Positions 1-64,000 of a stretch of DNA of 64,000 nt are shown here, piece after piece (position 1 is the first letter of the stretch; the number at the start of each line of letters is the position of its first letter). Source of the stretch: Frigoribacterium sp. Leaf263 (GTDB lineage: Bacteria; Actinomycetota; Actinomycetes; Actinomycetales; Microbacteriaceae); the NCBI RefSeq assembly GCF_001422285.1, contig NZ_LMMO01000005.1, positions 1 through 64,000 of the forward strand, read 5' to 3'. The notes under the pieces were generated by a model that was given only the letters and a program-made list of their open reading frames with translations, ran no database searches and was not told the origin of the DNA. Made by a program: the position numbers and the translations under genes.

Positions 1-118
1 ACTCGGTCGATCCGCTGTTGGAGTCCATCGAGCACGCGGCGAGGGAGAACACGAGGGCGCCGGAGGCGACGATGCCGAGTCCGACCTTGGTGATCTTCTT
101 ACGGGAGAAAGCGTTCAT
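1..118 (-). CDS. Lipoprotein, N-terminal part (gene runs off the left edge)
   Basis: The first 39 residues read MNAFSRKKITKVGLGIVASG and continue to FSLAACSMDSNS. This is a short basic N-terminus, one hydrophobic helix and an LAAC lipobox, so the protein is a secreted lipoprotein anchored through Cys29. The ATG is preceded on the minus strand by AAAAGGACC, a good ribosome binding site. The rest lies outside the window. A phosphate- or sugar-binding protein of an ABC transporter is possible, but nothing visible decides it. The upstream gene on the same strand is closed by its own hairpin, so this gene probably has its own promoter in the 70 bp before it. Confidence 0.75.
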   Translation of the reverse strand, partial: MNAFSRKKITKVGLGIVASGALVFSLAACSMDSNSGSTE

Positions 119-189
119 GATCAGGTCCTTTTCTGTGATTCCCGGTGGGGATGAAAAGGATTCGCCACCATCGCCCGATCGGATGGGAA

Positions 190-232
190 CCGGATCGGCG
201 AACACAGAAGACACTCAGGTTCGCCGATCCGG
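190..232 (-). terminator. Hairpin terminator after the choice-of-anchor-I gene
   Basis: Perfect 14-bp arms (190-203 and 219-232) with a 15-nt loop lie 10 nt past the stop codon of the gene at 242. No long T-run follows, as is common in high-GC actinobacteria. Confidence 0.75.
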
Positions 233-241
233 TCGACGGGG

Positions 242-2461
242 CTACTTCGAGGAGGCGCGGTGCCGGCGAGCGAGCATCAGCAGCCCGGCTCCGAGGGCGA
301 GCAGCGCGGCGCCGACGCCCGCCGCGAGCCCCGCGGCGTCGGAGCCGGTGAAGGCCAGCGCACCGTCGTCGCCGTCGTCACCCGCGCCTCCTGCGTCCGC
401 CGGGTCGGAGTCCTGCCCCGATCCCGAGTCCGAGCCGCCGATGCCGTCGGCCGAGCCGTCGGCGCCGTCGGTCGGAACGGGGACCGGCGCGATCGTGCCG
501 CCGTCATCGGGGTCTCCCGGCTGGGCCGTGGGGGTCGAGGTCGGCTCGGTGGTCGGCGGCGTGGTCGGGTCGACCGGCGGCGTGGTCGGCTCGGCCGGCG
601 GGGTGGTCGGCTCGGCCGCGGTCGGCACCGAGATGGCGTACATCGTCGTCGAGCCCGAGACCTCGTTGCCGACGGCCAGCATCGGCTCGCCGGTGGGCGA
701 GTCGTCGGCCGAGATGAAGGCGAGACCCTCGGGGCCGAGGTCGCCGGCGCGGGTCAGCACGTCGGCGGGGTCGGCTCCGGCGTCGATCTCGTCCTCCGCC
801 GAGACGGCGAGGTCGCGGTTGTTGACGTAGGCGGTGAAGGTGGCGCGGGTCGGCTCGGTCACGTCGTACACGGCGATCCCGCCGACGCGCTCGAATCCGA
901 TGAACGCGTACGTCCGCCCGTCGATCTCACCCAGGGCGACGCCCTCGGGCTCCGGGCCCTTGTCGTCGCTGCGGCCGTCCACGCCCGTGGAGGAGTGGTT
1001 CGAGTTGAACGACTCGGGGGCGACCTCGGCGAGCAGCTGCTCGAACGCGTCGCCGGAGTCGAACACCGAGGCTCCGCCCGCGTCGAGGATGCTGAACGAC
1101 CGGCCGCCGAACGTGTACAGCGTCTCGTAGCAGCTCTCGTCGGCGGAGAGGCCGTCGGCGGTCGTGATGTTGAGGCGGCCGAGACCGGCGTCGGTCAGCA
1201 GCGACGGGTCGATCGAGTCGCAGACGGGGGCGAGACCGTCGTCGCCGAGGTCCTTCACCCGGGCGACCTCGCTGTAGGCCGACCAGTCGCGCGAGTCGCC
1301 CTCGTTCGCGGTCACGATGTAGGTCTCGCCGTCGACCTCGTAGCTGTCGATCGTGTCGGGCATGAGGTACCCCTGCACCGGCCAGGTGCCGATCGCGACG
1401 GCCGGTCCGCCGTCGACGCCGTCGCGGTCGGACGGGTCGAACGGCACGACCGAGCGGTCGACCGTGCCGAGCGGCACGACGTCGGTGATGGTCGCCGAGG
1501 CGACGTCGACGAGGGCGAGCGCGTTCGCCTCCTGCAGCGAGACCCACGCGGTGGCGCCGTCGGCCGAGAACGTGGCGTACTCGGGTTCGAGGTTCTCGGA
1601 CACGGGGCGCACCAGCGGGTCGGCCGCGGTCACCGTGCCGGCGTCGTCCCGCCCGCCGAAGATGCGCACGGCGGGGTCGACGGGGGTGGCGCCATCGGCT
1701 TCGAACGCATGGAAGTCGGCCGTCCGCACGGCGGTCTGGGCCGGGACCGCCACGGTGGAGGGGACGTCGATCAGGCTGACGGCGCCCTCGGGGTCCGCCG
1801 AGTAGTCGTCGGCCGGCTCGCCCTCGTTCGCGACGATCACGCGGGTGCCGTCGGGCGAGAAGGCGACCATGTCGGGCAGGGCGCCGACGCGCACGGCTCC
1901 GAGGGCGTCGCCGTCGCCCGCGGCGTCGAAGAAGACGATCCAGCCGGCGTCGGTCTTGGGGCTCGACTCGACGGCGACGACGCCGAGTCCGTCGGCCCGC
2001 ACCGCCACGGAGTTCGCGACGGCGTCGGCGGGCACGACCGAGCCGTCGGCGGCGAGCACGCCGGTGGTCTGCAGGTCGAAGAGCTTCGTCGGGGTGGTCG
2101 GATCGGCGACGTCGAGCACCTCGACGCGAGCGGCCGCGGCGTTGACGACCAGCAGACGCTGCCCGGCGGCGTAGTGGGCGACGATCTCGGCGGCGCTCTC
2201 GTCGAAGACGCCCGTCTCGTAACCGCCGACCGGCGCCATCGAGAACGCGTCGGCGTCGGCGAACGAGCTGATGGGCGCGGCGACGACGGCGGCCGAGGCC
2301 GGGGCGGTCGTGGCGCCGGGCCCGACGGCGGCGAGGGCCACGAGGCCGAGGCCCGTCAGACCGGCGGCGCCGGCGAGGGCGGTCCGACGGGTGCGCGGGC
2401 TGCGCGGAGCCGAGGAGGCGCGGGTCGCGTCGAGCGGGGAGGGGCGGCGGGCTGGTCGCAT
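242..2461 (-). CDS. Cell-wall anchored choice-of-anchor I family protein
   Basis: 739 residues. A twin-arginine-like, Ala-rich secretion signal (RTRRTALAGAAGLTGLG) precedes a long beta-propeller-type region with LLVVNAAAARVEVLDV, VAFSPDGTRVIVANEGEP and EPEGVA motifs, typical of choice-of-anchor I / alkaline-phosphatase-like surface proteins. A TTPPAEPTTPP and SDSGSGQDSD spacer leads to LAFTGSDAAG, a hydrophobic helix and a basic tail, the LAxTG signal used by class E sortases. The catalytic role is unknown; family members are annotated as phytase- or phosphatase-like. The ATG at 2461 follows AAGGACC at good distance; an upstream in-frame ATG at 2527 lacks one. The dispersed 18-bp repeat encodes TRASSA near the N-terminus (2410-2427), and a shorter copy encodes the last residues (248-260). 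Confidence 0.85.
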   Translation of the reverse strand: MRPARRPSPLDATRASSAPRSPRTRRTALAGAAGLTGLGLVALAAVGPGATTAPASAAVVAAPISSFADADAFSMAPVGGYETGVFDESAAEIVAHYAAGQRLLVVNAAAARVEVLDVADPTTPTKLFDLQTTGVLAADGSVVPADAVANSVAVRADGLGVVAVESSPKTDAGWIVFFDAAGDGDALGAVRVGALPDMVAFSPDGTRVIVANEGEPADDYSADPEGAVSLIDVPSTVAVPAQTAVRTADFHAFEADGATPVDPAVRIFGGRDDAGTVTAADPLVRPVSENLEPEYATFSADGATAWVSLQEANALALVDVASATITDVVPLGTVDRSVVPFDPSDRDGVDGGPAVAIGTWPVQGYLMPDTIDSYEVDGETYIVTANEGDSRDWSAYSEVARVKDLGDDGLAPVCDSIDPSLLTDAGLGRLNITTADGLSADESCYETLYTFGGRSFSILDAGGASVFDSGDAFEQLLAEVAPESFNSNHSSTGVDGRSDDKGPEPEGVALGEIDGRTYAFIGFERVGGIAVYDVTEPTRATFTAYVNNRDLAVSAEDEIDAGADPADVLTRAGDLGPEGLAFISADDSPTGEPMLAVGNEVSGSTTMYAISVPTAAEPTTPPAEPTTPPVDPTTPPTTEPTSTPTAQPGDPDDGGTIAPVPVPTDGADGSADGIGGSDSGSGQDSDPADAGGAGDDGDDGALAFTGSDAAGLAAGVGAALLALGAGLLMLARRHRASSK
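2410..2427 (+). repeat. Dispersed 18-bp repeat, exact copy (in CDS)
   Basis: CCGAGGAGGCGCGGGTCG, exact. It lies inside the N-terminal secretion region of the choice-of-anchor-I gene, where it is read on the minus strand as TRASSA. Confidence 0.9.
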
Positions 2462-2590
2462 GGGAACGGTCCTTCGTCGGGGGTCGCGTCGACGGTAAGG
2501 ACCACAGGTGTTGCGCACGTGAACCACCGGTGTCGAGCGGGTGCCGCACCGCGCCTCCCGGCCGGCGCCGCGCCTCCGACCCGTGTCGCG

Positions 2591-3499
2591 CTAGGCGGGC
2601 GCGATGACGCGCAGCGCGCCCGGCACGACCTCGACGGTCACCGGCAGCGACCCCACCCGCTCGCCGTCGGCGAAGGCCGCGACGTCGTCGGAGTGGATCG
2701 TGACCCGCCGTGCGCGGTGCACGTGCACGCGCGGATCGGCGAGGTGCGTGCCCCGGGCGACCTGCGCGAACAGCCGCAGGAACCCGAGCCTCCCCAGCCG
2801 CTCGACGACCAGCACGTCGAGCAGCCCGTCGTCGAGCAGGGCGTCGGGCAGCACGGTGATGCCCCCGCCGAACGAGCGGCCGTTGCCGACGCTGACGAGG
2901 GTGCCGTCGAGCTCGAGCGTCTCGCCGTCGATCTCGAGGCGGTACGACAGGTGCTTGAGCCGGATCAGTTCGAGGTACAGGGCGATGGTGTACCGGCTGC
3001 GGCCCCGGGGGCGCCGCATGCGGTTGGCGCGCTCGTTGACGACCGCGTCGAACCCGGCCGAGAGCATGCAGGCGAACCAGGTCGTCTCGTCGCCCCGGGT
3101 CACGCGCCCGGCGTCGATGACGCGGGCCGGTCGGTCGAGCTGCGAGACGAGGAGGCGCGTGGCCGACTCCGCATCGTCGTGCGGGATCCCCAGGGCCCTG
3201 GCCATGTCGTTCCCGGTGCCGGTCGGCACGAGCCCGAGGGGGACGCCGGTGCCGGCGACGAGGTTCGCGCCGAGGTTCATCATGCCGTCGCCGCCGACGA
3301 CGACGAGGGCGTCGGGCGAGGCGGCGATCTCGCGGCGCGCAGCGGTCACGAGGTCGTCGAACGAGTCCTTCAGCAGCAGCGTGACCTCGTGGCCGGCGGC
3401 GGTCAGCGCCGAGACGACCGATGCGCCGACGTCGCTCCGTCGCCCGAACGACGCGGAGGGGTTGACCGCGACGACGAGGCGGAGGGGGGTGGGGCTCAT
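2591..3499 (-). CDS. Diacylglycerol kinase family lipid kinase
   Basis: 302 residues. The nucleotide-binding DAGK catalytic domain shows VVAVNPSASFGRR at the start, the VVVGGDGMMNLGANLVAG glycine motif and VPTGTGNDMAR (residues about 70-100). The C-terminal domain has SVGNGRSFGGGITVLPDA followed by DGLLDVLVV. Family members phosphorylate diacylglycerol or related lipids with ATP at the cytoplasmic face of the membrane. The ATG at 3499 starts MSPTPLRL; the longer open frame upstream has no domain content. It faces the DUF4383 gene across a 174-bp divergent gap. Confidence 0.88.
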   Translation of the reverse strand: MSPTPLRLVVAVNPSASFGRRSDVGASVVSALTAAGHEVTLLLKDSFDDLVTAARREIAASPDALVVVGGDGMMNLGANLVAGTGVPLGLVPTGTGNDMARALGIPHDDAESATRLLVSQLDRPARVIDAGRVTRGDETTWFACMLSAGFDAVVNERANRMRRPRGRSRYTIALYLELIRLKHLSYRLEIDGETLELDGTLVSVGNGRSFGGGITVLPDALLDDGLLDVLVVERLGRLGFLRLFAQVARGTHLADPRVHVHRARRVTIHSDDVAAFADGERVGSLPVTVEVVPGALRVIAPA

Positions 3500-3673
3500 C
3501 GTCCGATCATGGCACCTGGTCCGCCCGCGGGCGGGTCGGCGCCCGCGTTCCGGGGCGGATGCCCGCGGGGCCGGGGATGGGGAGGGATCGTGCCCGGCTC
3601 GCGCGCGCCTCCCGGGGGTGCTTGGATGGACGCCGGGCGTCCGCCCGAGAAGAGATCCGCAGGAGGCCGCAGC

Positions 3674-4099
3674 ATGACCACCACCAGCACCGTTCCCGCC
3701 CCGAGCATCCGCGAGTCGCCGAACCGCGGTCTCACGCTCGCCCTCGGCACGATCGTGCTGCTGCTCGGGGTCTGCGGATTCCTCGCGCCCGACATGGGCT
3801 CGTTCTTCGACACGACCGGCGCCTCCCTCTTCGGCGTCTGGAACGTCAACCCGGCGCTCACGGTCATCTGGGTCCTCGCCGGCGCCGCGCTGATCCTCGG
3901 CGGGACGTCGGGCGTCTCGGCCGCCCGCTCGCTCGGCGCGGTCGTCGGTCTCGTCTACGTCGTCTTCGGCATCGTCGGCTTCTTCGTCGAGGGCACCGAG
4001 GTCAACTACCTCGCCGTGAACCTCGCCGACAACATCACGCACCTCGTGGTCGGCGGGCTGCTGCTCCTGACGGCGATCGGCGCCGACCGCCGCCGCTGA
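3674..4099 (+). CDS. DUF4383 four-helix membrane protein
   Basis: 141 residues with four predicted membrane segments: LALGTIVLLLGVCGFLA, LTVIWVLAGAALILGG, LGAVVGLVYVVFGIVGFF and HLVVGGLLLLTAIG. The NLADNITHLVVGG motif before the last helix is typical of the actinobacterial DUF4383 family. No function is known. The ATG at 3674 follows AGGAGG with 7 nt spacing. It is monocistronic, followed by direct repeats of GGCCGTGACGGCCCC and a small hairpin. Confidence 0.85.
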   Translation: MTTTSTVPAPSIRESPNRGLTLALGTIVLLLGVCGFLAPDMGSFFDTTGASLFGVWNVNPALTVIWVLAGAALILGGTSGVSAARSLGAVVGLVYVVFGIVGFFVEGTEVNYLAVNLADNITHLVVGGLLLLTAIGADRRR

Positions 4100-4159
4100 G
4101 GCGCGCGGCCGCGACCGCCGGCCCCCGAATCGCCGTGACGGCCCCCGAACGGCCGTGAC

Positions 4160-4177
4160 GGCCCCTGCTCGGGGGCC
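4160..4177 (+). terminator. Small GC hairpin after the DUF4383 gene
   Basis: GGCCCC (4160-4165) pairs with GGGGCC (4172-4177) around a 6-nt loop, 60 nt after the stop. The stem is short, so this is a tentative terminator. The same stretch carries two tandem copies of a GCCGTGACGGCCCC unit. Confidence 0.4.
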
Positions 4178-4336
4178 GCTCCGCTGGGTGTGGACCTTGA
4201 GTAGTCCTCACCCGGTTCGTCTGGTGGACAATGCGTCGACATCCCGGTCGAGACCCCGTAGACCTCAGTCAACGGGGAACACCGACACGGCCCGGTCGTG
4301 TGCTCAGGTGCCTCCTCTTCTCAGTCAGGTGCCTCC

Positions 4337-5827
4337 ATGGCCCGCACGACGTCCCTCCTTTCATTCGCCCGGACGGCGCTGGTGCTCGGCGTCGCCGCAG
4401 CGCTCACCGTCGCCGGCGGCAGCGCGGCCCAGGCCGACACGATCATCGATGGGCCGGTGAACCTCCGGACGGCCGCGCCGTACGGGGTCCTCGCCGGGTC
4501 CACCATCACGAACACGGGCACGAGCGTCGTGCGCGGCAGCATCGGCCTCAGCCCGGGGACGTCCGTCACGGGCTTCTCCGGCGGCCCGGGCGTCATCGTC
4601 GGCGGCACGCAGCAGGTGAACAACGCTCCGGCCCGTCAGGCCAAGGCCGATCTCACGAGCGCCTACGGGGTCGCGCGCAGCCTGACCCCGCAGGAGAGCG
4701 GCATCTCCGAGCTGAACGGCCGCTCGCTGTCGCCCGGCGTGTACTCGGGAGGCGCGATCAATCTCGCGGACACCGGCGCGTTGGCCTTCGCCGGCGATGA
4801 GGAGTCGGTCTTCGTCATCCAGGCGGCGAGCTCGCTGACCATCGGGGCGGCGACCACCATGACCTTCTCCGGCGGCGCCAGCGCCTGCAACGTCTTCTGG
4901 CAGGTCGGCAGCTCGGCCACGATCGGCAGCGCCGCGCAGTTCCGCGGCACGGTCCTCGCGCAGCAGTCGATCTCGACGACCACCGGCGCGACCGTCATCG
5001 GGCGCCTCCTCGCCCGCACCGGCGCCGTCACGCTCGACACGACCAACATCACCGTCCCCCAGGGCTGCGCCGCTCCCGGCACGCCCTCGGCGACGAACGT
5101 CCCCACGATCACCTCCGAGAGCCCGTCCGACGGCACCGTGGGGACTCCGTACTCGTTCGAGGTCACCGCCTCGGGCAACCCGGCGCCCACCTTCACGGTG
5201 ACGGCCGGCACGCTCCCCGCGGGTCTCACGCTCGACTCGGACTCCGGTGTCATCTCGGGCACGCCGACCACGCCCGGCAGCACCACGGTGACGATCGCCG
5301 CCGACAACGGCCAGAACCCGTCCGACAGCGTCGAGTACACGATCGACGTCGACGAGGCGGCGGTCGTGCCGGTGCCCAACCCGAACCCCGGCCCCTCGCC
5401 GGCGCCCAGCCCCGCGCCGAGCCCCGGCCCGTCGCCCGCTCCGTCGCCCGCACCGAGTCCCGCTCCGTCGCCCGCGCCGAGCCCCGCGCCGACGCCCGAC
5501 GTGCCGGCTCCCTCGCCGACTCCTGACGTGCCGGCTCCGTCCGACTCGCCGACTCCCGACGTGCCGGCTCCGTCCGACTCGCCGACTCCCGACGTGCCGG
5601 CTCCGTCCGACTCGCCGACCCCCGTCGTGCCCGTGACCGACCGCTTCGACGGCTTCGACGGCGGCTCCGGCTCCGGTTCGGACTCCGGAACGGGCGGCGA
5701 CCTGGCCTTCACCGGCTCCGAGTCGACGGTGCCTCTGACGATCGGAGGCCTGGCGCTGCTCGCCGGGATCGCGCTCCTCGTCGGCGCCGTGGTGCGTCGA
5801 CGTCGCGGGATGACGTCCGAGAAGTAG
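4337..5827 (+). CDS. Cell-wall anchored ice-binding-like (DUF3494) protein
   Basis: 496 residues. The Sec signal peptide ends near AAQA (residue 33). Residues about 40-255 match the ice-binding-like DUF3494 beta-helix: YGVLAGSTITNTGTSVVRG, then IGLSPGTSVTGF, QVNNAPARQAKADL, LSPGVYSGGA and FWQVGSSATIG. A putative-Ig (He_PIG) module follows, with LPAGLTLDSDSGVISGTPT, then a PSPAPS and SDSPTPDVPAP repeat stalk, LAFTGSES, a helix and RRRR. It is therefore exported and linked to the cell wall, likely as an ice-binding adhesin or cold-protective surface protein; ice binding itself is inferred. The ATG at 4337 has only a weak ribosome site; an in-frame GTG at 4298 is the alternative. Confidence 0.87.
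   Translation: MARTTSLLSFARTALVLGVAAALTVAGGSAAQADTIIDGPVNLRTAAPYGVLAGSTITNTGTSVVRGSIGLSPGTSVTGFSGGPGVIVGGTQQVNNAPARQAKADLTSAYGVARSLTPQESGISELNGRSLSPGVYSGGAINLADTGALAFAGDEESVFVIQAASSLTIGAATTMTFSGGASACNVFWQVGSSATIGSAAQFRGTVLAQQSISTTTGATVIGRLLARTGAVTLDTTNITVPQGCAAPGTPSATNVPTITSESPSDGTVGTPYSFEVTASGNPAPTFTVTAGTLPAGLTLDSDSGVISGTPTTPGSTTVTIAADNGQNPSDSVEYTIDVDEAAVVPVPNPNPGPSPAPSPAPSPGPSPAPSPAPSPAPSPAPSPAPTPDVPAPSPTPDVPAPSDSPTPDVPAPSDSPTPDVPAPSDSPTPVVPVTDRFDGFDGGSGSGSDSGTGGDLAFTGSESTVPLTIGGLALLAGIALLVGAVVRRRRGMTSEK
5516..5614 (+). repeat. 33-bp tandem repeat encoding the wall-spanning stalk
   Basis: Three nearly identical 33-bp units encode the 11-residue stalk repeat PTPDVPAPSDS in the ice-binding-like protein. 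Copy number could vary by slippage and change stalk length. Confidence 0.85.
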
Positions 5828-5828
5828 A

Positions 5829-5842
5829 CCGCGCCTCCTCGG
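5829..5842 (-). repeat. Dispersed repeat, 14-bp core
   Basis: CCGCGCCTCCTCGG, 1 nt after the stop codon of the ice-binding-like gene. It is a core copy of the dispersed family in reverse orientation. Confidence 0.75.
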
Positions 5843-5948
5843 AGGGCGCCTTCTCGGAGGGTCGGTGTCGTCGGTCCAGGCCGTCGGCACCGGCCCCCTC
5901 GCAGGCACTCGCCTGGCCCCCTCGGGCCCGGCGGGTGTGACCGCGTCA

Positions 5949-5984
5949 GAACGGCTATCACGCACACATGCGTGATAGCCGTTC
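5949..5984 (+). terminator. Strong perfect hairpin (16-bp arms, 4-nt loop)
   Basis: Arms 5949-5964 and 5969-5984 are perfectly complementary around the loop CACA. It sits 120 bp downstream of the ice-binding-like gene. There is no T-run, but the stem is unusually long and AT-richer than its surroundings. A terminator is likely; a protein-binding palindrome is the alternative. Confidence 0.65.
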
Positions 5985-6139
5985 GGCGTCTACATCCCCC
6001 GCAGCCCGCCACCCGCGCCACCCCACACCGCACGCCCCACACCGCACGCCCGCCACCGCACGCCCCGCACCCGTCCGACTCCTCGCCGTCTGCTGACGTT
6101 TCGCCGAACCCCATGGCCCTCGCGCGCCTCCCTCGCTAT

Positions 6140-6157
6140 GGTTAGGGTCACCTAACC
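6140..6157 (+). promoter_or_regulatory. DtxR/IdeR-type iron box upstream of heme oxygenase
   Basis: GGTTAGGGTCACCTAACC is a palindrome with perfect 7-bp arms. It contains TTAGG-N4-CCTAA, the half-site layout of the DtxR/IdeR consensus. It lies 23 bp before the heme oxygenase ATG, where iron-loaded repressor would block transcription. Inference: the gene is induced by iron starvation. Confidence 0.8.
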
Positions 6158-6180
6158 GACTCACGGAACGGAGGGGCCCG

Positions 6181-6831
6181 ATGTCCGTCGTCATCCCCTT
6201 CTCGCAGGCCCTGCGAGAGCGCACCTCGGCGTCGAGCGCCACCGGCGACATCGGCTGCACGTTCATGGCCGACCTCATGACGGGTCGCGGCACGCGTGAC
6301 GACTACATCGAGATGCTCGCCCAGCACTGGTTCGTGTACGAGGCGCTCGAGACCGCAGCGGCCCGGTTCGCCGGTGACGCCGTCGCCGCACCGTTCCTGT
6401 CGCCGGCGCTTACCCGGCTGCCGGCCATCACGGCCGATCTGGAGTTCCTGCTCGGCGACGACTGGCGGTCGCGGATCCGCCCGCTCGAGGTCACGAGCGA
6501 CTACTGCGCCCGGATCCGCGCGGCGTCCGAGTGGGTCGGCGGATTCATCGCCCATCACTACACGCGGTATCTCGGCGATCTGTCGGGCGGGCAGCTGATT
6601 CGCGGCCTCATGCAGCGGCAGTTCGGGTTCGACACCAACGGCGTCGGGTTCTTCCTGTTCGCCGAGATCGCCGCCCCGAAGGAGTTCAAGTCCACCTACC
6701 GGCGGCAGCTCGACTCCGTCGACTGGAGCCCGGAGGCGCGTGAGCGGGTGCTCGACGAGGTCGCCGTCGCGTACCGGTTCAGCACCGAGCTGTTCGTCGA
6801 GCTCGCCGCCGCCAAGGCCGCCGCCGCCTGA
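6181..6831 (+). CDS. hmuO: Heme oxygenase (biliverdin-producing)
   Basis: 216 residues, the usual size for bacterial HmuO-type enzymes. It cleaves heme to biliverdin, CO and free iron in the cytoplasm. Visible family features are the N-terminal FSQALRERTSASSATGD, an FMADLMTGRGTRDDYIEMLAQHW helix and the distal-helix signature RYLGDLSGGQLIRGLMQR. The expected proximal histidine is missing at its usual place near residue 20 (family HSxAE; here SSATGDIG), which deserves checking, while AQHW and HHYTRYLGD are kept. The ATG follows GGAGGGG closely. An iron box sits directly upstream, so it probably scavenges iron from host or environmental heme. No heme importer is in the window. Confidence 0.85.
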   Translation: MSVVIPFSQALRERTSASSATGDIGCTFMADLMTGRGTRDDYIEMLAQHWFVYEALETAAARFAGDAVAAPFLSPALTRLPAITADLEFLLGDDWRSRIRPLEVTSDYCARIRAASEWVGGFIAHHYTRYLGDLSGGQLIRGLMQRQFGFDTNGVGFFLFAEIAAPKEFKSTYRRQLDSVDWSPEARERVLDEVAVAYRFSTELFVELAAAKAAAA

Positions 6832-6915
6832 CAGCGACGATCGGCCAGCAGTCGGCGGGCACCGGCCAGCAGCCGGCAGCAGCGGCGAGCAGCCGGTCGT
6901 CCGCAGTCGGCCCCG

Positions 6916-8244
6916 CTACTCGCCCGCGGCCTCGGCACCGGCCCCGGCGGCGTCGGCCGCCGCGTGGATCGCCGGCACCCGCGTCGCCTGGCTCATGAAC
7001 CGCCGCACGTCGAGGTCGACGATGATGTCGGCGGGTCGCAGCGGACGCGACAGATACAGCCCGTCGAGCGACGTGATGCGGCTCAGTGCCACGTACGTCT
7101 GCCCCGCGCTGAACACCCGTGATCCGAGGTCGACGATGGCGCTGTCGTACGTCTTGCCCTGCGACTTGTGGATCGTCACGGCCCAGGCCAGCCGCAGCGG
7201 GAACTGCGTGAACTCGGCCACGACGTCTTTCCGCAGCTGCTTCGTGGACTGCGAGTAGCTGTAGCTGAACTTCTCCCAGACGGCCGGCTGCACCTCGTGC
7301 TCCTCGCCGTCGACCTCGACGAAGACGGTGTCGCGCACCTTCGTCACCGTGCCCGTGGTGCCGTTGACCCAGCGCTGGTCGCTGTCGTTCCGCAGGAACA
7401 TCACGCGCGCCCCGCGCTTCAGCTCGAGCGCCTCGTCGGCGGGGAACGACCGGCCGCCGAACTCGCCGCTGACCTCGGCCTTGGCGGTCAGCACCTTGCC
7501 GGGCAGCCGCTCGAGCTCGAGCTTGTTGATGCGGTTGACGGTGTCGTTGCGGGTGGCGAGGGTGATCGCGTCGGCGTCGGGCGGCACGGGCCGGGCGCCG
7601 GCGGCGTTCAGGTGACCGGCGATCTCGCCCGTGACCCGGCCGTGCCGCACGGCGTTGAGCATCTCCTTGAAGTCGCCCTCGGTCTGCCGGTGGATGAACG
7701 CCAGCTCGTAGATGCGCAGAGCCGCGTCGTTCCAGACGTGGGCGTCGAAGAACCACATCGACCGGTAGTTGTCTCGGAAGTACGCGCGCTCCTCGGCGTC
7801 GCCGGGCACCGGCGGCAGCTGGTACGGGTCGCCGAACAGTACGACCTGCACGCCGCCGAACGGCTCGGACCTGCGCTGACGCGCCTGGCGCAGCGACCGG
7901 TCGATGGCGTCCATCAGGTCGGCGTTGACCATCGACACCTCGTCGATCACGAGGGTGTCGATCGTGTTGAGCAGCTTGCGCAGCTCGGGCTTCTGGTCGA
8001 TGTCGTGATCGGCGATCAGGCCGATCGACAACCGGAACAGCGAGTGGATCGTCTGACCGCCGACGTTCAGCGCGGCCACACCCGTCGGAGCGCAGATGAC
8101 GACCTGCTTCTCGGTGTTCCACGACAGGTGATTCAGCAGCGTCGACTTGCCGGTGCCCGCGCGGCCGGTGACGAAGATGTGCTCGCGCGTGTTCTCGATG
8201 GCGTCGAACACGGCCTGCTGTTCGGCGGAGAGGGCGACGGGCAC
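6916..8244 (-). CDS. PIF1/RecD-like superfamily 1 DNA helicase
   Basis: 442 residues. Walker A is FVTGRAGTGKSTLLN (about residue 25), and Walker B is TLVIDEVSMVNADLMD. VLFGDPYQLPPV is motif III, and WAVTIHKSQGKTYD followed by YVALSRITSLDGLYL marks motifs V/VI of PIF1/RecD-type 5'-3' helicases. It probably resolves DNA or RNA-DNA structures during replication or repair. I chose the GTG at 8244 (VPVALSAEQQAVFD). The ATG at 8355 would translate two dispersed-repeat copies and low-complexity residues. The gene is monocistronic and divergent from the next gene. Confidence 0.82.
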   Translation of the reverse strand: MPVALSAEQQAVFDAIENTREHIFVTGRAGTGKSTLLNHLSWNTEKQVVICAPTGVAALNVGGQTIHSLFRLSIGLIADHDIDQKPELRKLLNTIDTLVIDEVSMVNADLMDAIDRSLRQARQRRSEPFGGVQVVLFGDPYQLPPVPGDAEERAYFRDNYRSMWFFDAHVWNDAALRIYELAFIHRQTEGDFKEMLNAVRHGRVTGEIAGHLNAAGARPVPPDADAITLATRNDTVNRINKLELERLPGKVLTAKAEVSGEFGGRSFPADEALELKRGARVMFLRNDSDQRWVNGTTGTVTKVRDTVFVEVDGEEHEVQPAVWEKFSYSYSQSTKQLRKDVVAEFTQFPLRLAWAVTIHKSQGKTYDSAIVDLGSRVFSAGQTYVALSRITSLDGLYLSRPLRPADIIVDLDVRRFMSQATRVPAIHAAADAAGAGAEAAGE

Positions 8245-8280
8245 GAGCGGGCGGGACCTTTCGACGGGACTCGGGAGGAG

Positions 8281-8326
8281 CCGAGGAGGCGCGGGGAGCG
8301 GATCCAATCTACCCGCGCCTCCTCGG
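8281..8326. repeat. Inverted pair of dispersed repeats between divergent genes
   Basis: CCGAGGAGGCGCGGG (8281-8295) and its exact reverse complement (8312-8326) are separated by 16 bp. The pair lies between the divergent starts of the helicase (8244) and the 8369 gene, so it cannot be a terminator for either. It could form a cruciform or a hairpin in a leader. Confidence 0.85.
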
Positions 8327-8368
8327 GTCCACGGCTTCCCGTGACCCGCGTCCACCTATGCTGTGGGC

Positions 8369-9370
8369 ATGTCTTCTGCTGTGGGGGAGAAGAGACCCGC
8401 CTCACGGAGATGGCCCTTCGTCGCGATCTGGGGAGGCGCGGCCCTCTTCGTCGTCGTCGCCTTCGTCGTGACCGTCGCCGCGCTGAACGCGACCGTCTAC
8501 AGCGCCGGCGGCTTCGCCCGCGGCTACATGGACGCCGTCGACCGGGGCGATGTGTCGAGCGCCCTCACCCTGGCCGGGGTCGAGGTCACCGACGACCTCG
8601 ACGACAGCCTGCTCGAGGTCCCGTCGCTCGGCGGCCTCGACGACGTGCGCGAGGTGTCCGAGCTGCCGCTCGGCGACGGCACCCGCACCGTGACGCTCGC
8701 GTACACGCTCGACGGGGTGGCCGGCGAGTCGCAGTTCGTGGTGCGCGAGGCGGGCACGAGGTTCCTCGTCTTCCGGCAGTGGAGCTTCGCTCAGAAGCCC
8801 ACGGCGACCATCGACGTGACTCCGCGCAACGACGCCCGCTTCGAGGTCGACGGCCGCGAGATCACGACCACGGGCGGCGACGTGGCGACGAGGTTCACGG
8901 TCCTCGCTCCGTCGCGCTTCGAGCTCTCGCACGACAGCACCTACCTGCACGCCGACCCGGTCGAGGTGAGCGCCCTCGGCGTCGCGTCGACGACGGCGGC
9001 GGCCGTCGACATCCGGCCCCGCGCCTCCTTCGCGGCCGTCCTGCAGCGGCAGCTCGACCGGCAGCTCGACGAGTCGTGCGTCACGCAGAAGGTGCTGCTG
9101 CCGGCCGGCTGCCCGTTCGGTCGTCCGGTCGACGACCGCATCGTCGACGAGCCCGTCTGGTCGATCGTCGACCACCCGGCCGTGACGGTCGTCCCGTCGT
9201 CGTCGACGCCGGGCCAGTGGCTCGTCGACGAGGCGCCGGGCACCGCGCATCTGGTCGTCCAGGCGCAGTCGCTGTTCGACGGCTCGGTGTACACGATCGA
9301 CGAGGACGTCCCGTTCACGGTCAGCTACGCGATGACCATCGACTCCGACGACACCCTCAGCTTCCAGTAG
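8369..9370 (+). CDS. Membrane-anchored exported protein of unknown function
   Basis: 333 residues. One N-terminal membrane helix (WPFVAIWGGAALFVVVAFVVTVAA, residues about 15-38) follows a short basic head, so the remaining 295 residues face outward. No catalytic motif is recognised. The exported part looks like two or three beta-rich domains, with one cysteine pair (CVTQKVLLPAGC). The ATG at 8369 follows a TATGCT box by 6 nt, suggesting a leaderless mRNA; a GTG two codons earlier is the alternative. It has no operon partner. Confidence 0.65.
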   Translation: MSSAVGEKRPASRRWPFVAIWGGAALFVVVAFVVTVAALNATVYSAGGFARGYMDAVDRGDVSSALTLAGVEVTDDLDDSLLEVPSLGGLDDVREVSELPLGDGTRTVTLAYTLDGVAGESQFVVREAGTRFLVFRQWSFAQKPTATIDVTPRNDARFEVDGREITTTGGDVATRFTVLAPSRFELSHDSTYLHADPVEVSALGVASTTAAAVDIRPRASFAAVLQRQLDRQLDESCVTQKVLLPAGCPFGRPVDDRIVDEPVWSIVDHPAVTVVPSSSTPGQWLVDEAPGTAHLVVQAQSLFDGSVYTIDEDVPFTVSYAMTIDSDDTLSFQ

Positions 9371-9625
9371 CGGCGGGGCCGGGCAGGAGCGCCCGCGCAC
9401 GGCCCGCCCGTCGTAGGCTCGGCGGCAGTCGTCGAGCCGTCACCCCCGTGACGCACCCCTCTTGATGCCCTGGCAGTCGACCGTGCGCGGCGCTTCCCCG
9501 GTGTCAAGAATACATAGATCCTGCGAGAATGACAGAAGTCCGTCACTCTCGGGTGGTCAGAGTGCGCACACGGGCTCCGCAGGCCGCCGGCATCGACCCC
9601 CGCGACGACTCGAGAGGAGACGTGC

Positions 9626-10360
9626 ATGTCCGTCCCCTCCGGCGAGTTCCGAGCCTGGGCCGCGTCCGTCGGCCTCCCCGCCGCCGCCCTCCCCCTCGCC
9701 CGCGCCCTCGGCGTCAGCCGCAGCACGCTGCAGGCGCAGCTGCTCCGCGGTCGGGTGCCCGAGGCGCAGATCGTCGCCGCGGCCCGGGTCGCCGGCGTCG
9801 CCCCCGTCGACGCGCTGACCGCCTTCGACCGCTACGCCGACCTCCGGGGTCCGGCGATCGAGCCGACCCCCGCCGAGGTCCTCGCGCAGGTCGAGCTCGC
9901 CGACGCCCTCGTCGTGCTGCTCGACCGGCAGGCCCCGGGTGCGCGTGCCGCTCTCTCGGGCGTCCGCGGCATGGCCGACCCGCCCCTCCCCGGCTCGGTG
10001 CGGCAGTGGATCGACGCGATCGACCCCGGGGGCCTCCGCGCCACCCTCGCCGAGCGCTGGCGCATGGCCCCCTCGAACGTCTCGGCGGCCATCAGCGCCT
10101 CGAAGCTGCGCCCGTCGCAGCTGGTCGAGATCGCCCGCATCGCCGGCACCTCGTGGACGGGCGGACTCGCCGCCGCAGGTGTCCTCACACTGGAGGAGGC
10201 AGGATGGAGGCGCGGCGCGAGATCCGACGCGCTGACGCGCCTCTCGGACGTCGACCTGAACGACCTGGTCGCCGATCGTCTCGCCGCGGCGCAACGCGAG
10301 GCGAGGCGTCTCGCGGCCGACACCGAGCAGGCGCACCGAATCCAAGACACCCTGGGGTGA
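9626..10360 (+). CDS. HTH DNA-binding protein, partner of the downstream membrane protein
   Basis: 244 residues. The segment AALPLARALGVSRSTLQAQLLRGRVPEAQIVAAARVAG (about 20-57) looks like an XRE-type helix-turn-helix. A second helix-turn-helix-like unit occurs at about 145-175 (TLAERWRMAPSNVSAAIS). The C-terminus is helical and charged. The ATG follows GAGGAGAC at good distance. The stop is 1 nt before the start of the seven-helix membrane protein, so they are co-transcribed. This is likely a regulator; its targets are unknown. Confidence 0.65.
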   Translation: MSVPSGEFRAWAASVGLPAAALPLARALGVSRSTLQAQLLRGRVPEAQIVAAARVAGVAPVDALTAFDRYADLRGPAIEPTPAEVLAQVELADALVVLLDRQAPGARAALSGVRGMADPPLPGSVRQWIDAIDPGGLRATLAERWRMAPSNVSAAISASKLRPSQLVEIARIAGTSWTGGLAAAGVLTLEEAGWRRGARSDALTRLSDVDLNDLVADRLAAAQREARRLAADTEQAHRIQDTLG

Positions 10361-10361
10361 C

Positions 10362-11060
10362 ATGACCATCGCATTCCTCGTGGTCGCCGTACTGGCGGCC
10401 CTGGCCCTCACACGCCTCCCGGGGGCGATCAGGGGGCGCAACCCGCTCGTCGTGGCGTCGGCCTTCGCGATCGCCCTGGCCTTCGCGCTGATCACGCCCG
10501 AGGTCTACCGGGCCGTCGACGGAGTCCTGCCGTTCGAGAACGCGACCGACCTGCTCGCCAAGCTGCTGCTCTTCACCGGCCTGCTGCTCGCCGGCACGCA
10601 GGTCGCCCGGGCCTACGACGCGCCCCGCACGCTGCGGTTCGTCTCGGGACCGCCCGGGGCGCTCGTCTTCGTCGGGGTGTTCGTCGTCGAGGTGGCGCTC
10701 TTCGTCGCATCCGAGCCGACGGGGCGTGCGGCCGATCTCGCCCTCGACCTGGACCAGGGGGTCGTGCGGCTCTACTCGACGGTGGCGACCGCCTACCCCG
10801 CGTACCTCTTCGCGCTGCTGCTGCCGCACGTCGTCCGGGGCGTGCGCAGCTCGCAGACGAGCGCCCGCCTCACGTCGCTGCTGCTCAGCGCCGGCGGCGT
10901 GCTCGCCATCGTCCGCTTCGCGATCGGGCTCGTCACGCTCGGCGTCCCGGCCGCCTACCCCGTCGGCCAGATCGTCAGCGGCCTCGCCGCCGTGCTCGTG
11001 GCGCTGGGGCTCGCCCTGGCGTTCTTCGCCCGCAGGCTGCGGAGCCGCGCCGCCCGCTGA
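10362..11060 (+). CDS. Seven-helix integral membrane protein (MAB_1171c-like)
   Basis: 232 residues with seven predicted helices: the N-terminal TIAFLVVAVLAALALTRLPG, then VVASAFAIALAFALITPE, LLAKLLLFTGLLLAG, LVFVGVFVVEVALFVA, AYPAYLFALLLP, LAIVRFAIGLVTLG and VLVALGLALAFFA. Layout and length resemble the actinobacterial MAB_1171c putative-transporter family, usually found beside HTH regulators, as here. The function is unknown; it may sense a signal for the upstream HTH protein or move a substrate. Confidence 0.65.
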   Translation: MTIAFLVVAVLAALALTRLPGAIRGRNPLVVASAFAIALAFALITPEVYRAVDGVLPFENATDLLAKLLLFTGLLLAGTQVARAYDAPRTLRFVSGPPGALVFVGVFVVEVALFVASEPTGRAADLALDLDQGVVRLYSTVATAYPAYLFALLLPHVVRGVRSSQTSARLTSLLLSAGGVLAIVRFAIGLVTLGVPAAYPVGQIVSGLAAVLVALGLALAFFARRLRSRAAR

Positions 11061-11068
11061 CCCGGCCG

Positions 11069-11156
11069 ACGCCTGCCGACCCGCCCCGCGCCTCCCGACC
11101 CGCTCGGCGCCTCCCGACCCGCCCCGCGCCTCCCGACCCACCCCGCGCCTCCCGCC
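11069..11156. repeat. 19-bp tandem repeats between convergent genes
   Basis: Four units of GCGCCTCCCGACCCGCCCC start at 11088, 11107, 11126 and 11145, with a degenerate unit before them. Each carries the GCGCCTCC core of the dispersed repeat. The array fills the 102-bp gap between the stops at 11060 and 11163. Confidence 0.85.
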
Positions 11157-11162
11157 TGCGAC

Positions 11163-12197
11163 CTACGCGCGCGCCAGCTCGGCCAGCTCGTCCGGGCCGG
11201 CGAACATCGCCCGGTACGAGCGCGGCGTCGTCCCCAGCACTCGTCCGAAGTGGTGCCGCAGCACCGCCGCCGACCCGAACCCGACCTCGCCGGCGATGGC
11301 GTCGAGTCCGAGGCCGGTGCTCTCGAGCAGCCGTTGCGATCGCAGGAGGCGCTGCGACGTCAGCCACGCGGCCGGCGTCGTCCCGAGCTCGGCCTTGAAG
11401 CGGCGGGCGAACGTGCGCGGCGACATGTGCGCCCGCGCGGCCAGGACCTCGACCGGCAGGTCGCGGTCGAGGTGGGCGAGCATCCAGTCGGTCAGGGGGG
11501 CGAGCGACGAGTCGGCCTCCACCGGCATCGGCCGTTCGATGAACTGGCTCTGCCCGCCGTCGCGGTGCGCGGGCACGACCATGCGTCGGGCGATCACGTT
11601 CGCCGCCGCCGCGCCGTGCATCCGCCGCACGAAGTGGAGGCACGCGTCGATGCCGGCGGCGGTGCCGGCGCTCGTGATCACGCGGCGATCCTCGACGAAG
11701 AGCACGTCGGCGTCGACGGTGGTGCCCGGGTGCTCGGCCTGCAGGCGGTCGGAGTGCAGCCAGTGCGTGGTCGACCGGCGCCCGTCGAGCAGGCCGGCCT
11801 CGGCGAGCACGAAGGCACCGCTGCAGACGCTGATCAGCCAGGCTCCGCGGGCCTCGGCGGCCACGAGCAGATCGCGGACGGCCGGCGACAGCGAGCCGTT
11901 GTCGCCGTGGTCCGCGAGCGCGGGCACGCAGATCACGTCGGCGTCGGCGGCCGCCGACAGGTCGAGGTCGACCGTGATGCCGAAGCCCTGATTGGTGCGG
12001 ATCACGCCGGGGTGCTCGGTCACGACGCGGTGGTCGAACGTCGGTCCGCCGTCGGCCGAGCGGTCGAGTCCGAAGACCTCGCAGAGCACGCCGAACTCGA
12101 ACGGGGCGACGCCGTCGGCCACGAGGGTCGCGACGACGAGCCCGGCCGCCGGCGTCGGATGCCGGGGGAGGGGCCGAGGAGGGGCGGTGGCGGTCAC
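11163..12197 (-). CDS. GlxA-type transcriptional regulator (DJ-1/PfpI domain plus AraC HTH)
   Basis: 344 residues. The N-terminal DJ-1/PfpI-like domain (about 20-200) has SVCSGAFVLAEAGLLDGRRSTTHW with the nucleophile-position cysteine. The C-terminal AraC domain (about 230-335) has VEVLAARAHMSPRTFARRFKAELGTTPAAWL and a second HTH ending in VGFGSAAVLRHHFGRVLGTTPRSYR. It is a cytoplasmic one-component regulator; the effector is unknown. The GTG at 12197 has GGAG at 6 nt. It is divergent from the HD-domain gene across 95 bp that contain a GTGGC/GCCAC inverted repeat, a candidate operator. Confidence 0.87.
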   Translation of the reverse strand: MTATAPPRPLPRHPTPAAGLVVATLVADGVAPFEFGVLCEVFGLDRSADGGPTFDHRVVTEHPGVIRTNQGFGITVDLDLSAAADADVICVPALADHGDNGSLSPAVRDLLVAAEARGAWLISVCSGAFVLAEAGLLDGRRSTTHWLHSDRLQAEHPGTTVDADVLFVEDRRVITSAGTAAGIDACLHFVRRMHGAAAANVIARRMVVPAHRDGGQSQFIERPMPVEADSSLAPLTDWMLAHLDRDLPVEVLAARAHMSPRTFARRFKAELGTTPAAWLTSQRLLRSQRLLESTGLGLDAIAGEVGFGSAAVLRHHFGRVLGTTPRSYRAMFAGPDELAELARA

Positions 12198-12240
12198 GAG
12201 GGCTCCAGACGACGCGGGGTTGGCAGCTTCTCGAGCAACC

Positions 12241-12256
12241 GTGGCCAGACTGCCAC
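12241..12256. promoter_or_regulatory. Inverted repeat in the GlxA-regulator/HD-gene divergent gap
   Basis: GTGGC (12241-12245) and GCCAC (12252-12256) flank 6 nt, and TGCCACTGGTGGCG overlaps the right half. It is a possible operator for the adjacent AraC-type regulator. The arms are short, so this is tentative. Confidence 0.35.
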
Positions 12257-12292
12257 TGGTGGCGCGATGCGTCCACTCGTAGATTCCCCACC

Positions 12293-12913
12293 ATGACGGA
12301 CTCCCGGGATCTCGACCGCCTGCTCACCCCTCCGACGCCCGTCGCCGCGCGGGCGCTCGCCGTCGTCTCCGCGCACGCCTCGCCGGGCCTCGCCGCTCAT
12401 AGCCTCCGGTCGTTCGCCTTCGCCGCCGCGCTGGGCGACTCCGAGGGCCTGGGCGTCGATCGCGAACTGCTCTGGGTGGCGTCGATGCTGCACGACCTGG
12501 GGCTGTCGCCGTCGTTCGACAGCCACACGGTGCCGTTCGAGCGGGCCGGTGCCGACGTCGCGCGGGTCTTCGCGGCGGGAGCGGGCTGGGACGACGAGCG
12601 GGGGAGGCGCGTCGCCGAGATCATCGAACGCCACATGTGGCCGTCCGTGGCCGCCGAGCTCGACGTCGAGGGTCATCTTCTCGAGCGGGCCACGAGTCTC
12701 GACGTGAGCGGGGCGGCCCCCGGCGACTGGGAGCGCGGCTTCGTCGCGGCGGTCGTCGAACGGCTGCCCCGCGACGGCTTCGGTGACGAGTTCGCGACGC
12801 TCGCCGCCGCGCAGGCTCATCGCAAGCCCGCGTCGGAGGCGGGTCGGTCCGTCCGCGCGGGGCTGCCCGCCCGGGCCCGGGCCAACCCCCTCGACGCGGT
12901 GCCGCGCCCCTGA
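12293..12913 (+). CDS. HD-domain protein
   Basis: 206 residues. The HD metal-binding motif shows AAHSLRSFAF and LLWVASMLHDLGLS (H and HD), followed by VAEIIERHMW, an order seen in cyanamide-hydratase-like HD proteins. A metal-dependent hydrolase activity is inferred; the substrate is unknown. The ATG lies 7 nt after a TAGATT box (12280-12285), so the mRNA is probably leaderless. The protein ends in a Pro/Arg-rich tail. A type-B dispersed repeat (12922-12935) lies 9 nt after the stop. Confidence 0.75.
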   Translation: MTDSRDLDRLLTPPTPVAARALAVVSAHASPGLAAHSLRSFAFAAALGDSEGLGVDRELLWVASMLHDLGLSPSFDSHTVPFERAGADVARVFAAGAGWDDERGRRVAEIIERHMWPSVAAELDVEGHLLERATSLDVSGAAPGDWERGFVAAVVERLPRDGFGDEFATLAAAQAHRKPASEAGRSVRAGLPARARANPLDAVPRP

Positions 12914-12921
12914 CGGCCGCA

Positions 12922-12935
12922 CCGCGCCTCCTCGG
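12922..12935 (-). repeat. Dispersed repeat, 14-bp core (GCACC subtype)
   Basis: CCGCGCCTCCTCGG preceded by GCA, between the HD gene and the transcarbamylase homologue. Confidence 0.75.
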
Positions 12936-12971
12936 CCTCTGCCGCGCTCCGGCGTCTCGTACGGTGGCAGC

Positions 12972-13790
12972 ATGCGATCTCTCATCACGCTCGACGACTG
13001 GGCCCCCTCCGACGTCGAGCAGGTCTTCGCCCTGGCCGACGCCTACCGCGACGGTCGAGGGCCCGTGACGACGGGCTGCGCCGTGATGTTCTTCCCCGCG
13101 ACGAGCCTGCGCACCCGCGTGACGTTCGAACGGGGTGCGGCGCTCATGGGGCTCCAGCCGATCGTGCTGCCGGACACGACGCTCGACAAGGCCGAGGCGC
13201 TCGGCGACGTCGCCGCCTACCTCGACGCCTGGGCCGACATCGTCGTCGTCCGCCACCCCGACCTCGCCGTCGTGCAGGGGCTCGCCGACGCCGGGACCCT
13301 CCCGATCGTCAACGCCATGACCGATCGGAACCACCCGTGCGAGGTGCTCTCCGACCTCTGGTCGCTCCGGCGGCTGCGGGGCGGGCTCGAGTCGACCCGG
13401 TTCCTGTTCGTCGGGGCGGACGGCAACATCTCACGCGCCTGGCACGAGGCGGCGCGGCTGCTGCACCTCGACCTCGTGCAGTGCTGCCCGACGGGGCTCG
13501 CGTCACCCGGCGCCCGCACGACGGACGACCTCGAGACGGCCATCCGATCCGCCGACGTCGTCCTCACCGACGGGCCGGGCGCCCACGCCGAGCAGCTCGC
13601 GCCGTACCGGATCACCGCCGCGCTGCTCGACACGGCGCCCGAGGGCGTCCGTCTGAACCCGTGCCCGCCGTTCGTCCGCGGGCGCGAGGTCGGCGCCGAC
13701 GCGATCGACCACCCGGCGTTCGTCGGCCACGGCTTCAAGGCGTCGCTCCTGCCGGTGCAGCAGGCGATCATGGCGCACTGCCTCGCGTGA
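12972..13790 (+). CDS. Aspartate/ornithine carbamoyltransferase superfamily protein
   Basis: 272 residues, shorter than typical ornithine carbamoyltransferases (about 310). The carbamoyl-phosphate loop is FPATSLRTRVTFERG (the S-x-R-T-R motif), then DRNHPCEVLSDL (the HPxQ-like motif, with E for Q). GADGNISRAWHEAA resembles the second-domain GDGNN loop. The ornithine-binding HCLP signature is replaced by NPCPPFVRGREV. It is probably a transcarbamylase with a different amino-group substrate, or a divergent paralogue; no arginine genes are adjacent. The ATG follows a TACGGT box by 6 nt (leaderless). Confidence 0.7.
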   Translation: MRSLITLDDWAPSDVEQVFALADAYRDGRGPVTTGCAVMFFPATSLRTRVTFERGAALMGLQPIVLPDTTLDKAEALGDVAAYLDAWADIVVVRHPDLAVVQGLADAGTLPIVNAMTDRNHPCEVLSDLWSLRRLRGGLESTRFLFVGADGNISRAWHEAARLLHLDLVQCCPTGLASPGARTTDDLETAIRSADVVLTDGPGAHAEQLAPYRITAALLDTAPEGVRLNPCPPFVRGREVGADAIDHPAFVGHGFKASLLPVQQAIMAHCLA

Positions 13791-13842
13791 CGGCCGTCGC
13801 AGCCCGCCCCGAGCATCCCCGGGTCGGACGGCGAGCCCGACC

Positions 13843-14817
<975 letters not shown>

Positions 14818-14855
14818 GGCGTGCGCCTCACTGTCGGGTGGTGGAGGGGCGCGGT

Positions 14856-14873
14856 CGACCCGCGCCTCCTCGG
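14856..14873 (-). repeat. Dispersed 18-bp repeat, exact copy (5' leader)
   Basis: The exact reverse complement of CCGAGGAGGCGCGGGTCG lies 38 bp upstream of the NmrA-like ATG, between it and the dehydrogenase gene. Confidence 0.9.
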
Positions 14874-14902
14874 CCATCACACCACGTCCCGCGCCCGGGG
14901 CC

Positions 14903-16111
14903 CTACGACGCGACGAGCTCGACCTTCAGCCAGCCCGGCTCGCGTCGGTCGAACGCCTCGTAGGCCTCGATGGCCGATGCGACGCCCTCGTGCTCGGTGA
15001 TGAACGCCGTCGGGTCGAACCGGCCCGAGGCGACGAGGTCGATGAGCGGCGGCGTCACCGCGTGGTGGTCGCAGTTGCCCATGCGGATGGTGAGGTTCTT
15101 CAGCATCGCCTCGCCGAACGGGAACGAGGTGACGGTCGGCGAGTAGACGCCGATGACCCCGATGCGTCCGTACTTCGCGACGACCTCGACGGCCCACCGC
15201 AGCGCCTGCGTCGGTGCGTTCCCGGGAACCCACTGGTCGCCCGTGGGGTCCGCGTCGGGGGCGACCTGCTCGACCTCGGCCGCGAACTCGGCGGCCGTCG
15301 CGTCGTCGGGGGCCGCCGGCCCGTGCGCGGCGTGCTGCGCGTCGACGCCGACGGCGTCGATCACGGCGTCGACGCCCACCCCGCCCGTCAGGCGCTTGAT
15401 GGTCTCGACGGGGTCCTCCTCGTCGAAGTCCACGATCTCGGCGTTCTGGGCGAGGGCCTGCGCGAGGCGGGTGGGCTCGCGGTCGACGACGAGCACGCGG
15501 CTCGCCCCCTGCTGGAACGCCGACGCGATGGCGAACTGGCCGACGACGCCCGCCCCGAAGACGGCGACGACGTCGCCGCGGGTGACCCCGGCGAGCTCCG
15601 CCCCGAACCAGCCCGTCGGGAAGATGTCGCTCAGCAGGATCGCCTGCTCGTCGCTGACCGTGTCGGGCAGCCGGTGCATCGTGTTCTGCGCGAACGGCAC
15701 GCGCACCTGCTCGGCCTGCAGGCCGTTCACCGGCCCGGTCGAGGCGGGCCCGCCGAAGAAGCACGTGCCGGCGTCGGGGCCGTTCGGGTTGGCGACGTCG
15801 CACTGCGCCGTCTGCCCCATCCGGCAGTACCGGCAGCTGCCGCACGAGACGGTCGAGTTGATGACGACGCGGTCGCCGGGGCTGAAGCCGCGCACGTCGT
15901 CGCCGACCTCGGTGACGACGCCGACGGCCTCGTGCCCGAGGATCGTCCCCTCGGTCATGGGCGCCATCGTGCCGCGGACGAAGTGCAGGTCGGTGCCGCA
16001 GATGGCGCTGCGGGTGATGCGGACGACCGCGTCGGTGGGGTCGATGATCGCGGGGTCGGCGACCTCGTCGAGTCGGATGTCTCCGATGCCGTGCCAGACG
16101 ACTGCTTTCAT
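14903..16111 (-). CDS. Zinc-dependent alcohol dehydrogenase (formaldehyde-dehydrogenase-like)
   Basis: 402 residues. Catalytic zinc ligands are visible in ICGTDLHFVRG and LGHEAVGVV. The structural-zinc cluster CGSCRYCRMGQTAQC has four cysteines. The NAD-binding motif is VAVFGAGVVGQFA. The closest groups are glutathione-independent formaldehyde or other medium-chain alcohol dehydrogenases. An inserted hydrophilic stretch (AQHAAHGPAAPDDATAAEF) before the last domain is typical of the formaldehyde-dehydrogenase-like branch. The ATG has AGGAAGGA at 6 nt. It is followed by the NmrA-like gene on the same strand at 85 bp. Confidence 0.87.
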   Translation of the reverse strand: MKAVVWHGIGDIRLDEVADPAIIDPTDAVVRITRSAICGTDLHFVRGTMAPMTEGTILGHEAVGVVTEVGDDVRGFSPGDRVVINSTVSCGSCRYCRMGQTAQCDVANPNGPDAGTCFFGGPASTGPVNGLQAEQVRVPFAQNTMHRLPDTVSDEQAILLSDIFPTGWFGAELAGVTRGDVVAVFGAGVVGQFAIASAFQQGASRVLVVDREPTRLAQALAQNAEIVDFDEEDPVETIKRLTGGVGVDAVIDAVGVDAQHAAHGPAAPDDATAAEFAAEVEQVAPDADPTGDQWVPGNAPTQALRWAVEVVAKYGRIGVIGVYSPTVTSFPFGEAMLKNLTIRMGNCDHHAVTPPLIDLVASGRFDPTAFITEHEGVASAIEAYEAFDRREPGWLKVELVAS

Positions 16112-16211
16112 GGTGGTCCTTCCTCTCGGGGCACTCGCGTGCCAGGCGCCACGGTAGGCGGCCCGGATCGCAGCCGACGTGTGTCGTTCCCGTGAGAACG
16201 GGGGACCGATC

Positions 16212-16229
16212 CCGAGGAGGCGCGGGTCG
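16212..16229 (+). repeat. Dispersed 18-bp repeat, exact copy (intergenic)
   Basis: CCGAGGAGGCGCGGGTCG, exact, just after the 3' end of the ZIP transporter gene (stop at 16245, minus strand). Confidence 0.9.
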
Positions 16230-16244
16230 GCCGCCTGCCCAGCC

Positions 16245-16985
16245 TCAGCCGAGCTCGTGAACCGCGTAGCTCGCGATGAAGCCGACCACCGTCACGAGTC
16301 CGGTGAGCGTCTGCGTCCTGCGGAACGCCTCGGGGATCATCGTGTCGCAGATCATCGCGAGGATCGCGCCGGCGGCGAACGCCATGACGAACGACTGCCC
16401 GCCCTCGGCGACGGAGCCGAGCAGCGCGTAGCCGCCGAGGGCCGAGAGCGCGCAGACGACGGCGATGCCCGACCAGAGGCCGAAGACGTAGCCGGCCGAG
16501 CGCCCCGACGACTTGAGGTCGGCGGTGCTCGACATGCCCTCGGGGATGTTCGAGATGACGACCGCCACGAGGATCGCCACGCTCAGCGATCCGCCGCCGG
16601 TGAGGCTCACGCCCTGCACGGCCGTCTCGGGCACGCCGTCGAGCAGCGCGCCGAGTGCGATGCCGAGCCCGGTCCCGCCGGCGGCGCCTCCTCGGCTGTG
16701 GCGCTTCCGCCGGAACCCGCCGTGCTCGAGCAGCTGGTCGAGCACGACGTAGACGACGGCGCCGGCCAGCACGCCCACGATGGTCGGCAGCAGGCCGCCG
16801 CTGCTCGTCGCCTCCGCGACGAGGTCGAACGAGAGCGCCGAGATGAGCACGCCGGCGCCGAAGGCCATGACCAGGGCGATCACCTCGCGGGGGACCTTCA
16901 CCCACCAGGCGACGGCCGCCCCGGCGACGAGCGACAGCCCCGACAGCAGGCCGGCCGCCGTCGCGAGCAGCAGAGGAGAGAGCAC
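16245..16985 (-). CDS. ZIP family metal transporter
   Basis: 246 residues with seven or eight predicted helices. ZIP signatures include ALLDGVPETAVQGVSL (metal-binding helix IV type) and VISNIPEGMSSTADLKSSG. The loop HGGFRRKRHSRGG is cytoplasmic and basic. ZIP carriers import zinc or other divalent metals into the cytoplasm. The predicted start is a GTG at 16985, 6 nt after TAGACC, so it may be leaderless. There is no Zur-like box in front, unlike znuA further along the window. Confidence 0.82.
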   Translation of the reverse strand: MLSPLLLATAAGLLSGLSLVAGAAVAWWVKVPREVIALVMAFGAGVLISALSFDLVAEATSSGGLLPTIVGVLAGAVVYVVLDQLLEHGGFRRKRHSRGGAAGGTGLGIALGALLDGVPETAVQGVSLTGGGSLSVAILVAVVISNIPEGMSSTADLKSSGRSAGYVFGLWSGIAVVCALSALGGYALLGSVAEGGQSFVMAFAAGAILAMICDTMIPEAFRRTQTLTGLVTVVGFIASYAVHELG

Positions 16986-17067
16986 GGGTCCGGTCTAGTC
17001 CCGACTCGGCCGCGTGTCCGCAGGAGGTGCGGCTCCGCACCTGCTGGACGCGCGCCTCCTCGGGGCG

Positions 17068-17091
17068 TACAATTCATGCAAACGCATGAAT
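17068..17091 (+). promoter_or_regulatory. Promoter with overlapping palindromic operator for the LLM flavoprotein
   Basis: A TACAAT -10 box (17068-17073) overlaps the inverted repeat ATTCATGC-AAAC-GCATGAAT (17072-17091, perfect 8-bp arms). A MarR- or TetR-type repressor bound here would cover the start site. The regulator is not adjacent. Confidence 0.65.
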
Positions 17092-17109
17092 AGCACGGTC
17101 AGGAGCCCC

Positions 17110-18159
17110 ATGTCACACCCCCTCGAGTTCGGCCTCGACACCTTCGGCGACGTCACCGAGCGCCCCGCGGGCGCCGACGGAGCCGGCACCCTCATCAGCC
17201 ACGCCCAGGCGATCCGCGACCTGATCGACCAGGCCGTCCTGGCCGACCGCGTCGGGCTCGACTTCATCGGCGTCGGCGAGCACCACCGCGTCGACTTCGC
17301 CGTCTCGGCCCCCGAGGTCGTGCTGGCAGCGATCGCCGCCCGCACCGAGCGCATCCGCCTCGGCTCGGCCGTCACCGTGCTGAGCTCCGACGACCCCGTC
17401 CGCGTCTACGAGCGCTTCGCCACCCTCGACGCGGTGTCGAACGGCCGGGCCGAGGTCATCCTCGGGCGCGGGTCGTTCACCGAGTCGTTCCCGCTCTTCG
17501 GCCTCGACCTGCAGGACTACGAGAAGCTCTTCGAGGAGAAGATCGAGCTGTTCGCCGAGCTGCTGAAGGACGAGCCGGTCACCTGGCAGGGCAGCGTCCG
17601 CGGGTCGCTCAGCGATCAGTGGGTCTACCCGCGGCCCGAGTCGGGCACCCTCCCGACGTGGGTGGGCGTCGGCGGGTCGCCGCAGTCGGTGATCCGCGCC
17701 GCCCACTACGGGCTGCCGCTGTTCCTCGCGATCATCGGCGGGCAGCCGGCCCAGTTCGCCCCCTACGCCGACCTGTACCGCCGCGCGCTGACCGAGTTCG
17801 GCAAGCCCTCGCAGCCCATCGCCATGCACTCGCCCGGCTTCATCGCCGACACGGACGCCGAGGCGATGGAGATCCTCTACCCCTATCAGGAGGAGCAGAC
17901 CAACCAGCTCGGACGCGAGCGCGGCTGGCCGCCCTACTCGCGCCCGCAGTACGAGCAGAGCGCGAACCCGACCGGTGCGCTCTACGTCGGGTCGCCCGAG
18001 ACGGTGGCGCAGAAGATCGCGAAGAACCTCACGCTGCTCGGAGCGTCGCGCTTCGACCTCCGCTACAGCATGGGCCGCCTGCCGCACGAGCACATGATGC
18101 GCAGCATCGAGCTCTACGGAACCGAGGTCGTGCCCCGCGTCCGCGAGCTGATGGCCTGA
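17110..18159 (+). CDS. LLM-class FMN-dependent monooxygenase (luciferase-like)
   Basis: 349 residues. A typical bacterial luciferase-like fold: EFGLDTFGDVTERPAG, LDFIGVGEHHRVDFAVSAPE, TERIRLGSAVTVLSSDDPVR and GRAEVILGRGSFTESFPLFG. It resembles the CE1758-type subfamily of Corynebacteriales and Micrococcales. It would oxidise an unknown substrate with reduced flavin in the cytoplasm. The ATG at 17110 has AGGAG at 5 nt; longer upstream starts read through the promoter. The palindrome at 17072-17091 suggests repressor control by a xenobiotic or aldehyde signal. Confidence 0.85.
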   Translation: MSHPLEFGLDTFGDVTERPAGADGAGTLISHAQAIRDLIDQAVLADRVGLDFIGVGEHHRVDFAVSAPEVVLAAIAARTERIRLGSAVTVLSSDDPVRVYERFATLDAVSNGRAEVILGRGSFTESFPLFGLDLQDYEKLFEEKIELFAELLKDEPVTWQGSVRGSLSDQWVYPRPESGTLPTWVGVGGSPQSVIRAAHYGLPLFLAIIGGQPAQFAPYADLYRRALTEFGKPSQPIAMHSPGFIADTDAEAMEILYPYQEEQTNQLGRERGWPPYSRPQYEQSANPTGALYVGSPETVAQKIAKNLTLLGASRFDLRYSMGRLPHEHMMRSIELYGTEVVPRVRELMA

Positions 18160-18166
18160 GGCCCGG

Positions 18167-18493
18167 TCAGCTCTTCTCGCAGGCGATGCCGTCCTTGTCG
18201 CGGTCCATCTTCGCGTTGGCGTCGTAGAGCGCCTTGTCGAACTTGACCGTGCCCTTGAGCTTGCGCTTCTCGACCGTGCCGTTCGACTTCTTGACGAGGT
18301 TGACCTTCACGCCGGGTCTGGCGATCCCGCCCGAGAACGCCTTCTGCACCGCGGTGCAGTTCGCGTAGGCCTTGGGGGCGGCGTGGGCGGGTGCCGCGCC
18401 GCCGAGGGTGAGTCCGCCCCCGAGGGTCAGGCCGGCGGCGACGGCGAGGGCGACGAACGTCACTCGGGTGCGGGCGAGGGCGGTGGTGGGCAT
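18167..18493 (-). CDS. Secreted excalibur calcium-binding protein
   Basis: 108 residues. The signal peptide ends around APAHAA. The mature part carries YANCTAVQKAFSGGIARPGV and the C-terminal excalibur motif MDRDKDGIACEKS, an EF-hand-like DxDxDGxxCE loop closed by two cysteines. The middle HNH-less region (NLVKKSNGTVEKRKLKG) is basic. The protein is secreted; its role is unknown. The ATG has AGAGGA at 5 nt. It ends 7 nt from the convergent LLM gene. Confidence 0.85.
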   Translation of the reverse strand: MPTTALARTRVTFVALAVAAGLTLGGGLTLGGAAPAHAAPKAYANCTAVQKAFSGGIARPGVKVNLVKKSNGTVEKRKLKGTVKFDKALYDANAKMDRDKDGIACEKS

Positions 18494-18612
18494 GGGGTCC
18501 TCTCGACGTGCTCGGGCAGCACCTGTCGAGATTGCCTCACGTCATCGCCGCGGGACAGCCCCGATCGGGTGTGCGCGTCCCGGGCGCCCCGAGCGCGGCG
18601 GCTGCGGTCGCT

Positions 18613-20595
18613 TCAGCGCCCTCGGTCGCTCCGCGCCAGCGCCCCGAGCTGCTCGTTGTACGCCTTCAGCTCGGCGTCGTCGTCGCGGTCGGCCTTGCGG
18701 TCCTTCCGCTTGGCCTCGCGGCTGTCGCTGCGGCTCCACATGATGGCGACCGCGATGGCGAGCGACACCGTCGGGATCTCGCCCACGCTCCAGGCGATGC
18801 CGCCGGCCGCGTACTGGTCCTCCATCGGGGTGGCGCCCCAGGTGCGGCCCATGGCGCCGTACCAGTCGGCGAGGAACAGCCCGGTGCTCGTCATGATGCT
18901 GAGTCCGAAGAACGCGTGGAACGCCATCGTCGCCAGCAGCACGAGCAGGCGCATCGGGTAGGGCAGGCGGCCCTTGACGGGGTCGATGCCGATCATCGAC
19001 TGCACGAACAGGTACCCGACGATCAGGAAGTGCACGATCATCCAGTAGTGCCCGAGGTGCGTCGTCGTGGCCCAGCTGAAGAGCGACGTGTAGTAGAAGA
19101 CGAAGAGCGACCCGGCGAAGAGGACGGCCGACACGATCGGGTTGCTGATGACGTGCGCGTAGCGCGAGTGCACCAGGATCATGATCCACTCGCGGGGGCC
19201 GCGGGTGCCGTCGGTGCGCTTGTGGATCGCGCGGAGGGCCAGCGTCACGGGGGCGCCGGGGACGAGCAGCACGGGAACGACCATGCCGAGCGCCATGTGG
19301 GCCAGCATGTGCGCGCTGAACAGGTACTCCTCGTAGACGTTCGGTGCGCCGCAGGTGATGTAGAACAGCACGACCATGCCGGCGATCCACGAGACGGTGC
19401 GTCCGGCCGACCAGCGGTCGCCCCGGCGGCGGAGGCGCACCACGGCGGCGAGGTAGAAGAAGACGCCGAAGGCGCACAGCAGCGCCCAGAGCATGTCGGG
19501 GTTCCACTCGGTGATCCAGCGCATCGGCGTGAGCTCGGGCGGCAGCAGCTCTTCCGTGAGGATCTCGGCCGGGGTGGGGTCGGCCAGATCGGCGGCGGCG
19601 ACCTGCTCGACGGGGGTGGCCGTGCGACCGAGGGCGGCGGCGACCCCGGACGCGATGCCCATGAACGCGAGCTCGGCCGTGATGAACCACCAGAACAGCC
19701 GGGTGGTCGCCTTCGGGTGGGTGGTCATGCGCGCGACCAGGAACCGCCGCTGGACGACGCCGAAGAGCCCGAGCCCGACGAGGGCGAACGTCTTGATCAG
19801 CACGAGCACCCCGTAGCCCGTCGTCAGCGCCGACCAGCTGCCGATCCGCAGGGCGGCGCTGCCGACGCCCGAGACGGCCACGACGACGAAGCAGACGATG
19901 GCGAGGGTCGAGTAGCGCGAGAGCACGATGGCCAGGCGACCCGTGTCGAACGAGCCCCGCAGGAGCGCCAGGGCGATCAGGCCGCCGAGCCAGACCGAGG
20001 CGCCCACGAGGTGGAGGGCGAGGTTCGTGACCGCGGCGTCGTGCCCGCTCGAGCCGGCCGCGTGACCCTGCTGGGCGATGGGGATCAGCCCGCCCATGGC
20101 GAGCAGCGTGACGCCGATCAGCGCCCAGATGTTGCGGACGACGAAGCAGAGCACCGTGACGGCGGCGGCGATCAGCGTCGTGATGAGCCATGCGTTGCCG
20201 AGCTCGGTGTCGGTGAGGAAGAACGCGAGCGTGCGCCCGAACTGGTCATCGAAGGTGACGGCCACGTTGGCGACGCTGAGGAACGTGAAGAACGTGGTGA
20301 CGGCCGACGCGACCGCCCAGAACCCCGCGGCGCCGGCGGCGATGTCGAGCGCCCGGTCGTACTCGGGTCTGGTCCGCGCCAGGGCGAAGCAGGTCAGGGC
20401 CAGGGTGCCGATGGTGGCGGCGGCGCCGATGTTGTTCATCATCTTGGCGATCGGCAGCCCGTAGCGGACGACCTCGCCCGGGTCGACGACCAGCGGCGCA
20501 TCGGCGGCCCCACCCAGCTTCAGGGCGACGAGCAGCGACGCGAACGCCACGAGCACGAGGAGTGCGGGCCCTGTGATGCGGGTGAGTTTCGGCAC
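18613..20595 (-). CDS. CopD-CtaG fusion membrane protein (copper resistance / cytochrome oxidase assembly)
   Basis: 660 residues, about fifteen predicted helices. The N-terminal half is a CopD-type copper-transport domain (HDAAVTNLALHLVGASVWLGGLIALAL). The C-terminal half is a CtaG_Cox11-type (caa3) domain (YLFSAHMLAHMALGMVVPVLLVPGAP, SIMTSTGLFLADWY, EDQYAAGGIAWSVGEIPT). It likely supplies copper to the periplasmic face or the aa3 oxidase. The start is the GTG at 20595, 7 nt after TAGGCT (leaderless). The longer ATG start at 20754 would translate a dispersed-repeat copy with one mismatch (20679-20696). Confidence 0.85.
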   Translation of the reverse strand: MPKLTRITGPALLVLVAFASLLVALKLGGAADAPLVVDPGEVVRYGLPIAKMMNNIGAAATIGTLALTCFALARTRPEYDRALDIAAGAAGFWAVASAVTTFFTFLSVANVAVTFDDQFGRTLAFFLTDTELGNAWLITTLIAAAVTVLCFVVRNIWALIGVTLLAMGGLIPIAQQGHAAGSSGHDAAVTNLALHLVGASVWLGGLIALALLRGSFDTGRLAIVLSRYSTLAIVCFVVVAVSGVGSAALRIGSWSALTTGYGVLVLIKTFALVGLGLFGVVQRRFLVARMTTHPKATTRLFWWFITAELAFMGIASGVAAALGRTATPVEQVAAADLADPTPAEILTEELLPPELTPMRWITEWNPDMLWALLCAFGVFFYLAAVVRLRRRGDRWSAGRTVSWIAGMVVLFYITCGAPNVYEEYLFSAHMLAHMALGMVVPVLLVPGAPVTLALRAIHKRTDGTRGPREWIMILVHSRYAHVISNPIVSAVLFAGSLFVFYYTSLFSWATTTHLGHYWMIVHFLIVGYLFVQSMIGIDPVKGRLPYPMRLLVLLATMAFHAFFGLSIMTSTGLFLADWYGAMGRTWGATPMEDQYAAGGIAWSVGEIPTVSLAIAVAIMWSRSDSREAKRKDRKADRDDDAELKAYNEQLGALARSDRGR

Positions 20596-20678
20596 GGGTT
20601 CCAGCCTAGGTCGGGTGTCCTGGGTGCGGACGCGGATCGTTCGGCTCCGAGAGACCGAGGCGGTCGCCGGGGCGGGCC

Positions 20679-20696
20679 CGAGGAGGTGCGGGTCGG
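20679..20696 (+). repeat. Dispersed 18-bp repeat, one mismatch
   Basis: CCGAGGAGGTGCGGGTCG, 17 of 18 positions, between the HU terminator and the CopD-CtaG start. Confidence 0.85.
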
Positions 20697-20726
20697 CGAC
20701 CGGCAGCACCCGCCGCCCGGCGCGCG

Positions 20727-20759
20727 AAAAGGGGGTGCCGACCGAAGTCGACACCCCCT
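20727..20759 (-). terminator. Rho-independent terminator of the HU gene
   Basis: On the minus strand AGGGGGTG pairs with CACCCCCT around an inner partly paired loop, followed by TTTT (20730-20727). It lies 23 nt after the HU stop. Confidence 0.9.
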
Positions 20760-20781
20760 GGGCTTCGTGAGAAGCGGAGGA

Positions 20782-21069
20782 CTACTTGACGGCGGCCTTG
20801 AGCTTGCTGCCGGCGCTGACCTTCACGCTGTCGCTCGCGGCGATCTCGAGAGCCTCACCCGTCTGGGGGTTGCGGCCCGTGCGAGCGGCGCGGTGCGTCT
20901 TCTCGAAGGCGATCCATCCGGGGATGGTGACCTTGGTGCCGTCGGCGACGGACTTCGAGACGACGGAGAAGAAAGCGTCGACGACGCCGCTGACGGCGGC
21001 CTGGCTCTGGCCGGACTCGGAAGCGACAGCTGCGACGAGCTCGGTGCGGTTCAGTGACTTGTCAGCCAT
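20782..21069 (-). CDS. hup: DNA-binding protein HU
   Basis: 95 residues, the standard HU length without the Lys/Ala-rich tail of many actinobacterial HU proteins. NRTELVAAVASESG, VVDAFFSVVSKSVADG and the DNA-binding arm FEKTHRAARTGRNPQTGE are all present. It forms dimers that bend and compact DNA. The ATG has GAGGA upstream. It lies 98 bp downstream of rpsN on the same strand and ends in a classical terminator. Confidence 0.96.
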   Translation of the reverse strand: MADKSLNRTELVAAVASESGQSQAAVSGVVDAFFSVVSKSVADGTKVTIPGWIAFEKTHRAARTGRNPQTGEALEIAASDSVKVSAGSKLKAAVK

Positions 21070-21167
21070 GTGATTGTCCTCCTCGGACTTCGTTCGTAAG
21101 ACGAGACGCGGCGTTCACCGCGTCCGTGCGGTAACAGGCCCGAGGGCCCTGTGGAACCGCGTAAAAC

Positions 21168-21473
21168 CTACCAGGAAGACTTCGTGATGCCCGGAAGCTC
21201 ACCGCGGTGAGCCATGTCACGGAAGCGGACACGGCTGATGCCGTACGCCTTGAGGTGACCACGGGGGCGTCCGTCGACCGAGTCGCGGTTGCGGAGGCGG
21301 ACCGGCGACGCGTCGCGGGGCAGCTTCTGCAGACCGCTGCGAGCGGCCTCGCGGCTCTCGTCGGTGCCGTTGGGGTCGATGAGCGCCTTCTTCAGCTCGA
21401 GACGCTTCTCGGCGTAGCGGGCGACGATGACGGCGCGCTGGTTGTTCTTCGCGATCATGCTCTTCTTGGCCAT
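21168..21473 (-). CDS. rpsN: 30S ribosomal protein S14, zinc-free long form
   Basis: 101 residues, the long form of uS14. [35 protein letters not shown] and [21 protein letters not shown] are diagnostic. The CxxC pairs of the short zinc-binding form are absent. It follows rpmG by 2 nt and belongs to the rpmB-rpmG-rpsN unit. Confidence 0.97.
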
Positions 21474-21475
21474 TT

Positions 21476-21643
21476 TTAGCGCTCCTCGCGGAATTCGACG
21501 TGCTTGCGGATCACGGGGTCGTACTTCTTCAGCACGAGGCGATCGGGGTTGTTACGACGGTTCTTCTTGGTCACGTACGTGAAACCGGTGCCCGCCGTCG
21601 AGCGGAGCTTGATGATGGGACGGACGTCCTGCTGACGAGCCAT
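21476..21643 (-). CDS. rpmG: 50S ribosomal protein L33, zinc-free form
   Basis: 55 residues: [38 protein letters not shown], ending VEFREER. There is no CxxC zinc ribbon. The ATG (21641-21643) overlaps the rpmB stop codon by one base (TAATG), and the stop is 2 nt from the rpsN start, so the three are translated together. Confidence 0.97.
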
Positions 21644-21879
21644 TAGATCTTCTCCCCACGAGCGAGAAGGTCCTTCACGACCGACTCGATGCCACGAGCG
21701 TCGATGACCTTGATCCCCTTGGCGCTGAGCTGCAGGGTCACGTTACGACGAAGCGACGGCACGTAGTACGTCTTCTTCTGGATGTTGGGGTCGAAACGAC
21801 GCTTCGTGCGTCGGTGCGAGTGCGAGATGTTGTGTCCGAAGCCGGGGATGGCTCCAGTCACCTGGCATGTTGCTGCCAT
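21643..21879 (-). CDS. rpmB: 50S ribosomal protein L28, zinc-free form
   Basis: 78 residues: [20 protein letters not shown], then [11 protein letters not shown] and [23 protein letters not shown]. Only one cysteine remains, so the zinc ribbon is missing. GGAGGAAAG supplies the ribosome site. The promoter is about 170 nt upstream (22045-22074), leaving a long structured leader. Confidence 0.96.
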
Positions 21880-22044
21880 GGTCTTTCCTCCGTAGATACC
21901 GTAGGGGCACCCCGTTCTGCGAACGGAAGTCCTCTACCCAAGGTCACTTGTCGGCGCGCGTCGTCCCGGTGACTCCGCAGGGCGGGGTCGGTGTGGCTCG
22001 GGATTCGGTGCACATGGGCGCAGAGAGCGCCCAACCAAAGAGCA
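21880..22044 (-). promoter_or_regulatory. Long 5' leader of the rpmB-rpmG-rpsN operon
   Basis: About 165 nt between the predicted promoter and rpmB. It contains two perfect hairpins: GGGCGC/GCGCCC (22016-22032) and CCGTTC/GAACGG with a 3-nt loop (21912-21926). It may mediate ribosomal-protein feedback; no known motif is recognised. Confidence 0.45.
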
Positions 22045-22074
22045 AGAGTACGCGACACGCCCGGGAAGACGCAA
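22045..22074 (-). promoter_or_regulatory. Promoter of the rpmB operon
   Basis: On the minus strand TTGCGT (22074-22069) and TACTCT (22050-22045) are separated by 18 nt. No Zur-like palindrome is seen nearby. Confidence 0.5.
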
Positions 22075-22075
22075 C

Positions 22076-22118
22076 CCGCGCCTCCTGAGGGTCGACGGCG
22101 GCAGCCGAGGAGGCGCGG
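22076..22118 (-). terminator. Hairpin of two dispersed repeats after zur
   Basis: CCGCGCCTCCT (22076-22086) pairs perfectly with AGGAGGCGCGG (22108-22118). It begins 2 nt after the zur stop codon and separates the zinc operon from the ribosomal operon. Confidence 0.75.
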
Positions 22119-22119
22119 C

Positions 22120-22557
22120 TCAGTCGCGCGACGGAGCCCGCGTGACCGCCGGGTCGCGCCCCGCGGCCTTCTCGGCCGAGCACGCGGCGCAGAGGCCGAA
22201 GACGTCGACGATGTGCTGGGCCTCGGTGAAGCCGTGCTGTGCGGCGACCTGCCGCGCCCAGGTCTCGACGGCGTCCGCCTCGATCTCGACGGTGGTGCCG
22301 CAGACCCGGCAGATGAGGTGATGGTGGTGCGTTCCGGGAGTGCAGGCGCGGTAGAGGCTCTCGCCCTCCTGCTGCAGGGAGTCGGCCGACCCGTCGTTGG
22401 CGAGATCGGACAGGGCGCGGTAGACCGTCGCCAGGCCGATGGGCGATCCCGCCTCGCGCAGCTGGGTGTGCAGCGACTGGGCGCTGACGAAGCCCTCGCT
22501 GCTGCCGAGCGCCTCGCGCACGGCCTCGCGCTGCCACGTGTTGCGCCGGACTACCAT
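22120..22557 (-). CDS. zur: Fur-family zinc uptake regulator
   Basis: 145 residues. The winged helix is RREAVREAL-like (WQREAVREALGSS) through GSPIGLATVYRALSDLANDG. The metal sites are THHHHLICRVCGTTVEIE and the second pair CAAC. The two CxxC pairs hold structural zinc. The gene is 18 nt after znuB, in one operon with the zinc ABC importer, which supports Zur rather than Fur identity. It would repress the Zur box in front of znuA when zinc is sufficient, so it is autoregulated. Confidence 0.9.
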   Translation of the reverse strand: MVVRRNTWQREAVREALGSSEGFVSAQSLHTQLREAGSPIGLATVYRALSDLANDGSADSLQQEGESLYRACTPGTHHHHLICRVCGTTVEIEADAVETWARQVAAQHGFTEAQHIVDVFGLCAACSAEKAAGRDPAVTRAPSRD

Positions 22558-22575
22558 TTCGCACCGCCGAGCATC

Positions 22576-23469
22576 TCAGGCCTCCTGTTTCGCGGCCAAG
22601 GCTACCCGCGCCGGTCGGCGGGGCCTGAGCGTCCGCGCGTCGCGACGTCGCCCGATGAGGCGGCAGACGAGCCAGATGGCGAACGAGATGGTGGTGACGT
22701 AGGGGCTGATCGGCAGGCCGCCGCCGAGCGCGAGCAGGATCCCGCCGACGACGGACGTCACGGCGAAGGCGATGCTCAGCAGCGGCACGAGGCGGGGGTT
22801 GACCGTCAGGCGCAGGGCGGCCGCGGCGGGTGTCACGAGCAGCGAGAGCACGAGCAGGGCGCCGACGATCTGCACCGACACGGCGACCGCGAGGCCGAGC
22901 ACGAGCATGAAGACGATGCTCAGCGTGCGCACCGGCACGCCGGCGGCGGCCGCCACGTCGGGATCGACGCTCGCGAAGGTCAGGGGCCGCCAGATGACCA
23001 GCAGCGTGACGATCACGACGGCCGAGATGGTCATCAGCCAGCCCAGCTGCGGGTTGTCGACGGCCACGATCTGACCCGTGAGGAGGCCGAAGCGGTTGGC
23101 CGACCGGCCCTGGTACAGCGCGAGGCAGAGGATGCCGATGCCCAGGCCGAAGGGCATGAGCACGGCGATGATCGAGTTCCGTTCGCGCGCCCGCGAGCCG
23201 AGCAGTCCGATCAGCAGGGCGGCCACGACGCTGCCGACGACGGATCCGGCCACGACGTTCGCGCCGAACAGCAGAGCCGCCGACGCGCCGGCGAACGAGA
23301 GCTCGCTGATGCCGTGCACCGCGAACGGCATGTTGCGGGTGAGCACGAACGGCCCGATCAGACCGCCGACGAGACCGAGCACCGCACCGGCGATGATCGA
23401 GTTCCGCACGAGGGCGACGAGCTCGCCGAAGTCCTGGAACGAGAAGAGCTGGGCCCACAGGTCGGTCAT
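22576..23469 (-). CDS. znuB: Zinc ABC transporter permease
   Basis: 297 residues with eight or nine helices of the ABC-3 metal permease family. NSIIAGAVLGLVGGLIGPFVL, MPFAVHGISELSFAGAS and GVPVRTLSIVFMLVLGLAV are typical. The start ATG overlaps the znuC stop (ATGA). It passes zinc from ZnuA to the cytoplasm using ZnuC. Confidence 0.93.
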   Translation of the reverse strand: MTDLWAQLFSFQDFGELVALVRNSIIAGAVLGLVGGLIGPFVLTRNMPFAVHGISELSFAGASAALLFGANVVAGSVVGSVVAALLIGLLGSRARERNSIIAVLMPFGLGIGILCLALYQGRSANRFGLLTGQIVAVDNPQLGWLMTISAVVIVTLLVIWRPLTFASVDPDVAAAAGVPVRTLSIVFMLVLGLAVAVSVQIVGALLVLSLLVTPAAAALRLTVNPRLVPLLSIAFAVTSVVGGILLALGGGLPISPYVTTISFAIWLVCRLIGRRRDARTLRPRRPARVALAAKQEA

Positions 23470-24344
23470 CGCGGGCCTCCGCCGTCGTCGAGCGGTTCGA
23501 GGTGGTGGTCGTCGTGCCCGTGGCTCCCGACGATGACGATGCGCCCCATCGTGCGGATGACGTCGACGGGCGTCCCGTAGAGCTCGCTGAGCACGGACGC
23601 CTGCAGCACCTCGTCGGGCGTGCCGATGCGGAACGAGCCGCCGGCGAGGTAGAGCACCCGGTCGACGACGTCGAGGATCGGGTTGACGTCGTGCGTCACG
23701 AAGACCACCGCCGTCTCACGTGCACGGCGCTGACGGTCGAGCAGCTCGGTGACGCCGCGCTGGTGGCGCAGGTCGAGCGAGATCAGGGGTTCGTCGCAGA
23801 GCAGCAGGGCGGGATCGGCGGCGAGGGCCTGACCGACGCGGGCCCGCTGCTGCTCGCCGCCCGAGAGAGAGGCGACGGGGGCGTCGGCGAACGACGTGGC
23901 GCCGACCTCGTCGACGAGAGCGTCGATGGCGGCCCGCTCGCTCGGGCTCTCCCGGCGGAGGCCCCACCGGTGACCGGTGACGCCGAGGGCGATCATGTCG
24001 CGGGTCCGCAGGGGCGTTCCCGCCTCCATCAGACGCTGCTGCGGGACGTAGCCGATGCGGCGGTGGCCGCGGGCGACGGGCTGACCGAGGAACTCGATCG
24101 ACCCCGTCGTGAGCTCCTGCTGACCGAGGATCGTCCGCAGCATCGTGGTCTTGCCGGCCCCGTTCGGTCCGAGCACGGCGATGAACTCGCCGGGGGCGAC
24201 GTCGAGGTCGAGCCCCGACCAGAGGGTGCGGCCGCCGAAGCCGACGCCGGCGTCGCGCAGGCGCAGCACGGCGTCGCCGCCGCGCCCGGCCGAGGAGGCG
24301 CGGGTCGCGACGGCGGGGGAGTCGTCGGGGGATCCCTGGGTCAC
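23466..24344 (-). CDS. znuC: Zinc ABC transporter ATP-binding protein
   Basis: 292 residues. Walker A is VLGPNGAGKTTMLR, the signature is SLSGGEQQRARVGQAL, Walker B is ALLLCDEPLISLD and the H-loop is VFVTHDVNP. I chose the GTG at 24344, whose GTGA overlaps the znuA stop; the ATG at 24389 would overlap by 49 nt. The first 30 residues are an atypical extension that includes TRASSA, encoded by an exact dispersed repeat (24290-24307). The family core only begins at VLRLRDAGVGF. Confidence 0.93.
   Translation of the reverse strand: MTQGSPDDSPAVATRASSAGRGGDAVLRLRDAGVGFGGRTLWSGLDLDVAPGEFIAVLGPNGAGKTTMLRTILGQQELTTGSIEFLGQPVARGHRRIGYVPQQRLMEAGTPLRTRDMIALGVTGHRWGLRRESPSERAAIDALVDEVGATSFADAPVASLSGGEQQRARVGQALAADPALLLCDEPLISLDLRHQRGVTELLDRQRRARETAVVFVTHDVNPILDVVDRVLYLAGGSFRIGTPDEVLQASVLSELYGTPVDVIRTMGRIVIVGSHGHDDHHLEPLDDGGGPR
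24290..24307 (+). repeat. Dispersed 18-bp repeat, exact copy (in CDS)
   Basis: CCGAGGAGGCGCGGGTCG, read on the minus strand as TRASSA in the non-conserved N-terminal extension of ZnuC. Confidence 0.9.
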
Positions 24345-25381
24345 CGGTCGAGTGCCGCCTTGATCGCGTCGATGTTGCTCTGCTGCCACGAGATGTAATC
24401 ATCCCCCTCCGGGAGGAGTTCCGTGACCGGCACGATCGCGACGTCGGCGTCGGTGGCGGCCTTCTCGACCGCCTCGGTCTCGGGGCTGGAGGTCTGCTCG
24501 TTGTACGCGAGCAGGTCGACCCGGCCGTCGGTGAACATCTTGAGCGTCTCGTTCAGCACCGCCGGAGACACGTCGTCGCCCTCCTCGATGGCCTCGGAGA
24601 AGGAGGCGGGGGTCACGTTCACGAGACCCATCTCGTCGAACAGGTAGCCGGGCACGGGCTCGGTGTAGGCGACCGACTCGCCGTCGTGGGCCGTCTTGAT
24701 CTCGGCCGCCTGGGTCTCGAGGTCGGCGACGTCGTCGGCGAACGCGGCGGCGTTCGCGGTGAAGACGTCGGCCTGCTCAGGGTCGAGCTCGCCGAGCTCG
24801 TGCGCGATCTCGTCGGCGAGGGCGCCCATGCTGTGCAGGCTGTAGAACACGTGCTCGTTGAAGGCGCCGTGCTCGTGGTCGTGCTCGCCGTCGGCCTCGT
24901 CGGCGTGCTCGTCGTCGGAGTGGGCCTCGTCGGCGTGCTCGTCGTCGGAGTGGGCCTCGTCGGCGTGCTCGTCGTCGGAGTGGCCCTCGGCCTCGGGGTC
25001 GAGCCCCGAGACGTCGACGGCGTTCACGACGACCGCCGAGGTGTCGCTGGCGCTGATCATGGTGTCGACGAAGGCGTCGTACCCGCCGCCGTTCTCGATC
25101 ACGAGGTCGGCGCGCGACACCGCGAGCTGGGTGCGGGCGTCGGCCTCGTACGAGTGCGGGTCCTGCGAGGGGTCGCTGATGATGCTGGTGACGTCGACCG
25201 CGTCGCCGCCGACGGTCCGGGCGATGTCGCCGTAGACGTTCGTCGACGCGACCACCGAGATCGCGCCTCCTGAGGTGTCGTCGCCCGTGGCGCCCGCGTC
25301 GCCGCTCGACGAGCAGCCCGAGAGGACGAGGGCTGCGGCGGCGGGCAGCGCGAGCAGGGGCAGGGTGCGACGGAGGCTCAT
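24341..25381 (-). CDS. znuA: Zinc ABC transporter substrate-binding lipoprotein
   Basis: 346 residues. The lipobox is LVLSGCSSS. The cluster A-1 fold shows VVASTNVYGDIARTVGG, SDPSQDPHSYEADARTQ and AYTEPVPGYLFDEMGL. A His/Asp/Glu loop with three 10-residue repeats (HSDDEHADEA) followed by EHDHEHGAF is the usual zinc-collecting loop. The start is the ATG at 25381, 7 nt after TAGCGT, so the mRNA is leaderless with no ribosome site. The Zur box lies between -35 and -10. First gene of znuA-znuC-znuB-zur. Confidence 0.95.
   Translation of the reverse strand: MSLRRTLPLLALPAAAALVLSGCSSSGDAGATGDDTSGGAISVVASTNVYGDIARTVGGDAVDVTSIISDPSQDPHSYEADARTQLAVSRADLVIENGGGYDAFVDTMISASDTSAVVVNAVDVSGLDPEAEGHSDDEHADEAHSDDEHADEAHSDDEHADEADGEHDHEHGAFNEHVFYSLHSMGALADEIAHELGELDPEQADVFTANAAAFADDVADLETQAAEIKTAHDGESVAYTEPVPGYLFDEMGLVNVTPASFSEAIEEGDDVSPAVLNETLKMFTDGRVDLLAYNEQTSSPETEAVEKAATDADVAIVPVTELLPEGDDYISWQQSNIDAIKAALDR
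24892..24990 (-). repeat. 30-bp tandem repeat in the ZnuA histidine loop
   Basis: Three 30-bp units starting at 24901, 24931 and 24961 encode HSDDEHADEA. Copy number probably varies among strains and changes the number of zinc-binding histidines. Confidence 0.9.
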
Positions 25382-25388
25382 GACGGCC

Positions 25389-25417
25389 ACGCTATTGCTA
25401 CTGATAATGATTGTCAA
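25389..25417 (-). promoter_or_regulatory. znuA promoter with Zur box
   Basis: On the minus strand TTGACA (25417-25412) and TAGCGT (25394-25389) are 17 nt apart. The palindrome TGATAATGATTGTCA (25402-25416 on the plus strand) matches the actinobacterial Zur operator and overlaps the -35 box and spacer. Confidence 0.9.
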
Positions 25418-25445
25418 AACCGCCCCCGGCTGCCCCGCCGACGCG

Positions 25446-25505
25446 ACACCCCGGAACCCGCGTTGCACCCCGGGATTCCGGGGTGCAACGCGGGTTCCGG
25501 GGTGT
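25446..25505 (-). terminator. Long palindromic hairpin, family copy 1
   Basis: Perfect 28-bp arms (25446-25473 and 25478-25505) with a 4-nt loop, starting 8 nt after the stop of the E2 gene. Each arm contains two ACCCCG boxes and an AACCCGCG box. It is related in sequence, with compensating changes, to the hairpin at 45788-45853. Confidence 0.85.
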
Positions 25506-25513
25506 GACGCGAC

Positions 25514-27100
25514 CTAGTCGAGCAGCAGCGCCGGCTCTTCGAGCACGCTCGCCACGTCGGCGACGAACCGGCTCGCGACGTCGCCGTCGACCACGCGGTG
25601 GTCGAAGCTCGCGCCGATGGTCGTCACCATGCGGCTGCGGACCTCGCCGTCGACGACCCACGGCTTCTGCTTGATCGTGCCGAGGGCGACGATGGCGACC
25701 TCGCCGGGGTTGAGGATCGGCGTGCCGGTGTCCATGCCGAAGACGCCGATGTTCGTGATGGTGATCGTGCCGTCCTGCATGTCGGTCGGCGTCGTCTTGC
25801 CGTCGCGGGCCGTCAGCGTCAGCTGCTCGAGCGCCTGGGCGAGCTCGAGCAGGCTCATCGACTGGGCCTCCTTCACGTTCGGCACGATCAGGCCGCGGGG
25901 AGTGGCCGCCGCGATGCCGAGGTTGACGAAGTGGCGGACGAGGATCTCCTTGTCGGTCCACGCGCTGTTGACCATCGGGTTCCGGCGCACGGCCCAGATG
26001 ATCGCCTTCGCCATGATCAGCAGCGGCGACACCTTCACGCCGGCGAACTGCGGCGAGTTCTTCAGGCGCTTGACGAACTCCATGGTGCGGGTGGCGTCGA
26101 CGTCGACGAAGAGGCTCACGTGCGGCGCGGTGAAGGCCGACGACGTCATGGCCCGGGCGATGGCCTTGCGGACGCCCTTGACGGGGATCCGCTCGATGCG
26201 CTCCTCGCCCCACTCGGGCGTCTCGATGTTGCGGAACACGCTCGCCTGCTGCGCGTGACGGATGACGTCGTCGCGGGTGACCTCGCCGGCGAGACCGGTC
26301 GGCTGGACGCTCGACAGGTCGACCTCGAGGTCTTTGGCGAGCTTGCGGATCGGCGGCTTGGCGATGATCGGCAGGGCCTGCGCGGCGGGGACCGACGTCG
26401 TCGGGCGCCGGCGGGCCTGCTCGGCGACGCGCAGCTGGCGCGCGTCGACCTCGCTCTGGGCGGGCTTGCGGCGACGGGTCGAGCCCGAGCCGCCCGCGGC
26501 CCCGTAGCCCACGAGCACGGCGCCCGAGCCGCCGTCGGAGGACTCGTCGTGGGCGGAGGCGACCGAGCCGGTCCCGCCGCTCGCCGCGACGGCGTCCGCC
26601 GAGGGGGCGGGCGCGGCGGGTGCGGCCGGAGCCGCGGCGGCCGCCGCAGGAGCCTGAGCCTGAGCCACCGGTGCGTCGTCGGAGCCGCCCTCCGAGGAGG
26701 CGCGGGTCGTCACGACCGGGATCGACGCGGTGTCGAGGCCCCTGGCCCGCTGCTCGGACAGCGCCTCTTCGTTCTGCGAGATGATCTGGGCGGTGCGCGC
26801 CAACCCGCCCGACTCGGACGCCTCCGCCTCGGCGGCGCGATCGCCGGGGGTGCGGGGCGCTCCGCCCTCGCCGATGGTGATGATCGGGGTGCCGACGTCG
26901 ACCGTCTCACCCGAGGCGACGAGCACGCTCTCGACGACCCCCGCGTACGGGGAGGGGAGCTCGACGAGCGACTTGGCGGTCTCGATCTCGACGAGCACCT
27001 GGTTGATCTGGACGGTGTCGCCCGGGGCGACGCGCCATTCGACGATCTCGGCCTCGGTGAGGCCCTCGCCGACGTCGGGCAGAGCGAATTCGCTGGTCAT
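25514..27100 (-). CDS. bkdC: Branched-chain 2-oxoacid dehydrogenase E2 (lipoyl acyltransferase)
   Basis: 528 residues. One lipoyl domain (residues 1-77) with lipoyl-lysine in [13 protein letters not shown] long Ala/Pro/Ser linker includes TTRASSEGG, encoded by an exact dispersed repeat. The peripheral-subunit-binding domain (about 240-275) has [20 protein letters not shown]. The catalytic domain ends in [19 protein letters not shown] with the active-site HxxxDG. It transfers acyl groups to CoA. It is third in the E1alpha-E1beta-E2 operon. An E3 gene is not in the window, as is common. Confidence 0.92.
26692..26709 (+). repeat. Dispersed 18-bp repeat, exact copy (in CDS)
   Basis: CCGAGGAGGCGCGGGTCG, read on the minus strand as TRASSE in the flexible linker of the E2 protein. 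Confidence 0.9.
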
Positions 27101-27111
27101 GAAGGTCTCTC

Positions 27112-28158
27112 TCAGTACGCGAGTGCGCGGTCGACGGCTTCGAGGACGCGATCGGCGTCGGGCAGGTACAGCGTCTCGAGCTTCGCGGGAGGGAAGGGGG
27201 TGTCGAAGCCGCTGACGCGCAGAACGGGAGCTTCGAGCGAGTAGAAGGCCTTCTCGGCCACGGTCGCGGCGATCTCGGATCCGACGCTGACGAACCCGGG
27301 GGCCTCCTGGGCGACGACGAGTCGGCCGGTCTTGCGGACCGACTCGAGGATGGGCCCGTAGTCGACGGGGGACAGCGAGCGGAGGTCGACGACCTCGGCG
27401 CTGATGCCCTCGCCCGCGGCGATCTCGGCGGCCTGCAGCAGGGTGCTGACCATCGCGCCGTGACCGAGCAGGGTCACCTCGGTCCCGGTGCGGACGACGC
27501 GGCTGGCGTGCAGGGGGGCGTGCGGATCGGCGAGGTCGACCTCGCCCTTGGGCCAGTAGCGGCTCTTGGGCTCGAAGAACATGACGGGGTCGTTCGACCG
27601 GATGGCCTCTTGGATCATCCAGTACGCGTCGTGCGGGGTGCTCGGGCTGACGACCCGCAGACCCGCCGTGTGCGCGAAGTACGCCTCGGGGCTCTCCTGG
27701 TGGTGCTCGACCGCGCCGATGTGCCCGCCGTAGGGCACCCGGATCACGACGGGCATCTGGAGCGAGCCCTCGTGGCGGGCCGTCATCTTCGCGAGCTGCG
27801 AGGTGATCTGGTCGAAGCCCGGGTAGATGAAGCCGTCGAACTGGATCTCGACCACGGGGCGGAAACCGCCCATGGCGAGTCCGATGGCGGTGCCGACGAT
27901 GCCCGACTCGGCGAGCGGGGTGTCGATGACCCGGTTCGCGCCGAACTCGGCCTGCAGCCCCTCGGTCACGCGGAACACGCCGCCGAGCGTGCCGATGTCC
28001 TCGCCCATGAGCAGCACGCGGGGGTCGTCGGCCATGGCCTTGCGGAGACCGGCGTTGATCGCCCGGCCGAGCGGCATGGTTTCGAGGGAGGAGCGGGTGG
28101 CGTCGCCGGTCGACGTCGCGTCGCCGCTCGTGATCGGGTTCGTGGCGGTGTCGGTCAT
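27112..28158 (-). CDS. bkdB: 2-oxoacid dehydrogenase E1 beta subunit
   Basis: 348 residues. Transketolase pyrimidine domain with [58 protein letters not shown] and [20 protein letters not shown]. The C-terminal domain has [20 protein letters not shown] and ALYLPD-like ends. The gene pairs with E1alpha (ATGA overlap) and lies 11 bp before E2. With E1alpha it decarboxylates branched-chain 2-oxoacids, probably supplying primers for branched fatty acids, the main membrane lipids of this family. Confidence 0.93.
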
Positions 28159-29321
28159 GCGCGTCCTCCGTCGGTGGCGGCCGTGGTCGGGTCGGCGTCC
28201 TGGCCGAAGCTGCTCTCGTACGAGGCGAGCCACTCGCGCTGCTCGCGCATGACGGGGTGGGGCTCGGAGTAGACGTGGTCGAACATCGATCGCGGTTCGG
28301 GCTTCGCGAGCTCGAGGGTGCGTCGACGGATGTCGGCGCCGAGGTCGTCGCCCTCGGCGTCGAGACCGGCGAAGAAGGCGTCGCCTTCGCCGCGGGAGCG
28401 GAGGAACGCCTCGAACCGCTCGATGGGGTCGCGCGCGATCCAGCTCTGGAGCTCGTCGTCGGTGCGGTACTTGGTCGGGTCGTCGGACGACGTGTGGGCG
28501 CCGATCCGGTAGGTCATGGCCTCGATGAAGCGGGGCCCGGCGCCGCTGCGCGCGGCGTCGAGGTCGCGGCGGCTGACCGCGTAGCTGGCGAGCACGTCGT
28601 TGCCGTCGATGCGGGTGCCGGGCACGCCGAAGCCGATGGCCCGGTTGACGAGCGGGGTGCGCGACTGGGTCGCGACGGGCACGCTGATCGCCCACTGGTT
28701 GTTCTGCAGGAAGAACAGCTCGGGGGTCTGGAAGCTGGCGGCGAAGACGAGCGCCTCGCTGACGTCCCCCTGGCTCGTGGCCCCGTCTCCGAAGAACGTG
28801 ACGACGGCCTGGTCGACCTCGGGGTCGCCCGTCGCGGTCTTGCCGTCGAGGGTCAGGCCCATCGCGTAGCCGGTGGCGTGCAGCGTCTGCGAGCCGATCA
28901 CGAGCGTGTAGACGTGGAAGTTCCCGCGGTCGGCGGGGTTCCAGCCGCCGTGCGTGTGGCCGCGCAGCAGACGGAGGATGTCGACGGGGTCGACGCCCTT
29001 GGCCAGGGCGACGGCGTGCTCGCGGTACGACGGGAACAGGTGATCGTGGGGTCGCGACGCATGGGCCACGCCCACCTGCGCGCCTTCCTGGCCGTGGCTC
29101 GGCACCCAGAGGGCGAGCTGACCCTGGCGGGCGAGAGCGGCGGCCTCGCGGTCGAACCGCCGGGTGAGCACCATGTCTCGGTGCATGGCCCTCAGCTGAT
29201 CATCGCCGAGGGCGTCCACGTACGGTCGCAGCTCGGAGCCGGCCTCGGACTCGACGAGCCGACCCGCCGGATCGAGCAGTTGGATCGTCGTGACGCCGTG
29301 ATCCGCATCGATGTAAGACAT
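28155..29321 (-). CDS. bkdA: 2-oxoacid dehydrogenase E1 alpha subunit (thiamine-dependent)
   Basis: 388 residues. The thiamine diphosphate motif is [25 protein letters not shown] with ...[13 protein letters not shown] (GDG-x-NN type). The phosphorylation-loop region is [20 protein letters not shown]. The start is the ATG at 29321, 7 nt after TATATT (29334-29329), so the operon mRNA is probably leaderless. The longer ATG at 29345 precedes the promoter box. First gene of bkdA-bkdB-bkdC. Confidence 0.92.
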
Positions 29322-29351
29322 GTCGTCCAATATACCCGCGGCCACATGCCG

Positions 29352-30422
29352 TCAGAGTGATGAGTTCCGGCGCACCTGCTGGGCGGCGCGCAGCAGTCTG
29401 TCGACCGACGCGGGCTCGCCGATGGTGATCCGGATGCCCTCGGGGGCGAAGGGTCTGACGACGATGCCGTGGTCGGCGAACACCCCTGCGGCGGTCGCCG
29501 TCTGCTCCCCGGTCGGCAGCCAGACGAAGTTGCCCTGCGCCTCCGGGATGTCCCAGCCCTGGTCGACCAGCGCCTGCCGCACCTGATCGCGCAGCATGGC
29601 GATGCGGTCGACGCGGGTCATCAGCTCGGCTTCGTGGGCGAGCGACGCGAGGGCGGCCGCCTGACCCTGCTCGGTGACCGAGAGCGGGATCGCCGTGGCC
29701 CGGGCGGCGTCGAGCACCGAGGAGGCGCCGATCGCGTACCCGACGCGCAGTGCGGCCAGTCCGTACGCCTTCGAGAAGGTGCGGAGCACGACGAGGTTCG
29801 GGTGACGCTCGGTCAGCGACTCGCCGTCGACGGCGTCGGGGTCGGTGACGAACTCGGCGTACGCCTCGTCGAGGATGACGAGCAGGTCGTCGGGCACGGC
29901 CGCCATGAACGTCTCGAAGTCGTGGGTCGACACCGTGGTGCCCGTCGGGTTGTTGGGCGAGCAGACGATGACGAGCCGCGTGCGCTCGGTGATCGCCGCC
30001 GCCATCGCGACGAGGTCGTGGCTGCCGTCGGCGCGGGTGGGCACCTGCACGCTGGTGGCGCCGGCGACGGTGACGAGCCCCGGGTAGGCCTCGAACGAGC
30101 GCCAGGCGTAGACGACCTCGTCGCCGGGGGCGGCGGCGGCCTGGATGAACTGCAGCAGCAGCGAGACGGAGCCCGCGCCGACGTGCACCTCGTCGATGGT
30201 GACGCCGGACTTCTCGGCCAGGGCGCCCCGCAGGGCCGAGGCCGTGGCGTCGGGGTAGCGGTTGACCGTGACGGCGCCGCGGAGGGCCTCGACGACGGCC
30301 GGCAGCGGCTCGAACGGGTTCTCGTTCGACGACAGCTTGAAGGCGTCGGGCGACGCCTGCTTGCCCTGTCGGTACGGCGGCAGGGCGGCGATCTCGGGGC
30401 GAAGTCGAACGGGAGTCATCAC
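29352..30422 (-). CDS. hisC: Histidinol-phosphate aminotransferase
   Basis: 356 residues. PLP-dependent fold [55 protein letters not shown] and the Schiff-base lysine in [20 protein letters not shown]. The C-terminal RITIGEP fits HisC. It transfers the amino group in histidine synthesis, and paralogues can serve aromatic amino acids (HisC2/Pat type), so the exact substrate is not certain. The GTG at 30422 lies 6 nt after a TAGGGT box (leaderless); an ATG follows at 30419. Confidence 0.85.
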
Positions 30423-30442
30423 CCGGCCACCCTACGGGCTGC

Positions 30443-30464
30443 CCCCGACGGATGACGCGGCACC
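30443..30464 (+). repeat. 22-bp direct repeat, left copy
   Basis: A 22-bp stretch beginning CCCCGACGGATGACGC is repeated exactly at 30701-30722. The two copies flank the promoter and most of the 56-aa ORF. Confidence 0.9.
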
Positions 30465-30482
30465 TGCATGCATGACACCCAG

Positions 30483-30510
30483 TTGACATGACTGGCGCGA
30501 TCTTTATCGT
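30483..30510 (+). promoter_or_regulatory. Promoter of the 56-aa membrane ORF
   Basis: TTGACA (30483-30488) and TATCGT (30505-30510) with a 16-nt spacer. This is one of the best -35/-10 pairs in the window. Confidence 0.7.
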
Positions 30511-30542
30511 GGATCGGGGCTGCTCGCGAAAGGAGGCATGAC

Positions 30543-30713
30543 GTGAGTGACTTCTTCTCTGCCGCGCTGCTCTCCGTCCTCGCGTGGGCCGACGAGTCGC
30601 TGTACCTGGCGTTCCTGCTGGCCGCTTCGGCCGTCCTCGTCGTGGGGCCGACCCTGGCCTGCATCGTGGCGCACAGGGCCGCGTCAACGGTCGAGGACGA
30701 CCCCGACGGATGA
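30543..30713 (+). CDS. Small single-pass membrane protein (56 aa)
   Basis: 56 residues, start MSDFFSAALLSVLAWADESL, one strong membrane helix (LYLAFLLAASAVLVVGPTLAC) and a charged tail ending EDDPDG. A perfect AGGAGG (30531-30536) stands 6 nt before the GTG, and a TTGACA/TATCGT promoter precedes it, so I regard it as real despite its size. The stop codon lies inside the right 22-bp direct repeat. No family is recognised. Confidence 0.7.
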   Translation: MSDFFSAALLSVLAWADESLYLAFLLAASAVLVVGPTLACIVAHRAASTVEDDPDG

Positions 30714-30722
30714 CGCGGCACC
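30701..30722 (+). repeat. 22-bp direct repeat, right copy
   Basis: Identical to 30443-30464, 258 bp apart. It runs into a dispersed-repeat core (30721-30734) of the GCACC subtype. Confidence 0.9.
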
Positions 30723-30785
30723 GCGCCTCCTCGGCCGGGGGCTCCGCACTACCGCGTGAGGGCGCCGGTTCGGCATGATGGGGGC

Positions 30786-31193
30786 ATGACCCGATTCATC
30801 GTGAGGCTGCTCATCAACGCCGTGGCCCTCTGGCTGACCACGCTGATCGTGTCCGGGGTCGCCGTCGACCCCTACGGCCCCGGGGGCACCACCGAGACGG
30901 TGCTCACGTACCTCCTGGTGGCGTTCATCTTCGGGGTGGTCAACGGCATCGTCGGTACGGCGATCCGCGTCGTGGCGTTCCCCCTCTACATCCTCACGCT
31001 CGGGCTGGTCTCGCTGATCGTCAACGGCCTGCTGCTCGGCATCGTCGCCTGGATCTCGGGGCGGATCGGCTTCGGCCTCGAGATCGACGGCTTCTGGTGG
31101 GGCGTGCTCGGCGCCCTCGTGCTCGCGATCCTCGCGTGGCTGATCGGCATCGTCATCCGCCCGATCGTCGAGTCCGGCGACCGTCGGCGGTGA
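30786..31193 (+). CDS. Phage-holin-like four-helix membrane protein (PF04020 type)
   Basis: 135 residues with four helices: FIVRLLINAVALWLTTLIVSG, TYLLVAFIFGVVNGIVG, LYILTLGLVSLIVNGLLLGIVA and WWGVLGALVLAILAWLIGIVI. This is the mycobacterial 4TM holin-superfamily layout common in chromosomes and not evidence of a prophage. The ATG lies 6 nt after CATGAT. The stop overlaps the start of the phosphatase gene (GTGA). Confidence 0.82.
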   Translation: MTRFIVRLLINAVALWLTTLIVSGVAVDPYGPGGTTETVLTYLLVAFIFGVVNGIVGTAIRVVAFPLYILTLGLVSLIVNGLLLGIVAWISGRIGFGLEIDGFWWGVLGALVLAILAWLIGIVIRPIVESGDRRR

Positions 31194-31702
31194 ACCGCTT
31201 CAGCGTCTGCTTCGTCTGCACCGGCAACATCTGCCGGTCTCCGATGGCCGAGACCGTCCTGCGGTCGATCGCGGGCGCCGCGGGGCACGGCGACGACCTC
31301 GTCATCAGCAGCGCGGGCACGGGCGACTGGCACGTCGGCGAGGGCGCCGACCCGCGCACGGAGGCCGCGCTCTCGGCTCGCGGATACGATGGCTCACGGC
31401 ACCGGGCCAAGCAGTTCGGCGCCGACGACTTCGCCCGGCACGACCTGGTCGTGGCGTTCGACCGGGGTCATGAGCGCGTCCTGCGGTCGTGGGCGACGAA
31501 CGACTCCGACCGCTCGAAGGTGCGACTGCTGCTGACCTTCGACCCGGCCGCCGCACCGCGCGCCGGCGTCCCGGGCACCGACGTGCCCGACCCCTACTAC
31601 TCCGACGCCGCCATGTTCGACACCGTTCTCGACCTCGTCGAGCAGTCGTGCGCAGCACTCTTCCGCCAGATCGAACCAGCACTCCGCAAGGGACCCTCAT
31701 GA
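31190..31702 (+). CDS. Low-molecular-weight protein-tyrosine phosphatase
   Basis: 170 residues. The catalytic P-loop VCFVCTGNICRSPMAETVLR (C-x5-R) is at the N-terminus. The general-acid loop is VPDPYYSDAAMFDTVLDLVE. It dephosphorylates tyrosine residues in the cytoplasm; in actinobacteria such enzymes often control polysaccharide or cell-wall enzymes. The GTG overlaps the preceding stop, and its own stop overlaps the purB ATG, forming a three-gene unit. Confidence 0.9.
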   Translation: MNRFSVCFVCTGNICRSPMAETVLRSIAGAAGHGDDLVISSAGTGDWHVGEGADPRTEAALSARGYDGSRHRAKQFGADDFARHDLVVAFDRGHERVLRSWATNDSDRSKVRLLLTFDPAAAPRAGVPGTDVPDPYYSDAAMFDTVLDLVEQSCAALFRQIEPALRKGPS

Positions 31703-33081
31703 CGTTGCCCCCTCAGCCCCTCAGCCCGCTCGACGGCCGCTACCGCGCCTCCGTCGGCTCCCTGGGCGACCACCTCAGCGAGGCCGGTCTGAACCGCGCC
31801 CGGGTGCACGTCGAGGTCGAATGGCTGATCGCGCAGACCGACCGCGGGGCCTTCGGGTCGAGCCCGCTCGACGAGGGGCGGAAGGGAGCCCTGCGCGCGA
31901 TCGTCGCCGACTTCGGTCAGGAGGCCATCGACGAGCTCGCCGGCCTCGAGGCCACCACCCGCCACGACGTCAAGGCCGTCGAGTACTTCGTGCGTGCGCG
32001 CCTCGGCGACCTCGGTCTCGACTCCATCGCCGAGCTGACCCACTTCGCCTGCACCAGCGAGGACATCAACAACCTCTCGTACGCGGTCACGGTCAAGGCC
32101 GCCGTCACCGACGTCTGGCTGCCCGCGTTCGACGCGGTGCTGGCCGCCCTGTCGCAGTGGGCGACCGACGCCCGCGACGTCCCGATGCTCGCGCACACGC
32201 ACGGTCAGCCCGCGACCCCGACGACCGTCGGCAAGGAGTTCGCCGTCTTCGTCCACCGCCTGCAGCGTCTGCGCGCGCAGATCGTGGCCACCGAGTACCT
32301 CGGCAAGTTCAGCGGTGCGACGGGCACGTTCTCGGCGCACGTGGTCGCGGACCCCTCCGCCGACTGGCCCGAGATCTCGCGCGGCTTCGTCGAGGACAGC
32401 CTGGGTCTGGTCTGGAACCCCCTCACCACCCAGATCGAGTCGCACGACTGGCAGGCGGAGCTGTACTCGCGGGTCGCCCACGCGAACCGCGTGCTGCACA
32501 ATCTCGCGACCGACGTCTGGTCGTACATCTCGATGGGGTACTTCACGCAGATCCCGCAGGCCGGCGCCACGGGGTCGTCGACGATGCCGCACAAGATCAA
32601 CCCGATCCGCTTCGAGAACGCGGAGGCGAACCTCGAGCTCTCGTGCGCCCTGCTCGACTCCCTCGCGTCGACCCTCGTCACCTCGCGTCAGCAGCGTGAC
32701 CTCACCGACTCGTCGACGCAGCGCAACATCGGCGTCGCGTTCGGGCACTCGATGCTCGCCCTCGACAACCTGCGCCGCGGCCTCGGCGAGATCGCGGTCG
32801 GCACCGTGGCCCTCGAGGCCGAGCTCGACGCGAACTGGGAGGTGCTCGGCGAGGCCATCCAGACCGTCATCCGAGCCGAGGTCGTCGCCGGCCGATCGTC
32901 GATCGCCGACCCCTACGCGATGCTGAAGGAGCTGACGCGCGGCAAGCGGACCGGCCAGGCCGAGCTCGTCGCCTTCGTCGAGGGTCTCGACATCGGAGAC
33001 GACGCCAAGCGACGTCTCATCGCCCTGACACCGTCGACGTACACGGGCATCGCGTCGCAGCTGGTCGACCGCCTGGCCTAG
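31699..33081 (+). CDS. purB: Adenylosuccinate lyase
   Basis: 460 residues. PLSPLDGRYRASVGSLGDHL at the start, THFACTSEDINNLSYAVTVK, AHTHGQPATPTTVGKEFAVF and the signature GSSTMPHKINPIRFENAEAN are diagnostic of the E. coli-type long PurB. It cleaves SAICAR and adenylosuccinate to release fumarate in purine synthesis. The ATG overlaps the phosphatase stop (ATGA). A perfect 28-bp palindrome follows. Confidence 0.96.
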   Translation: MTLPPQPLSPLDGRYRASVGSLGDHLSEAGLNRARVHVEVEWLIAQTDRGAFGSSPLDEGRKGALRAIVADFGQEAIDELAGLEATTRHDVKAVEYFVRARLGDLGLDSIAELTHFACTSEDINNLSYAVTVKAAVTDVWLPAFDAVLAALSQWATDARDVPMLAHTHGQPATPTTVGKEFAVFVHRLQRLRAQIVATEYLGKFSGATGTFSAHVVADPSADWPEISRGFVEDSLGLVWNPLTTQIESHDWQAELYSRVAHANRVLHNLATDVWSYISMGYFTQIPQAGATGSSTMPHKINPIRFENAEANLELSCALLDSLASTLVTSRQQRDLTDSSTQRNIGVAFGHSMLALDNLRRGLGEIAVGTVALEAELDANWEVLGEAIQTVIRAEVVAGRSSIADPYAMLKELTRGKRTGQAELVAFVEGLDIGDDAKRRLIALTPSTYTGIASQLVDRLA

Positions 33082-33128
33082 CCCCCGCCCGGCGGGGCCG
33101 CGGGACGATGCGGCTGGTCGCTGTCATC

Positions 33129-33156
33129 CGCGGCGGGTCAGCGCTGACCCGCCGCG
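33129..33156. terminator. Perfect 28-bp palindrome between convergent genes
   Basis: 14-bp arms meeting without a loop (33129-33142 / 33143-33156), 48 nt after the purB stop and 80 nt after the end of the facing gene. It could serve both directions. Confidence 0.7.
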
Positions 33157-33201
33157 AGTTACGGGAACCCGCCGAACCCGACGGAGGCGCGCAGGGCGGA
33201 G

Positions 33202-33219
33202 CCGAGGAGGCGCGGGTCG
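33202..33219 (+). repeat. Dispersed 18-bp repeat, exact copy (intergenic)
   Basis: CCGAGGAGGCGCGGGTCG, exact, 18 bp from the 3' end of the small membrane gene at 33237. Confidence 0.9.
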
Positions 33220-33236
33220 GCCGGGCGCGAGAAGCC

Positions 33237-33482
33237 TCAGTGGCCGCGGGGCTTGTCGGACTCGTCGAGCTCGTGCTGCTCGTCGTCGTTCGGCTTGGCC
33301 GCCAGCGCCAGCATGGCGATGATCACGAGCGAGACGATGAAGCCGATGCACAGGAAGATCAGGGCGAGGTCGAGCTCACGGGTGGTGAGCAGCACGACGA
33401 CGCCGATGAAGACGGCGAAGGCCGCGCTGAGGCCGAGGAACTCGGCGGGGCGGACGCGCTCGCGCCAGCTGGGTTGGGTCAT
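33237..33482 (-). CDS. Two-helix small membrane protein
   Basis: 81 residues with two hydrophobic helices (FLGLSAAFAVFIGVVVLL and LALIFLCIGFIVSLVIIAML) and an acidic tail ending DESDKPRGH. The family is not certain. The ATG overlaps the stop of the upstream gene (ATGA), so the two membrane proteins are co-translated. Confidence 0.75.
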   Translation of the reverse strand: MTQPSWRERVRPAEFLGLSAAFAVFIGVVVLLTTRELDLALIFLCIGFIVSLVIIAMLALAAKPNDDEQHELDESDKPRGH

Positions 33483-34138
33483 CTCTGGGGTACTCCGTCT
33501 GAAGTGAGGTCGGTGGGGGCGCCGGTCGGGTCGGGCGAGGTCGTCTGCCACTTCAGCGACAGCCCGGCGATGACGAGGAAGACGCCGATGAGGGCACCGT
33601 ACGCGCCGAGCAGTCCGACCAGGACCGTCGACGACGTCAGCACGCCCTCGATCCGCTCGATGCCGCCGAGCTCGCGGGCGTAGTCGGGGGGCACGAGCAC
33701 GAAGGCCAGCGCCAGGACGAGGGTGAGCGCGCCCACGGTCGTCCAGTCTCTGGCGAGCGGCGACCGCCCGCGACGACGCAGCCCGGTGACGAGCTCGAGC
33801 GCCCCGGTCACGAAGGCCCACGAGAGCACGGTCGCCACCAGGGCCGTGAGGCCCCCGGACGAGAACACGAGCGCGAAGGCGCCCGCGACGATGCCGACGG
33901 CCCCCTGGACGACGTGCAGCGTGCGGCTCGACGGGTCGGACGCCAGGCGCGTGATCGCGCCGACGGCCAGCACGAGCCCGCTCAGCAGGGCGGCCGCACC
34001 GAAGAACAGCAGACCGATGCGCGGGGAGTGGTCGGGAGAGAACGTGATGATCACGCCCATCGCCAGGGCGGGCACCGCGCGGAGCAGCGGGACCGGCCAG
34101 TAGCGCGCGCTGCGGGCAGCGTCGGGATGGGCAGACAC
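33479..34138 (-). CDS. DUF308/HdeD-like membrane protein
   Basis: 219 residues with six predicted helices, including AVPALAMGVIITF, LLFFGAAALLSGLVLAVGAI, VVQGAVGIVAGAFALVF and LVGLLGAYGALIGVFLVIAGL. The VQGAVGIVAGAFALVFSSGG repeat pattern resembles HdeD-type proteins of unknown function. The GTG at 34138 has AGAGG at 5 nt. It pairs with the two-helix protein. Confidence 0.7.
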   Translation of the reverse strand: MSAHPDAARSARYWPVPLLRAVPALAMGVIITFSPDHSPRIGLLFFGAAALLSGLVLAVGAITRLASDPSSRTLHVVQGAVGIVAGAFALVFSSGGLTALVATVLSWAFVTGALELVTGLRRRGRSPLARDWTTVGALTLVLALAFVLVPPDYARELGGIERIEGVLTSSTVLVGLLGAYGALIGVFLVIAGLSLKWQTTSPDPTGAPTDLTSDGVPQR

Positions 34139-34325
34139 GGGACCTCTTTCGGGCGTCGGGGAACCCGAGGAGTTTACCGCCCCTCCCCTGACAGGCCTCC
34201 GGGACGATCACCCGTCGCTCACCCCTTCTCACGACGGTTACCCAGGGGGCTCCCCTACGTTCGCTACATCCAAGGGCGCATCGCTCACGACACGCGGCTG
34301 GGAAGTCGACCACCGCCGGAGCCCG

Positions 34326-35438
34326 ATGACGTCCGTTGCACCATCCCCCACCGCCGCCCGCCTGACCGAGGCCGGGTTCCGACCCACCGTGGCCGGTCAG
34401 GTCAGCAAGCCCACCAGCACCTACTCGGCCCTCCTGAAGAGCGTGCGCGAGGCCGGGCTGCTGAAGCGTCGCACCGGCTTCTACATCACGGTGTTCGTGG
34501 TGCTGACGCTGAGCCTCGGCGGCGCGGCCACCGGCTTCGTCCTGCTCGGCTCCAGCTGGTTCCAGCTGCTGATCGCCGCAGCGCTCGGCGTCATCCTCAC
34601 GCAGTTCGCGTTCCTCACCCACGAGGCCTCGCACCGTCAGGTCTTCGAGTCGGGCACCACGAACGACAAGGTGGGCCGGGTGCTGGCCGCCGGGGTCGTC
34701 GGCATCAGCTACGCCTGGTGGATGACGAAGCACAGCCGTCACCACGCGAACCCCAACACCAAGGGCAAAGACCCCGACATCGCCTTCGACACGATCTCCT
34801 TCCTCGAGGAGGACGCTGCCAAGCAGCGCGGCGTGCTCGGCTTCATCACGCGTCGCCAGGGCTACTTCTTCTTCCCGCTGCTGCTCGGCGAGGGCGTCAA
34901 CCTGCACGTGACCTCGTTCAAGACCCTGCTCGGTCGCGAGAAGGTCGAGGGCCGCGCCCTCGAGATCACCCTCATCGCCGTGCGCCTCGCGCTGTACTTC
35001 GGCGTCGTGTTCTGGTTCCTGCCGCTCGGCATGGCCTTCGCCTTCATCGGCGTGCAGATGGCCGTCTTCGGCCTCTACATGGGCTCGTCGTTCGCGCCGA
35101 ACCACAAGGGCATGCCGATCATCCCCGAGGGCGCCAAGGTCGACTTCCTCAGCAAGCAGGTCCTCACGTCGCGCAACATCACCGGTCGCTTCTCGACCGC
35201 GTTCATGGGCGGTCTCAACTACCAGGTCGAGCACCACCTGTTCCCGAGCATGGCCCGGCCGCACCTGCGCGCCGCCAGCCGCCTCGTGAAGCAGCACTGC
35301 GCCGAACACGACATCCCCTACACCGAGACGACCATCACGAAGTCGTACGGGATCGTCGTCCGCTACCTCAACCGCGTCGGCCTCGCCGCGCGCGACCCGT
35401 TCGACTGCCCGGCCGCGCAGGCGCTCCGCCCCCGCTGA
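34326..35438 (+). CDS. Membrane fatty acid desaturase
   Basis: 370 residues. The three histidine boxes are HEASH (about residue 99), HSRHH with ANPN, and QVEHHLFP (about 300), the di-iron layout of acyl-lipid or front-end type desaturases (Q at the first position of the third box). Four hydrophobic helices sit between the boxes. It introduces a double bond into membrane acyl chains, a classic cold response. GGAG lies 7 nt before the ATG. No partner ferredoxin or cytochrome b5 domain is in the window. Confidence 0.9.
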   Translation: MTSVAPSPTAARLTEAGFRPTVAGQVSKPTSTYSALLKSVREAGLLKRRTGFYITVFVVLTLSLGGAATGFVLLGSSWFQLLIAAALGVILTQFAFLTHEASHRQVFESGTTNDKVGRVLAAGVVGISYAWWMTKHSRHHANPNTKGKDPDIAFDTISFLEEDAAKQRGVLGFITRRQGYFFFPLLLGEGVNLHVTSFKTLLGREKVEGRALEITLIAVRLALYFGVVFWFLPLGMAFAFIGVQMAVFGLYMGSSFAPNHKGMPIIPEGAKVDFLSKQVLTSRNITGRFSTAFMGGLNYQVEHHLFPSMARPHLRAASRLVKQHCAEHDIPYTETTITKSYGIVVRYLNRVGLAARDPFDCPAAQALRPR

Positions 35439-35445
35439 TCGCGGT

Positions 35446-35646
35446 TCAGCCGGTGCGCTCGTCCTGCCGGACGACCAGGAAGTCCATGTAGCGCAGGCGC
35501 GGGTCGACCTCGGGTCGGTTCCGCGCCTCCTGGGCGTTCCGCCGTCGTCGCTCGACGACCTCGTCGTAGGGCCGGGCCCTCGGCTTGCGGTAACCCACGA
35601 TGCGGATCGGCTCCGTGGCGGGATCGCTGGTGTAGGTGCTCGTCAC
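35446..35646 (-). CDS. Small hypothetical protein, basic middle
   Basis: 66 residues: MTSTYTSDPATEPIRIVGYR, RKPRARPYDEVVERRRRNAQ and a C-terminal RLRYMDFLVVRQDERTG. No family is recognised; the composition suggests a small cytoplasmic, perhaps nucleic-acid-binding protein. The GTG at 35646 follows GAAGGCGGA. It ends 7 nt from the convergent desaturase. Confidence 0.55.
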   Translation of the reverse strand: MTSTYTSDPATEPIRIVGYRKPRARPYDEVVERRRRNAQEARNRPEVDPRLRYMDFLVVRQDERTG

Positions 35647-35767
35647 GATCGGTCCGCCTTCCGTCAGGAGCCCCGCCGAGGTGCGGAGGAGTCTTCACCT
35701 TAGATTTGGCGGGTAGATCGGGGTACGGGCTTGACAAGGCCCCCTCGGTGCTGATTCAGGAGTCGAG

Positions 35768-35785
35768 TCGAGGAGGCGCGGGTCG
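35768..35785 (+). repeat. Dispersed 18-bp repeat, one mismatch
   Basis: TCGAGGAGGCGCGGGTCG, 17 of 18 positions, 15 bp downstream of the idi stop codon (minus strand). Confidence 0.85.
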
Positions 35786-35799
35786 GGCGGGCCCGTCGC

Positions 35800-36375
35800 T
35801 CACGACGTCGCGGGCCACGCCTCCAGCTGCCACCCGAGCCAGGGGCTGAAGGCGAACGGTGCGGCCGCGACGGCCCGGCGGAGCTCGGACGGCTCGACCC
35901 AGGCCCACTCGGCGACCTCGTCGGGCGAGGGGTCGGGGACCCCGACGACCCGGGCCGTGAAGACCGGGCAGATCTCGTTCTCGACGACGCCGGAGGCGTC
36001 GGTGGCGATGTACCGGAAGTCGGGGAGGATCACCTCGACGTCGCTCACCTCGATGCCGAGCTCCTGCGAGGCCCGGCGGCGGACGGCCTCGGCCGGCGTC
36101 TCACCGGGTGCCGGGTGACCGCAGTACGAGTTCGTCCAGACGCCGGGCCAGGTCTTCTTCGACAGCGCGCGACGGGTGACGAGCACGCGCCCGCGCTCGT
36201 CGACGACGTGGCAGCTGAAGGCCAGGTGGAGGGGCGTGGTCGCCGTGTGGACGGTCGCCTTCTCGGTCGTCCCGACCGGTCGACCCGCGTCGTCGAGGAG
36301 GACGACCAGCTCGGGCTGCGCCTCGGTGGCGATCGTGCCGACCTCGTCGGGCGCGGAGGGTTTCTCGGATGTCAT
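35800..36375 (-). CDS. idi: Isopentenyl-diphosphate delta-isomerase (type 1)
   Basis: 191 residues. A Nudix-type IPP isomerase with LAFSCHVVDERGRVLVTRRA, the active-site cysteine in TNSYCGHPAPGE and ENEICPVFTARV with its glutamates. It interconverts IPP and DMAPP, supplying the carotenoid pathway. It is divergent from crtE with only 19 bp between the start codons, so the two promoters must overlap each other's coding regions. Confidence 0.95.
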   Translation of the reverse strand: MTSEKPSAPDEVGTIATEAQPELVVLLDDAGRPVGTTEKATVHTATTPLHLAFSCHVVDERGRVLVTRRALSKKTWPGVWTNSYCGHPAPGETPAEAVRRRASQELGIEVSDVEVILPDFRYIATDASGVVENEICPVFTARVVGVPDPSPDEVAEWAWVEPSELRRAVAAAPFAFSPWLGWQLEAWPATS

Positions 36376-36394
36376 GAGCGGTAGTCTGCCTAGC
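36376..36394. promoter_or_regulatory. Compact divergent promoter gap between idi and crtE
   Basis: Only 19 bp. TAGTCT (36382-36387) stands 7 nt before the crtE GTG, a leaderless arrangement. On the other strand TAGGCA (36393-36388) faces idi. A single regulator could control both sides. Confidence 0.6.
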
Positions 36395-37465
36395 GTGGAC
36401 GGTGAACTTCTCCGCGCGCGGACGCGCGAGCGACACGAGCGTGTCGATGCCGTCCTCGACGGCTTCTTCAGCCTAGCCAAGCGGCGGGCCGAGTCGGTCG
36501 GCTCGCGGTACGTCGACCTCTGGTCCGTGCTCGAGCGCAACAGCGCCGGCGGCAAGCGGTTCCGCCCGCGCATGGTCTTCACGGCCTACGACGCCCTGGG
36601 CGGCGACGACGAAGAAGCTGTCGCCGGAGTCGGCGCGGCGTTCGAGCTGCTGCACACCGCGCTGATCGTCCACGACGACGTCATCGACCGCGACTTCTCG
36701 CGTCGGGGCATCCCGAACGTCTCGGGCAGCTACCGCGACACCGCGACGACCGCCGGGCTCTCGACCCCCGCCGCCGAGCACCGGGGCATGTCGGCCGCCG
36801 TCATCGCAGGCGACCTCGCGCTGACCGGCGCCAGCCGCCTCCTCCTGCAGGTGAGGTGCGGCAGCGGAGTGCAGGCGCGCCTCCTCGACATCCTCGACGA
36901 GGCGATCTTCGTCAGCGCCGGCGGCGAGATGGTCGACGTCGAGCTCTCGCTCTCGGACGACGTCCCCACGGTCGACGAGATCCTGAACATGGAGCGCGCC
37001 AAGACGGCCGTGTACTCGTTCGAGGCGCCTCTCCAGGCCGGCGCCGTCCTCGCGGGTGCGGACGACGAGGTCGTCCACGCCGTCGGCGAGTTCGGGCGCG
37101 AGGTCGGCGTCGCCTATCAGGTGGTCGACGACCTCCTGGGCGTCTTCGGAACGGAGGAGAGCACCGGCAAGACGACGCTCGGCGACCTCCGCGAGGGCAA
37201 GCGCACCGTGCTCATCGCCCACGCGGCGACGACCGACCAGTGGTTCGCCGTGCAGCCGTTCATCGGCAAGGCCGACCTGACTCCCGACGAGGCGGCGCAC
37301 GTCCGGGGCCGACTCGAGGCCTGCGGGGCGCGCGCGTTCGCCGAGACCCTCGTCGAGGAGCACGCGCAGCGGGCCCTCGACGTCCTCGACGGCCCCGCCG
37401 TCGGAGACGCCCTGCGCGAGGCGCTGACGCCGCTCGTCGCGACCGTCCTCGAGAGGGTCCGATGA
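36395..37465 (+). CDS. crtE: Geranylgeranyl diphosphate synthase
   Basis: 356 residues. Trans-prenyltransferase motifs: first aspartate-rich motif HDDVIDRD in a LLHTALIVHDDVIDRDFSRRG context, second motif VDDLLGVFGTEESTGK, and GGKRFRP near the N-terminus. It makes C20 GGPP from IPP and allylic primers; bacterial IdsA/CrtE types also give FPP. It starts with a GTG 7 nt after TAGTCT and begins the crt operon. Upstream in-frame ATGs lie inside idi and are rejected. Confidence 0.93.
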   Translation: MDGELLRARTRERHERVDAVLDGFFSLAKRRAESVGSRYVDLWSVLERNSAGGKRFRPRMVFTAYDALGGDDEEAVAGVGAAFELLHTALIVHDDVIDRDFSRRGIPNVSGSYRDTATTAGLSTPAAEHRGMSAAVIAGDLALTGASRLLLQVRCGSGVQARLLDILDEAIFVSAGGEMVDVELSLSDDVPTVDEILNMERAKTAVYSFEAPLQAGAVLAGADDEVVHAVGEFGREVGVAYQVVDDLLGVFGTEESTGKTTLGDLREGKRTVLIAHAATTDQWFAVQPFIGKADLTPDEAAHVRGRLEACGARAFAETLVEEHAQRALDVLDGPAVGDALREALTPLVATVLERVR

Positions 37466-38355
37466 CCGGTCTGGCGCTGTACGACACCGTCGCCGACGAG
37501 ACCGCGTCCGGTGTCATCCGCCGGTACTCGACGTCGTTCGGTCTGGCCTCGCGCCTCCTCGGGGCCGATGTGCGGCAGCACGTCGAGAACGTCTACGCGC
37601 TCGTGCGCGTCGCCGACGAGATCGTCGACGGCCCGGCGGCCGAGGCCGGACTCGACCCCGAGTCGGCCGCGCGGTGCCTCGACGAGTTCGAGGCCGAGAC
37701 CGAGCGGGCCGTCGAGACGGGCTTCAGCGCGAACCTCGTCGTGCACGCCTTCGCCCGGACGGCCCGCACGGCCGGCTTCGGCCACGAGCTGACACGGCCG
37801 TTCTTCGCCTCGATGCGCGCCGACCTCAGCGCCCGCGAGCACGACGCCGAGTCGTTCGACCGCTACGTCTTCGGCTCGGCGGAGGTCGTCGGGCTCATGT
37901 GCCTGCGCGCGTTCCTGCTCGGGCACGCGTTCCCGGCGACGACGGTCGCCGAGCTCGACGAGGGCGCGCGGCGCCTGGGGGCGGCCTTCCAGAAGGTGAA
38001 CTTCCTCCGCGACCTCGCGGCCGACTTCGAGCAGCTCGGTCGCAGCTACTTCCCCGGCGTCGACGTCGGGTCGTTCGACGAGGCCACGAAGGCGAGACTC
38101 GTCGCCGACATCGACGACGACCTCCGGGTCGCCGGCGACATCATCCCCGTGCTGCCGAGCAGCTCGCGACGTGCCGTGGCCCTCGCCCACGGCCTGTTCG
38201 CCGAGCTGAACCGGCGGATCGAGGCGACCCCCGCCTCCTCGCTCATCCGGGCGCGCGTCCGCGTCCCCGACCCGGTGAAGGTCCGCATCGCCCTCGCGGC
38301 GGCGGCCGGCCGGACCACCCGCATCCCCGATCGCCCCGCCGAGAGGACCTCGTGA
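37462..38355 (+). CDS. crtB: Phytoene synthase
   Basis: 297 residues. STSFGLASRLLGADVRQHVEN and ALVRVADEIVDGP form the first substrate-binding region with the DEIVD motif. GAAFQKVNFLRDLAADFEQLGRSYFP contains the second, RDLAADFEQLGR. It condenses two GGPP to phytoene. The ATG overlaps the crtE stop and the stop overlaps crtI. The last residues are basic. Confidence 0.95.
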   Translation: MTGLALYDTVADETASGVIRRYSTSFGLASRLLGADVRQHVENVYALVRVADEIVDGPAAEAGLDPESAARCLDEFEAETERAVETGFSANLVVHAFARTARTAGFGHELTRPFFASMRADLSAREHDAESFDRYVFGSAEVVGLMCLRAFLLGHAFPATTVAELDEGARRLGAAFQKVNFLRDLAADFEQLGRSYFPGVDVGSFDEATKARLVADIDDDLRVAGDIIPVLPSSSRRAVALAHGLFAELNRRIEATPASSLIRARVRVPDPVKVRIALAAAAGRTTRIPDRPAERTS

Positions 38356-40052
38356 GCACACCCTGGCTCGACCGCGCCACCGGAGACACCACCGTCGAGC
38401 GGTACGGCTCCCGGGCCGTCGTCATCGGCGGCGGGATCAGCGGGCTGGCCTCGGCCGCGCTGCTGGCCCGCGAGGGCCATGACGTCGTGCTGCTCGAGAA
38501 GAACGACGCCGTGGGCGGTCGCGCCGGCTCGTGGAGCCACGAGGGATTCCGGTTCGACCTGGGCCCGAGCTGGTACCTGATGCCCGAGGTGTTCGACCAC
38601 TTCTTCCGGCTGATGGGCACCTCGTCGGCCGAGCAGCTCGACCTCGTCGAGCTCGACCCCGGCTACCGCGTCTACTTCGAGCCGTCGGCCGACGGCGCGT
38701 CCGACGCGCCCATCGACGTCCCCCGCGGCCTCGAAGAGAACATCGCGCTGTTCGAGTCGATCGAGCCGGGCAGCGGCGACCGCATGCGCAGCTACCTGCG
38801 CTCGGCCCGCGACACCTACGAGATGGCCAAGCAGCGGTTCCTCTACACGAGCTTCGAGAGCGTCGGGCCCCTGCTGCGCGGAGACGTCGTCGTCCGCCTG
38901 CCGAAGCTCGCGCGCCTCCTGCTCCAAGACCTGGATTCGTTCGCGTCGCGGACGGTGAAGGAGCCGCGGCTGCGGCAGATCCTCGGCTACCCCGCGGTGT
39001 TCCTCGGATCGTCGCCGTTCAGGACTCCGAGCATGTACCACCTGATGAGCACGCTCGATCTCGACGACGGGGTGCTCTACCCGCGCGGCGGGCTCATCAC
39101 CGTCATCGACGCCATCGAGCGCGTCGCCCGGCAGGCCGGCGTCCGCATCGAGACGGGGGCGTCCGTCACCCGGGTGCTCACCGCCGACCCCGAGGCGGGC
39201 CGCGGGTCGGGCAAGCCGCGCTCGCGCGGCGTCGCCACCGGCGTCGAGTACGCCGACGCGACGGGGGCGGTGCGTCGCCTCGAGGCCGACGTCGTCGTCG
39301 GCGCGGCCGATCTGCACCACGTCGAGACGACGATGCTGCCGCCGTCGCTCCGCACGTTCGACGACGACTACTGGTCGAAGCGCGACCCCGGCCCCAGCGC
39401 GCTGCTGATGTACCTCGGCGTCGAGGGCGAGATCCCCGAGCTCGAGCACCACACGCTGCTGTTCGCGAACGACTGGCACGAGAACTTCGACCGCATCTTC
39501 GGGGCCGACAAGCGCATCCCCGACCCGCCGTCGCTCTACGTCTGCAAGCCGAGCACCGTCGACCCGTCGACCGCGCCCGAGGGGCACACCAACCTCTTCG
39601 TGCTCGTGCCGCTGCCCGCCGACCCGGCGCTCGGCGGCGGCGACCTGGACGGCGACGGCGACACGCTGATCGAGCGGCTCGCCGACCTCGTGATCGATCA
39701 GATCGCGAGCTGGACGGGCGTCGCCGATCTCGCCGACCGCGTCGTCGTACGCCGGACGCGCGGCCCCCGCGACTTCGTCGACGACGTCAACGCCTGGAGC
39801 GGCAGCATGCTCGGCCCGGCCCACACCCTCGACCAGAGCGCCATGTTCCGCGCCGGCAACACGTCCGAGCACGTCGAGAACCTGTTCTACGTCGGCGGCT
39901 CGGTGCGACCCGGCATCGGTCTGCCGATGTGCCTGATCAGCGCCGAGATCCTCCTCAAGAACCTGCGGGGCGACCGCAGCACCGAGCCGCTCCCCGAGCC
40001 GTCGGGGTCGGCGTCGGGCGCTCCGGCGACGCGAGCGGAGTCCGCGGCCTGA
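38352..40052 (+). CDS. crtI: Phytoene desaturase (lycopene-forming)
   Basis: 566 residues. N-terminal FAD motif AVVIGGGISGLASAALLARE and EKNDAVGGRAGSW, and C-terminal YVGGSVRPGIGLPMCLISAE, both diagnostic of CrtI. It introduces double bonds into phytoene to give lycopene, the substrate of the elongase and cyclase encoded downstream. The GTG overlaps the crtB stop. The C-terminal 25 residues are Ser/Ala-rich and non-conserved. Confidence 0.95.
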   Translation: MSTPWLDRATGDTTVERYGSRAVVIGGGISGLASAALLAREGHDVVLLEKNDAVGGRAGSWSHEGFRFDLGPSWYLMPEVFDHFFRLMGTSSAEQLDLVELDPGYRVYFEPSADGASDAPIDVPRGLEENIALFESIEPGSGDRMRSYLRSARDTYEMAKQRFLYTSFESVGPLLRGDVVVRLPKLARLLLQDLDSFASRTVKEPRLRQILGYPAVFLGSSPFRTPSMYHLMSTLDLDDGVLYPRGGLITVIDAIERVARQAGVRIETGASVTRVLTADPEAGRGSGKPRSRGVATGVEYADATGAVRRLEADVVVGAADLHHVETTMLPPSLRTFDDDYWSKRDPGPSALLMYLGVEGEIPELEHHTLLFANDWHENFDRIFGADKRIPDPPSLYVCKPSTVDPSTAPEGHTNLFVLVPLPADPALGGGDLDGDGDTLIERLADLVIDQIASWTGVADLADRVVVRRTRGPRDFVDDVNAWSGSMLGPAHTLDQSAMFRAGNTSEHVENLFYVGGSVRPGIGLPMCLISAEILLKNLRGDRSTEPLPEPSGSASGAPATRAESAA

Positions 40053-40423
40053 TGGGCGCGCTGTACCTCGTCGCGCTCGGCATCTCGCTCTTCGGCATGG
40101 CCATGCTCGACCGCCGCTTCACCCTGTTCTTCTGGCGCGACGCCGGGCGGGCCTTCGTGACCCTGCTGATCGGCGTCGTGTTCTTCCTGATCTGGGACAT
40201 CGTCGGGATCGACGCCGGGGTGTTCTTCCGCGGCGAGACGTCGTTCATGACCGGTATCCAGATCGCCCCCGAGCTGCCGCTCGAAGAGGTCTTCTTCCTG
40301 ACGCTGCTCTGCTACCTGACGATGAACCTGCTGGCCGGCACCCGTCTGATCGTCGACCGCCGCGCCTCCGCTCGCGACGCCTCCGCCCGTGACGCCTCTG
40401 CCCGCCAGGGGGGCACGCGATGA
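40052..40423 (+). CDS. crtYe: C50 carotenoid epsilon-type cyclase subunit
   Basis: 123 residues, three helices. MGALYLVALGISLFGMAMLDRR, IWDIVGIDAGVFFRGETSF and ELPLEEVFFLTLLCYLTMNL, including the conserved PLEE motif of heterodimeric lycopene/C50 cyclases. The tail is three 15-bp ASARD repeats (40364-40408). It works with CrtYf. The ATG overlaps the crtI stop by one base (TGATG). Confidence 0.92.
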   Translation: MGALYLVALGISLFGMAMLDRRFTLFFWRDAGRAFVTLLIGVVFFLIWDIVGIDAGVFFRGETSFMTGIQIAPELPLEEVFFLTLLCYLTMNLLAGTRLIVDRRASARDASARDASARQGGTR

Positions 40424-40776
40424 CGTACTGGGCGATCAACGCGGTGTTCCTCGCGCTCGTGGCCGTGGTGGCGGGGGCGGCCGTGCTGGCGGCCTGGCTG
40501 CGCGGTCGAGCCGAGCGCGCCTCCTCGGCGGCCCGGGCCGCCCGGGTGCGGGCGGCCGGTCTCGCGACCGTCGTGCTGCTCGTCATGACCGCCGTCTTCG
40601 ACAACATCATGATCGGCGTCGGGCTCGTCGACTACGCCCCCGACCGCATCAGCGGGGTGAAGCTCGGCATCGCCCCCCTCGAGGACTTCGCCTACGCCGT
40701 CGCGGCGCTCGTGCTCCTGCCGTCGGTGTGGACGCTGCTCGGCAGTCGCCGGACCCCGAAGGAGGCGCGCTCGTGA
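40420..40776 (+). CDS. crtYf: C50 carotenoid cyclase second subunit
   Basis: 118 residues, three helices, with VFDNIMIGVGLVDYAPDRIS and IAPLEDFAYAVAALVLLPS (the PLED motif). It partners CrtYe. Between helices 1 and 2, ERASSAARAARV is encoded by a dispersed-repeat core (40515-40528). Whether the rings made are epsilon, beta or gamma cannot be read from sequence. Confidence 0.92.
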   Translation: MTYWAINAVFLALVAVVAGAAVLAAWLRGRAERASSAARAARVRAAGLATVVLLVMTAVFDNIMIGVGLVDYAPDRISGVKLGIAPLEDFAYAVAALVLLPSVWTLLGSRRTPKEARS

Positions 40777-41747
40777 AGACGGTGACCGCCCTGTTCTGGT
40801 CGTCGCGGCCCCTCAGCTGGATCAACACGGCGTTCCCGTTCGCGGCGGCGTTCATCCTCACCTCGGCGAGCGGCACCGTGTCGTACGGCGGGTCGTACGG
40901 GCCGGTCGGCCAAGACGGCTCGAGCGCCCTCGCGGTCCTGTCGTCGGGCGGGGCGACCGGCTTCTTCGACTTCTCGGCCGTGCCGTGGCTGATCGCGGTC
41001 GTCGGCATCGTGTACTTCCTCGTGCCCTACAACCTCGCGATGTACGGCATCAACGACGTCTTCGATTACGAGAGCGACCTCCGCAACCCGCGCAAGGGCG
41101 GCGTCGAGGGTGCGCTGCTCGACCGGAGCCTGCACCGCACGACGCTGTGGGCGGCCGTCGTCACGAACGTGCCGTTCCTCGTGTTCCTCGTCGCGGTCGG
41201 CGGCCCGCTCAGCTGGCTGGTGCTGGCCGTCAGCGTCTTCGCCGTCATCGCCTACTCGGCCCCCGGTCTCCGCTTCAAGGAGCGCCCGTTCATCGACTCG
41301 ATCACGTCGAGCACGCACTTCGTGAGCCCCGCCGTCTACGGTCTGGCGCTCGCCGGGGCGACGGTCACGCCGCAGCTCGTCGCCCTCCTCGCCGCGTTCT
41401 TCCTGTGGGGGATGGCCAGTCACGCGTTCGGCGCCGTGCAGGACGTCCTCGCCGACCGCGAGGGCGGCATCGCGTCGATCGCGACCGTCATCGGCGCGAA
41501 GGCGACCGTCCGCTTCTCGGTCGTGGCGTACCTCCTCGCCGGTGTCCTGATGACGCTGACCGAGTTCCCCGGTCCGATCGCGGCCGTCATCCCCGTGGTC
41601 TACGCGCTCAGCTGCGCGCCGTGGTGGAACGTCGCCGACGCCGACGCGGAAGGCGTCAACCGCGGGTGGAAGCGGTTCCTGACCCTCAACTTCCTGTCGG
41701 GCTTCGTCACGACGATGCTCCTGATCTGGTGGGTGGCGCTGGCCTAG
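40773..41747 (+). CDS. crtEb: Lycopene elongase (UbiA-type prenyltransferase)
   Basis: 324 residues, eight or nine helices. The two aspartate-rich motifs are NLAMYGINDVFDYESDLRNP and AVQDVLADREGGIASIATVIG. It adds C5 units to lycopene to form flavuxanthin-type C50 intermediates. It ends the crt operon; the GTG overlaps the crtYf stop. No glycosyltransferase for carotenoid glucosides follows. Confidence 0.92.
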   Translation: MKTVTALFWSSRPLSWINTAFPFAAAFILTSASGTVSYGGSYGPVGQDGSSALAVLSSGGATGFFDFSAVPWLIAVVGIVYFLVPYNLAMYGINDVFDYESDLRNPRKGGVEGALLDRSLHRTTLWAAVVTNVPFLVFLVAVGGPLSWLVLAVSVFAVIAYSAPGLRFKERPFIDSITSSTHFVSPAVYGLALAGATVTPQLVALLAAFFLWGMASHAFGAVQDVLADREGGIASIATVIGAKATVRFSVVAYLLAGVLMTLTEFPGPIAAVIPVVYALSCAPWWNVADADAEGVNRGWKRFLTLNFLSGFVTTMLLIWWVALA

Positions 41748-41799
41748 CCCGGCGTCTCGAGCCGACCCGCCGCATGCCGTTCACCTCCGTGACAGGCGA

Positions 41800-41813
41800 C
41801 GACCCTAGGGTCG
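41800..41813 (+). promoter_or_regulatory. 14-bp palindrome over the -10 box of the GT87-like gene
   Basis: CGACCCTAGGGTCG is a perfect palindrome containing TAGGGT (41806-41811), 6 nt before the GTG. It is either a leaderless promoter by chance symmetric or a small operator. Confidence 0.45.
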
Positions 41814-41817
41814 CCCC

Positions 41818-43191
41818 GTGAGCCCTCGCCTCGGACGATCCGCCGCCGCCGTGCGCCGTGCCCGCGCCTGGAACGACACCGGCCACAAGGTGGCCGAGCG
41901 CTGGGCCGTCATCCGGCAGCACCCGCACGCCATCTGGTGGGCCTTCGCGTCGCTCCACGGCACGGTCATGCTCGCGCTCACCCCGCTGATGGTCGCGGGC
42001 GACGTCACCGGAGATCTGCCCCTCTACCGGTCGTGGGCGAGCGGCGCCCTGGCCGACGGTCGCTGGCCCGTGCTCGACTACGACTGGGTCTACCCCGCCG
42101 GCGCTCTGGGGCCCATCGTCCTGTCGAACATCCTCGGCGAGTCGCTCTACCAGTTCGTCTGGCTGCTCCTGCTGACGGCGGCGAACGCCGGCGGGCTGTG
42201 GCTGCTGACCGACCGGGGCCGCAAGACCGTCGACGCCACGGCGGCCTGGTGGTGGCTGCTCATCCTGTTCCTGCTGGCGCCCGTCGGGTTCCTCCGGCTC
42301 GAGGGCTTCAGCGCCCCGATGATCGTGGCGGCTCTGCTGCTGCTGGCCACCCGCCCCCGCATCGCGGGCGTGCTGCTCGCCGTGGCCACCTGGATCAAGG
42401 TCTGGCCCGCCGCCGTCATCGCCGCCGCCGTGGCCGCCTCGAGGCGGCGCGGCACGATCGTCGGCGCCGGGGTGGCCACCAGCGCCGCGATCGTCGGGCT
42501 CGTCGTCGTCGGCGGAGGAGCCTCGCACCTCGACAGCTTCATCACCATGCAGTCGAGTCGCGGTCTGCAGCTCGAGGCGCCGATGTCGATGCCCTGGGTC
42601 TGGCTGTCGATGCTCGGGGTCCCCGGCTCATCCGTCTACGAGAACGTCGGCCTCGCGACGAACGAGGTCATGGGGCCGGGCGACGCCTGGCTCATCAACG
42701 GCAGCACGGGGCTCATGCTCGGCGTGCTGATCGTGCTGGCGCTCCTGACCGCCGTGGCCGCGAGGGGTCTGCCGGGCGCCCGTCGCGGGGCTCGCGCCGT
42801 CGACGAGACCGGCGTCGTCCTGCTCGGCGCCCTCGCCCTGACCACCACGTTCGTCACGCTCAACAAGGTCGGCTCGCCGCAGTACGTGCTGTGGATCGCG
42901 CCGGTCGTCGCCGTCGGGCTGGCGCTCCGCCCCGAGCAGTTCCGCGTGCCGTCGATCCTGGTCGCCTGGACGGCCGGTCTGACCACGCTGGTGTTCCCGA
43001 TCCTGTACCTGGCGCTGCTCGATCTCAACCCGTTCGCGGTGGTCGTGCTGACGGTGCGCAACGCGCTGCTCGTCGTGCTCTTCGGGTGGTGCGCGCTCCG
43101 GGTGCTGTCCGAGGCGCTCTCCGCCGTCGGGCTGACCCGGCGCTCGCCGGTCGTCGAGCCCGTGGGCGCCGGACTGCGATCGCTGCGCTGA
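41818..43191 (+). CDS. GT87-like polyprenyl-phosphate mannosyltransferase
   Basis: 457 residues with about ten helices. The DUF2029/GT87 pattern is seen in GDLPLYRSWASGALADGRWPVLDYDWVYPAGAL (an extracytoplasmic loop with catalytic Asp candidates) and LAVATWIKVWPAAVIAAAV. Members use polyprenyl-phosphate mannose to extend lipomannan-like glycans outside the membrane. It starts with a GTG 6 nt after TAGGGT. The substrate is unknown. Confidence 0.78.
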   Translation: MSPRLGRSAAAVRRARAWNDTGHKVAERWAVIRQHPHAIWWAFASLHGTVMLALTPLMVAGDVTGDLPLYRSWASGALADGRWPVLDYDWVYPAGALGPIVLSNILGESLYQFVWLLLLTAANAGGLWLLTDRGRKTVDATAAWWWLLILFLLAPVGFLRLEGFSAPMIVAALLLLATRPRIAGVLLAVATWIKVWPAAVIAAAVAASRRRGTIVGAGVATSAAIVGLVVVGGGASHLDSFITMQSSRGLQLEAPMSMPWVWLSMLGVPGSSVYENVGLATNEVMGPGDAWLINGSTGLMLGVLIVLALLTAVAARGLPGARRGARAVDETGVVLLGALALTTTFVTLNKVGSPQYVLWIAPVVAVGLALRPEQFRVPSILVAWTAGLTTLVFPILYLALLDLNPFAVVVLTVRNALLVVLFGWCALRVLSEALSAVGLTRRSPVVEPVGAGLRSLR

Positions 43192-43270
43192 CGGTGGATC
43201 TGGGCCTCCGGGGCCGTGTCGTGCCACCGTGGAGGGTCCAGAGCACGACAACGAGCAACTAGGAGCACTC

Positions 43271-43702
43271 ATGAAAGGCAAGATCCTCTTCGTCGCAGGA
43301 GCGGCCGTCGGGTACGTCCTCGGAGCCCGCGCGGGCCGTGGCGCATACATCAAGATCAAGGACCGTGCCGGCGACCTGTGGGAGAACCCCTCCGTGCAGA
43401 AGACCGTCCACCAGGCCGAGGACTTCGTCAAGGAGAACGCACCCGTCGTCGGCGGCAAGCTGAAGGACGTCGCGAGCGACGCCGCCTCGGCCGCCCAGTC
43501 CACCGTCAAGTCCGCGTCGAAGAAGGCCGGCAAGGCCTCCGACGCGGTCGCGGACAAGGCCGACGAGGTCACGTCGAAGACGTCCGGCTCGAAGGGCGCC
43601 TCGAAGGGCTCGTCCGCCGTCGGCGCCGACAAGGGCTCGGCCGACACCGACGACCGGGACAACGGCACCTCGAAGCTCCCGGGAGTGAGCGTCGGTGACT
43701 GA
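43271..43702 (+). CDS. YtxH-like stress protein, Ala/Lys-rich
   Basis: 143 residues. MKGKILFVAGAAVGYVLGAR is a short membrane helix followed by GRGAYIKIKDRAGDLWENPS and a long KDVASDAASAAQSTVKSASK helical region. This is the YtxH layout common in envelope-stress loci. AGGAG stands 5 nt before the ATG. It overlaps the next gene by 8 nt. Confidence 0.75.
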   Translation: MKGKILFVAGAAVGYVLGARAGRGAYIKIKDRAGDLWENPSVQKTVHQAEDFVKENAPVVGGKLKDVASDAASAAQSTVKSASKKAGKASDAVADKADEVTSKTSGSKGASKGSSAVGADKGSADTDDRDNGTSKLPGVSVGD

Positions 43703-44123
43703 CCTCAAGAACCCCCAGGAGAGCACGAAGAAGTCGCTCGGCTCGCTGCTCGGCAGCCTGCCCGAGCTGATCTCGCGGCTCATCCGCGGAGAGATCGCGC
43801 TGGCGAAGACCGAGCTCGCGACGAAGCTGAAGGAGGTCGGGGTCGGTGCGGGTCTGCTCGTCGGAGCCGCGCTCTTCGGCTTCTTCCTGCTCGCCGTGCT
43901 GCTGACCGCGGCCGTGCTCGGTCTGGCGACCGTGGTGGCCCCGTGGCTGGCCGCCCTGATCGTGGCCGCCGTCCTGCTGATCGTCACCGCCGTGCTCGCC
44001 CTGCTGGGCGTCAAGGCGCTGAAGAAGGGCGTCCCGCCCACCCCGGAGAAGACCGTCGCCAGCGTCAAGGCCGACGTGACCGCGTTGAAGGGGCAGGGTG
44101 GCTATGACTCCGCGAAGCACTGA
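43695..44123 (+). CDS. Holin_3_6-like membrane protein
   Basis: 142 residues. An amphipathic N-terminus (SLPELISRLIRGEIALAKTE) and two helices (VGAGLLVGAALFGFFLLAVLL and ALIVAAVLLIVTAVLALLGV) match the actinobacterial Phage_holin_3_6 family, which is chromosomal in most members. The start overlaps the YtxH-like stop, and its stop overlaps the next ORF. It probably acts in envelope maintenance. Confidence 0.8.
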   Translation: MTDLKNPQESTKKSLGSLLGSLPELISRLIRGEIALAKTELATKLKEVGVGAGLLVGAALFGFFLLAVLLTAAVLGLATVVAPWLAALIVAAVLLIVTAVLALLGVKALKKGVPPTPEKTVASVKADVTALKGQGGYDSAKH

Positions 44124-44475
44124 GCCGAAGCCCGACCCCGAACGCGAGCTCGCCGAGGCCCGAGCCGAGGAGGCGCGGGTCGAGAAGGCCGGCGCCACCG
44201 GTGACGAGACGCCCGCGGAGAACGAGAAGGGGCCGCGCCCCGGCGCGAGCATCCCCGAGATCGAGCTCGACATCGCCCGGACCCGCGAGGAGTTCGCGGC
44301 CACCCTCGACGCCATCGAGGACAAGCTGAGCGTCCCCGCTCACGCCCGTCGCCTGAAGGCGAGCGTCAAGCGGCGCTACGCCGATGACCCGAAGCCGGTC
44401 GTCGCCGCAGCCGCCCCCGGCGCGGCGGGCCTCGCGGCGATCGTCGCCGGCGTCGTCAAGGCCGCACGCCGCTGA
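44104..44475 (+). CDS. DUF3618 protein
   Basis: 123 residues. The DUF3618 motif is IPEIELDIARTREEFAATLDAIEDKLSVPAHARRLK, followed by one helix (PGAAGLAAIVAGVVKAAR). The N-terminal 45 residues are charged and include EARAEEARVEKAG, encoded by an exact dispersed repeat (44165-44182). The ATG at 44104 or a GTG at 44098 could be the start. It usually accompanies YtxH- and holin-like genes, as here. Confidence 0.82.
   Translation: MTPRSTEPKPDPERELAEARAEEARVEKAGATGDETPAENEKGPRPGASIPEIELDIARTREEFAATLDAIEDKLSVPAHARRLKASVKRRYADDPKPVVAAAAPGAAGLAAIVAGVVKAARR
44165..44182 (+). repeat. Dispersed 18-bp repeat, exact copy (in CDS)
   Basis: CCGAGGAGGCGCGGGTCG, read as AEEARVE in the variable N-terminus of the DUF3618 protein. 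Confidence 0.9.
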
Positions 44476-44575
44476 CGACGCCTCGGCGACCGCCTCGGCG
44501 CGGTGACCGGTCGTCGTGACCGGGCACCGCGCCTCCTTGGATTCATCACCCGAACACGCGACAGGACACACCCCC

Positions 44576-45727
44576 ATGGCCCAGAAGAGCACCGAGCGCG
44601 AGCAGCAGTCGCCGTCGGCCGACGACGAGCGCAAGCCGCAGGACCTCACCGACGTCAAGAAGCCCTCGTGGGGGTACGTGCTCGGCAAGACGCTGCGCGA
44701 GTTCACCCGCGACCAGTGCACCGACCTCGCCGCGGGGCTGACGTACTACGCCGTGCTCGCGATCTTCCCGGCGCTGCTGGCCATCGTGTCGCTGCTCGGC
44801 GTCGTCGGACAGGCCGAAGCGACGGCCACGACCCTGCTCGACCTGGTGCGCCAGGCGGGATCGCCCCAGGTGGCGGAGCTTCTCGAGGGGCCGATCCTGC
44901 AGCTGACGAAGTCGCCCGCCGCCGGCGTCGCGCTGATCGTCGGTGTGCTCGGCGCCCTCTGGTCGGCCTCCGGATACGTGGGCGGCTTCGGTCGGGCCAT
45001 GAACCGCATCTACGGCATCGACGAGGGACGACCGATCTGGAAGCTGCGTCCCACGATGCTCGGAGTGACGGCCTTCACCGTCGTGCTGATCGTCGCGGCC
45101 GCGCTCATCCTCGTCATCAGCGGGCCGATCGCGCAGACCGCCGGCGACCTGATCGGACTCGGCTCGACCGCCGTGTTCGTCTGGAACGTCGCCAAGTGGC
45201 CGGTGCTCGCGGTGATCGCGATCGTCATCGTCGCGGTGCTGTACTACTGGGCCCCGAACATCCAGCAGCCGAAGTTCAAGTGGATGAGCCTCGGCTCGCT
45301 CGTCGCCCTGGTCATCTGGCTGATCGCCTCGGTGGGCTTCGGCTTCTACGTCGCCAACTTCTCGAACTACAACGCGACCTACGGATCGCTCGGCGCCGTC
45401 ATCGTGTTCCTGCTGTGGCTCTGGATCACGAACAACGCCCTGCTCTTCGGCGCCGAGTTCGACGCCGAGCTCGAGCGCGGGCGCGAGCTGCAGGCCGGCA
45501 TGAAGGCCGAGAGCGAGATCCTGCTGCCGCCGCGCGACACCGCCCAGACCGAGAAGAAGGCGGCCGCGCTCGCCAAGGACGAGCTCGAGGGCATGCGCCT
45601 GCGCCAGGCCGCCGCCGCCGAGATGGCGCGCCGGGGCGAGGAGCAGCCCGAGGCCGACGGCGACGGCGGCTCGGCCCCGTCCGACGACCACCCCGACCCC
45701 GACTCGCCGGACGCTGGCAAGCGCTGA
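44576..45727 (+). CDS. YihY/BrkB-family membrane protein
   Basis: 383 residues with six helices. DLAAGLTYYAVLAIFPALLAIVSL and LGALWSASGYVGGFGRAMNRIYG, then SLGAVIVFLLWLWITNNALLFGAEFDAEL, are diagnostic. The acidic C-terminal tail (about 80 residues) is cytoplasmic. The role is unknown; the old 'ribonuclease BN' annotation is not supported. It ends the envelope group, 100 bp after DUF3618. Confidence 0.88.
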   Translation: MAQKSTEREQQSPSADDERKPQDLTDVKKPSWGYVLGKTLREFTRDQCTDLAAGLTYYAVLAIFPALLAIVSLLGVVGQAEATATTLLDLVRQAGSPQVAELLEGPILQLTKSPAAGVALIVGVLGALWSASGYVGGFGRAMNRIYGIDEGRPIWKLRPTMLGVTAFTVVLIVAAALILVISGPIAQTAGDLIGLGSTAVFVWNVAKWPVLAVIAIVIVAVLYYWAPNIQQPKFKWMSLGSLVALVIWLIASVGFGFYVANFSNYNATYGSLGAVIVFLLWLWITNNALLFGAEFDAELERGRELQAGMKAESEILLPPRDTAQTEKKAAALAKDELEGMRLRQAAAAEMARRGEEQPEADGDGGSAPSDDHPDPDSPDAGKR

Positions 45728-45736
45728 CCGCTGCGC

Positions 45737-45787
45737 CGGCTGCGCGCCGCCGGCTGCGCGCCGCCGGCTGCGCACCGCCGGCCGCGT
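45737..45787 (+). repeat. 14-bp tandem repeat downstream of yihY
   Basis: Three and a half units of CGGCTGCGCGCCGC between the yihY-like stop and the large hairpin. Confidence 0.85.
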
Positions 45788-45853
45788 GCTACACCCCGAA
45801 ACCCGCGCTACACCCCGATTTCTCGGGGTGTAGCGCGGGTTTCGAGGTGTAGC
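45788..45853. terminator. Long palindromic hairpin, family copy 2
   Basis: 30-bp arms (45789-45818 and 45823-45852) with one mismatch and a TTTC loop, between convergent genes and 8 nt after the stop at 45861. It shares the ACACCCCG-AACCCGCG-CACCCCG architecture with 25446-25505; four arm differences are matched on the opposite arm. Confidence 0.85.
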
Positions 45854-45860
45854 GGCGTGC

Positions 45861-46658
45861 TCAGAACGAGAAGCCGAGCTCGCCGGGGTAGTCGCCGCGC
45901 GCGGTCAGGGTGGTGGCGGCGTCGCGCAGGTGCGAGAGCGTCAGACCCATGGTCGTCGGCCCGAAGCTGACCCGCGAGACGCCGAGCTCGGCGAGACGCG
46001 CCAGGGGCACGGCCGACGGGTTCGAGATGACGCTGACCTTGCCGTCGATGCGGTCGAGGGCGGCCTTGACGAGGTCCTCGGTGCCGAGGCCGAGCACGAA
46101 GGCGCAGTCGGCGCCGGCCGCGAGGTACGCGTTGGCCCGGGTGATGGCGTCGTCGAAGCCGTCGGGGTCGCCGGCGAGCGAGTCGACGCGGGCGTTGATG
46201 ACGATCGGCACGCCGGCGCGGTCGCCCGCCTGACGGGCGGCGGCCACCTTCGAGACCTGCGTGTCGATGTCGTAGAGGGGGGCCTTGGCCTGGCCGATGC
46301 TGTCTTCGATGTTGAGGCCGGCCGCGCCCTCCTCGATGAGGCGGAAGACGTTGTCGAGCGTCCCGGCGGCATCGGAGGCGTACGCCTTCTCGAAGTCGAC
46401 GGACACCGGCAGATCGACGGAGCGGATGATGATGCGGGCCGCGGCGAGCATCTCGTCGACGTCGAGGCCCTCGCCGTCTTCGACGCCGTGCGCCTCGCTG
46501 ATGGAGTGGGAGGCGGTGGCCAGGGCCCGCACGCCCGGTGCGCCGGCGACGACCCGCGCCGTGATGCTGTCCCACACGTTGGTCACGATCAGCGGATCGC
46601 CGGGGACGTGCAGCGAGCGGAGCAGTTCGGCCTTCTCGGCTGTGGAGGAGATGGACAT
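45861..46658 (-). CDS. PEP mutase / isocitrate lyase superfamily protein
   Basis: 265 residues. LIVTNVWDSITARVVAGAPG, ATASHSISEAHGVEDGEGLD, the metal-site VSVDFEKAYA and GAAGLNIEDSIGQAK, then VINARVDSLAG. Members are oxaloacetate decarboxylase- or phosphonomutase-like, with magnesium; the substrate here is unknown. The ATG at 46658 has no clear ribosome site. Confidence 0.85.
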   Translation of the reverse strand: MSISSTAEKAELLRSLHVPGDPLIVTNVWDSITARVVAGAPGVRALATASHSISEAHGVEDGEGLDVDEMLAAARIIIRSVDLPVSVDFEKAYASDAAGTLDNVFRLIEEGAAGLNIEDSIGQAKAPLYDIDTQVSKVAAARQAGDRAGVPIVINARVDSLAGDPDGFDDAITRANAYLAAGADCAFVLGLGTEDLVKAALDRIDGKVSVISNPSAVPLARLAELGVSRVSFGPTTMGLTLSHLRDAATTLTARGDYPGELGFSF

Positions 46659-46716
46659 GCCCCCAGCCAACCAGCCCAGGCTGTGCGGCACCAGCCCCCG
46701 CCCGGCCGAGGCCGAG

Positions 46717-46776
46717 ACCCCGGGAGACCGCTCAGGCCCCTGTGCGCGAGCGGGGGTCTGAGCGGTTCTCGGGGGT
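46717..46776 (-). terminator. Long imperfect hairpin after acs
   Basis: The stem contains ACCGCTCAG (46727-46735) paired with CTGAGCGGT (46758-46766) and flanking C/G runs, a stem of about 22 bp. It begins 2 nt after the acs stop codon. Confidence 0.75.
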
Positions 46777-46801
46777 GTCAGCGGGTGTCAGCGGGTGTCA
46801 G
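46775..46801 (-). repeat. 10-bp tandem repeat at the acs stop
   Basis: GTGTCAGCGG repeated 2.7 times. Because 10 is not a multiple of 3, the stop codon appears in more than one frame here (46778 and 46788). Confidence 0.8.
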
Positions 46802-48841
46802 CTGCTCGCGGATGGCGGCGATGCGGCCGGGCACCGTGTCGTCCTGCAGGCTCGTGGTGTCGCCGAGCGGGCGGCCGTCGACGATGTCGCCGAGCAGGCG
46901 ACGCATGATCTTGCCCGAGCGGGTCTTGGGCAGGTCGGGCACGACCAGCACCGTCGCGGGCTTGGCGATCGGGCCGATCTGGTCGGCGACGTGGGCTCGC
47001 AGCGCGCCCGACAGCGACCCCGCGAGCGGAGCCCAGATCTGCGGTTCGCGCGCGCACCCGGAATCCGGCACCGCGCCTCCGGCGGGTCGGGAGGCGGGCA
47101 CGACGAAGGCGGCGATCGCCTGACCGGTGCGGTCGTCGGCGACACCGACGACCGCCGCCTCGGCCACGAGCGGGTGCGCCACCAGCGACGACTCGATCTC
47201 GATCGTCGACAGACGGTGACCCGACACGTTGATCACGTCGTCGACGCGCCCGAGCACCCAGATGTCGCCGTCGGCGTCGTACTTCGCGCCGTCGCCCGAG
47301 AAGAACCAGCCCTGGCGCCAGTACTTCGCCCAGTACGAGTCGCGATAGCGCTTCGGGTCGCCCCACACGGTGCGGGCCAGCGACGGAGGCGTCTGCTGCA
47401 CGACGAGGTAGCCGCCGGCGCCGTTCGGCACGCGAGCGCCGTCGTCGTCGACCACAGCCGTCGAGACTCCGGGCAGAGCCCGCAGCGACGAGCCCGGCTT
47501 GAGGGTGTCGACGCCCGGCAGCGGCGCCATGACGCTCGCCCCCGTCTCGGACTGCCACCAGGTGTCGACGATCGGGCACTCGCCGCGGCCGAACTGCTCG
47601 TGGAACCAGACCCACGCCTCGGGGTTGATCGCCTCGCCGACGGTGCCGAGCAGACGCAGCGACGAGAGGTCGTACGTGTCGGGGAGCCCGTCGGGGAACC
47701 ACGACGAGAGGGTGCGCACCAGGGTGGGGGCCGTGTAGTACGTGGTCACGCCGTAGCGCTCGATGATCTCGAGGTGCCGGGCCGGGTGCGGGGTGTCGGG
47801 CGTGCCCTCGTAGATCACCTGGGTCAGGCCGTTCGAGAGCGGCCCGTAGATCTCGTACGTGTGGGCCGTCACCCAGGCGAGGTCGGCCGTGCACCAGTGG
47901 ACGTCGTCGGGCTTCGCGTCGAAGACCGCCCAGTGCGTGTAGCTCGCCGCCGTGAGGTACCCGCCGCTGGTGTGCACCAGCCCCTTCGGGCGACCGGTCG
48001 TGCCGCTGGTGTACATGATGAACAGCGGCGTCTCGGCGTCGAAGGCCTCGGGGTCGTCGGTGTCGGGCTGGGGGTCGACGACGTCGTGCCACCACAGGTC
48101 GCGGCCCTCGGTCCAGGGCACGTCGGGGGTCTGATCGCCCGTCCGGCGGACGACGAGCACGTGCTCGATGGCGTTGGAGCCGCTGACCGCGTGGTCGGCG
48201 TTCGCCTTGACCGGCACCGCGCCTCCTCGACGGAACTGGCCGTCGGTGGTCACGAGCAGCTTGGCCCCGGTGTCTTCGACGCGGAACCTCAGGGCCTCGC
48301 CCGAGAAGCCGCCGAACACGAGCGAGTGGATCGCCCCGATGCGCGCGATGGCCAGGGTGACGACGATCGTCTCGGCGATCACCGGCAGGTAGACGACGAC
48401 GCGGTCGCCCTTCGTGACGCCGAGCGATCGCAGGCCGTTCGCCGCCTTGACGACCTCGCGCTGCAGCTGGGCGTACGTGATGTCGCGCCGGTCGCCGGGC
48501 TCGCCCTCGACGTGCAGTGCGACCTTCTCTCCGCGCCCGGCCGCGACGTGACGGTCGACGCAGTTGACCGCGACGTTGAGGCGCCCTCCGGCGAACCAGG
48601 TGGCCTCGGGGACGGTCAGCTCGCCGTCAGGGCCCTCCGTCACGGGCGACCAGGTGTGGGCCGTGCGCCAGGGGGTGTCCCATTCGAGTCGGTGCGCCTG
48701 CTCCTCCCAGAAGGCGACGGGATCGGCGGCGGCTCGCGCGTGCTCGGACGAGGCCACGTTCGCGGTCGCGGCGAGCCCGGGAGGCGCGGGGAACCGCCGC
48801 CGCTCGTCGAGCAGATTCGAGATGGTGTCGGTCGTCGCCAT
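46778..48841 (-). CDS. acs: Acetyl-CoA synthetase
   Basis: 687 residues. Adenylate-forming core FIMYTSGTTGRPKGLVHT, TWWQSETGASVMAPLPG, VLGRVDDVINVSGHRLST and the acetylatable lysine in LPKTRSGKIMRR. It activates acetate to acetyl-CoA. There is a roughly 25-residue insertion before the C-terminal helix (RPAGGAVPDSGCAREPQ), partly encoded by a repeat core (47070-47077). RRGGAVPVK, also over a repeat core (48217-48230), coincides with the conserved RRG. The ATG is 6 nt after TAGCAT (leaderless). Confidence 0.95.
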   Translation of the reverse strand: MATTDTISNLLDERRRFPAPPGLAATANVASSEHARAAADPVAFWEEQAHRLEWDTPWRTAHTWSPVTEGPDGELTVPEATWFAGGRLNVAVNCVDRHVAAGRGEKVALHVEGEPGDRRDITYAQLQREVVKAANGLRSLGVTKGDRVVVYLPVIAETIVVTLAIARIGAIHSLVFGGFSGEALRFRVEDTGAKLLVTTDGQFRRGGAVPVKANADHAVSGSNAIEHVLVVRRTGDQTPDVPWTEGRDLWWHDVVDPQPDTDDPEAFDAETPLFIMYTSGTTGRPKGLVHTSGGYLTAASYTHWAVFDAKPDDVHWCTADLAWVTAHTYEIYGPLSNGLTQVIYEGTPDTPHPARHLEIIERYGVTTYYTAPTLVRTLSSWFPDGLPDTYDLSSLRLLGTVGEAINPEAWVWFHEQFGRGECPIVDTWWQSETGASVMAPLPGVDTLKPGSSLRALPGVSTAVVDDDGARVPNGAGGYLVVQQTPPSLARTVWGDPKRYRDSYWAKYWRQGWFFSGDGAKYDADGDIWVLGRVDDVINVSGHRLSTIEIESSLVAHPLVAEAAVVGVADDRTGQAIAAFVVPASRPAGGAVPDSGCAREPQIWAPLAGSLSGALRAHVADQIGPIAKPATVLVVPDLPKTRSGKIMRRLLGDIVDGRPLGDTTSLQDDTVPGRIAAIREQLTPADTR

Positions 48842-49092
48842 CCGACGATGCTACGAGCCGGGCGGGTGCGCCACCGGGGCGTCGGCAACCCGGCGTAACA
48901 CGCCCGAGCACCCGCGGCCGGGGGAGGGAGCGACGCGCGGACTCCTGGGGACGGACGAGCTCTCCACGGAAGCGGACGGATCAGGTGCGGATGAGCGCCG
49001 ATCGTCTTACTCTGAGACTCACTCCGCTCCAGACGGCGGTCCGCCCCGGGGGTCGGACCGCGCCGACTCCTGGTGCGACGACAGGAGCAGAC
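48842..49092. other. Intergenic region before the subtilase gene
   Basis: 251 bp, divergent. A TACTCT box (49008-49013) is a possible -10 for the subtilase, with no good -35. Otherwise nothing is seen. Confidence 0.4.
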
Positions 49093-51717
49093 GTGCAGAT
49101 CACCTCAGGTCGTGGGCGCGTCCGCCTCGGCACCGCCCTCGCGCTCGCCGGAGCCCTCGTGCTCTCGCCTCTGGCGGCCGTCGCCGCCGAGCCGGCCCCC
49201 GAGACGCCTGCGCCGTCTGCAGCGCCGACGGAGACCTCCGCCGTCGCCGAGACGCCTGCGCCGGCCGAGACGCCCGCGCTGGCCGAGACGGCCGTGCCGG
49301 CCGAGACGCCCGCGCTGGCCGAGACGCCCGCGCTGGCCGAGACGCCCGCGCCGGCCGACACGCCCGATGCGCCCGCCCCGGTCGAGCCGACCGCCGCCGT
49401 GGCGCCCGAGGCGCTCGCCGCCGTCGAGCTCATGAACTACGTCGTCAACGTCGACGCCACCGAGACCGCCGTCGCCGAGGCGCGCGCGGCCGTGGTCGCC
49501 TCCGGCGGGGTCGTGCTGATGAGCTACCCCGAGATCGGGGTGGTGACCGCGCAGTCGTCCGACACCGGTTTCCTCGATGCGATCCGCGCCTCCTCGGGCG
49601 TGCGGTCGGCCGGACCGACGCGCCAGGCCGCCGTCACCGAGGGGGCCGTCGCCGCCGACTGGGCGGGTGGCACCCTCGCGATCGACCGACCCCGCGCAGA
49701 GGCCGGGATCACCGCCGCGCCTCTCGTCTCGCAGCAGTGGGACATGGACGCCATCGGCGCCCCGCAGGCGCGCTCCCTCGAGCCGGGCGACGCCGACGTG
49801 CTCGTGGGCGTCCTCGACAGCGGCATCGCCGTCGACCACCCCGATCTCGCGACGCAGGTCGACCCGGCCGCGTCGGTCGGCTGCTCGGTCAACGGGATCC
49901 CCGATCAGAGCAGATCCGCGTGGATCCCCGTCGACGACAGCGAGTCGCACGGCACGCACGTCGCGGGCACGATCGCGGCGAACGCCGACGGCAGCGGCAT
50001 CACCGGCGTCGCGCCGGGCGTCACCCTCGCGAGCGTCAAGGTCGTCAACCACGACGGGTTCATCTACCCCGAGTACGCGCTCTGCGGCTTCATGTGGGCC
50101 GCCGCGCAGGGCATGGACGTCACGAACAACAGCTACTACGTCGACCCGTGGGCGTTCTGGTGCGAGGGGCAGCCCGAGCAGCAGCCCGCGCTCGACGCCG
50201 TCGAGAAGGCCGTCGCCTGGTCGCAGCAGCAGGGCGTGCTGAACATCGCGGCGGCCGGCAACGAGGACTACGACCTCGCGAACAAGACCACCGAGTCGAC
50301 CAGCCCGGACGACGGCGTCTACGACTCCGAGGGGAACCACGTCTCGGGTCCGCGGCCCATCGAGGACCGCGACGTGTCCGAGGGGTGCGTCGACCTGCCC
50401 GCCGGCGTCGACGGCGTCGTCACGGTCGCCTCGGTCGCGCAGCAGCCCGACGGCTCGGTCGCGAAGTCGTCGTTCTCGAACTACGGCGAGGGCGAGATCG
50501 ACGTCGCGGCACCCGGCTCCGCGATCCTCAGCACGGTGTTCGGCGGTCGCTACGACGTCTACAGCGGCACCTCGATGGCGTCGCCGCACGTCGCCGGCGT
50601 CGCTGCTCTGCTCGCCACGACCCACCCCGATGCGAGCCCCGCCGAGCTGCAGACCCTGCTGACCTCGCAGGCCGCCGATCTCGGCGACAGCGAGCTCTAC
50701 GGCGCCGGACTCGTCGACGCCTTCGCCGCCGTGACCGAGGGCCTCGACCTCGGCCCGACGGCAGCCGTCGCCGACGCCACCATCCAGGCCGGGGTCCCGT
50801 TCCGGCTGCTCGGAGCGGGCTTCGCGCCGGGTGAGGCCGTCGTGCTCACGCTCGAAGCGGGCGGCGTCGATCAGGACGACCCGAACCTCGTCTCGACCGT
50901 CGCCTCGAGCGACGGCCGTCTCGACGTCGTCGGGCAGTTCGGGCCGGCGGCGCCGGTCGGTCCCGCCACGATCGAGATCACGGGCGCGGGCGGGCCCAGG
51001 GCACGTGTCGCCGTCGACGTCACGGCGCCCCTCGCCGGGCCCGGGGTCTCGTCGCCCGCCGACGGCGACACGCTGGACGGCGACACCGTCACGGTGACCG
51101 GCACGGCACGACCGGGCGCCGGGGTGGTCGCGGGCATCGCCCTGTCCGGTGACGACATGGTGCGCGCCGGCGTCGACGAGGCCGGTCTGGCCGGCGACGC
51201 GCTCGCCGCCGCCGAGCGACGGGTCGCCGCGGGGCTCGAGGCCGCCGAGCCCGTCCCGTTCGACCCCGACGCCCCCATCACCGTGGCGGCGGCCTTCGCC
51301 GACGCGCGCGGAGCATGGAGCGTCGAGTTCGCCGACGTCCCCGGCGGCGACTTCATCGCGGTCGGCCTCGCGCAGGTCCTCTCGGACGGCAGCGTCTCGG
51401 CCCCCGGCGACCCCGTCGCCTTCTCGGTCGAACGCGCCGTGGCCGAGGTCCCGCCGGCTCCCGAGAGCCCGCCGGCCGTGACCGACCCGGTCGCGCCCGT
51501 CGAGCCGGCCGGAGCCGCGCCCACCCCCGACATCGCCCCCGCGGGCGGCCCGACCGCCCTCGCCTACACCGGCTCCGAGTCCGCGCCCGCCCTCGGGCTC
51601 GCCGGGATGCTCGTCGTGGCGGGTCTCGCCCTCGTGATCGCGACGGCTGCCGGGCGACGTCGGCGGCGGGCCGAGGAGGCGCGGGTCGACACGACGGGCG
51701 TCCTCCCGTCCGACTGA
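49093..51717 (+). CDS. Cell-wall anchored subtilisin-family (S8) serine protease
   Basis: 874 residues. A signal peptide (LALAGALVLSPLAAVAA) and a low-complexity ETPALAETPA repeat segment (18-bp DNA units, 49210-49380) lead to an inhibitor-I9-like propeptide (NYVVNVDATETAVAEAR). The S8 triad is GVLDSGIAVDHPDLA (Asp), DSESHGTHVAGTIAAN (His) and YSGTSMASPHVAGVAAL (Ser). C-terminal beta domains, a Pro-rich stalk and LAYTGSESAP with a helix follow. The last residues (AEEARVDTTGV) are encoded by an exact dispersed repeat. The GTG has AGGAG at 5 nt. Confidence 0.9.
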   Translation: MQITSGRGRVRLGTALALAGALVLSPLAAVAAEPAPETPAPSAAPTETSAVAETPAPAETPALAETAVPAETPALAETPALAETPAPADTPDAPAPVEPTAAVAPEALAAVELMNYVVNVDATETAVAEARAAVVASGGVVLMSYPEIGVVTAQSSDTGFLDAIRASSGVRSAGPTRQAAVTEGAVAADWAGGTLAIDRPRAEAGITAAPLVSQQWDMDAIGAPQARSLEPGDADVLVGVLDSGIAVDHPDLATQVDPAASVGCSVNGIPDQSRSAWIPVDDSESHGTHVAGTIAANADGSGITGVAPGVTLASVKVVNHDGFIYPEYALCGFMWAAAQGMDVTNNSYYVDPWAFWCEGQPEQQPALDAVEKAVAWSQQQGVLNIAAAGNEDYDLANKTTESTSPDDGVYDSEGNHVSGPRPIEDRDVSEGCVDLPAGVDGVVTVASVAQQPDGSVAKSSFSNYGEGEIDVAAPGSAILSTVFGGRYDVYSGTSMASPHVAGVAALLATTHPDASPAELQTLLTSQAADLGDSELYGAGLVDAFAAVTEGLDLGPTAAVADATIQAGVPFRLLGAGFAPGEAVVLTLEAGGVDQDDPNLVSTVASSDGRLDVVGQFGPAAPVGPATIEITGAGGPRARVAVDVTAPLAGPGVSSPADGDTLDGDTVTVTGTARPGAGVVAGIALSGDDMVRAGVDEAGLAGDALAAAERRVAAGLEAAEPVPFDPDAPITVAAAFADARGAWSVEFADVPGGDFIAVGLAQVLSDGSVSAPGDPVAFSVERAVAEVPPAPESPPAVTDPVAPVEPAGAAPTPDIAPAGGPTALAYTGSESAPALGLAGMLVVAGLALVIATAAGRRRRRAEEARVDTTGVLPSD
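51671..51688 (+). repeat. Dispersed 18-bp repeat, exact copy (in CDS)
   Basis: CCGAGGAGGCGCGGGTCG, read as AEEARVD in the cytoplasmic tail after the sortase signal of the subtilase. Confidence 0.9.
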
Positions 51718-51751
51718 CCCTCCCGCTCCACGGACCCTCCCGCTCCACGGA
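51718..51751 (+). repeat. 17-bp direct tandem repeat after the subtilase stop
   Basis: Two adjacent copies of CCCTCCCGCTCCACGGA, starting at the stop codon. Confidence 0.85.
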
Positions 51752-51777
51752 CCCCGGCGCCGACGGCACCGGGGTCC
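51749..51777 (+). terminator. Terminator hairpin after the subtilase
   Basis: GGACCCCGG (51749-51757) pairs with CCGGGGTCC (51769-51777) around an 11-nt loop; GTTCCGT follows. Confidence 0.75.
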
Positions 51778-52037
51778 GTTCCGTCGGCACCGGGGCCCGT
51801 CCCGCCGGCCCGGCGAGGTGCGCCCCAACCGGCGCCGGGACCCGCCGGCACCGGCCCGAGAAGGGTTCATCCACCGATCCCGAATGACAGATTTGCATAT
51901 CGCACGCTATGCGTGAAATATGGACCAGCGGTCGTGCGATCACCGCGCTCCGGTCGTGGCATGCGCTCTGAATGCATGAGGCATGAAAGCCTGTAGCATT
52001 CCTCTCGACCGTTCCGTCGGAAGGACTCCAGGAGCCC

Positions 52038-54227
52038 ATGGTGCAGAACATCGACACGCCCTCGACGTCACCCTCGACGCCGGGCGCGGCACCTCGTGCG
52101 CCGCGCCGTCGCCGCCGGGACATCCAGGGCCTCCGCGCTCTCGCGGTCGCGGCGGTCGTCGTCGAGCACGTGTCGGGCTGGCCCCGCGGCGGTTTCGTCG
52201 GCGTCGACGTCTTCTTCGTGCTGTCGGGGTTCCTCATCACGGGGCTGCTCGTGCGCGAGCACGAGCGCACGGGCCGCATCTCGATGCGCGGCTTCTACCG
52301 GCGCCGTGTCAAGCGGCTCCTGCCCTCCGCCCTCGTGGTGCTCGTCGTGACCCTGGGGGCGGTCGCCGCCCTGCTGTCGACCAGCAGGCTCCTCTCGTCG
52401 GCGGTGGACGCCGCCTGGTCGGCCGTGTTCGTCGCCAACTGGCACGAGGCCGCGCAGGGCACCGACTACTTCGCGGCCGACGGGCCCGTCTCGCCCTTCC
52501 GGCACTTCTGGTCGCTCTCGGTCGAAGAGCAGTTCTACGTCGTCTGGCCCCTGGTCGTGCTGCTCGTGGCGGCGGTCTCGACGCGACGTCTCCGGGGCGT
52601 GCTCGCCGTCACCCTGACCGTGCTCTGCCTCGGCTCGTTCGCCTGGGCCGTCGTGCAGACGGCCGAGGCGCCGGTGACGGCGTACTACTCGACCCTGACC
52701 CGCGCGTGGGAGCTCGGAGCCGGCGCCCTGCTCGCCGTGACGATCGGGATCTGGCGAGCCGCGCCTCCTGCGGTGGGGACGATCCTGTCGTGGCTCGGTC
52801 TCGTGGTGGTCGTCGCGTCGATGCTCGTGATCGACGAGGGGTGGGGGTTCCCGGGGCCCTGGGCCGTCGTGCCCGTGCTCGCGACCGCGGCCATGCTGGC
52901 GGGTGGTTCGGTGCCGGGCGCTCGATCGCCGGTCGTGCTCACCAACCGCGTCAGCGGCTATCTCGGCGACATCAGCTACTCGCTCTATCTGTGGCACTTC
53001 CCGGCGCTCGTCGTCATCCAGGCCGTCGCCCCCGGGGCGATCGTCGCCGTGTACGTGGCCTCGGTCGGTCTCGCCGTCGTGGGGCACCACCTCGTCGAGA
53101 AGCCGGCCATGACCTCGTCCTGGCGGCTGCGGCGCCCTCGGGGCGAGCGGTCGCGGACGCCGGGCCGGGGGCGCGAGCAGCGATTCGCCGCCGTGGGTGC
53201 GCTCGCGCTCGTCGCCACGGCGGCCGTCGCGCTGGCCGCCGAGAACGTCAGGCCGCTGCCGGCGCCGCCCGTCATCGCCTCCGGGGGCCAGGGCTCGGCG
53301 GCCGGGGGTGCGCAAGCGGGCGGCGAGGGCCCGTCAGGAGGCGCGGGCGACGACGTCGGGGCCGCGTCGGGGCCCGCACTCGGTCCGGCGGGCACGGCCC
53401 TCCGGGAGCGGATCGTCGCCGCGCTCGGTGCGACGACCTGGCCCGAGCTCGATCCCCCGGCCGACGGGGTCGTCCCGGGAGGCGCGCACCTGCCCTGCGG
53501 CGACATCGAGGAGCTCGCCCCCGCCGATCAGTGCGCCTTCGGGCCGAGCGACGCGGGCACGACCGTCGTGCTCGCCGGCGACTCGACCGCCGCCCACCAG
53601 CTCGACTCGCTCGTGACGCTCGCCGAGGCCCCGGGCAGCGACCTGCGGGTGGTGGCGCGGGTCGGCTTCGCCTGCTCGTTCGTCGACCTCGCCTGGGACA
53701 CCGACGACACGGAGGCCTGCGCCGCCTACCGGGCGGCCACCCTCGAGACGATCGAGGCGCTCCGGCCCGACGTGCTGCTCGTGCAGAACACCTACGAGCC
53801 CATGCCGCTCGCCGGCGAGGGGCGCGATGCGACCGTCGGCGAGCTCGTCGGCGGGCTCGAACGCTATCTCGATCTCGTCGAGGCGTCGGCGGGCCAGGTG
53901 GTCCATCTCTCGCCGCCGCCACCGGGCGCGAGCATCCGCGAGTGCTATCGGCCCGGCGGGTCTCCCGTCGACTGCCTGACCCGGGTCGGCGGCCCCTGGC
54001 TCGAGAGGGCCGCCGCGATCGGCGCACTCGCCGAGGCTCGCGAGCAGCCGTGGATCGACGCCCGCGACCTCACCTGCGTCGACGGCGTGTGCCCGGCCTT
54101 CGTCGGCGACTCGGTCGTCAAGATCGACTACGTGCACTACTCGGGGCCTTTCGCGGTCGACATGGCCCCGGCGCTCGGCGAGCGGCTCGCCACGGCCGGG
54201 GTCAGGGGCTTCGGCGACGCCCCCTGA
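52038..54227 (+). CDS. Acyltransferase 3 / SGNH fusion (OafA-like surface acyltransferase)
   Basis: 729 residues. The acyltransferase-3 domain has RRDIQGLRALAVAAVVVEHV, GVDVFFVLSGFLITGLL and FWSLSVEEQFYVVWPL with ten helices. The C-terminal extracytoplasmic SGNH-type domain has TTVVLAGDSTAAHQLDSLVT (GDS). A YVHYSGPFAVDMAP end carries the Asp/His pair (DYVHYS). It moves acyl groups to cell-envelope sugars. AGGAG lies 5 nt before the ATG. Nothing follows in the operon. Confidence 0.88.
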   Translation: MVQNIDTPSTSPSTPGAAPRAPRRRRRDIQGLRALAVAAVVVEHVSGWPRGGFVGVDVFFVLSGFLITGLLVREHERTGRISMRGFYRRRVKRLLPSALVVLVVTLGAVAALLSTSRLLSSAVDAAWSAVFVANWHEAAQGTDYFAADGPVSPFRHFWSLSVEEQFYVVWPLVVLLVAAVSTRRLRGVLAVTLTVLCLGSFAWAVVQTAEAPVTAYYSTLTRAWELGAGALLAVTIGIWRAAPPAVGTILSWLGLVVVVASMLVIDEGWGFPGPWAVVPVLATAAMLAGGSVPGARSPVVLTNRVSGYLGDISYSLYLWHFPALVVIQAVAPGAIVAVYVASVGLAVVGHHLVEKPAMTSSWRLRRPRGERSRTPGRGREQRFAAVGALALVATAAVALAAENVRPLPAPPVIASGGQGSAAGGAQAGGEGPSGGAGDDVGAASGPALGPAGTALRERIVAALGATTWPELDPPADGVVPGGAHLPCGDIEELAPADQCAFGPSDAGTTVVLAGDSTAAHQLDSLVTLAEAPGSDLRVVARVGFACSFVDLAWDTDDTEACAAYRAATLETIEALRPDVLLVQNTYEPMPLAGEGRDATVGELVGGLERYLDLVEASAGQVVHLSPPPPGASIRECYRPGGSPVDCLTRVGGPWLERAAAIGALAEAREQPWIDARDLTCVDGVCPAFVGDSVVKIDYVHYSGPFAVDMAPALGERLATAGVRGFGDAP

Positions 54228-55297
<1,070 letters not shown>

Positions 55298-55339
55298 TCG
55301 CTCCGCGCGGAGCGGATCGCAGGCGCCCCTCGAGGGCGT

Positions 55340-55375
55340 GACGAGGAGGCGCGGGTCGACCCGCGCCTCCTCGTC
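55340..55375 (+). terminator. 36-bp perfect palindrome made of two inverted dispersed repeats
   Basis: Two near-full-length repeats in inverted orientation, meeting at 55357/55358, form 18-bp arms with no loop, 40 nt after the Rpf-like stop. A smaller perfect palindrome (GCTCCGCGCGGAGC, 55300-55313) precedes it. Terminator function is likely. Confidence 0.8.
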
Positions 55376-55418
55376 GCATGCCTAGGATGGTCCGGACCGC
55401 CACCTGAAGAAGGACCCC

Positions 55419-56675
55419 GTGACGAAGGCCCCCACCGTCTACGACGTGGCCGCGCACGCGGCCGTGTCGATCGCGACGGTGTCGCGGGTGCTGCGGCGCC
55501 CCGACGACGTGCGTCCCGAGACCCGCACTCGCGTGCTCGAGTCGGTGCGCGCGCTCGGCTACGTGCCGAGCGGCGCCGCGCGAGGGCTCGCGGGTCGACG
55601 GCACGGCGTGCTGGGGCTGTTCCTGCCGGGGCACGACGCGATCGACGAGCCCGAGCCCGACTGGGCGATGCTCACCGACTCGAGTCGCATCCCCCTCGTC
55701 GACGACCGGGAGGCGCGGGTCGCCCCGTCCGCCCAGGGCACCGCCCCGGGTGCGGAGCCGGCCTCACGGGGCGGCGGCCCGAGCGGCGGCCCGCTGGGTG
55801 CGGGCGCCCCCGTCGCGACCGCTCGGCACTGGTCGAACCCGGCGAACCTCTACTTCGACGAGGTGCTGCGCGGCGCGGAGGTGGAGTCGTGGCGACGCGG
55901 ATTCGCGCTCATGGTCGCCGCCGGTCGCGGATCGAGCCGCGAGGTCATCGTGAACGACATCGCGGGCCGGGTCGACGGTCTGGCCGTCCTCGCGCAGACG
56001 GTGCCGGCCGACCTCCTCGCCCACGTCTCGCGGCGGATCCCCGTCGTCGTGCTCGCCGACTCCCGCCCGGGCGACGAGCTCGACCACGTCAGCGTCGACA
56101 ACGTCGCCGGCATGCGGGCGCTGACCGCGTTCGTGCTCGACGGGCCGGGCGCGTCCGATCTGGTCTACGTCACCGGCCCGAGCGACTCGCCCGACGAGGC
56201 CGACCGGCACCGCGGCTTCGACGAGGCCGTCGCCGCGCACCGCTCCGCCGCTCGCTCGAGCGGCGCGGGCGCCCGCTCCGCCGCCGACGCGGACGCCGAG
56301 GTGCGGGTGCGGGTCGAGCGGGGCGACTTCAGCCGCGACGGCGGGCGCCGAGTGGCGGAGGAGCTGCTCGCCCGGGCGGAGCCCCTGCCCGACGCCGTGG
56401 TCTGCGCCAACGACCAGACCGCGCTCGGCGTGCTCGACGTCTTCGGCCGGGCCGGCGTCGACGTCCCCGGTCGTGTACGGGTGACGGGCTTCGACGGCAT
56501 CGAGGCCGGGCGCTTCTCCTCACCCCGGCTCACGACCGTGCGCCAGCCGATGGGCGAGCTCGGCCGCGTCGCCGTCCGCTCGGTGGTCCGGCGGCTGACC
56601 GACCCGGGGCTCGCCCCGCAGCGCGTCACCCTGCCCGTCGAGGTGCTGCTGCGCGAGAGCTGCCCCGCCCGGTGA
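55419..56675 (+). CDS. LacI-family transcriptional regulator with insertion
   Basis: 418 residues, longer than the usual 330-350. The HTH is TVYDVAAHAAVSIATVSRVLRR (residues 6-27), hinge GYVPSGAARGLAGRR. Residues about 71-143 are a Gly/Ala/Pro-rich insertion, including REARV encoded over a repeat core. The periplasmic-binding-like core then resumes at NLYFDEVLRGAEVE and ends in GFDGIEAGRFSSPRLTTVRQ. It probably senses a sugar and binds the TGTA-N6-TACA site at 58366. The GTG has AAGGA at 5 nt. Confidence 0.88.
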   Translation: MTKAPTVYDVAAHAAVSIATVSRVLRRPDDVRPETRTRVLESVRALGYVPSGAARGLAGRRHGVLGLFLPGHDAIDEPEPDWAMLTDSSRIPLVDDREARVAPSAQGTAPGAEPASRGGGPSGGPLGAGAPVATARHWSNPANLYFDEVLRGAEVESWRRGFALMVAAGRGSSREVIVNDIAGRVDGLAVLAQTVPADLLAHVSRRIPVVVLADSRPGDELDHVSVDNVAGMRALTAFVLDGPGASDLVYVTGPSDSPDEADRHRGFDEAVAAHRSAARSSGAGARSAADADAEVRVRVERGDFSRDGGRRVAEELLARAEPLPDAVVCANDQTALGVLDVFGRAGVDVPGRVRVTGFDGIEAGRFSSPRLTTVRQPMGELGRVAVRSVVRRLTDPGLAPQRVTLPVEVLLRESCPAR

Positions 56676-56684
56676 GCGACGGCG

Positions 56685-56746
56685 CGACCCGCGCCTCCTC
56701 GGCTCGCGGCCCGCGCCTCCTCGGCTCGCGGCCTGCGCCTCCTGGG
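56685..56746 (-). repeat. 22-bp tandem array of dispersed repeats
   Basis: An exact 18-bp copy (56685-56702, reverse complement) begins 2.7 units of GCGCCTCCTCGGCTCGCGGCCC, 10 nt after the LacI stop, in the gap between convergent genes. Confidence 0.9.
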
Positions 56747-56753
56747 CTCCCGC

Positions 56754-58154
56754 CTACCGCCCGCGCTGCCCGGTGTCGATCCCGGTGACGCTCCCGTCGT
56801 CGGGGCCGAAGACGAAGTAGTGCACCCGGTCGGCCTCGACGCCGTGCTCGATGAGCGCGGCGCGGGCGATCGCCATGAACGGGACGGGCCCGCAGAGGAA
56901 CACGCGGTGCTCCGCCGTGAGGGCGACCGTGCCGAGATCGATGGGGTCGAGGTAGGCGCCCTGACCGTCGATCGACTCGCCGATCCCGCCCGCGGCGGTC
57001 AGCGCGCTGAGGCTGCCCTGCGTGTAGCTCACGCGCAGCGAGGCGTTCGGCATGGCGGCCACGAGGGCTTCGAGCTCGGTGCGGTGGGCGTGCCGTTCGG
57101 GCGTGCGCTCGAAGTGCAGCGCCGTGACCGGGCGCAGCGGCTCGGTCCGCGCGAGGTGGTCGAGCATCCCGAGCACCGGGGTGCAGCCGATCCCGGCCGA
57201 GACGAACAGCAGCGGGGCGTCGTCGAGCTCGTCGATGGTCAGCGACCCGATCGGCGGCGACACCCGGACGACGCCGCCCACGGCGATCTCGTCGCGCAGG
57301 TGGGTCGACACCTCGCCGTCGGGCGCGAACCCGCCCCCGTCGAGCACCCGGGCGCTGATCCGCCACTGCTCGTCGGGGCCGCCGCGCAGGCTGTACTGCC
57401 TGATCTGGCGGGCCCCGTCGGCGAGCTCGACCTGCACCGACGCGAACTGCCCGGCACGGTACCGGGGCAGCGCCTCGCTGTCGGCCGAGACGAGGGTGAG
57501 AGCCACGACGTCCTCCGCCTCGAGGCGATGCTCGGTGACGATGGCCTCGCGCCACTCCTCGTCGGGCTCGAGGTCGGCGTGCCGGTAGAGGTCGTCGACG
57601 GCGTCGGCGACCTCGGCGATCACCTGGCGGTACAGGGCGGTCCACGCCTCGACGGCCTCGTCGTCGAGGGCCTCCGGGCTGGCCTCGTCGGAGACGGAGA
57701 CCGAATCCGAGTGCGAGGAGGAGGCAGAGGCCGAGGAGGCGCGCATCGCCTCCCGCAGAGCGGCCTCGAAGGCGGGGTGGTCGTGTCGACGGATGCCGAG
57801 CGCGGCGTGCCGCTGGGCGAGTCGCGAGGTGATCTCGGCCGCGGTGGACCCGGCGAGGGTGGGCGCCCCGGCCTGGCGCGACGTCGGGTGCAGGGTCGCC
57901 GCCGCACGGGCGCTGCTGCTCGTGCCGCTGCCGGGTGCGGCGTCGATGACCGCCTCGGCGAGGGCGACGACGGTGCGGGCGAGCTCGCGAGCCTGGCGGC
58001 CCTGAGCGTGCTCGCCGCGGTTGAAGCGGTCGCGCAGCAGGTCGGGCCGGGCCGCGAACAGCCGGTCGTAGAAGTCCGTCGCGATCGCGTCGGCGTGGGC
58101 GGCCACGGGGGGCAGCGTGCGGGTCAGGGCGGCGAGCTGCGACGCGGTGACCAT
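56754..58154 (-). CDS. hmp: Flavohemoprotein (nitric oxide dioxygenase)
   Basis: 466 residues, about 60 longer than E. coli Hmp. The globin domain has proximal histidine in RLAQRHAALGI (His116). Two low-complexity insertions (about 73-108 and 138-166) lie in it; the second, MRASSASASSS, covers a repeat core (57731-57744). The FAD domain has RQYSLR and the NAD domain has FVSAGIGCTPVLGMLDHL and VFLCGPVPFMA. It oxidises NO to nitrate. The ATG at 58154 follows GAGGAGCG. It is divergent from the ABC operon. Confidence 0.9.
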   Translation of the reverse strand: MVTASQLAALTRTLPPVAAHADAIATDFYDRLFAARPDLLRDRFNRGEHAQGRQARELARTVVALAEAVIDAAPGSGTSSSARAAATLHPTSRQAGAPTLAGSTAAEITSRLAQRHAALGIRRHDHPAFEAALREAMRASSASASSSHSDSVSVSDEASPEALDDEAVEAWTALYRQVIAEVADAVDDLYRHADLEPDEEWREAIVTEHRLEAEDVVALTLVSADSEALPRYRAGQFASVQVELADGARQIRQYSLRGGPDEQWRISARVLDGGGFAPDGEVSTHLRDEIAVGGVVRVSPPIGSLTIDELDDAPLLFVSAGIGCTPVLGMLDHLARTEPLRPVTALHFERTPERHAHRTELEALVAAMPNASLRVSYTQGSLSALTAAGGIGESIDGQGAYLDPIDLGTVALTAEHRVFLCGPVPFMAIARAALIEHGVEADRVHYFVFGPDDGSVTGIDTGQRGR

Positions 58155-58365
58155 GGGGACGCTCCTCGCGGCGGGATCGGGCGTCCGGCCTGCTCTCGAT
58201 GATGGCGGCTCGAGATGAGGACCCGCTGCGCACTCTCTCGATCTCGAATGATCGCGCCAGCGCCACCGCGCTCGCTCACGCGGTGACACGCAGTCGCCGC
58301 ACCTGCCTGCACCCGCATGGCTCGCAGCGCACCCACCACCCGGGACACCGCTTGCCGTTCCACCA

Positions 58366-58379
58366 TGTATGCGCTTACA
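58366..58379 (+). promoter_or_regulatory. LacI-type operator in front of the ABC transporter operon
   Basis: TGTATGCGCTTACA is a near-perfect 14-bp palindrome with the central GCGC of LacI-family sites. It lies 43 bp before the substrate-binding-protein ATG. The LacI regulator two genes to the left (55419-56675) is the obvious candidate. Confidence 0.7.
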
Positions 58380-58421
58380 CTCATCAGACTCACCTCGACG
58401 ACGAATGAGAGAACCGTGGCG

Positions 58422-60089
58422 ATGAAGCACACGTCAAGACCCCGCGCGCTCGTGCGCGCAGCGGCGGCCGCCACGGCTGCCGCGCTGCTGCTGGCCGGTT
58501 GCAGCATCCAGATCCGCAGCCAACCCGATCCGACGATCGGCGACGACACGATGCTGATCAACGCCGACAAGGGCAACCCGCAGTTCGAGCGGAACTTCAA
58601 CCCGTTCCTCACGAACAAGCGCACCGCGTCGACCTGGATCTACGAGCCCCTGCTCGAGATCAATCCGCTCGACGGCGAGATCACCCCCTGGCTCGCCAGC
58701 GAGACGACCCTGCCCGACGCCCGCACGGTCGACATGACGATCCGCAGCGGCGTCGAGTGGTCCGACGGCACGCCGATGACCCCGGCCGACGTCGAGTACA
58801 CGTTCGAGCTGATCCGCGACGAGCCGACGCTCGACCTCAAGGGCGCCTGGCAGCACATCGACACCATCGAGGTGGACGGCGACCACGTCATCTTCCATCT
58901 GCAGACCGACGACGTGCCGGCGATGGAGATCATCGGTCAGACGACGATCGTGCCCGAGCACCTGTGGAGCACCGTCGACGACCCCACGACGTACCGCAAC
59001 CCCGATCCGGTCGGCACCGGCCCGTTCACCCTCGGCAACTACTCGCCCCAGCAGTACTCGATGGACAAGAACGAGACCTACTGGCAGGCCGAGAAGATCG
59101 ACATCGCGCACCTGATCCTGCCCGCGACGAACAACCAGCTCGACACCGTCACGCGCGGCTACGACTGGTCGTACTCGTTCATCAGCGACGTCGAGGGCAC
59201 CTGGGGCGCGGCGAGTCCCGACAACCAGTACTGGTTCCCGCCGGGAGGCGTGATCGGTCTCGTGCCGAATCTCACCAAGGCCCCGTTCGACGACGTGAAC
59301 CTCCGTCGCGGCATCGCCCTGGCGCTCGATCGCGACAGCATCGCCGAGTCCGCGACCGAGGGCTACCTCGAGCCGGCCGGTCAGACCGGGCTCATCCTGC
59401 CGAACCAGCAGGACGACCTCGACCCGTCCATCCCGAACGACGGCATCGTCGAGCAGGACGTCGACGGGGCCCTGGCGGCCTTCGCCGAGTCGGGCTACAC
59501 GCAGCAGGGTGACCGCCTCGTCGGTCCCGACGGCGAGCAGCTGCGCATCACGATCCTCACGGCCAACGGCTACACCGACTGGCTGCGGGCGGTTCAGGAG
59601 GTGCGGAGCCAGCTGGGCGCGATCGGCGTCGACGTGCAGATCCAGGCTCCCCAGCCGGCCGGCTACCAGTCGGCCATCGCCAACGGCGAGTTCGACATGG
59701 CGATGGGCGGCATGGGCAACGGCAACGTCTACCAGGCGTTCAACAACCTGCTGAACAGCGAGTTCGCGACCCCGGTCGGCGAGACGACCGCGGCGAACTT
59801 CGAGCGCTTCAGCGATCCGGCCGTCGACGCCCTGCTCGACGAGTGGAAGGCCTCGACCGACCCCGCCGACCAGCAGCGGCTCTCGTACGAGCTGCAGAAC
59901 GTCGTCTACGACCAGCTGCCGGTGATCGGCCTCTACTACGGCGGTCTCTGGGGTCTGTTCAACGACGCCAAGTTCACGGGCTGGCCGACCGCGGAGGACC
60001 CGTACATGGCCCCGCAGAACTACGACCAGGCCCCGCTGCTGATCTTCACCAAGCTCAAGCGCGTTCAGAACGACGGGGGAGACCAGTGA
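58422..60089 (+). CDS. ABC transporter substrate-binding lipoprotein (family 5)
   Basis: 555 residues. The lipobox is ALLLAGCSIQ. Family-5 SBP features are NFNPFLTNKRTASTWIYEPL, TIRSGVEWSDGTPMTPADVEYTF and GTGPFTLGNYSPQQYSM. Such proteins bind oligopeptides, oligosaccharides or glycosides. The operon's LacI-type operator favours a sugar. The ATG at 58422 follows GAGAGAA. It heads a five-gene operon with overlapping starts. Confidence 0.9.
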   Translation: MKHTSRPRALVRAAAAATAAALLLAGCSIQIRSQPDPTIGDDTMLINADKGNPQFERNFNPFLTNKRTASTWIYEPLLEINPLDGEITPWLASETTLPDARTVDMTIRSGVEWSDGTPMTPADVEYTFELIRDEPTLDLKGAWQHIDTIEVDGDHVIFHLQTDDVPAMEIIGQTTIVPEHLWSTVDDPTTYRNPDPVGTGPFTLGNYSPQQYSMDKNETYWQAEKIDIAHLILPATNNQLDTVTRGYDWSYSFISDVEGTWGAASPDNQYWFPPGGVIGLVPNLTKAPFDDVNLRRGIALALDRDSIAESATEGYLEPAGQTGLILPNQQDDLDPSIPNDGIVEQDVDGALAAFAESGYTQQGDRLVGPDGEQLRITILTANGYTDWLRAVQEVRSQLGAIGVDVQIQAPQPAGYQSAIANGEFDMAMGGMGNGNVYQAFNNLLNSEFATPVGETTAANFERFSDPAVDALLDEWKASTDPADQQRLSYELQNVVYDQLPVIGLYYGGLWGLFNDAKFTGWPTAEDPYMAPQNYDQAPLLIFTKLKRVQNDGGDQ

Positions 60090-61066
60090 AGTACGCCGCT
60101 CAGAAGCTCGGCCTGTTCGTGCTCACCCTGTGGGCCGCGGTCACCCTGAACTTCATCCTGCCGAGGCTCATGCCCGGCAGCCCCACCGACGCCGCCATCG
60201 CCAAGCTGTCGCAGAACGGCCCGGTGTCCGAGGCGACCCGGGCCGCCATCGAGGCCCAGCTCGGCGTGCCGTCCGGCAACGTCCTGCAGCAGTACGTGAG
60301 CTACCTCGGGCAGGTCGTCCGACTCGACTTCGGCACGAGCTACACGTTCTTCCCCGAGACGGTGGGCCACCTGGTCGGCCAGGCGCTGCCGTACACGCTG
60401 ATCCTCGTCGGGGTCTGCACGATCATCGCCTTCGTGCTCGGCACCCTGATCGGCGTGGCCGCCGCGTGGAAGCGCGGCACCTGGCTCGACTCGCTGCCGA
60501 CCCTGTCGGGCAGCTTCATGAGCACGTTCCCGTACTTCTGGACGGCGCTCCTCCTGCTGTTCTTCCTCGGCTACGTGCTGCACTGGTTCCCGACCACCGG
60601 CGCCTACGGGGCGACGACGACGCCCGGGTTCACCCCCGCGTTCATCGGCGACGCCCTGCTGCACGCCGTCCTGCCCGCCGTCACGATCCTCCTGACCAGC
60701 CTCGGCGGCTGGATCCTCGGCATGCGGAACGCGATGATCTCGACGCTCGGCGACGACTACGTCACCTTCGCCGAGGCGAACGGCCTCAAGGGCCGCACGG
60801 TCGCCGTGCGCTACGCGGCCCGCAACGCGATCCTGCCGAACCTCACCGGCTTCGGCCTCGCGCTCGGCGGCGTCGTCGGCGGCTCGATCCTCGTCGAGCA
60901 GGTGTTCGGCTACCCCGGCATCGGCTACCTGCTGTTCAACGCCGTCATCGGCCAGGACTACCCGCTGATGCAGGCCCTCTTCCTGATGATCACGGTCAGC
61001 GTGCTCGTCGCCAACTTCCTCGTCGACATCTTGTACGGCGTGCTCGACCCAAGGACCCGCCGATGA
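60086..61066 (+). CDS. ABC transporter permease 1 (DppB-like)
   Basis: 326 residues, six helices. LGLFVLTLWAAVTLNFILPRLMPGSP at the start and the coupling loop DYVTFAEANGLKGRTVAVRYAARNAILP (EAA motif), typical of DppB/OppB. The GTG overlaps the SBP stop. Confidence 0.92.
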   Translation: MKYAAQKLGLFVLTLWAAVTLNFILPRLMPGSPTDAAIAKLSQNGPVSEATRAAIEAQLGVPSGNVLQQYVSYLGQVVRLDFGTSYTFFPETVGHLVGQALPYTLILVGVCTIIAFVLGTLIGVAAAWKRGTWLDSLPTLSGSFMSTFPYFWTALLLLFFLGYVLHWFPTTGAYGATTTPGFTPAFIGDALLHAVLPAVTILLTSLGGWILGMRNAMISTLGDDYVTFAEANGLKGRTVAVRYAARNAILPNLTGFGLALGGVVGGSILVEQVFGYPGIGYLLFNAVIGQDYPLMQALFLMITVSVLVANFLVDILYGVLDPRTRR

Positions 61067-62121
61067 CCTCCACCGTGTCCGTCCACCTGCCCGAGGGCGC
61101 GCCGCCGAGCGGCCCCGCCGAGCAGAAGGCGCCCAGTCGCTGGCTCACCATCGGCCGCATGGCCGCGACCATCTGGTCGAACCCCAAGGCGAAGATCGGC
61201 GTGATCATCCTCGGCGTCTTCGTGCTGACGGCGATCTTCGCCCCGCTGCTGGCCCCCTACGGCGGCAGCGAGAACGGCTTCGAGCGCAACGCCGACGCGA
61301 GCTGGGCCCACTGGATGGGCACGACGGCCGCCGGCGAGGACGTCTTGAGCCAGCTCATCTACGGCGCCCGCATCAGCGTGCTGGTCGGCGTCGTCGCCGG
61401 CGTGCTCTCGACTCTGATCGCCGTGGGGATCGGTCTCAGCTGGGGCTACATGAAGGGCTTCGGCGGAGAGGTCGTCGGCTTCGTCGTCAACCTGTTCCTG
61501 GTGATCCCGGGCCTCCCGCTCATGATCGTGATCGCGGCGTATCTGCAGAACGGCGGGATCCTCGTGATCATGGCCGTCATCGTCGTGACCGGCTGGGCCT
61601 GGGGCGCGCGGGTGCTCCGCAGCCAGACGCAGTCGCTGCGCTCGCGGGACTTCGTCACGGCGGCCCGGTTCTCGGGCGAGAGCTCGGGGCGCATCGTGTT
61701 CCGCGAGATCCTGCCGAACATGACCTCGCTCATCACCGGCTCGTTCTTCGGCGCCGCCACGAGCGCGATCCTCGCCGAGGCCGGTCTCGAGTTCCTCGGG
61801 CTCGGCGACTCGTCGATCGTCAGCTGGGGCACGATCCTCTACTGGGCCCAGAACTCGAACGCCCTGCTCACGGGTCAGTGGATCCTGCTGTTCGCGCCGG
61901 GTCTCTGCATCGCCCTGCTCGCGATGAGCCTCACCCTCATCAACTTCGGTGTCGACGCCGTCGGCAACCCCCGCCTCCGCGAAGGCGGAGCCAAGAAGGC
62001 GAAGGAGGCGCGCGCATGCGCGCTGGAGCTCGAAGAAACGCGAAGCGTTTCCGCGACGCCAGCGCCGAGCCGGCCTGCCGGATCGGACCAGCGAGCAACC
62101 GGAACAGAGGACGAATCATGA
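61063..62121 (+). CDS. ABC transporter permease 2 (DppC-like)
   Basis: 352 residues. N-terminal helix (IGVIILGVFVLTAIFAPLLAPY), GTTAAGEDVLSQLIYGARIS and the EAA loop SRDFVTAARFSGESSGRIVFREILP. The C-terminal 50 residues are a charged, non-conserved extension (EGGAKKAKEARACALELEET) partly over a repeat core. The ATG overlaps the preceding stop. Confidence 0.92.
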   Translation: MTSTVSVHLPEGAPPSGPAEQKAPSRWLTIGRMAATIWSNPKAKIGVIILGVFVLTAIFAPLLAPYGGSENGFERNADASWAHWMGTTAAGEDVLSQLIYGARISVLVGVVAGVLSTLIAVGIGLSWGYMKGFGGEVVGFVVNLFLVIPGLPLMIVIAAYLQNGGILVIMAVIVVTGWAWGARVLRSQTQSLRSRDFVTAARFSGESSGRIVFREILPNMTSLITGSFFGAATSAILAEAGLEFLGLGDSSIVSWGTILYWAQNSNALLTGQWILLFAPGLCIALLAMSLTLINFGVDAVGNPRLREGGAKKAKEARACALELEETRSVSATPAPSRPAGSDQRATGTEDES

Positions 62122-63851
62122 GCACGAGCAACGACGTCCGCGACGACGTCCTCCTCGACGTGCGCGATCTGAGCGTCGTGTACGAGAGCGCGGGAGCCGA
62201 GCCGGTCCAGGCCGTCGACCACGTGTCGTTCCAGCTGAGGCGCGGCGAGTTCGTCGGCCTGGTCGGCGAGTCCGGCTCGGGCAAGTCGACCCTCGGCTAC
62301 GCGCTCACCCGGCTGCAGAAGCCGCCGGCCCGCACCAACGGCGGCAGCATCCTGTTCGACGGCGCCGACGTCCAGGGGCTCGGCACCGAGGCCCTGCGGC
62401 AGCAGCGGCAGGGCGGCTTCGCGATGGTGCTGCAGTCGGGCATGAACGCGCTGAACCCGGTGCGCACCATCCGCAACCACTTCGTCGACGTCTTCAAGGC
62501 CCACGGCCACGTGCCGCGCGACCAGTGGCACAGCCGCGCCGTCGAGCTCGTCTCGAAGGTCGAGCTCGACCCGAGCGTGCTCGCGAGGTTCCCGGGCGAG
62601 CTCTCGGGCGGCATGCGCCAGCGGGTGTCGATCGCGCTGGCCCTGTCGCTCGAGCCGCAGCTGATGGTGTTCGACGAGCCGACCACGGCCCTCGACGTGC
62701 TGGTGCAGCACGCCGTGATGGACACGATCATCGCGCTGCAGCGCAGCGAGGGCTTCACGGCCGTGCTGATCAGTCACGACCTCGGCATCGTGCTCGAGTC
62801 CGCCCAGCGAGTGCTGGTCATGCACGAGGGCCGCATCGTCGAGGACGGTGCGAGCGCCGACGTGCTCGAGAACCCGCAGGACGACTACACGCGCATGCTG
62901 CTCTCGCACTACGCCGACCCACGCGCCGAGGTCGTCTCGCTGCCCGGCTTCGAAGACCGCTCGATCCGTCACGCGCGGGGCGAGCGCCGGGTCGACACGA
63001 CCACCTCGGTGCCGACCGTGTCGACGCGGGGGCAGCGGGTCGCGCAGCAGCCCATCGTCGTGAGCGGGGTGACGAAGACCTACGCGCCTCCTCGGCGGGG
63101 TGACGAGCCCGTGCGCGCGGTGCGCGACGTCTCGTTCAGCCTCGAGCCGGGTCGATCGCTGGCCCTCGTCGGTCAGAGCGGCTCGGGCAAGAGCACGATC
63201 GCCAAGCTCGTGACGGGCGTCGAGCGCCCGACCAGCGGCAGCGTCACGTTCGGCGACACCGACGTGACGAAGCTGCGGGGCCGCGCGCTGCGGAGCTTCC
63301 GCAGCGACGTGCAGATGGTCTTCCAAGACCCCTACGCCGCCCTCAACCCGCTGCACACGGTCGAGTACACGCTGACGCGCCCGGTCGTGAACTTCACGGG
63401 CCTCACCGGTCAGGAGGCGCGGCGCCGGGTGCTCGAACTGCTCGAGACGGTCGGTCTGACGCCGGTCGAGCAGTTCGCGGCGAAGCTGCCGCACCAGCTG
63501 TCGGGCGGTCAGCGGCAGCGCGTCGTCATCGCCCGGGCGCTCGCCAGCGACCCGCAGGTGATCATCGCCGACGAGCCGGTCTCGATGCTCGACGTCTCGC
63601 TGCGGGCCGGCGTGCTCGCCCTGCTCGAGGATCTCCGCGAGCAGTGGGGCGTCTCGCTGCTCTACATCACGCACGACCTGCTCAGCGCGCGGCTGATCAC
63701 CGACGACATCATGGTGCTCAACCAGGGCGCCGTGGTCGAGCGGGGCGGCACGGCCGAGGTGCTGCAGCGGCCGACCGACCTGTACACGATCACGCTGCTC
63801 GACGCGGTGCCGAACCCCCGGCGCTCGCTGGCGACGGGCGGTGCGCGATGA
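62118..63851 (+). CDS. ABC transporter tandem ATP-binding protein (DppD-DppF fusion)
   Basis: 577 residues carrying two ATPase domains. Domain 1: GLVGESGSGKSTLGYAL, ELSGGMRQRVSIALAL and LMVFDEPTTALDVL. Domain 2 (from about 315): ALVGQSGSGKSTIAKLV, QLSGGQRQRVVIARAL and VIIADEPVSMLDVS. The linker between them contains YAPPRRGDE, encoded over a dispersed-repeat core (63083-63095). It powers both permeases. Confidence 0.94.
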   Translation: MSTSNDVRDDVLLDVRDLSVVYESAGAEPVQAVDHVSFQLRRGEFVGLVGESGSGKSTLGYALTRLQKPPARTNGGSILFDGADVQGLGTEALRQQRQGGFAMVLQSGMNALNPVRTIRNHFVDVFKAHGHVPRDQWHSRAVELVSKVELDPSVLARFPGELSGGMRQRVSIALALSLEPQLMVFDEPTTALDVLVQHAVMDTIIALQRSEGFTAVLISHDLGIVLESAQRVLVMHEGRIVEDGASADVLENPQDDYTRMLLSHYADPRAEVVSLPGFEDRSIRHARGERRVDTTTSVPTVSTRGQRVAQQPIVVSGVTKTYAPPRRGDEPVRAVRDVSFSLEPGRSLALVGQSGSGKSTIAKLVTGVERPTSGSVTFGDTDVTKLRGRALRSFRSDVQMVFQDPYAALNPLHTVEYTLTRPVVNFTGLTGQEARRRVLELLETVGLTPVEQFAAKLPHQLSGGQRQRVVIARALASDPQVIIADEPVSMLDVSLRAGVLALLEDLREQWGVSLLYITHDLLSARLITDDIMVLNQGAVVERGGTAEVLQRPTDLYTITLLDAVPNPRRSLATGGAR

Positions 63852-64000
63852 GCCTGCACGACTTCGCCTCGCACCCCGTGTTCGGCGACCTGCCGGTGGC
63901 CGAGGGGGTCGACACGGTGGCGATCGACCTGCCCGTCGGTCGGCTGAGCGCCTACCGCGTGGTGCCCGACGGGCCCACCGTCGGCACCGTGCTCGTCGTG
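63848..64000 (+). CDS. Partial gene after the ABC operon, hydrolase-like N-terminus
   Basis: The first 51 residues read MSLHDFASHPVFGDLPVAEG through VVPDGPTVGTVLVV, then the window ends. The ATG overlaps the ATPase stop, so it is in the operon. A beta-strand ending in GTVLVV is compatible with an alpha/beta-hydrolase (an enzyme acting on the imported substrate), but this is a guess. Confidence 0.55.
   Translation, partial: MSLHDFASHPVFGDLPVAEGVDTVAIDLPVGRLSAYRVVPDGPTVGTVLVV

Follow-up and report, generated by a model that had tools for sequence, protein, structure and literature searches.

The USS of Pasteurellaceae consists of a core with weaker flanks. Other dispersed DNA words of bacteria are HIP1 of cyanobacteria, which is palindromic and over-represented in coding DNA, the REP/BIME elements, which form hairpin pairs in intergenic DNA and go with RAYT transposases, and Chi and KOPS, which are short, over-represented and non-palindromic. 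Known uptake sequences are described in a passage of PMC1939737 as partly genic, enriched outside genes, ~10% inverted and free of orientation bias, with 65% of the H. influenzae USS located in reading frames. For the DUS dialects, PMC3630211 tabulates genomes with 943 to 5,918 copies. A statement in PMC12616744, where the eUSS is also mentioned, gives two proteobacterial families as the only ones from which uptake sequences are known. Searches of the open-licence literature by title and abstract returned no report of an uptake sequence from Microbacteriaceae, other actinobacteria or Gram-positive bacteria. Among the matches listed, no report of such repeats in Curtobacterium was found by title and abstract, and no paper on bacterial genome repeats was found by title when the core was searched as text.

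The window, a stretch of 64,000 nucleotides from Frigoribacterium sp. Leaf263, contained nine exact copies of an 18-mer, all at the positions and on the strands given by the first-pass annotation. Copies between called genes were located at 14856..14873 (−), 16212..16229 (+), 33202..33219 (+) and, between convergent genes, at 56685..56702 (−), the last being one of three tandem copies (56685-56746; 22-nt period; 0, 1 and 3 mismatches). Copies inside genes were located at 2410..2427 (+) in the start of called gene 242-2461(-), at 24290..24307 (+) in gene 23466-24344(-), at 26692..26709 (+) in gene 25514-27100(-), where the surrounding segment was gapped in 6/6 orthologues, at 44165..44182 (+) in gene 44104-44475(+), and at 51671..51688 (+) in the 3′ end of gene 49093-51717(+). 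The number expected per window was 8e-5 from composition and 5e-4 from a Markov model of order 4 trained on stretches elsewhere in the same genome, in agreement with the earlier view that the 18-mer should not occur by chance. With up to 3 mismatches allowed, 30 copies were counted (1.65 expected), and the core density of the window, 13.4 per 20 kb, compared with 2-12 in 23 other stretches of the same genome. Among the one-mismatch copies listed before, that at 35768..35785 (+) was recovered as described, the pair forming a palindrome was placed at 55341..55374 (copies at 55341 and 55357), and the copy assigned to 20679 was found at 20678..20695 (+); the list was also incomplete, as 8309, 49580..49597 (−) and 56707, noted earlier as cores or omitted, qualified as well. 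All 13 shorter cores were found, twelve at ≤4 mismatches and the thirteenth, at 63083, in the form CGCGCCTCCT. Copies within genes were indeed read in differing frames, TRASSA and GGAVP being seen in the codons and AEEARV at 44165 being read by eye, and the repeat, far above chance, acts at the DNA and not the protein level, as had been proposed.

The 18-mer is merely the commonest extension of a conserved unit, GGAGGCGCGG, which is usually preceded by A and has weaker flanks. The host genome contained 164 exact 18-mers and 0 reversed ones, and the core GGAGGCGCGG occurred 1,421 times as compared with 103 times for the reversed core, the background in the genus being 103-148 reversed cores per genome rather than zero. 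The core was sharp in this genome, with 84 exact 13-mers and 85 copies for the 39 single-mismatch variants taken together, of which 6 were altered within the five bases GGAGG; the 13-mer was less sharp in the related genome G110 (57 exact and 105 single-mismatch copies). As in DUS and USS, the core is non-palindromic and is present in hundreds to thousands of near-identical copies, far above chance.

Counting across the genome and the Microbacteriaceae, a check that the first-pass annotation had proposed, placed the word far above its reversed control in the host genus. All 16 genus genomes examined carried 383-1,239 copies of AGGAGGCGCGG each, Curtobacterium (g32) carried fewer copies with different flanks, and ≤29 copies each were counted in 247 further genomes sampled from the order; the word is near-restricted to the host genus and Curtobacterium. 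The base before the core was A in G000, G110, G167, G218 and G260, C in G035 and G in G298, and the Curtobacterium core was preceded by T or G and had a longer 5′ flank, showing dialects around a common core of the DUS/USS type in samples that were small except for G000 and G110. In the codon-shuffle test of the Curtobacterium samples the GGAGGCGC word fell outside the top seven 8-mers, and three named Curtobacterium loci held 4 cores in 67 kb as compared with 2 of the reversed control. The core was also raised in a Leifsonia-like genome (G055, nearest Leifsonia poae; 399 vs 142), which was not counted as a clear case because 16 of its 17 sampled copies were genic and the flanks were hardly conserved.

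Alignment of genic copies with their orthologues showed how copies are gained and lost. The motif was ungapped in 449 of the 511 comparisons and gapped in 62, these pairwise counts not being independent of each other, and the differences at copies were mostly substitutions. For example, the core at 24290..24307 was kept in the orthologues of G110, G167, G218 and G260, and differing bases and a one-codon gap at the edge of the copy were seen in G035 and G298. The core copy at 48213..48230 (−), in gene 46778-48841(-), was present in G298 and G218 and was missing, through ungapped substitution, from G035, G110, G167 and G260, and 9 of the 10 bases of the AGGAGGCGCG copy at 63083..63092 (−), in gene 62118-63851(+), were common to all three orthologues compared, the tenth being variable. 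Within copies, fourfold codons with A or T as the rare wobble base were kept in 102/137 cases (34.9 expected), and the GGA codon was kept in 78/99 cases inside copies as compared with 122/544 outside. The word is maintained letter by letter at the DNA level, and its genic copies accumulate by point change and are maintained without insertion, as in DUS and USS. Ungapped, substitution-type change at the genic copies speaks against a mobile repeat that spreads by insertion; the largely missing insertion-like presence/absence in the alignments, a check suggested by the first-pass annotation, refutes this one reading and no other.

Spread by transposition of a mobile miniature element, one of the earlier ideas, is therefore highly unlikely, although a REP/BIME-type element would suit the close inverted pairs with strong hairpins, the tandem copies and the location of some copies within length-variable segments. 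The remark that copies lie in tails, linkers or insertions held in part: a gap in the copy or within 12 nt of it was found in 141/511 comparisons as compared with 244/2,555 random positions, but 370/511 were gap-free there. In addition, sequence similarity around the copies of the host genome ended within ~7 bases of the core, and the Y1_Tnp domain was detected in 0/22 genomes of the genus and Curtobacterium as compared with 5/14 control genomes. The word shares intergenic hairpin pairs with REP/BIME elements and differs from them in that most copies here are genic and mostly substitution-derived, with no Y1 transposase in the 22 genomes. An origin of the word as a side effect of codon usage, of repeats in proteins or of composition would suit the non-zero background counts and the finding that codon-shuffled sequence underestimated several unrelated GC-rich 8-mers 2-3 times. 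However, GGAGGCGC was observed 167 times as compared with 48.7 in codon-shuffled sequence, word-making rare codons were kept, and genic copies were shared in 260/511 comparisons as compared with 0/18 for reversed-control copies (a smaller set). For the 10-mer core such a by-product was refuted by the reversed controls and codon shuffles, leaving it a negligible probability overall, and the earlier idea of a plain sequence bias fails on the rarity of single-mismatch variants and the background level of the reversed word.

The placement of the copies bears on two further alternatives. About 70% of the copies were genic, in both orientations, and the density per kb was fourfold higher between genes (coding/intergenic split 173/75; 0.41 per kb coding and 1.77 per kb intergenic), with genes called by a custom, unvalidated script that called zero genes in G024. 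The densest placement was between convergent genes (21 copies in 7.9 kb). Neighbouring copies formed close inverted pairs in 15/227 cases, and 4/5 of the inverted pairs folded were far more stable than shuffles. Pairs of the window that were folded included the perfect inverted pair of two one-mismatch copies at 55341..55374 (hairpin −41.7 kcal/mol, z −8.1). At 8281..8326 a pair oriented towards each other lies between divergent called genes (hairpin −43.6 kcal/mol, z −6.9), and at 22072..22122 a pair pointing away from each other, with a weaker hairpin (z −2.4), covers the 3′ end of a gene and the adjoining gap. The stable pairs and the density between convergent genes would fit transcription terminators or other RNA signals, an explanation that is quite unlikely for the word as a whole given the genic majority in both orientations and the small share of close inverted pairs; some copies may secondarily serve in this way. 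The word is unlikely to be a polar signal of the KOPS type or a recombination hotspot resembling Chi that a moving enzyme would read. In favour of such a role, Chi and KOPS are likewise short, over-represented, non-palindromic words and the word changes between genera. Against it, the replication check advised by the first-pass annotation found no polarity in the one genome used (G110; 27 stretches; origin unknown and hence scanned): under any assumed origin, the leading-strand fraction was 0.469-0.531 for 194 core copies and 0.470-0.530 for 532 copies of AGGAGGCG. The excess of copies in intergenic DNA and in inverted pairs argues against it as well. The word resembles HIP1 in its dispersal in coding DNA and differs in its non-palindromic core.

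Genic spread with non-coding enrichment and a minority of inverted pairs is the arrangement of DUS and USS. In the best explanation, which has about even odds, the repeat serves as a recognition word read in the DNA, of the same kind as uptake sequences. Like the DUS of Neisseriaceae as tabulated in PMC3630211, it is a word of ~10 bp with about a thousand or more copies per genome and dialects round a conserved core; it differs in its Actinomycetota host, its GC-rich sequence and a host strain without type IV pili. The USS of Pasteurellaceae, in the description of PMC1939737, is similarly mostly genic, enriched outside genes and without orientation bias, and differs in word and host. As an uptake sequence, the word would be preferred by a putative surface DNA receptor during natural transformation; DNA would enter by way of a Tad-type pilus, or by a different route, and then pass the ComEA/ComEC channel, and recombination with incoming word-bearing DNA would let copies accumulate and persist (molecular drive). 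A nucleoid-protein or recombination site, as suggested earlier, retains some probability. The word could instead be bound within the cell by a DNA protein (a nucleoid organiser, or one for repair or self-marking) and be kept by direct selection, which we consider a lesser but serious possibility. DNA-level conservation, strand symmetry and wide spread (in genes, over all reading frames) suit any dispersed site, the host retains the word without type IV pili, and much of the family has an excess of a comparable word with a GGA core. On the other hand, the flanks vary between species and the spacing of copies was only slightly more even than random, which is unexpected for a chromosome-compacting site. 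If the uptake reading is true, recognition of self-DNA had a separate origin in a Gram-positive lineage of high GC content, DNA supplied with the word could be used to establish transformation of these bacteria, and the dialects would reveal co-evolution of receptor and word. If the word has a role other than uptake, its maintenance in about a thousand copies still requires a reader, and none was found in the literature searched.

The genes for uptake were surveyed in the host and its relatives. ComEA- and ComEC-like genes were present in the host genome, ComEC was found in 55/55 genomes, and TadA-family ATPase matches were found in 27/27 genomes, above the cut-off in 20 including the host, where the match sits in a tad-like cluster. 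ComEC and Tad genes do not discriminate, since relatives whose samples showed no clear word (G014, G017 and G024) had them too. In Micrococcus luteus, an actinobacterium, transformation requires tad genes, according to a passage of PMC4322843. PilT and the pilus locus were missing from the host genome at the rpsL/rpoC-adjoining site where G110 has the locus, and PilT was above the cut-off in all six other genus members searched (38/55 genomes overall); the type IV pilus locus has apparently been lost from the host strain. With type IV pili as the uptake machine, decay of the word would be expected here, unless the loss is recent. Despite the missing locus, the host had the highest 10-mer count among seven genus members, and no decay of the word was seen, as copies were kept in 20/53 cases, no lower than in G035 (22/53) or G298 (12/46), all of these being small numbers. 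As a discriminating feature type IV pili were indecisive, PilT being below the cut-off in the host and also in G034, G057, G060 and G079, which carry strong GGA words.

Other genera of the family over-represent a different GGA-core word, CGGATGCC. A dialect scheme may be drawn with GGAGGCGCGG in the host genus and Curtobacterium, GGATGCC in many genera, among them Microbacterium, Herbiconiux and Subtercola, and GGATGCG or GGATCC elsewhere; the GGATCC word of G034 is palindromic, unlike the present core. A family-wide Microbacteriaceae uptake-sequence system with GGA-core genus dialects, which would be the first sequence-selective transformation in Actinomycetota and would probably work via Tad and not type IV pili, is a tentative and rather doubtful extension. 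The conservation test of GGATGCC failed and counts against the family-wide reading: wobble bases were kept in 44/112 cases at four Microbacterium loci (53.5 expected) and in 24/40 cases in Herbiconiux (24.7 expected). GGATGCC was not shown by the codon-shuffle test in single loci of Herbiconiux (L144) and Galbitalea. In G021, the genome-wide count of CGGATGCC was 3.5 times that of the permuted word, yet no word emerged in the codon-shuffle test. GGATGCC copies of Microbacterium were shared in 18/119 cases as compared with 2/43 for the permuted word.

Exact scans of viral_contigs, which concern the question of phage origin, found the 17-mer in 33 stretches and the Curtobacterium-type 16-mer in 44, with one copy each.

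The 18-bp word CCGAGGAGGCGCGGGTCG occurred in nine exact copies in the 64-kb window, where 8 × 10−5 were predicted by composition and 5 × 10−4 by an order-4 Markov model, and in 30 copies when up to 3 mismatches were allowed (mean 1.65, maximum 6, in 100 shuffles). In the own genome (G000; 3.24 Mb, 10 contigs), exact copies numbered 164, split between the forward (80) and reverse (84) strands; the reversed control, in which the letters of the word are in reverse order, did not occur at all. The claim of the first-pass annotation that the word exceeds chance was thus borne out against the Markov expectation in the window, and in the full genome as well. Alignment of 192 copies of the core GGAGGCGCGG from 464 kb of the own genome (the window and 20 stretches) showed A as the preceding base in 65% and weaker preferences from 4 bases 5′ to 7 bases 3′. 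The 13-mer CGAGGAGGCGCGG was found in 84 exact copies in this sample (0.8 expected), and all 39 of its single-mismatch variants totaled 85 copies, 6 of which altered GGAGG. The corresponding counts in G110, another member of the genus, were 57 and 105, with variation mainly toward the 3′ end. These sharp counts and the flank preferences indicate that the 18-mer is the most frequent extension of a sharp core.

Tallied in 299 genomes of the family, GGAGGCGCGG reached 842–1,421 copies in each of the seven genus members drawn (reversed control, 103–148), 216–688 in six genomes of genus g32 (61–118) and 399 in one Leifsonia-like genome (G055) of the five from genus g55 (142), and no comparable excess was seen in the remaining genera listed. 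By sequence, g32 is Curtobacterium, the LeuRS of two of its genomes (G105 and G295) being 87–97% identical to three named Curtobacterium loci; this assigns the window to Microbacteriaceae. AGGAGGCGCGG was present in 383–1,239 copies in 16 genomes of the genus (reversed control, at most 27). Among 248 genomes of the order, a draw in which the own genome was the sole genus member and Curtobacterium was not represented, the own genome had 945 copies versus 19 of the reversed control, and every other genome at most 29. The preceding base was mostly A in G000, G110, G167, G218 and G260, C in G035 (61%, n = 31) and G in G298 (52%, n = 23), the samples being small for all genomes except G000 and G110; in Curtobacterium, T or G precedes the core and the longer 5′ flank is CGGCC. 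Over whole genomes, the A-preceded form accounted for 945/1,421 cores in G000, 487/1,378 in G035 and 383/1,304 in G298.

Placement was analyzed in a G000 sample of 248 copies, counting either of two overlapping 10-mers. Called genes contained 173 copies (0.41 per kb) and intergenic DNA 75 (~1.77 per kb); reversed-control copies were genic in 21/22. Copy density peaked in convergent intergenic regions, with 21 copies in 7.9 kb; the sparsest intergenic class was that between divergent genes (9 in 12.2 kb). Genic copies occurred in all six frames, the frame giving codon AGG being rare (5/173). Among 227 neighboring pairs, 22 were closer than 60 nt (7.2 expected), and 15 of these were inverted. 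Of five inverted pairs picked by eye for folding, three from the window, four were far stabler than shuffles (z −6.7 to −8.8) and one was weaker (z −2.4). Copies were spaced a little more evenly than expected at random (CV 0.80 vs 0.91 in G000; 0.82 vs 0.92 in G110), at least as even spacing arising in 4% and 7% of permutations, respectively. The leading-strand share in G110 (194 core copies) stayed within the null, at 0.469–0.531 for any assumed origin. Windows of 2 kb with GC below 0.67 held 5 copies in 46 kb and the remainder 399 in 1,018 kb, a scarcity that may come from foreign DNA or conserved low-GC genes. At 56685–56746 of the window, three tandem motif copies with a 22-nt period are flanked by convergent called genes.

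Conservation was assessed in 988 reciprocal-best gene pairs from sampled stretches of seven genus members, 282 of which had a core copy. The motif was ungapped in 449/511 copy–orthologue comparisons and gapped in 62, compared with 2,407/2,555 ungapped random positions; copies thus lay more often in gap-prone stretches, which gives some ground to the earlier description of genic copies as falling mostly in linkers, tails or insertions. The copy was shared with the orthologue in 260/511 comparisons versus 847/2,555 random positions. Inside copies, fourfold-degenerate codons with A or T in third position kept that base in 102/137 cases (34.9 expected from the same codons outside), and GGA was retained in 78/99 inside versus 122/544 outside; the trials are not independent, since each pair was scored both ways and the genomes share ancestry. 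In a smaller set of reversed-control copies, 0/18 were shared with orthologues and wobble conservation was absent (14/32 kept, 21.6 expected).

The genomic traits of the word agree with those recorded for uptake sequences in two sources (PMC1939737, PMC3630211). By this analogy the word may be a DNA uptake sequence, for which biased uptake would be the defining property, a reading to which we give an even chance; that it is instead read by an intracellular factor appears rather unlikely. The Pfam Competence domain of ComEC was present in 55/55 genomes searched. The own genome carries adjacent comEA-like and comEC-like genes, for which domain-level models exceeded cut-offs and whole-protein equivalogs fell below, and a gene cluster headed by a TadA-family ATPase over cut-off, after which come genes assigned by eye to TadB/C-, Flp- and TadE/G-like types. 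TadA-family ATPase matches were obtained in 27/27 genomes searched, over cut-off in 20.

G110 has a ~13-kb type IV pilus locus between rpsL/rpsG and rpoC. PilT was over cut-off in the six other genus members searched and in the six Curtobacterium genomes, and not in the own genome. A pilin tag lay within 20 kb of the rpoC tag in G110, G035, G298, G218 and G260; the G167 stretch contained no rpoC tag. The own genome has rpoC and rpsL at a distance of 3 kb, and 10 bp separate its copies of the GNAT gene and the small gene bordering the pilus block of G110 (contig C4, 495343–499314; 9037–10162 of sampled locus L133), this site being the counterpart of 1935–14886 of the G110 locus L109. The G110 block gave only fragmentary matches of about 80 nt or less in the own genome. 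The simplest reading is that the ~13-kb locus was lost in the window's strain, an apparent loss that rules out a straightforward Neisseria-type arrangement there. No visible decay of the word was seen in the own genome. In Micrococcus luteus, which has comEA/comEC, tad genes are required for transformation, according to PMC4322843, so that loss of the type IV pilus alone does not exclude uptake.

For other genera, a de novo scan pointed to another word with a GGA core. Relative to codon-shuffled sequence, an imperfect null that unrelated GC-rich 8-mers exceed 2–3 times, CGGATGCC was found 43 vs 8.2 times in G006, 48 vs 10.3 in G063, 71 vs 15.0 in G079 and 68 vs 11.5 in G080, GGATGCGC 34 vs 7.3 in G028, and GGATCCCG 51 vs 3.8 in G034; a GGA-core word was absent from the top 8-mers of G014, G017, G021 and G024 in this test. 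Genome-wide, CGGATGCC was near strand-symmetric and at least threefold over a single permuted word, a weak null, in 35/85 genomes (84 genera), peaking at 12-fold in G029; the genus of the window showed no such increase (316 vs 330 permuted in G000). Wobble conservation of the CGGATGCC-type word was not found in Microbacterium and Herbiconiux. Given this null and the failed wobble test, a family-wide system is regarded as the bold case and not the main claim. CGGATGCC reaches ~2,000–4,000 copies per genome in many Microbacteriaceae (e.g. G025, G029, G040, G057, G060, G063, G069, G079 and G080), and G034 (loci L316–L319) and locus L155 show strong over-representation of the palindrome GGATCC flanked by GC-rich sequence.

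Other repeats were also observed. A run of the hexamer CGACCC/GACCCC at ~13809–13870 of the window, next to a called gene, belongs to a repeat that explains most other frequent 16- and 18-mers there, and CGGACTC is over-represented in 124 kb of the G000 sample (53 vs 14.4 by an order-3 model). Hairpin forms like the Curtobacterium word lie on plasmids of Curtobacterium citreum (NZ_CP126587.1, 6517–6563; 89% identity) and Microbacterium sediminis (NZ_CP038257.1, 112639–112693; 86% identity). The LeuRS encoded by locus L161, which is filed as Stenotrophomonas maltophilia, shares 69% identity with the actinobacterial query; the locus is perhaps a contaminating contig.
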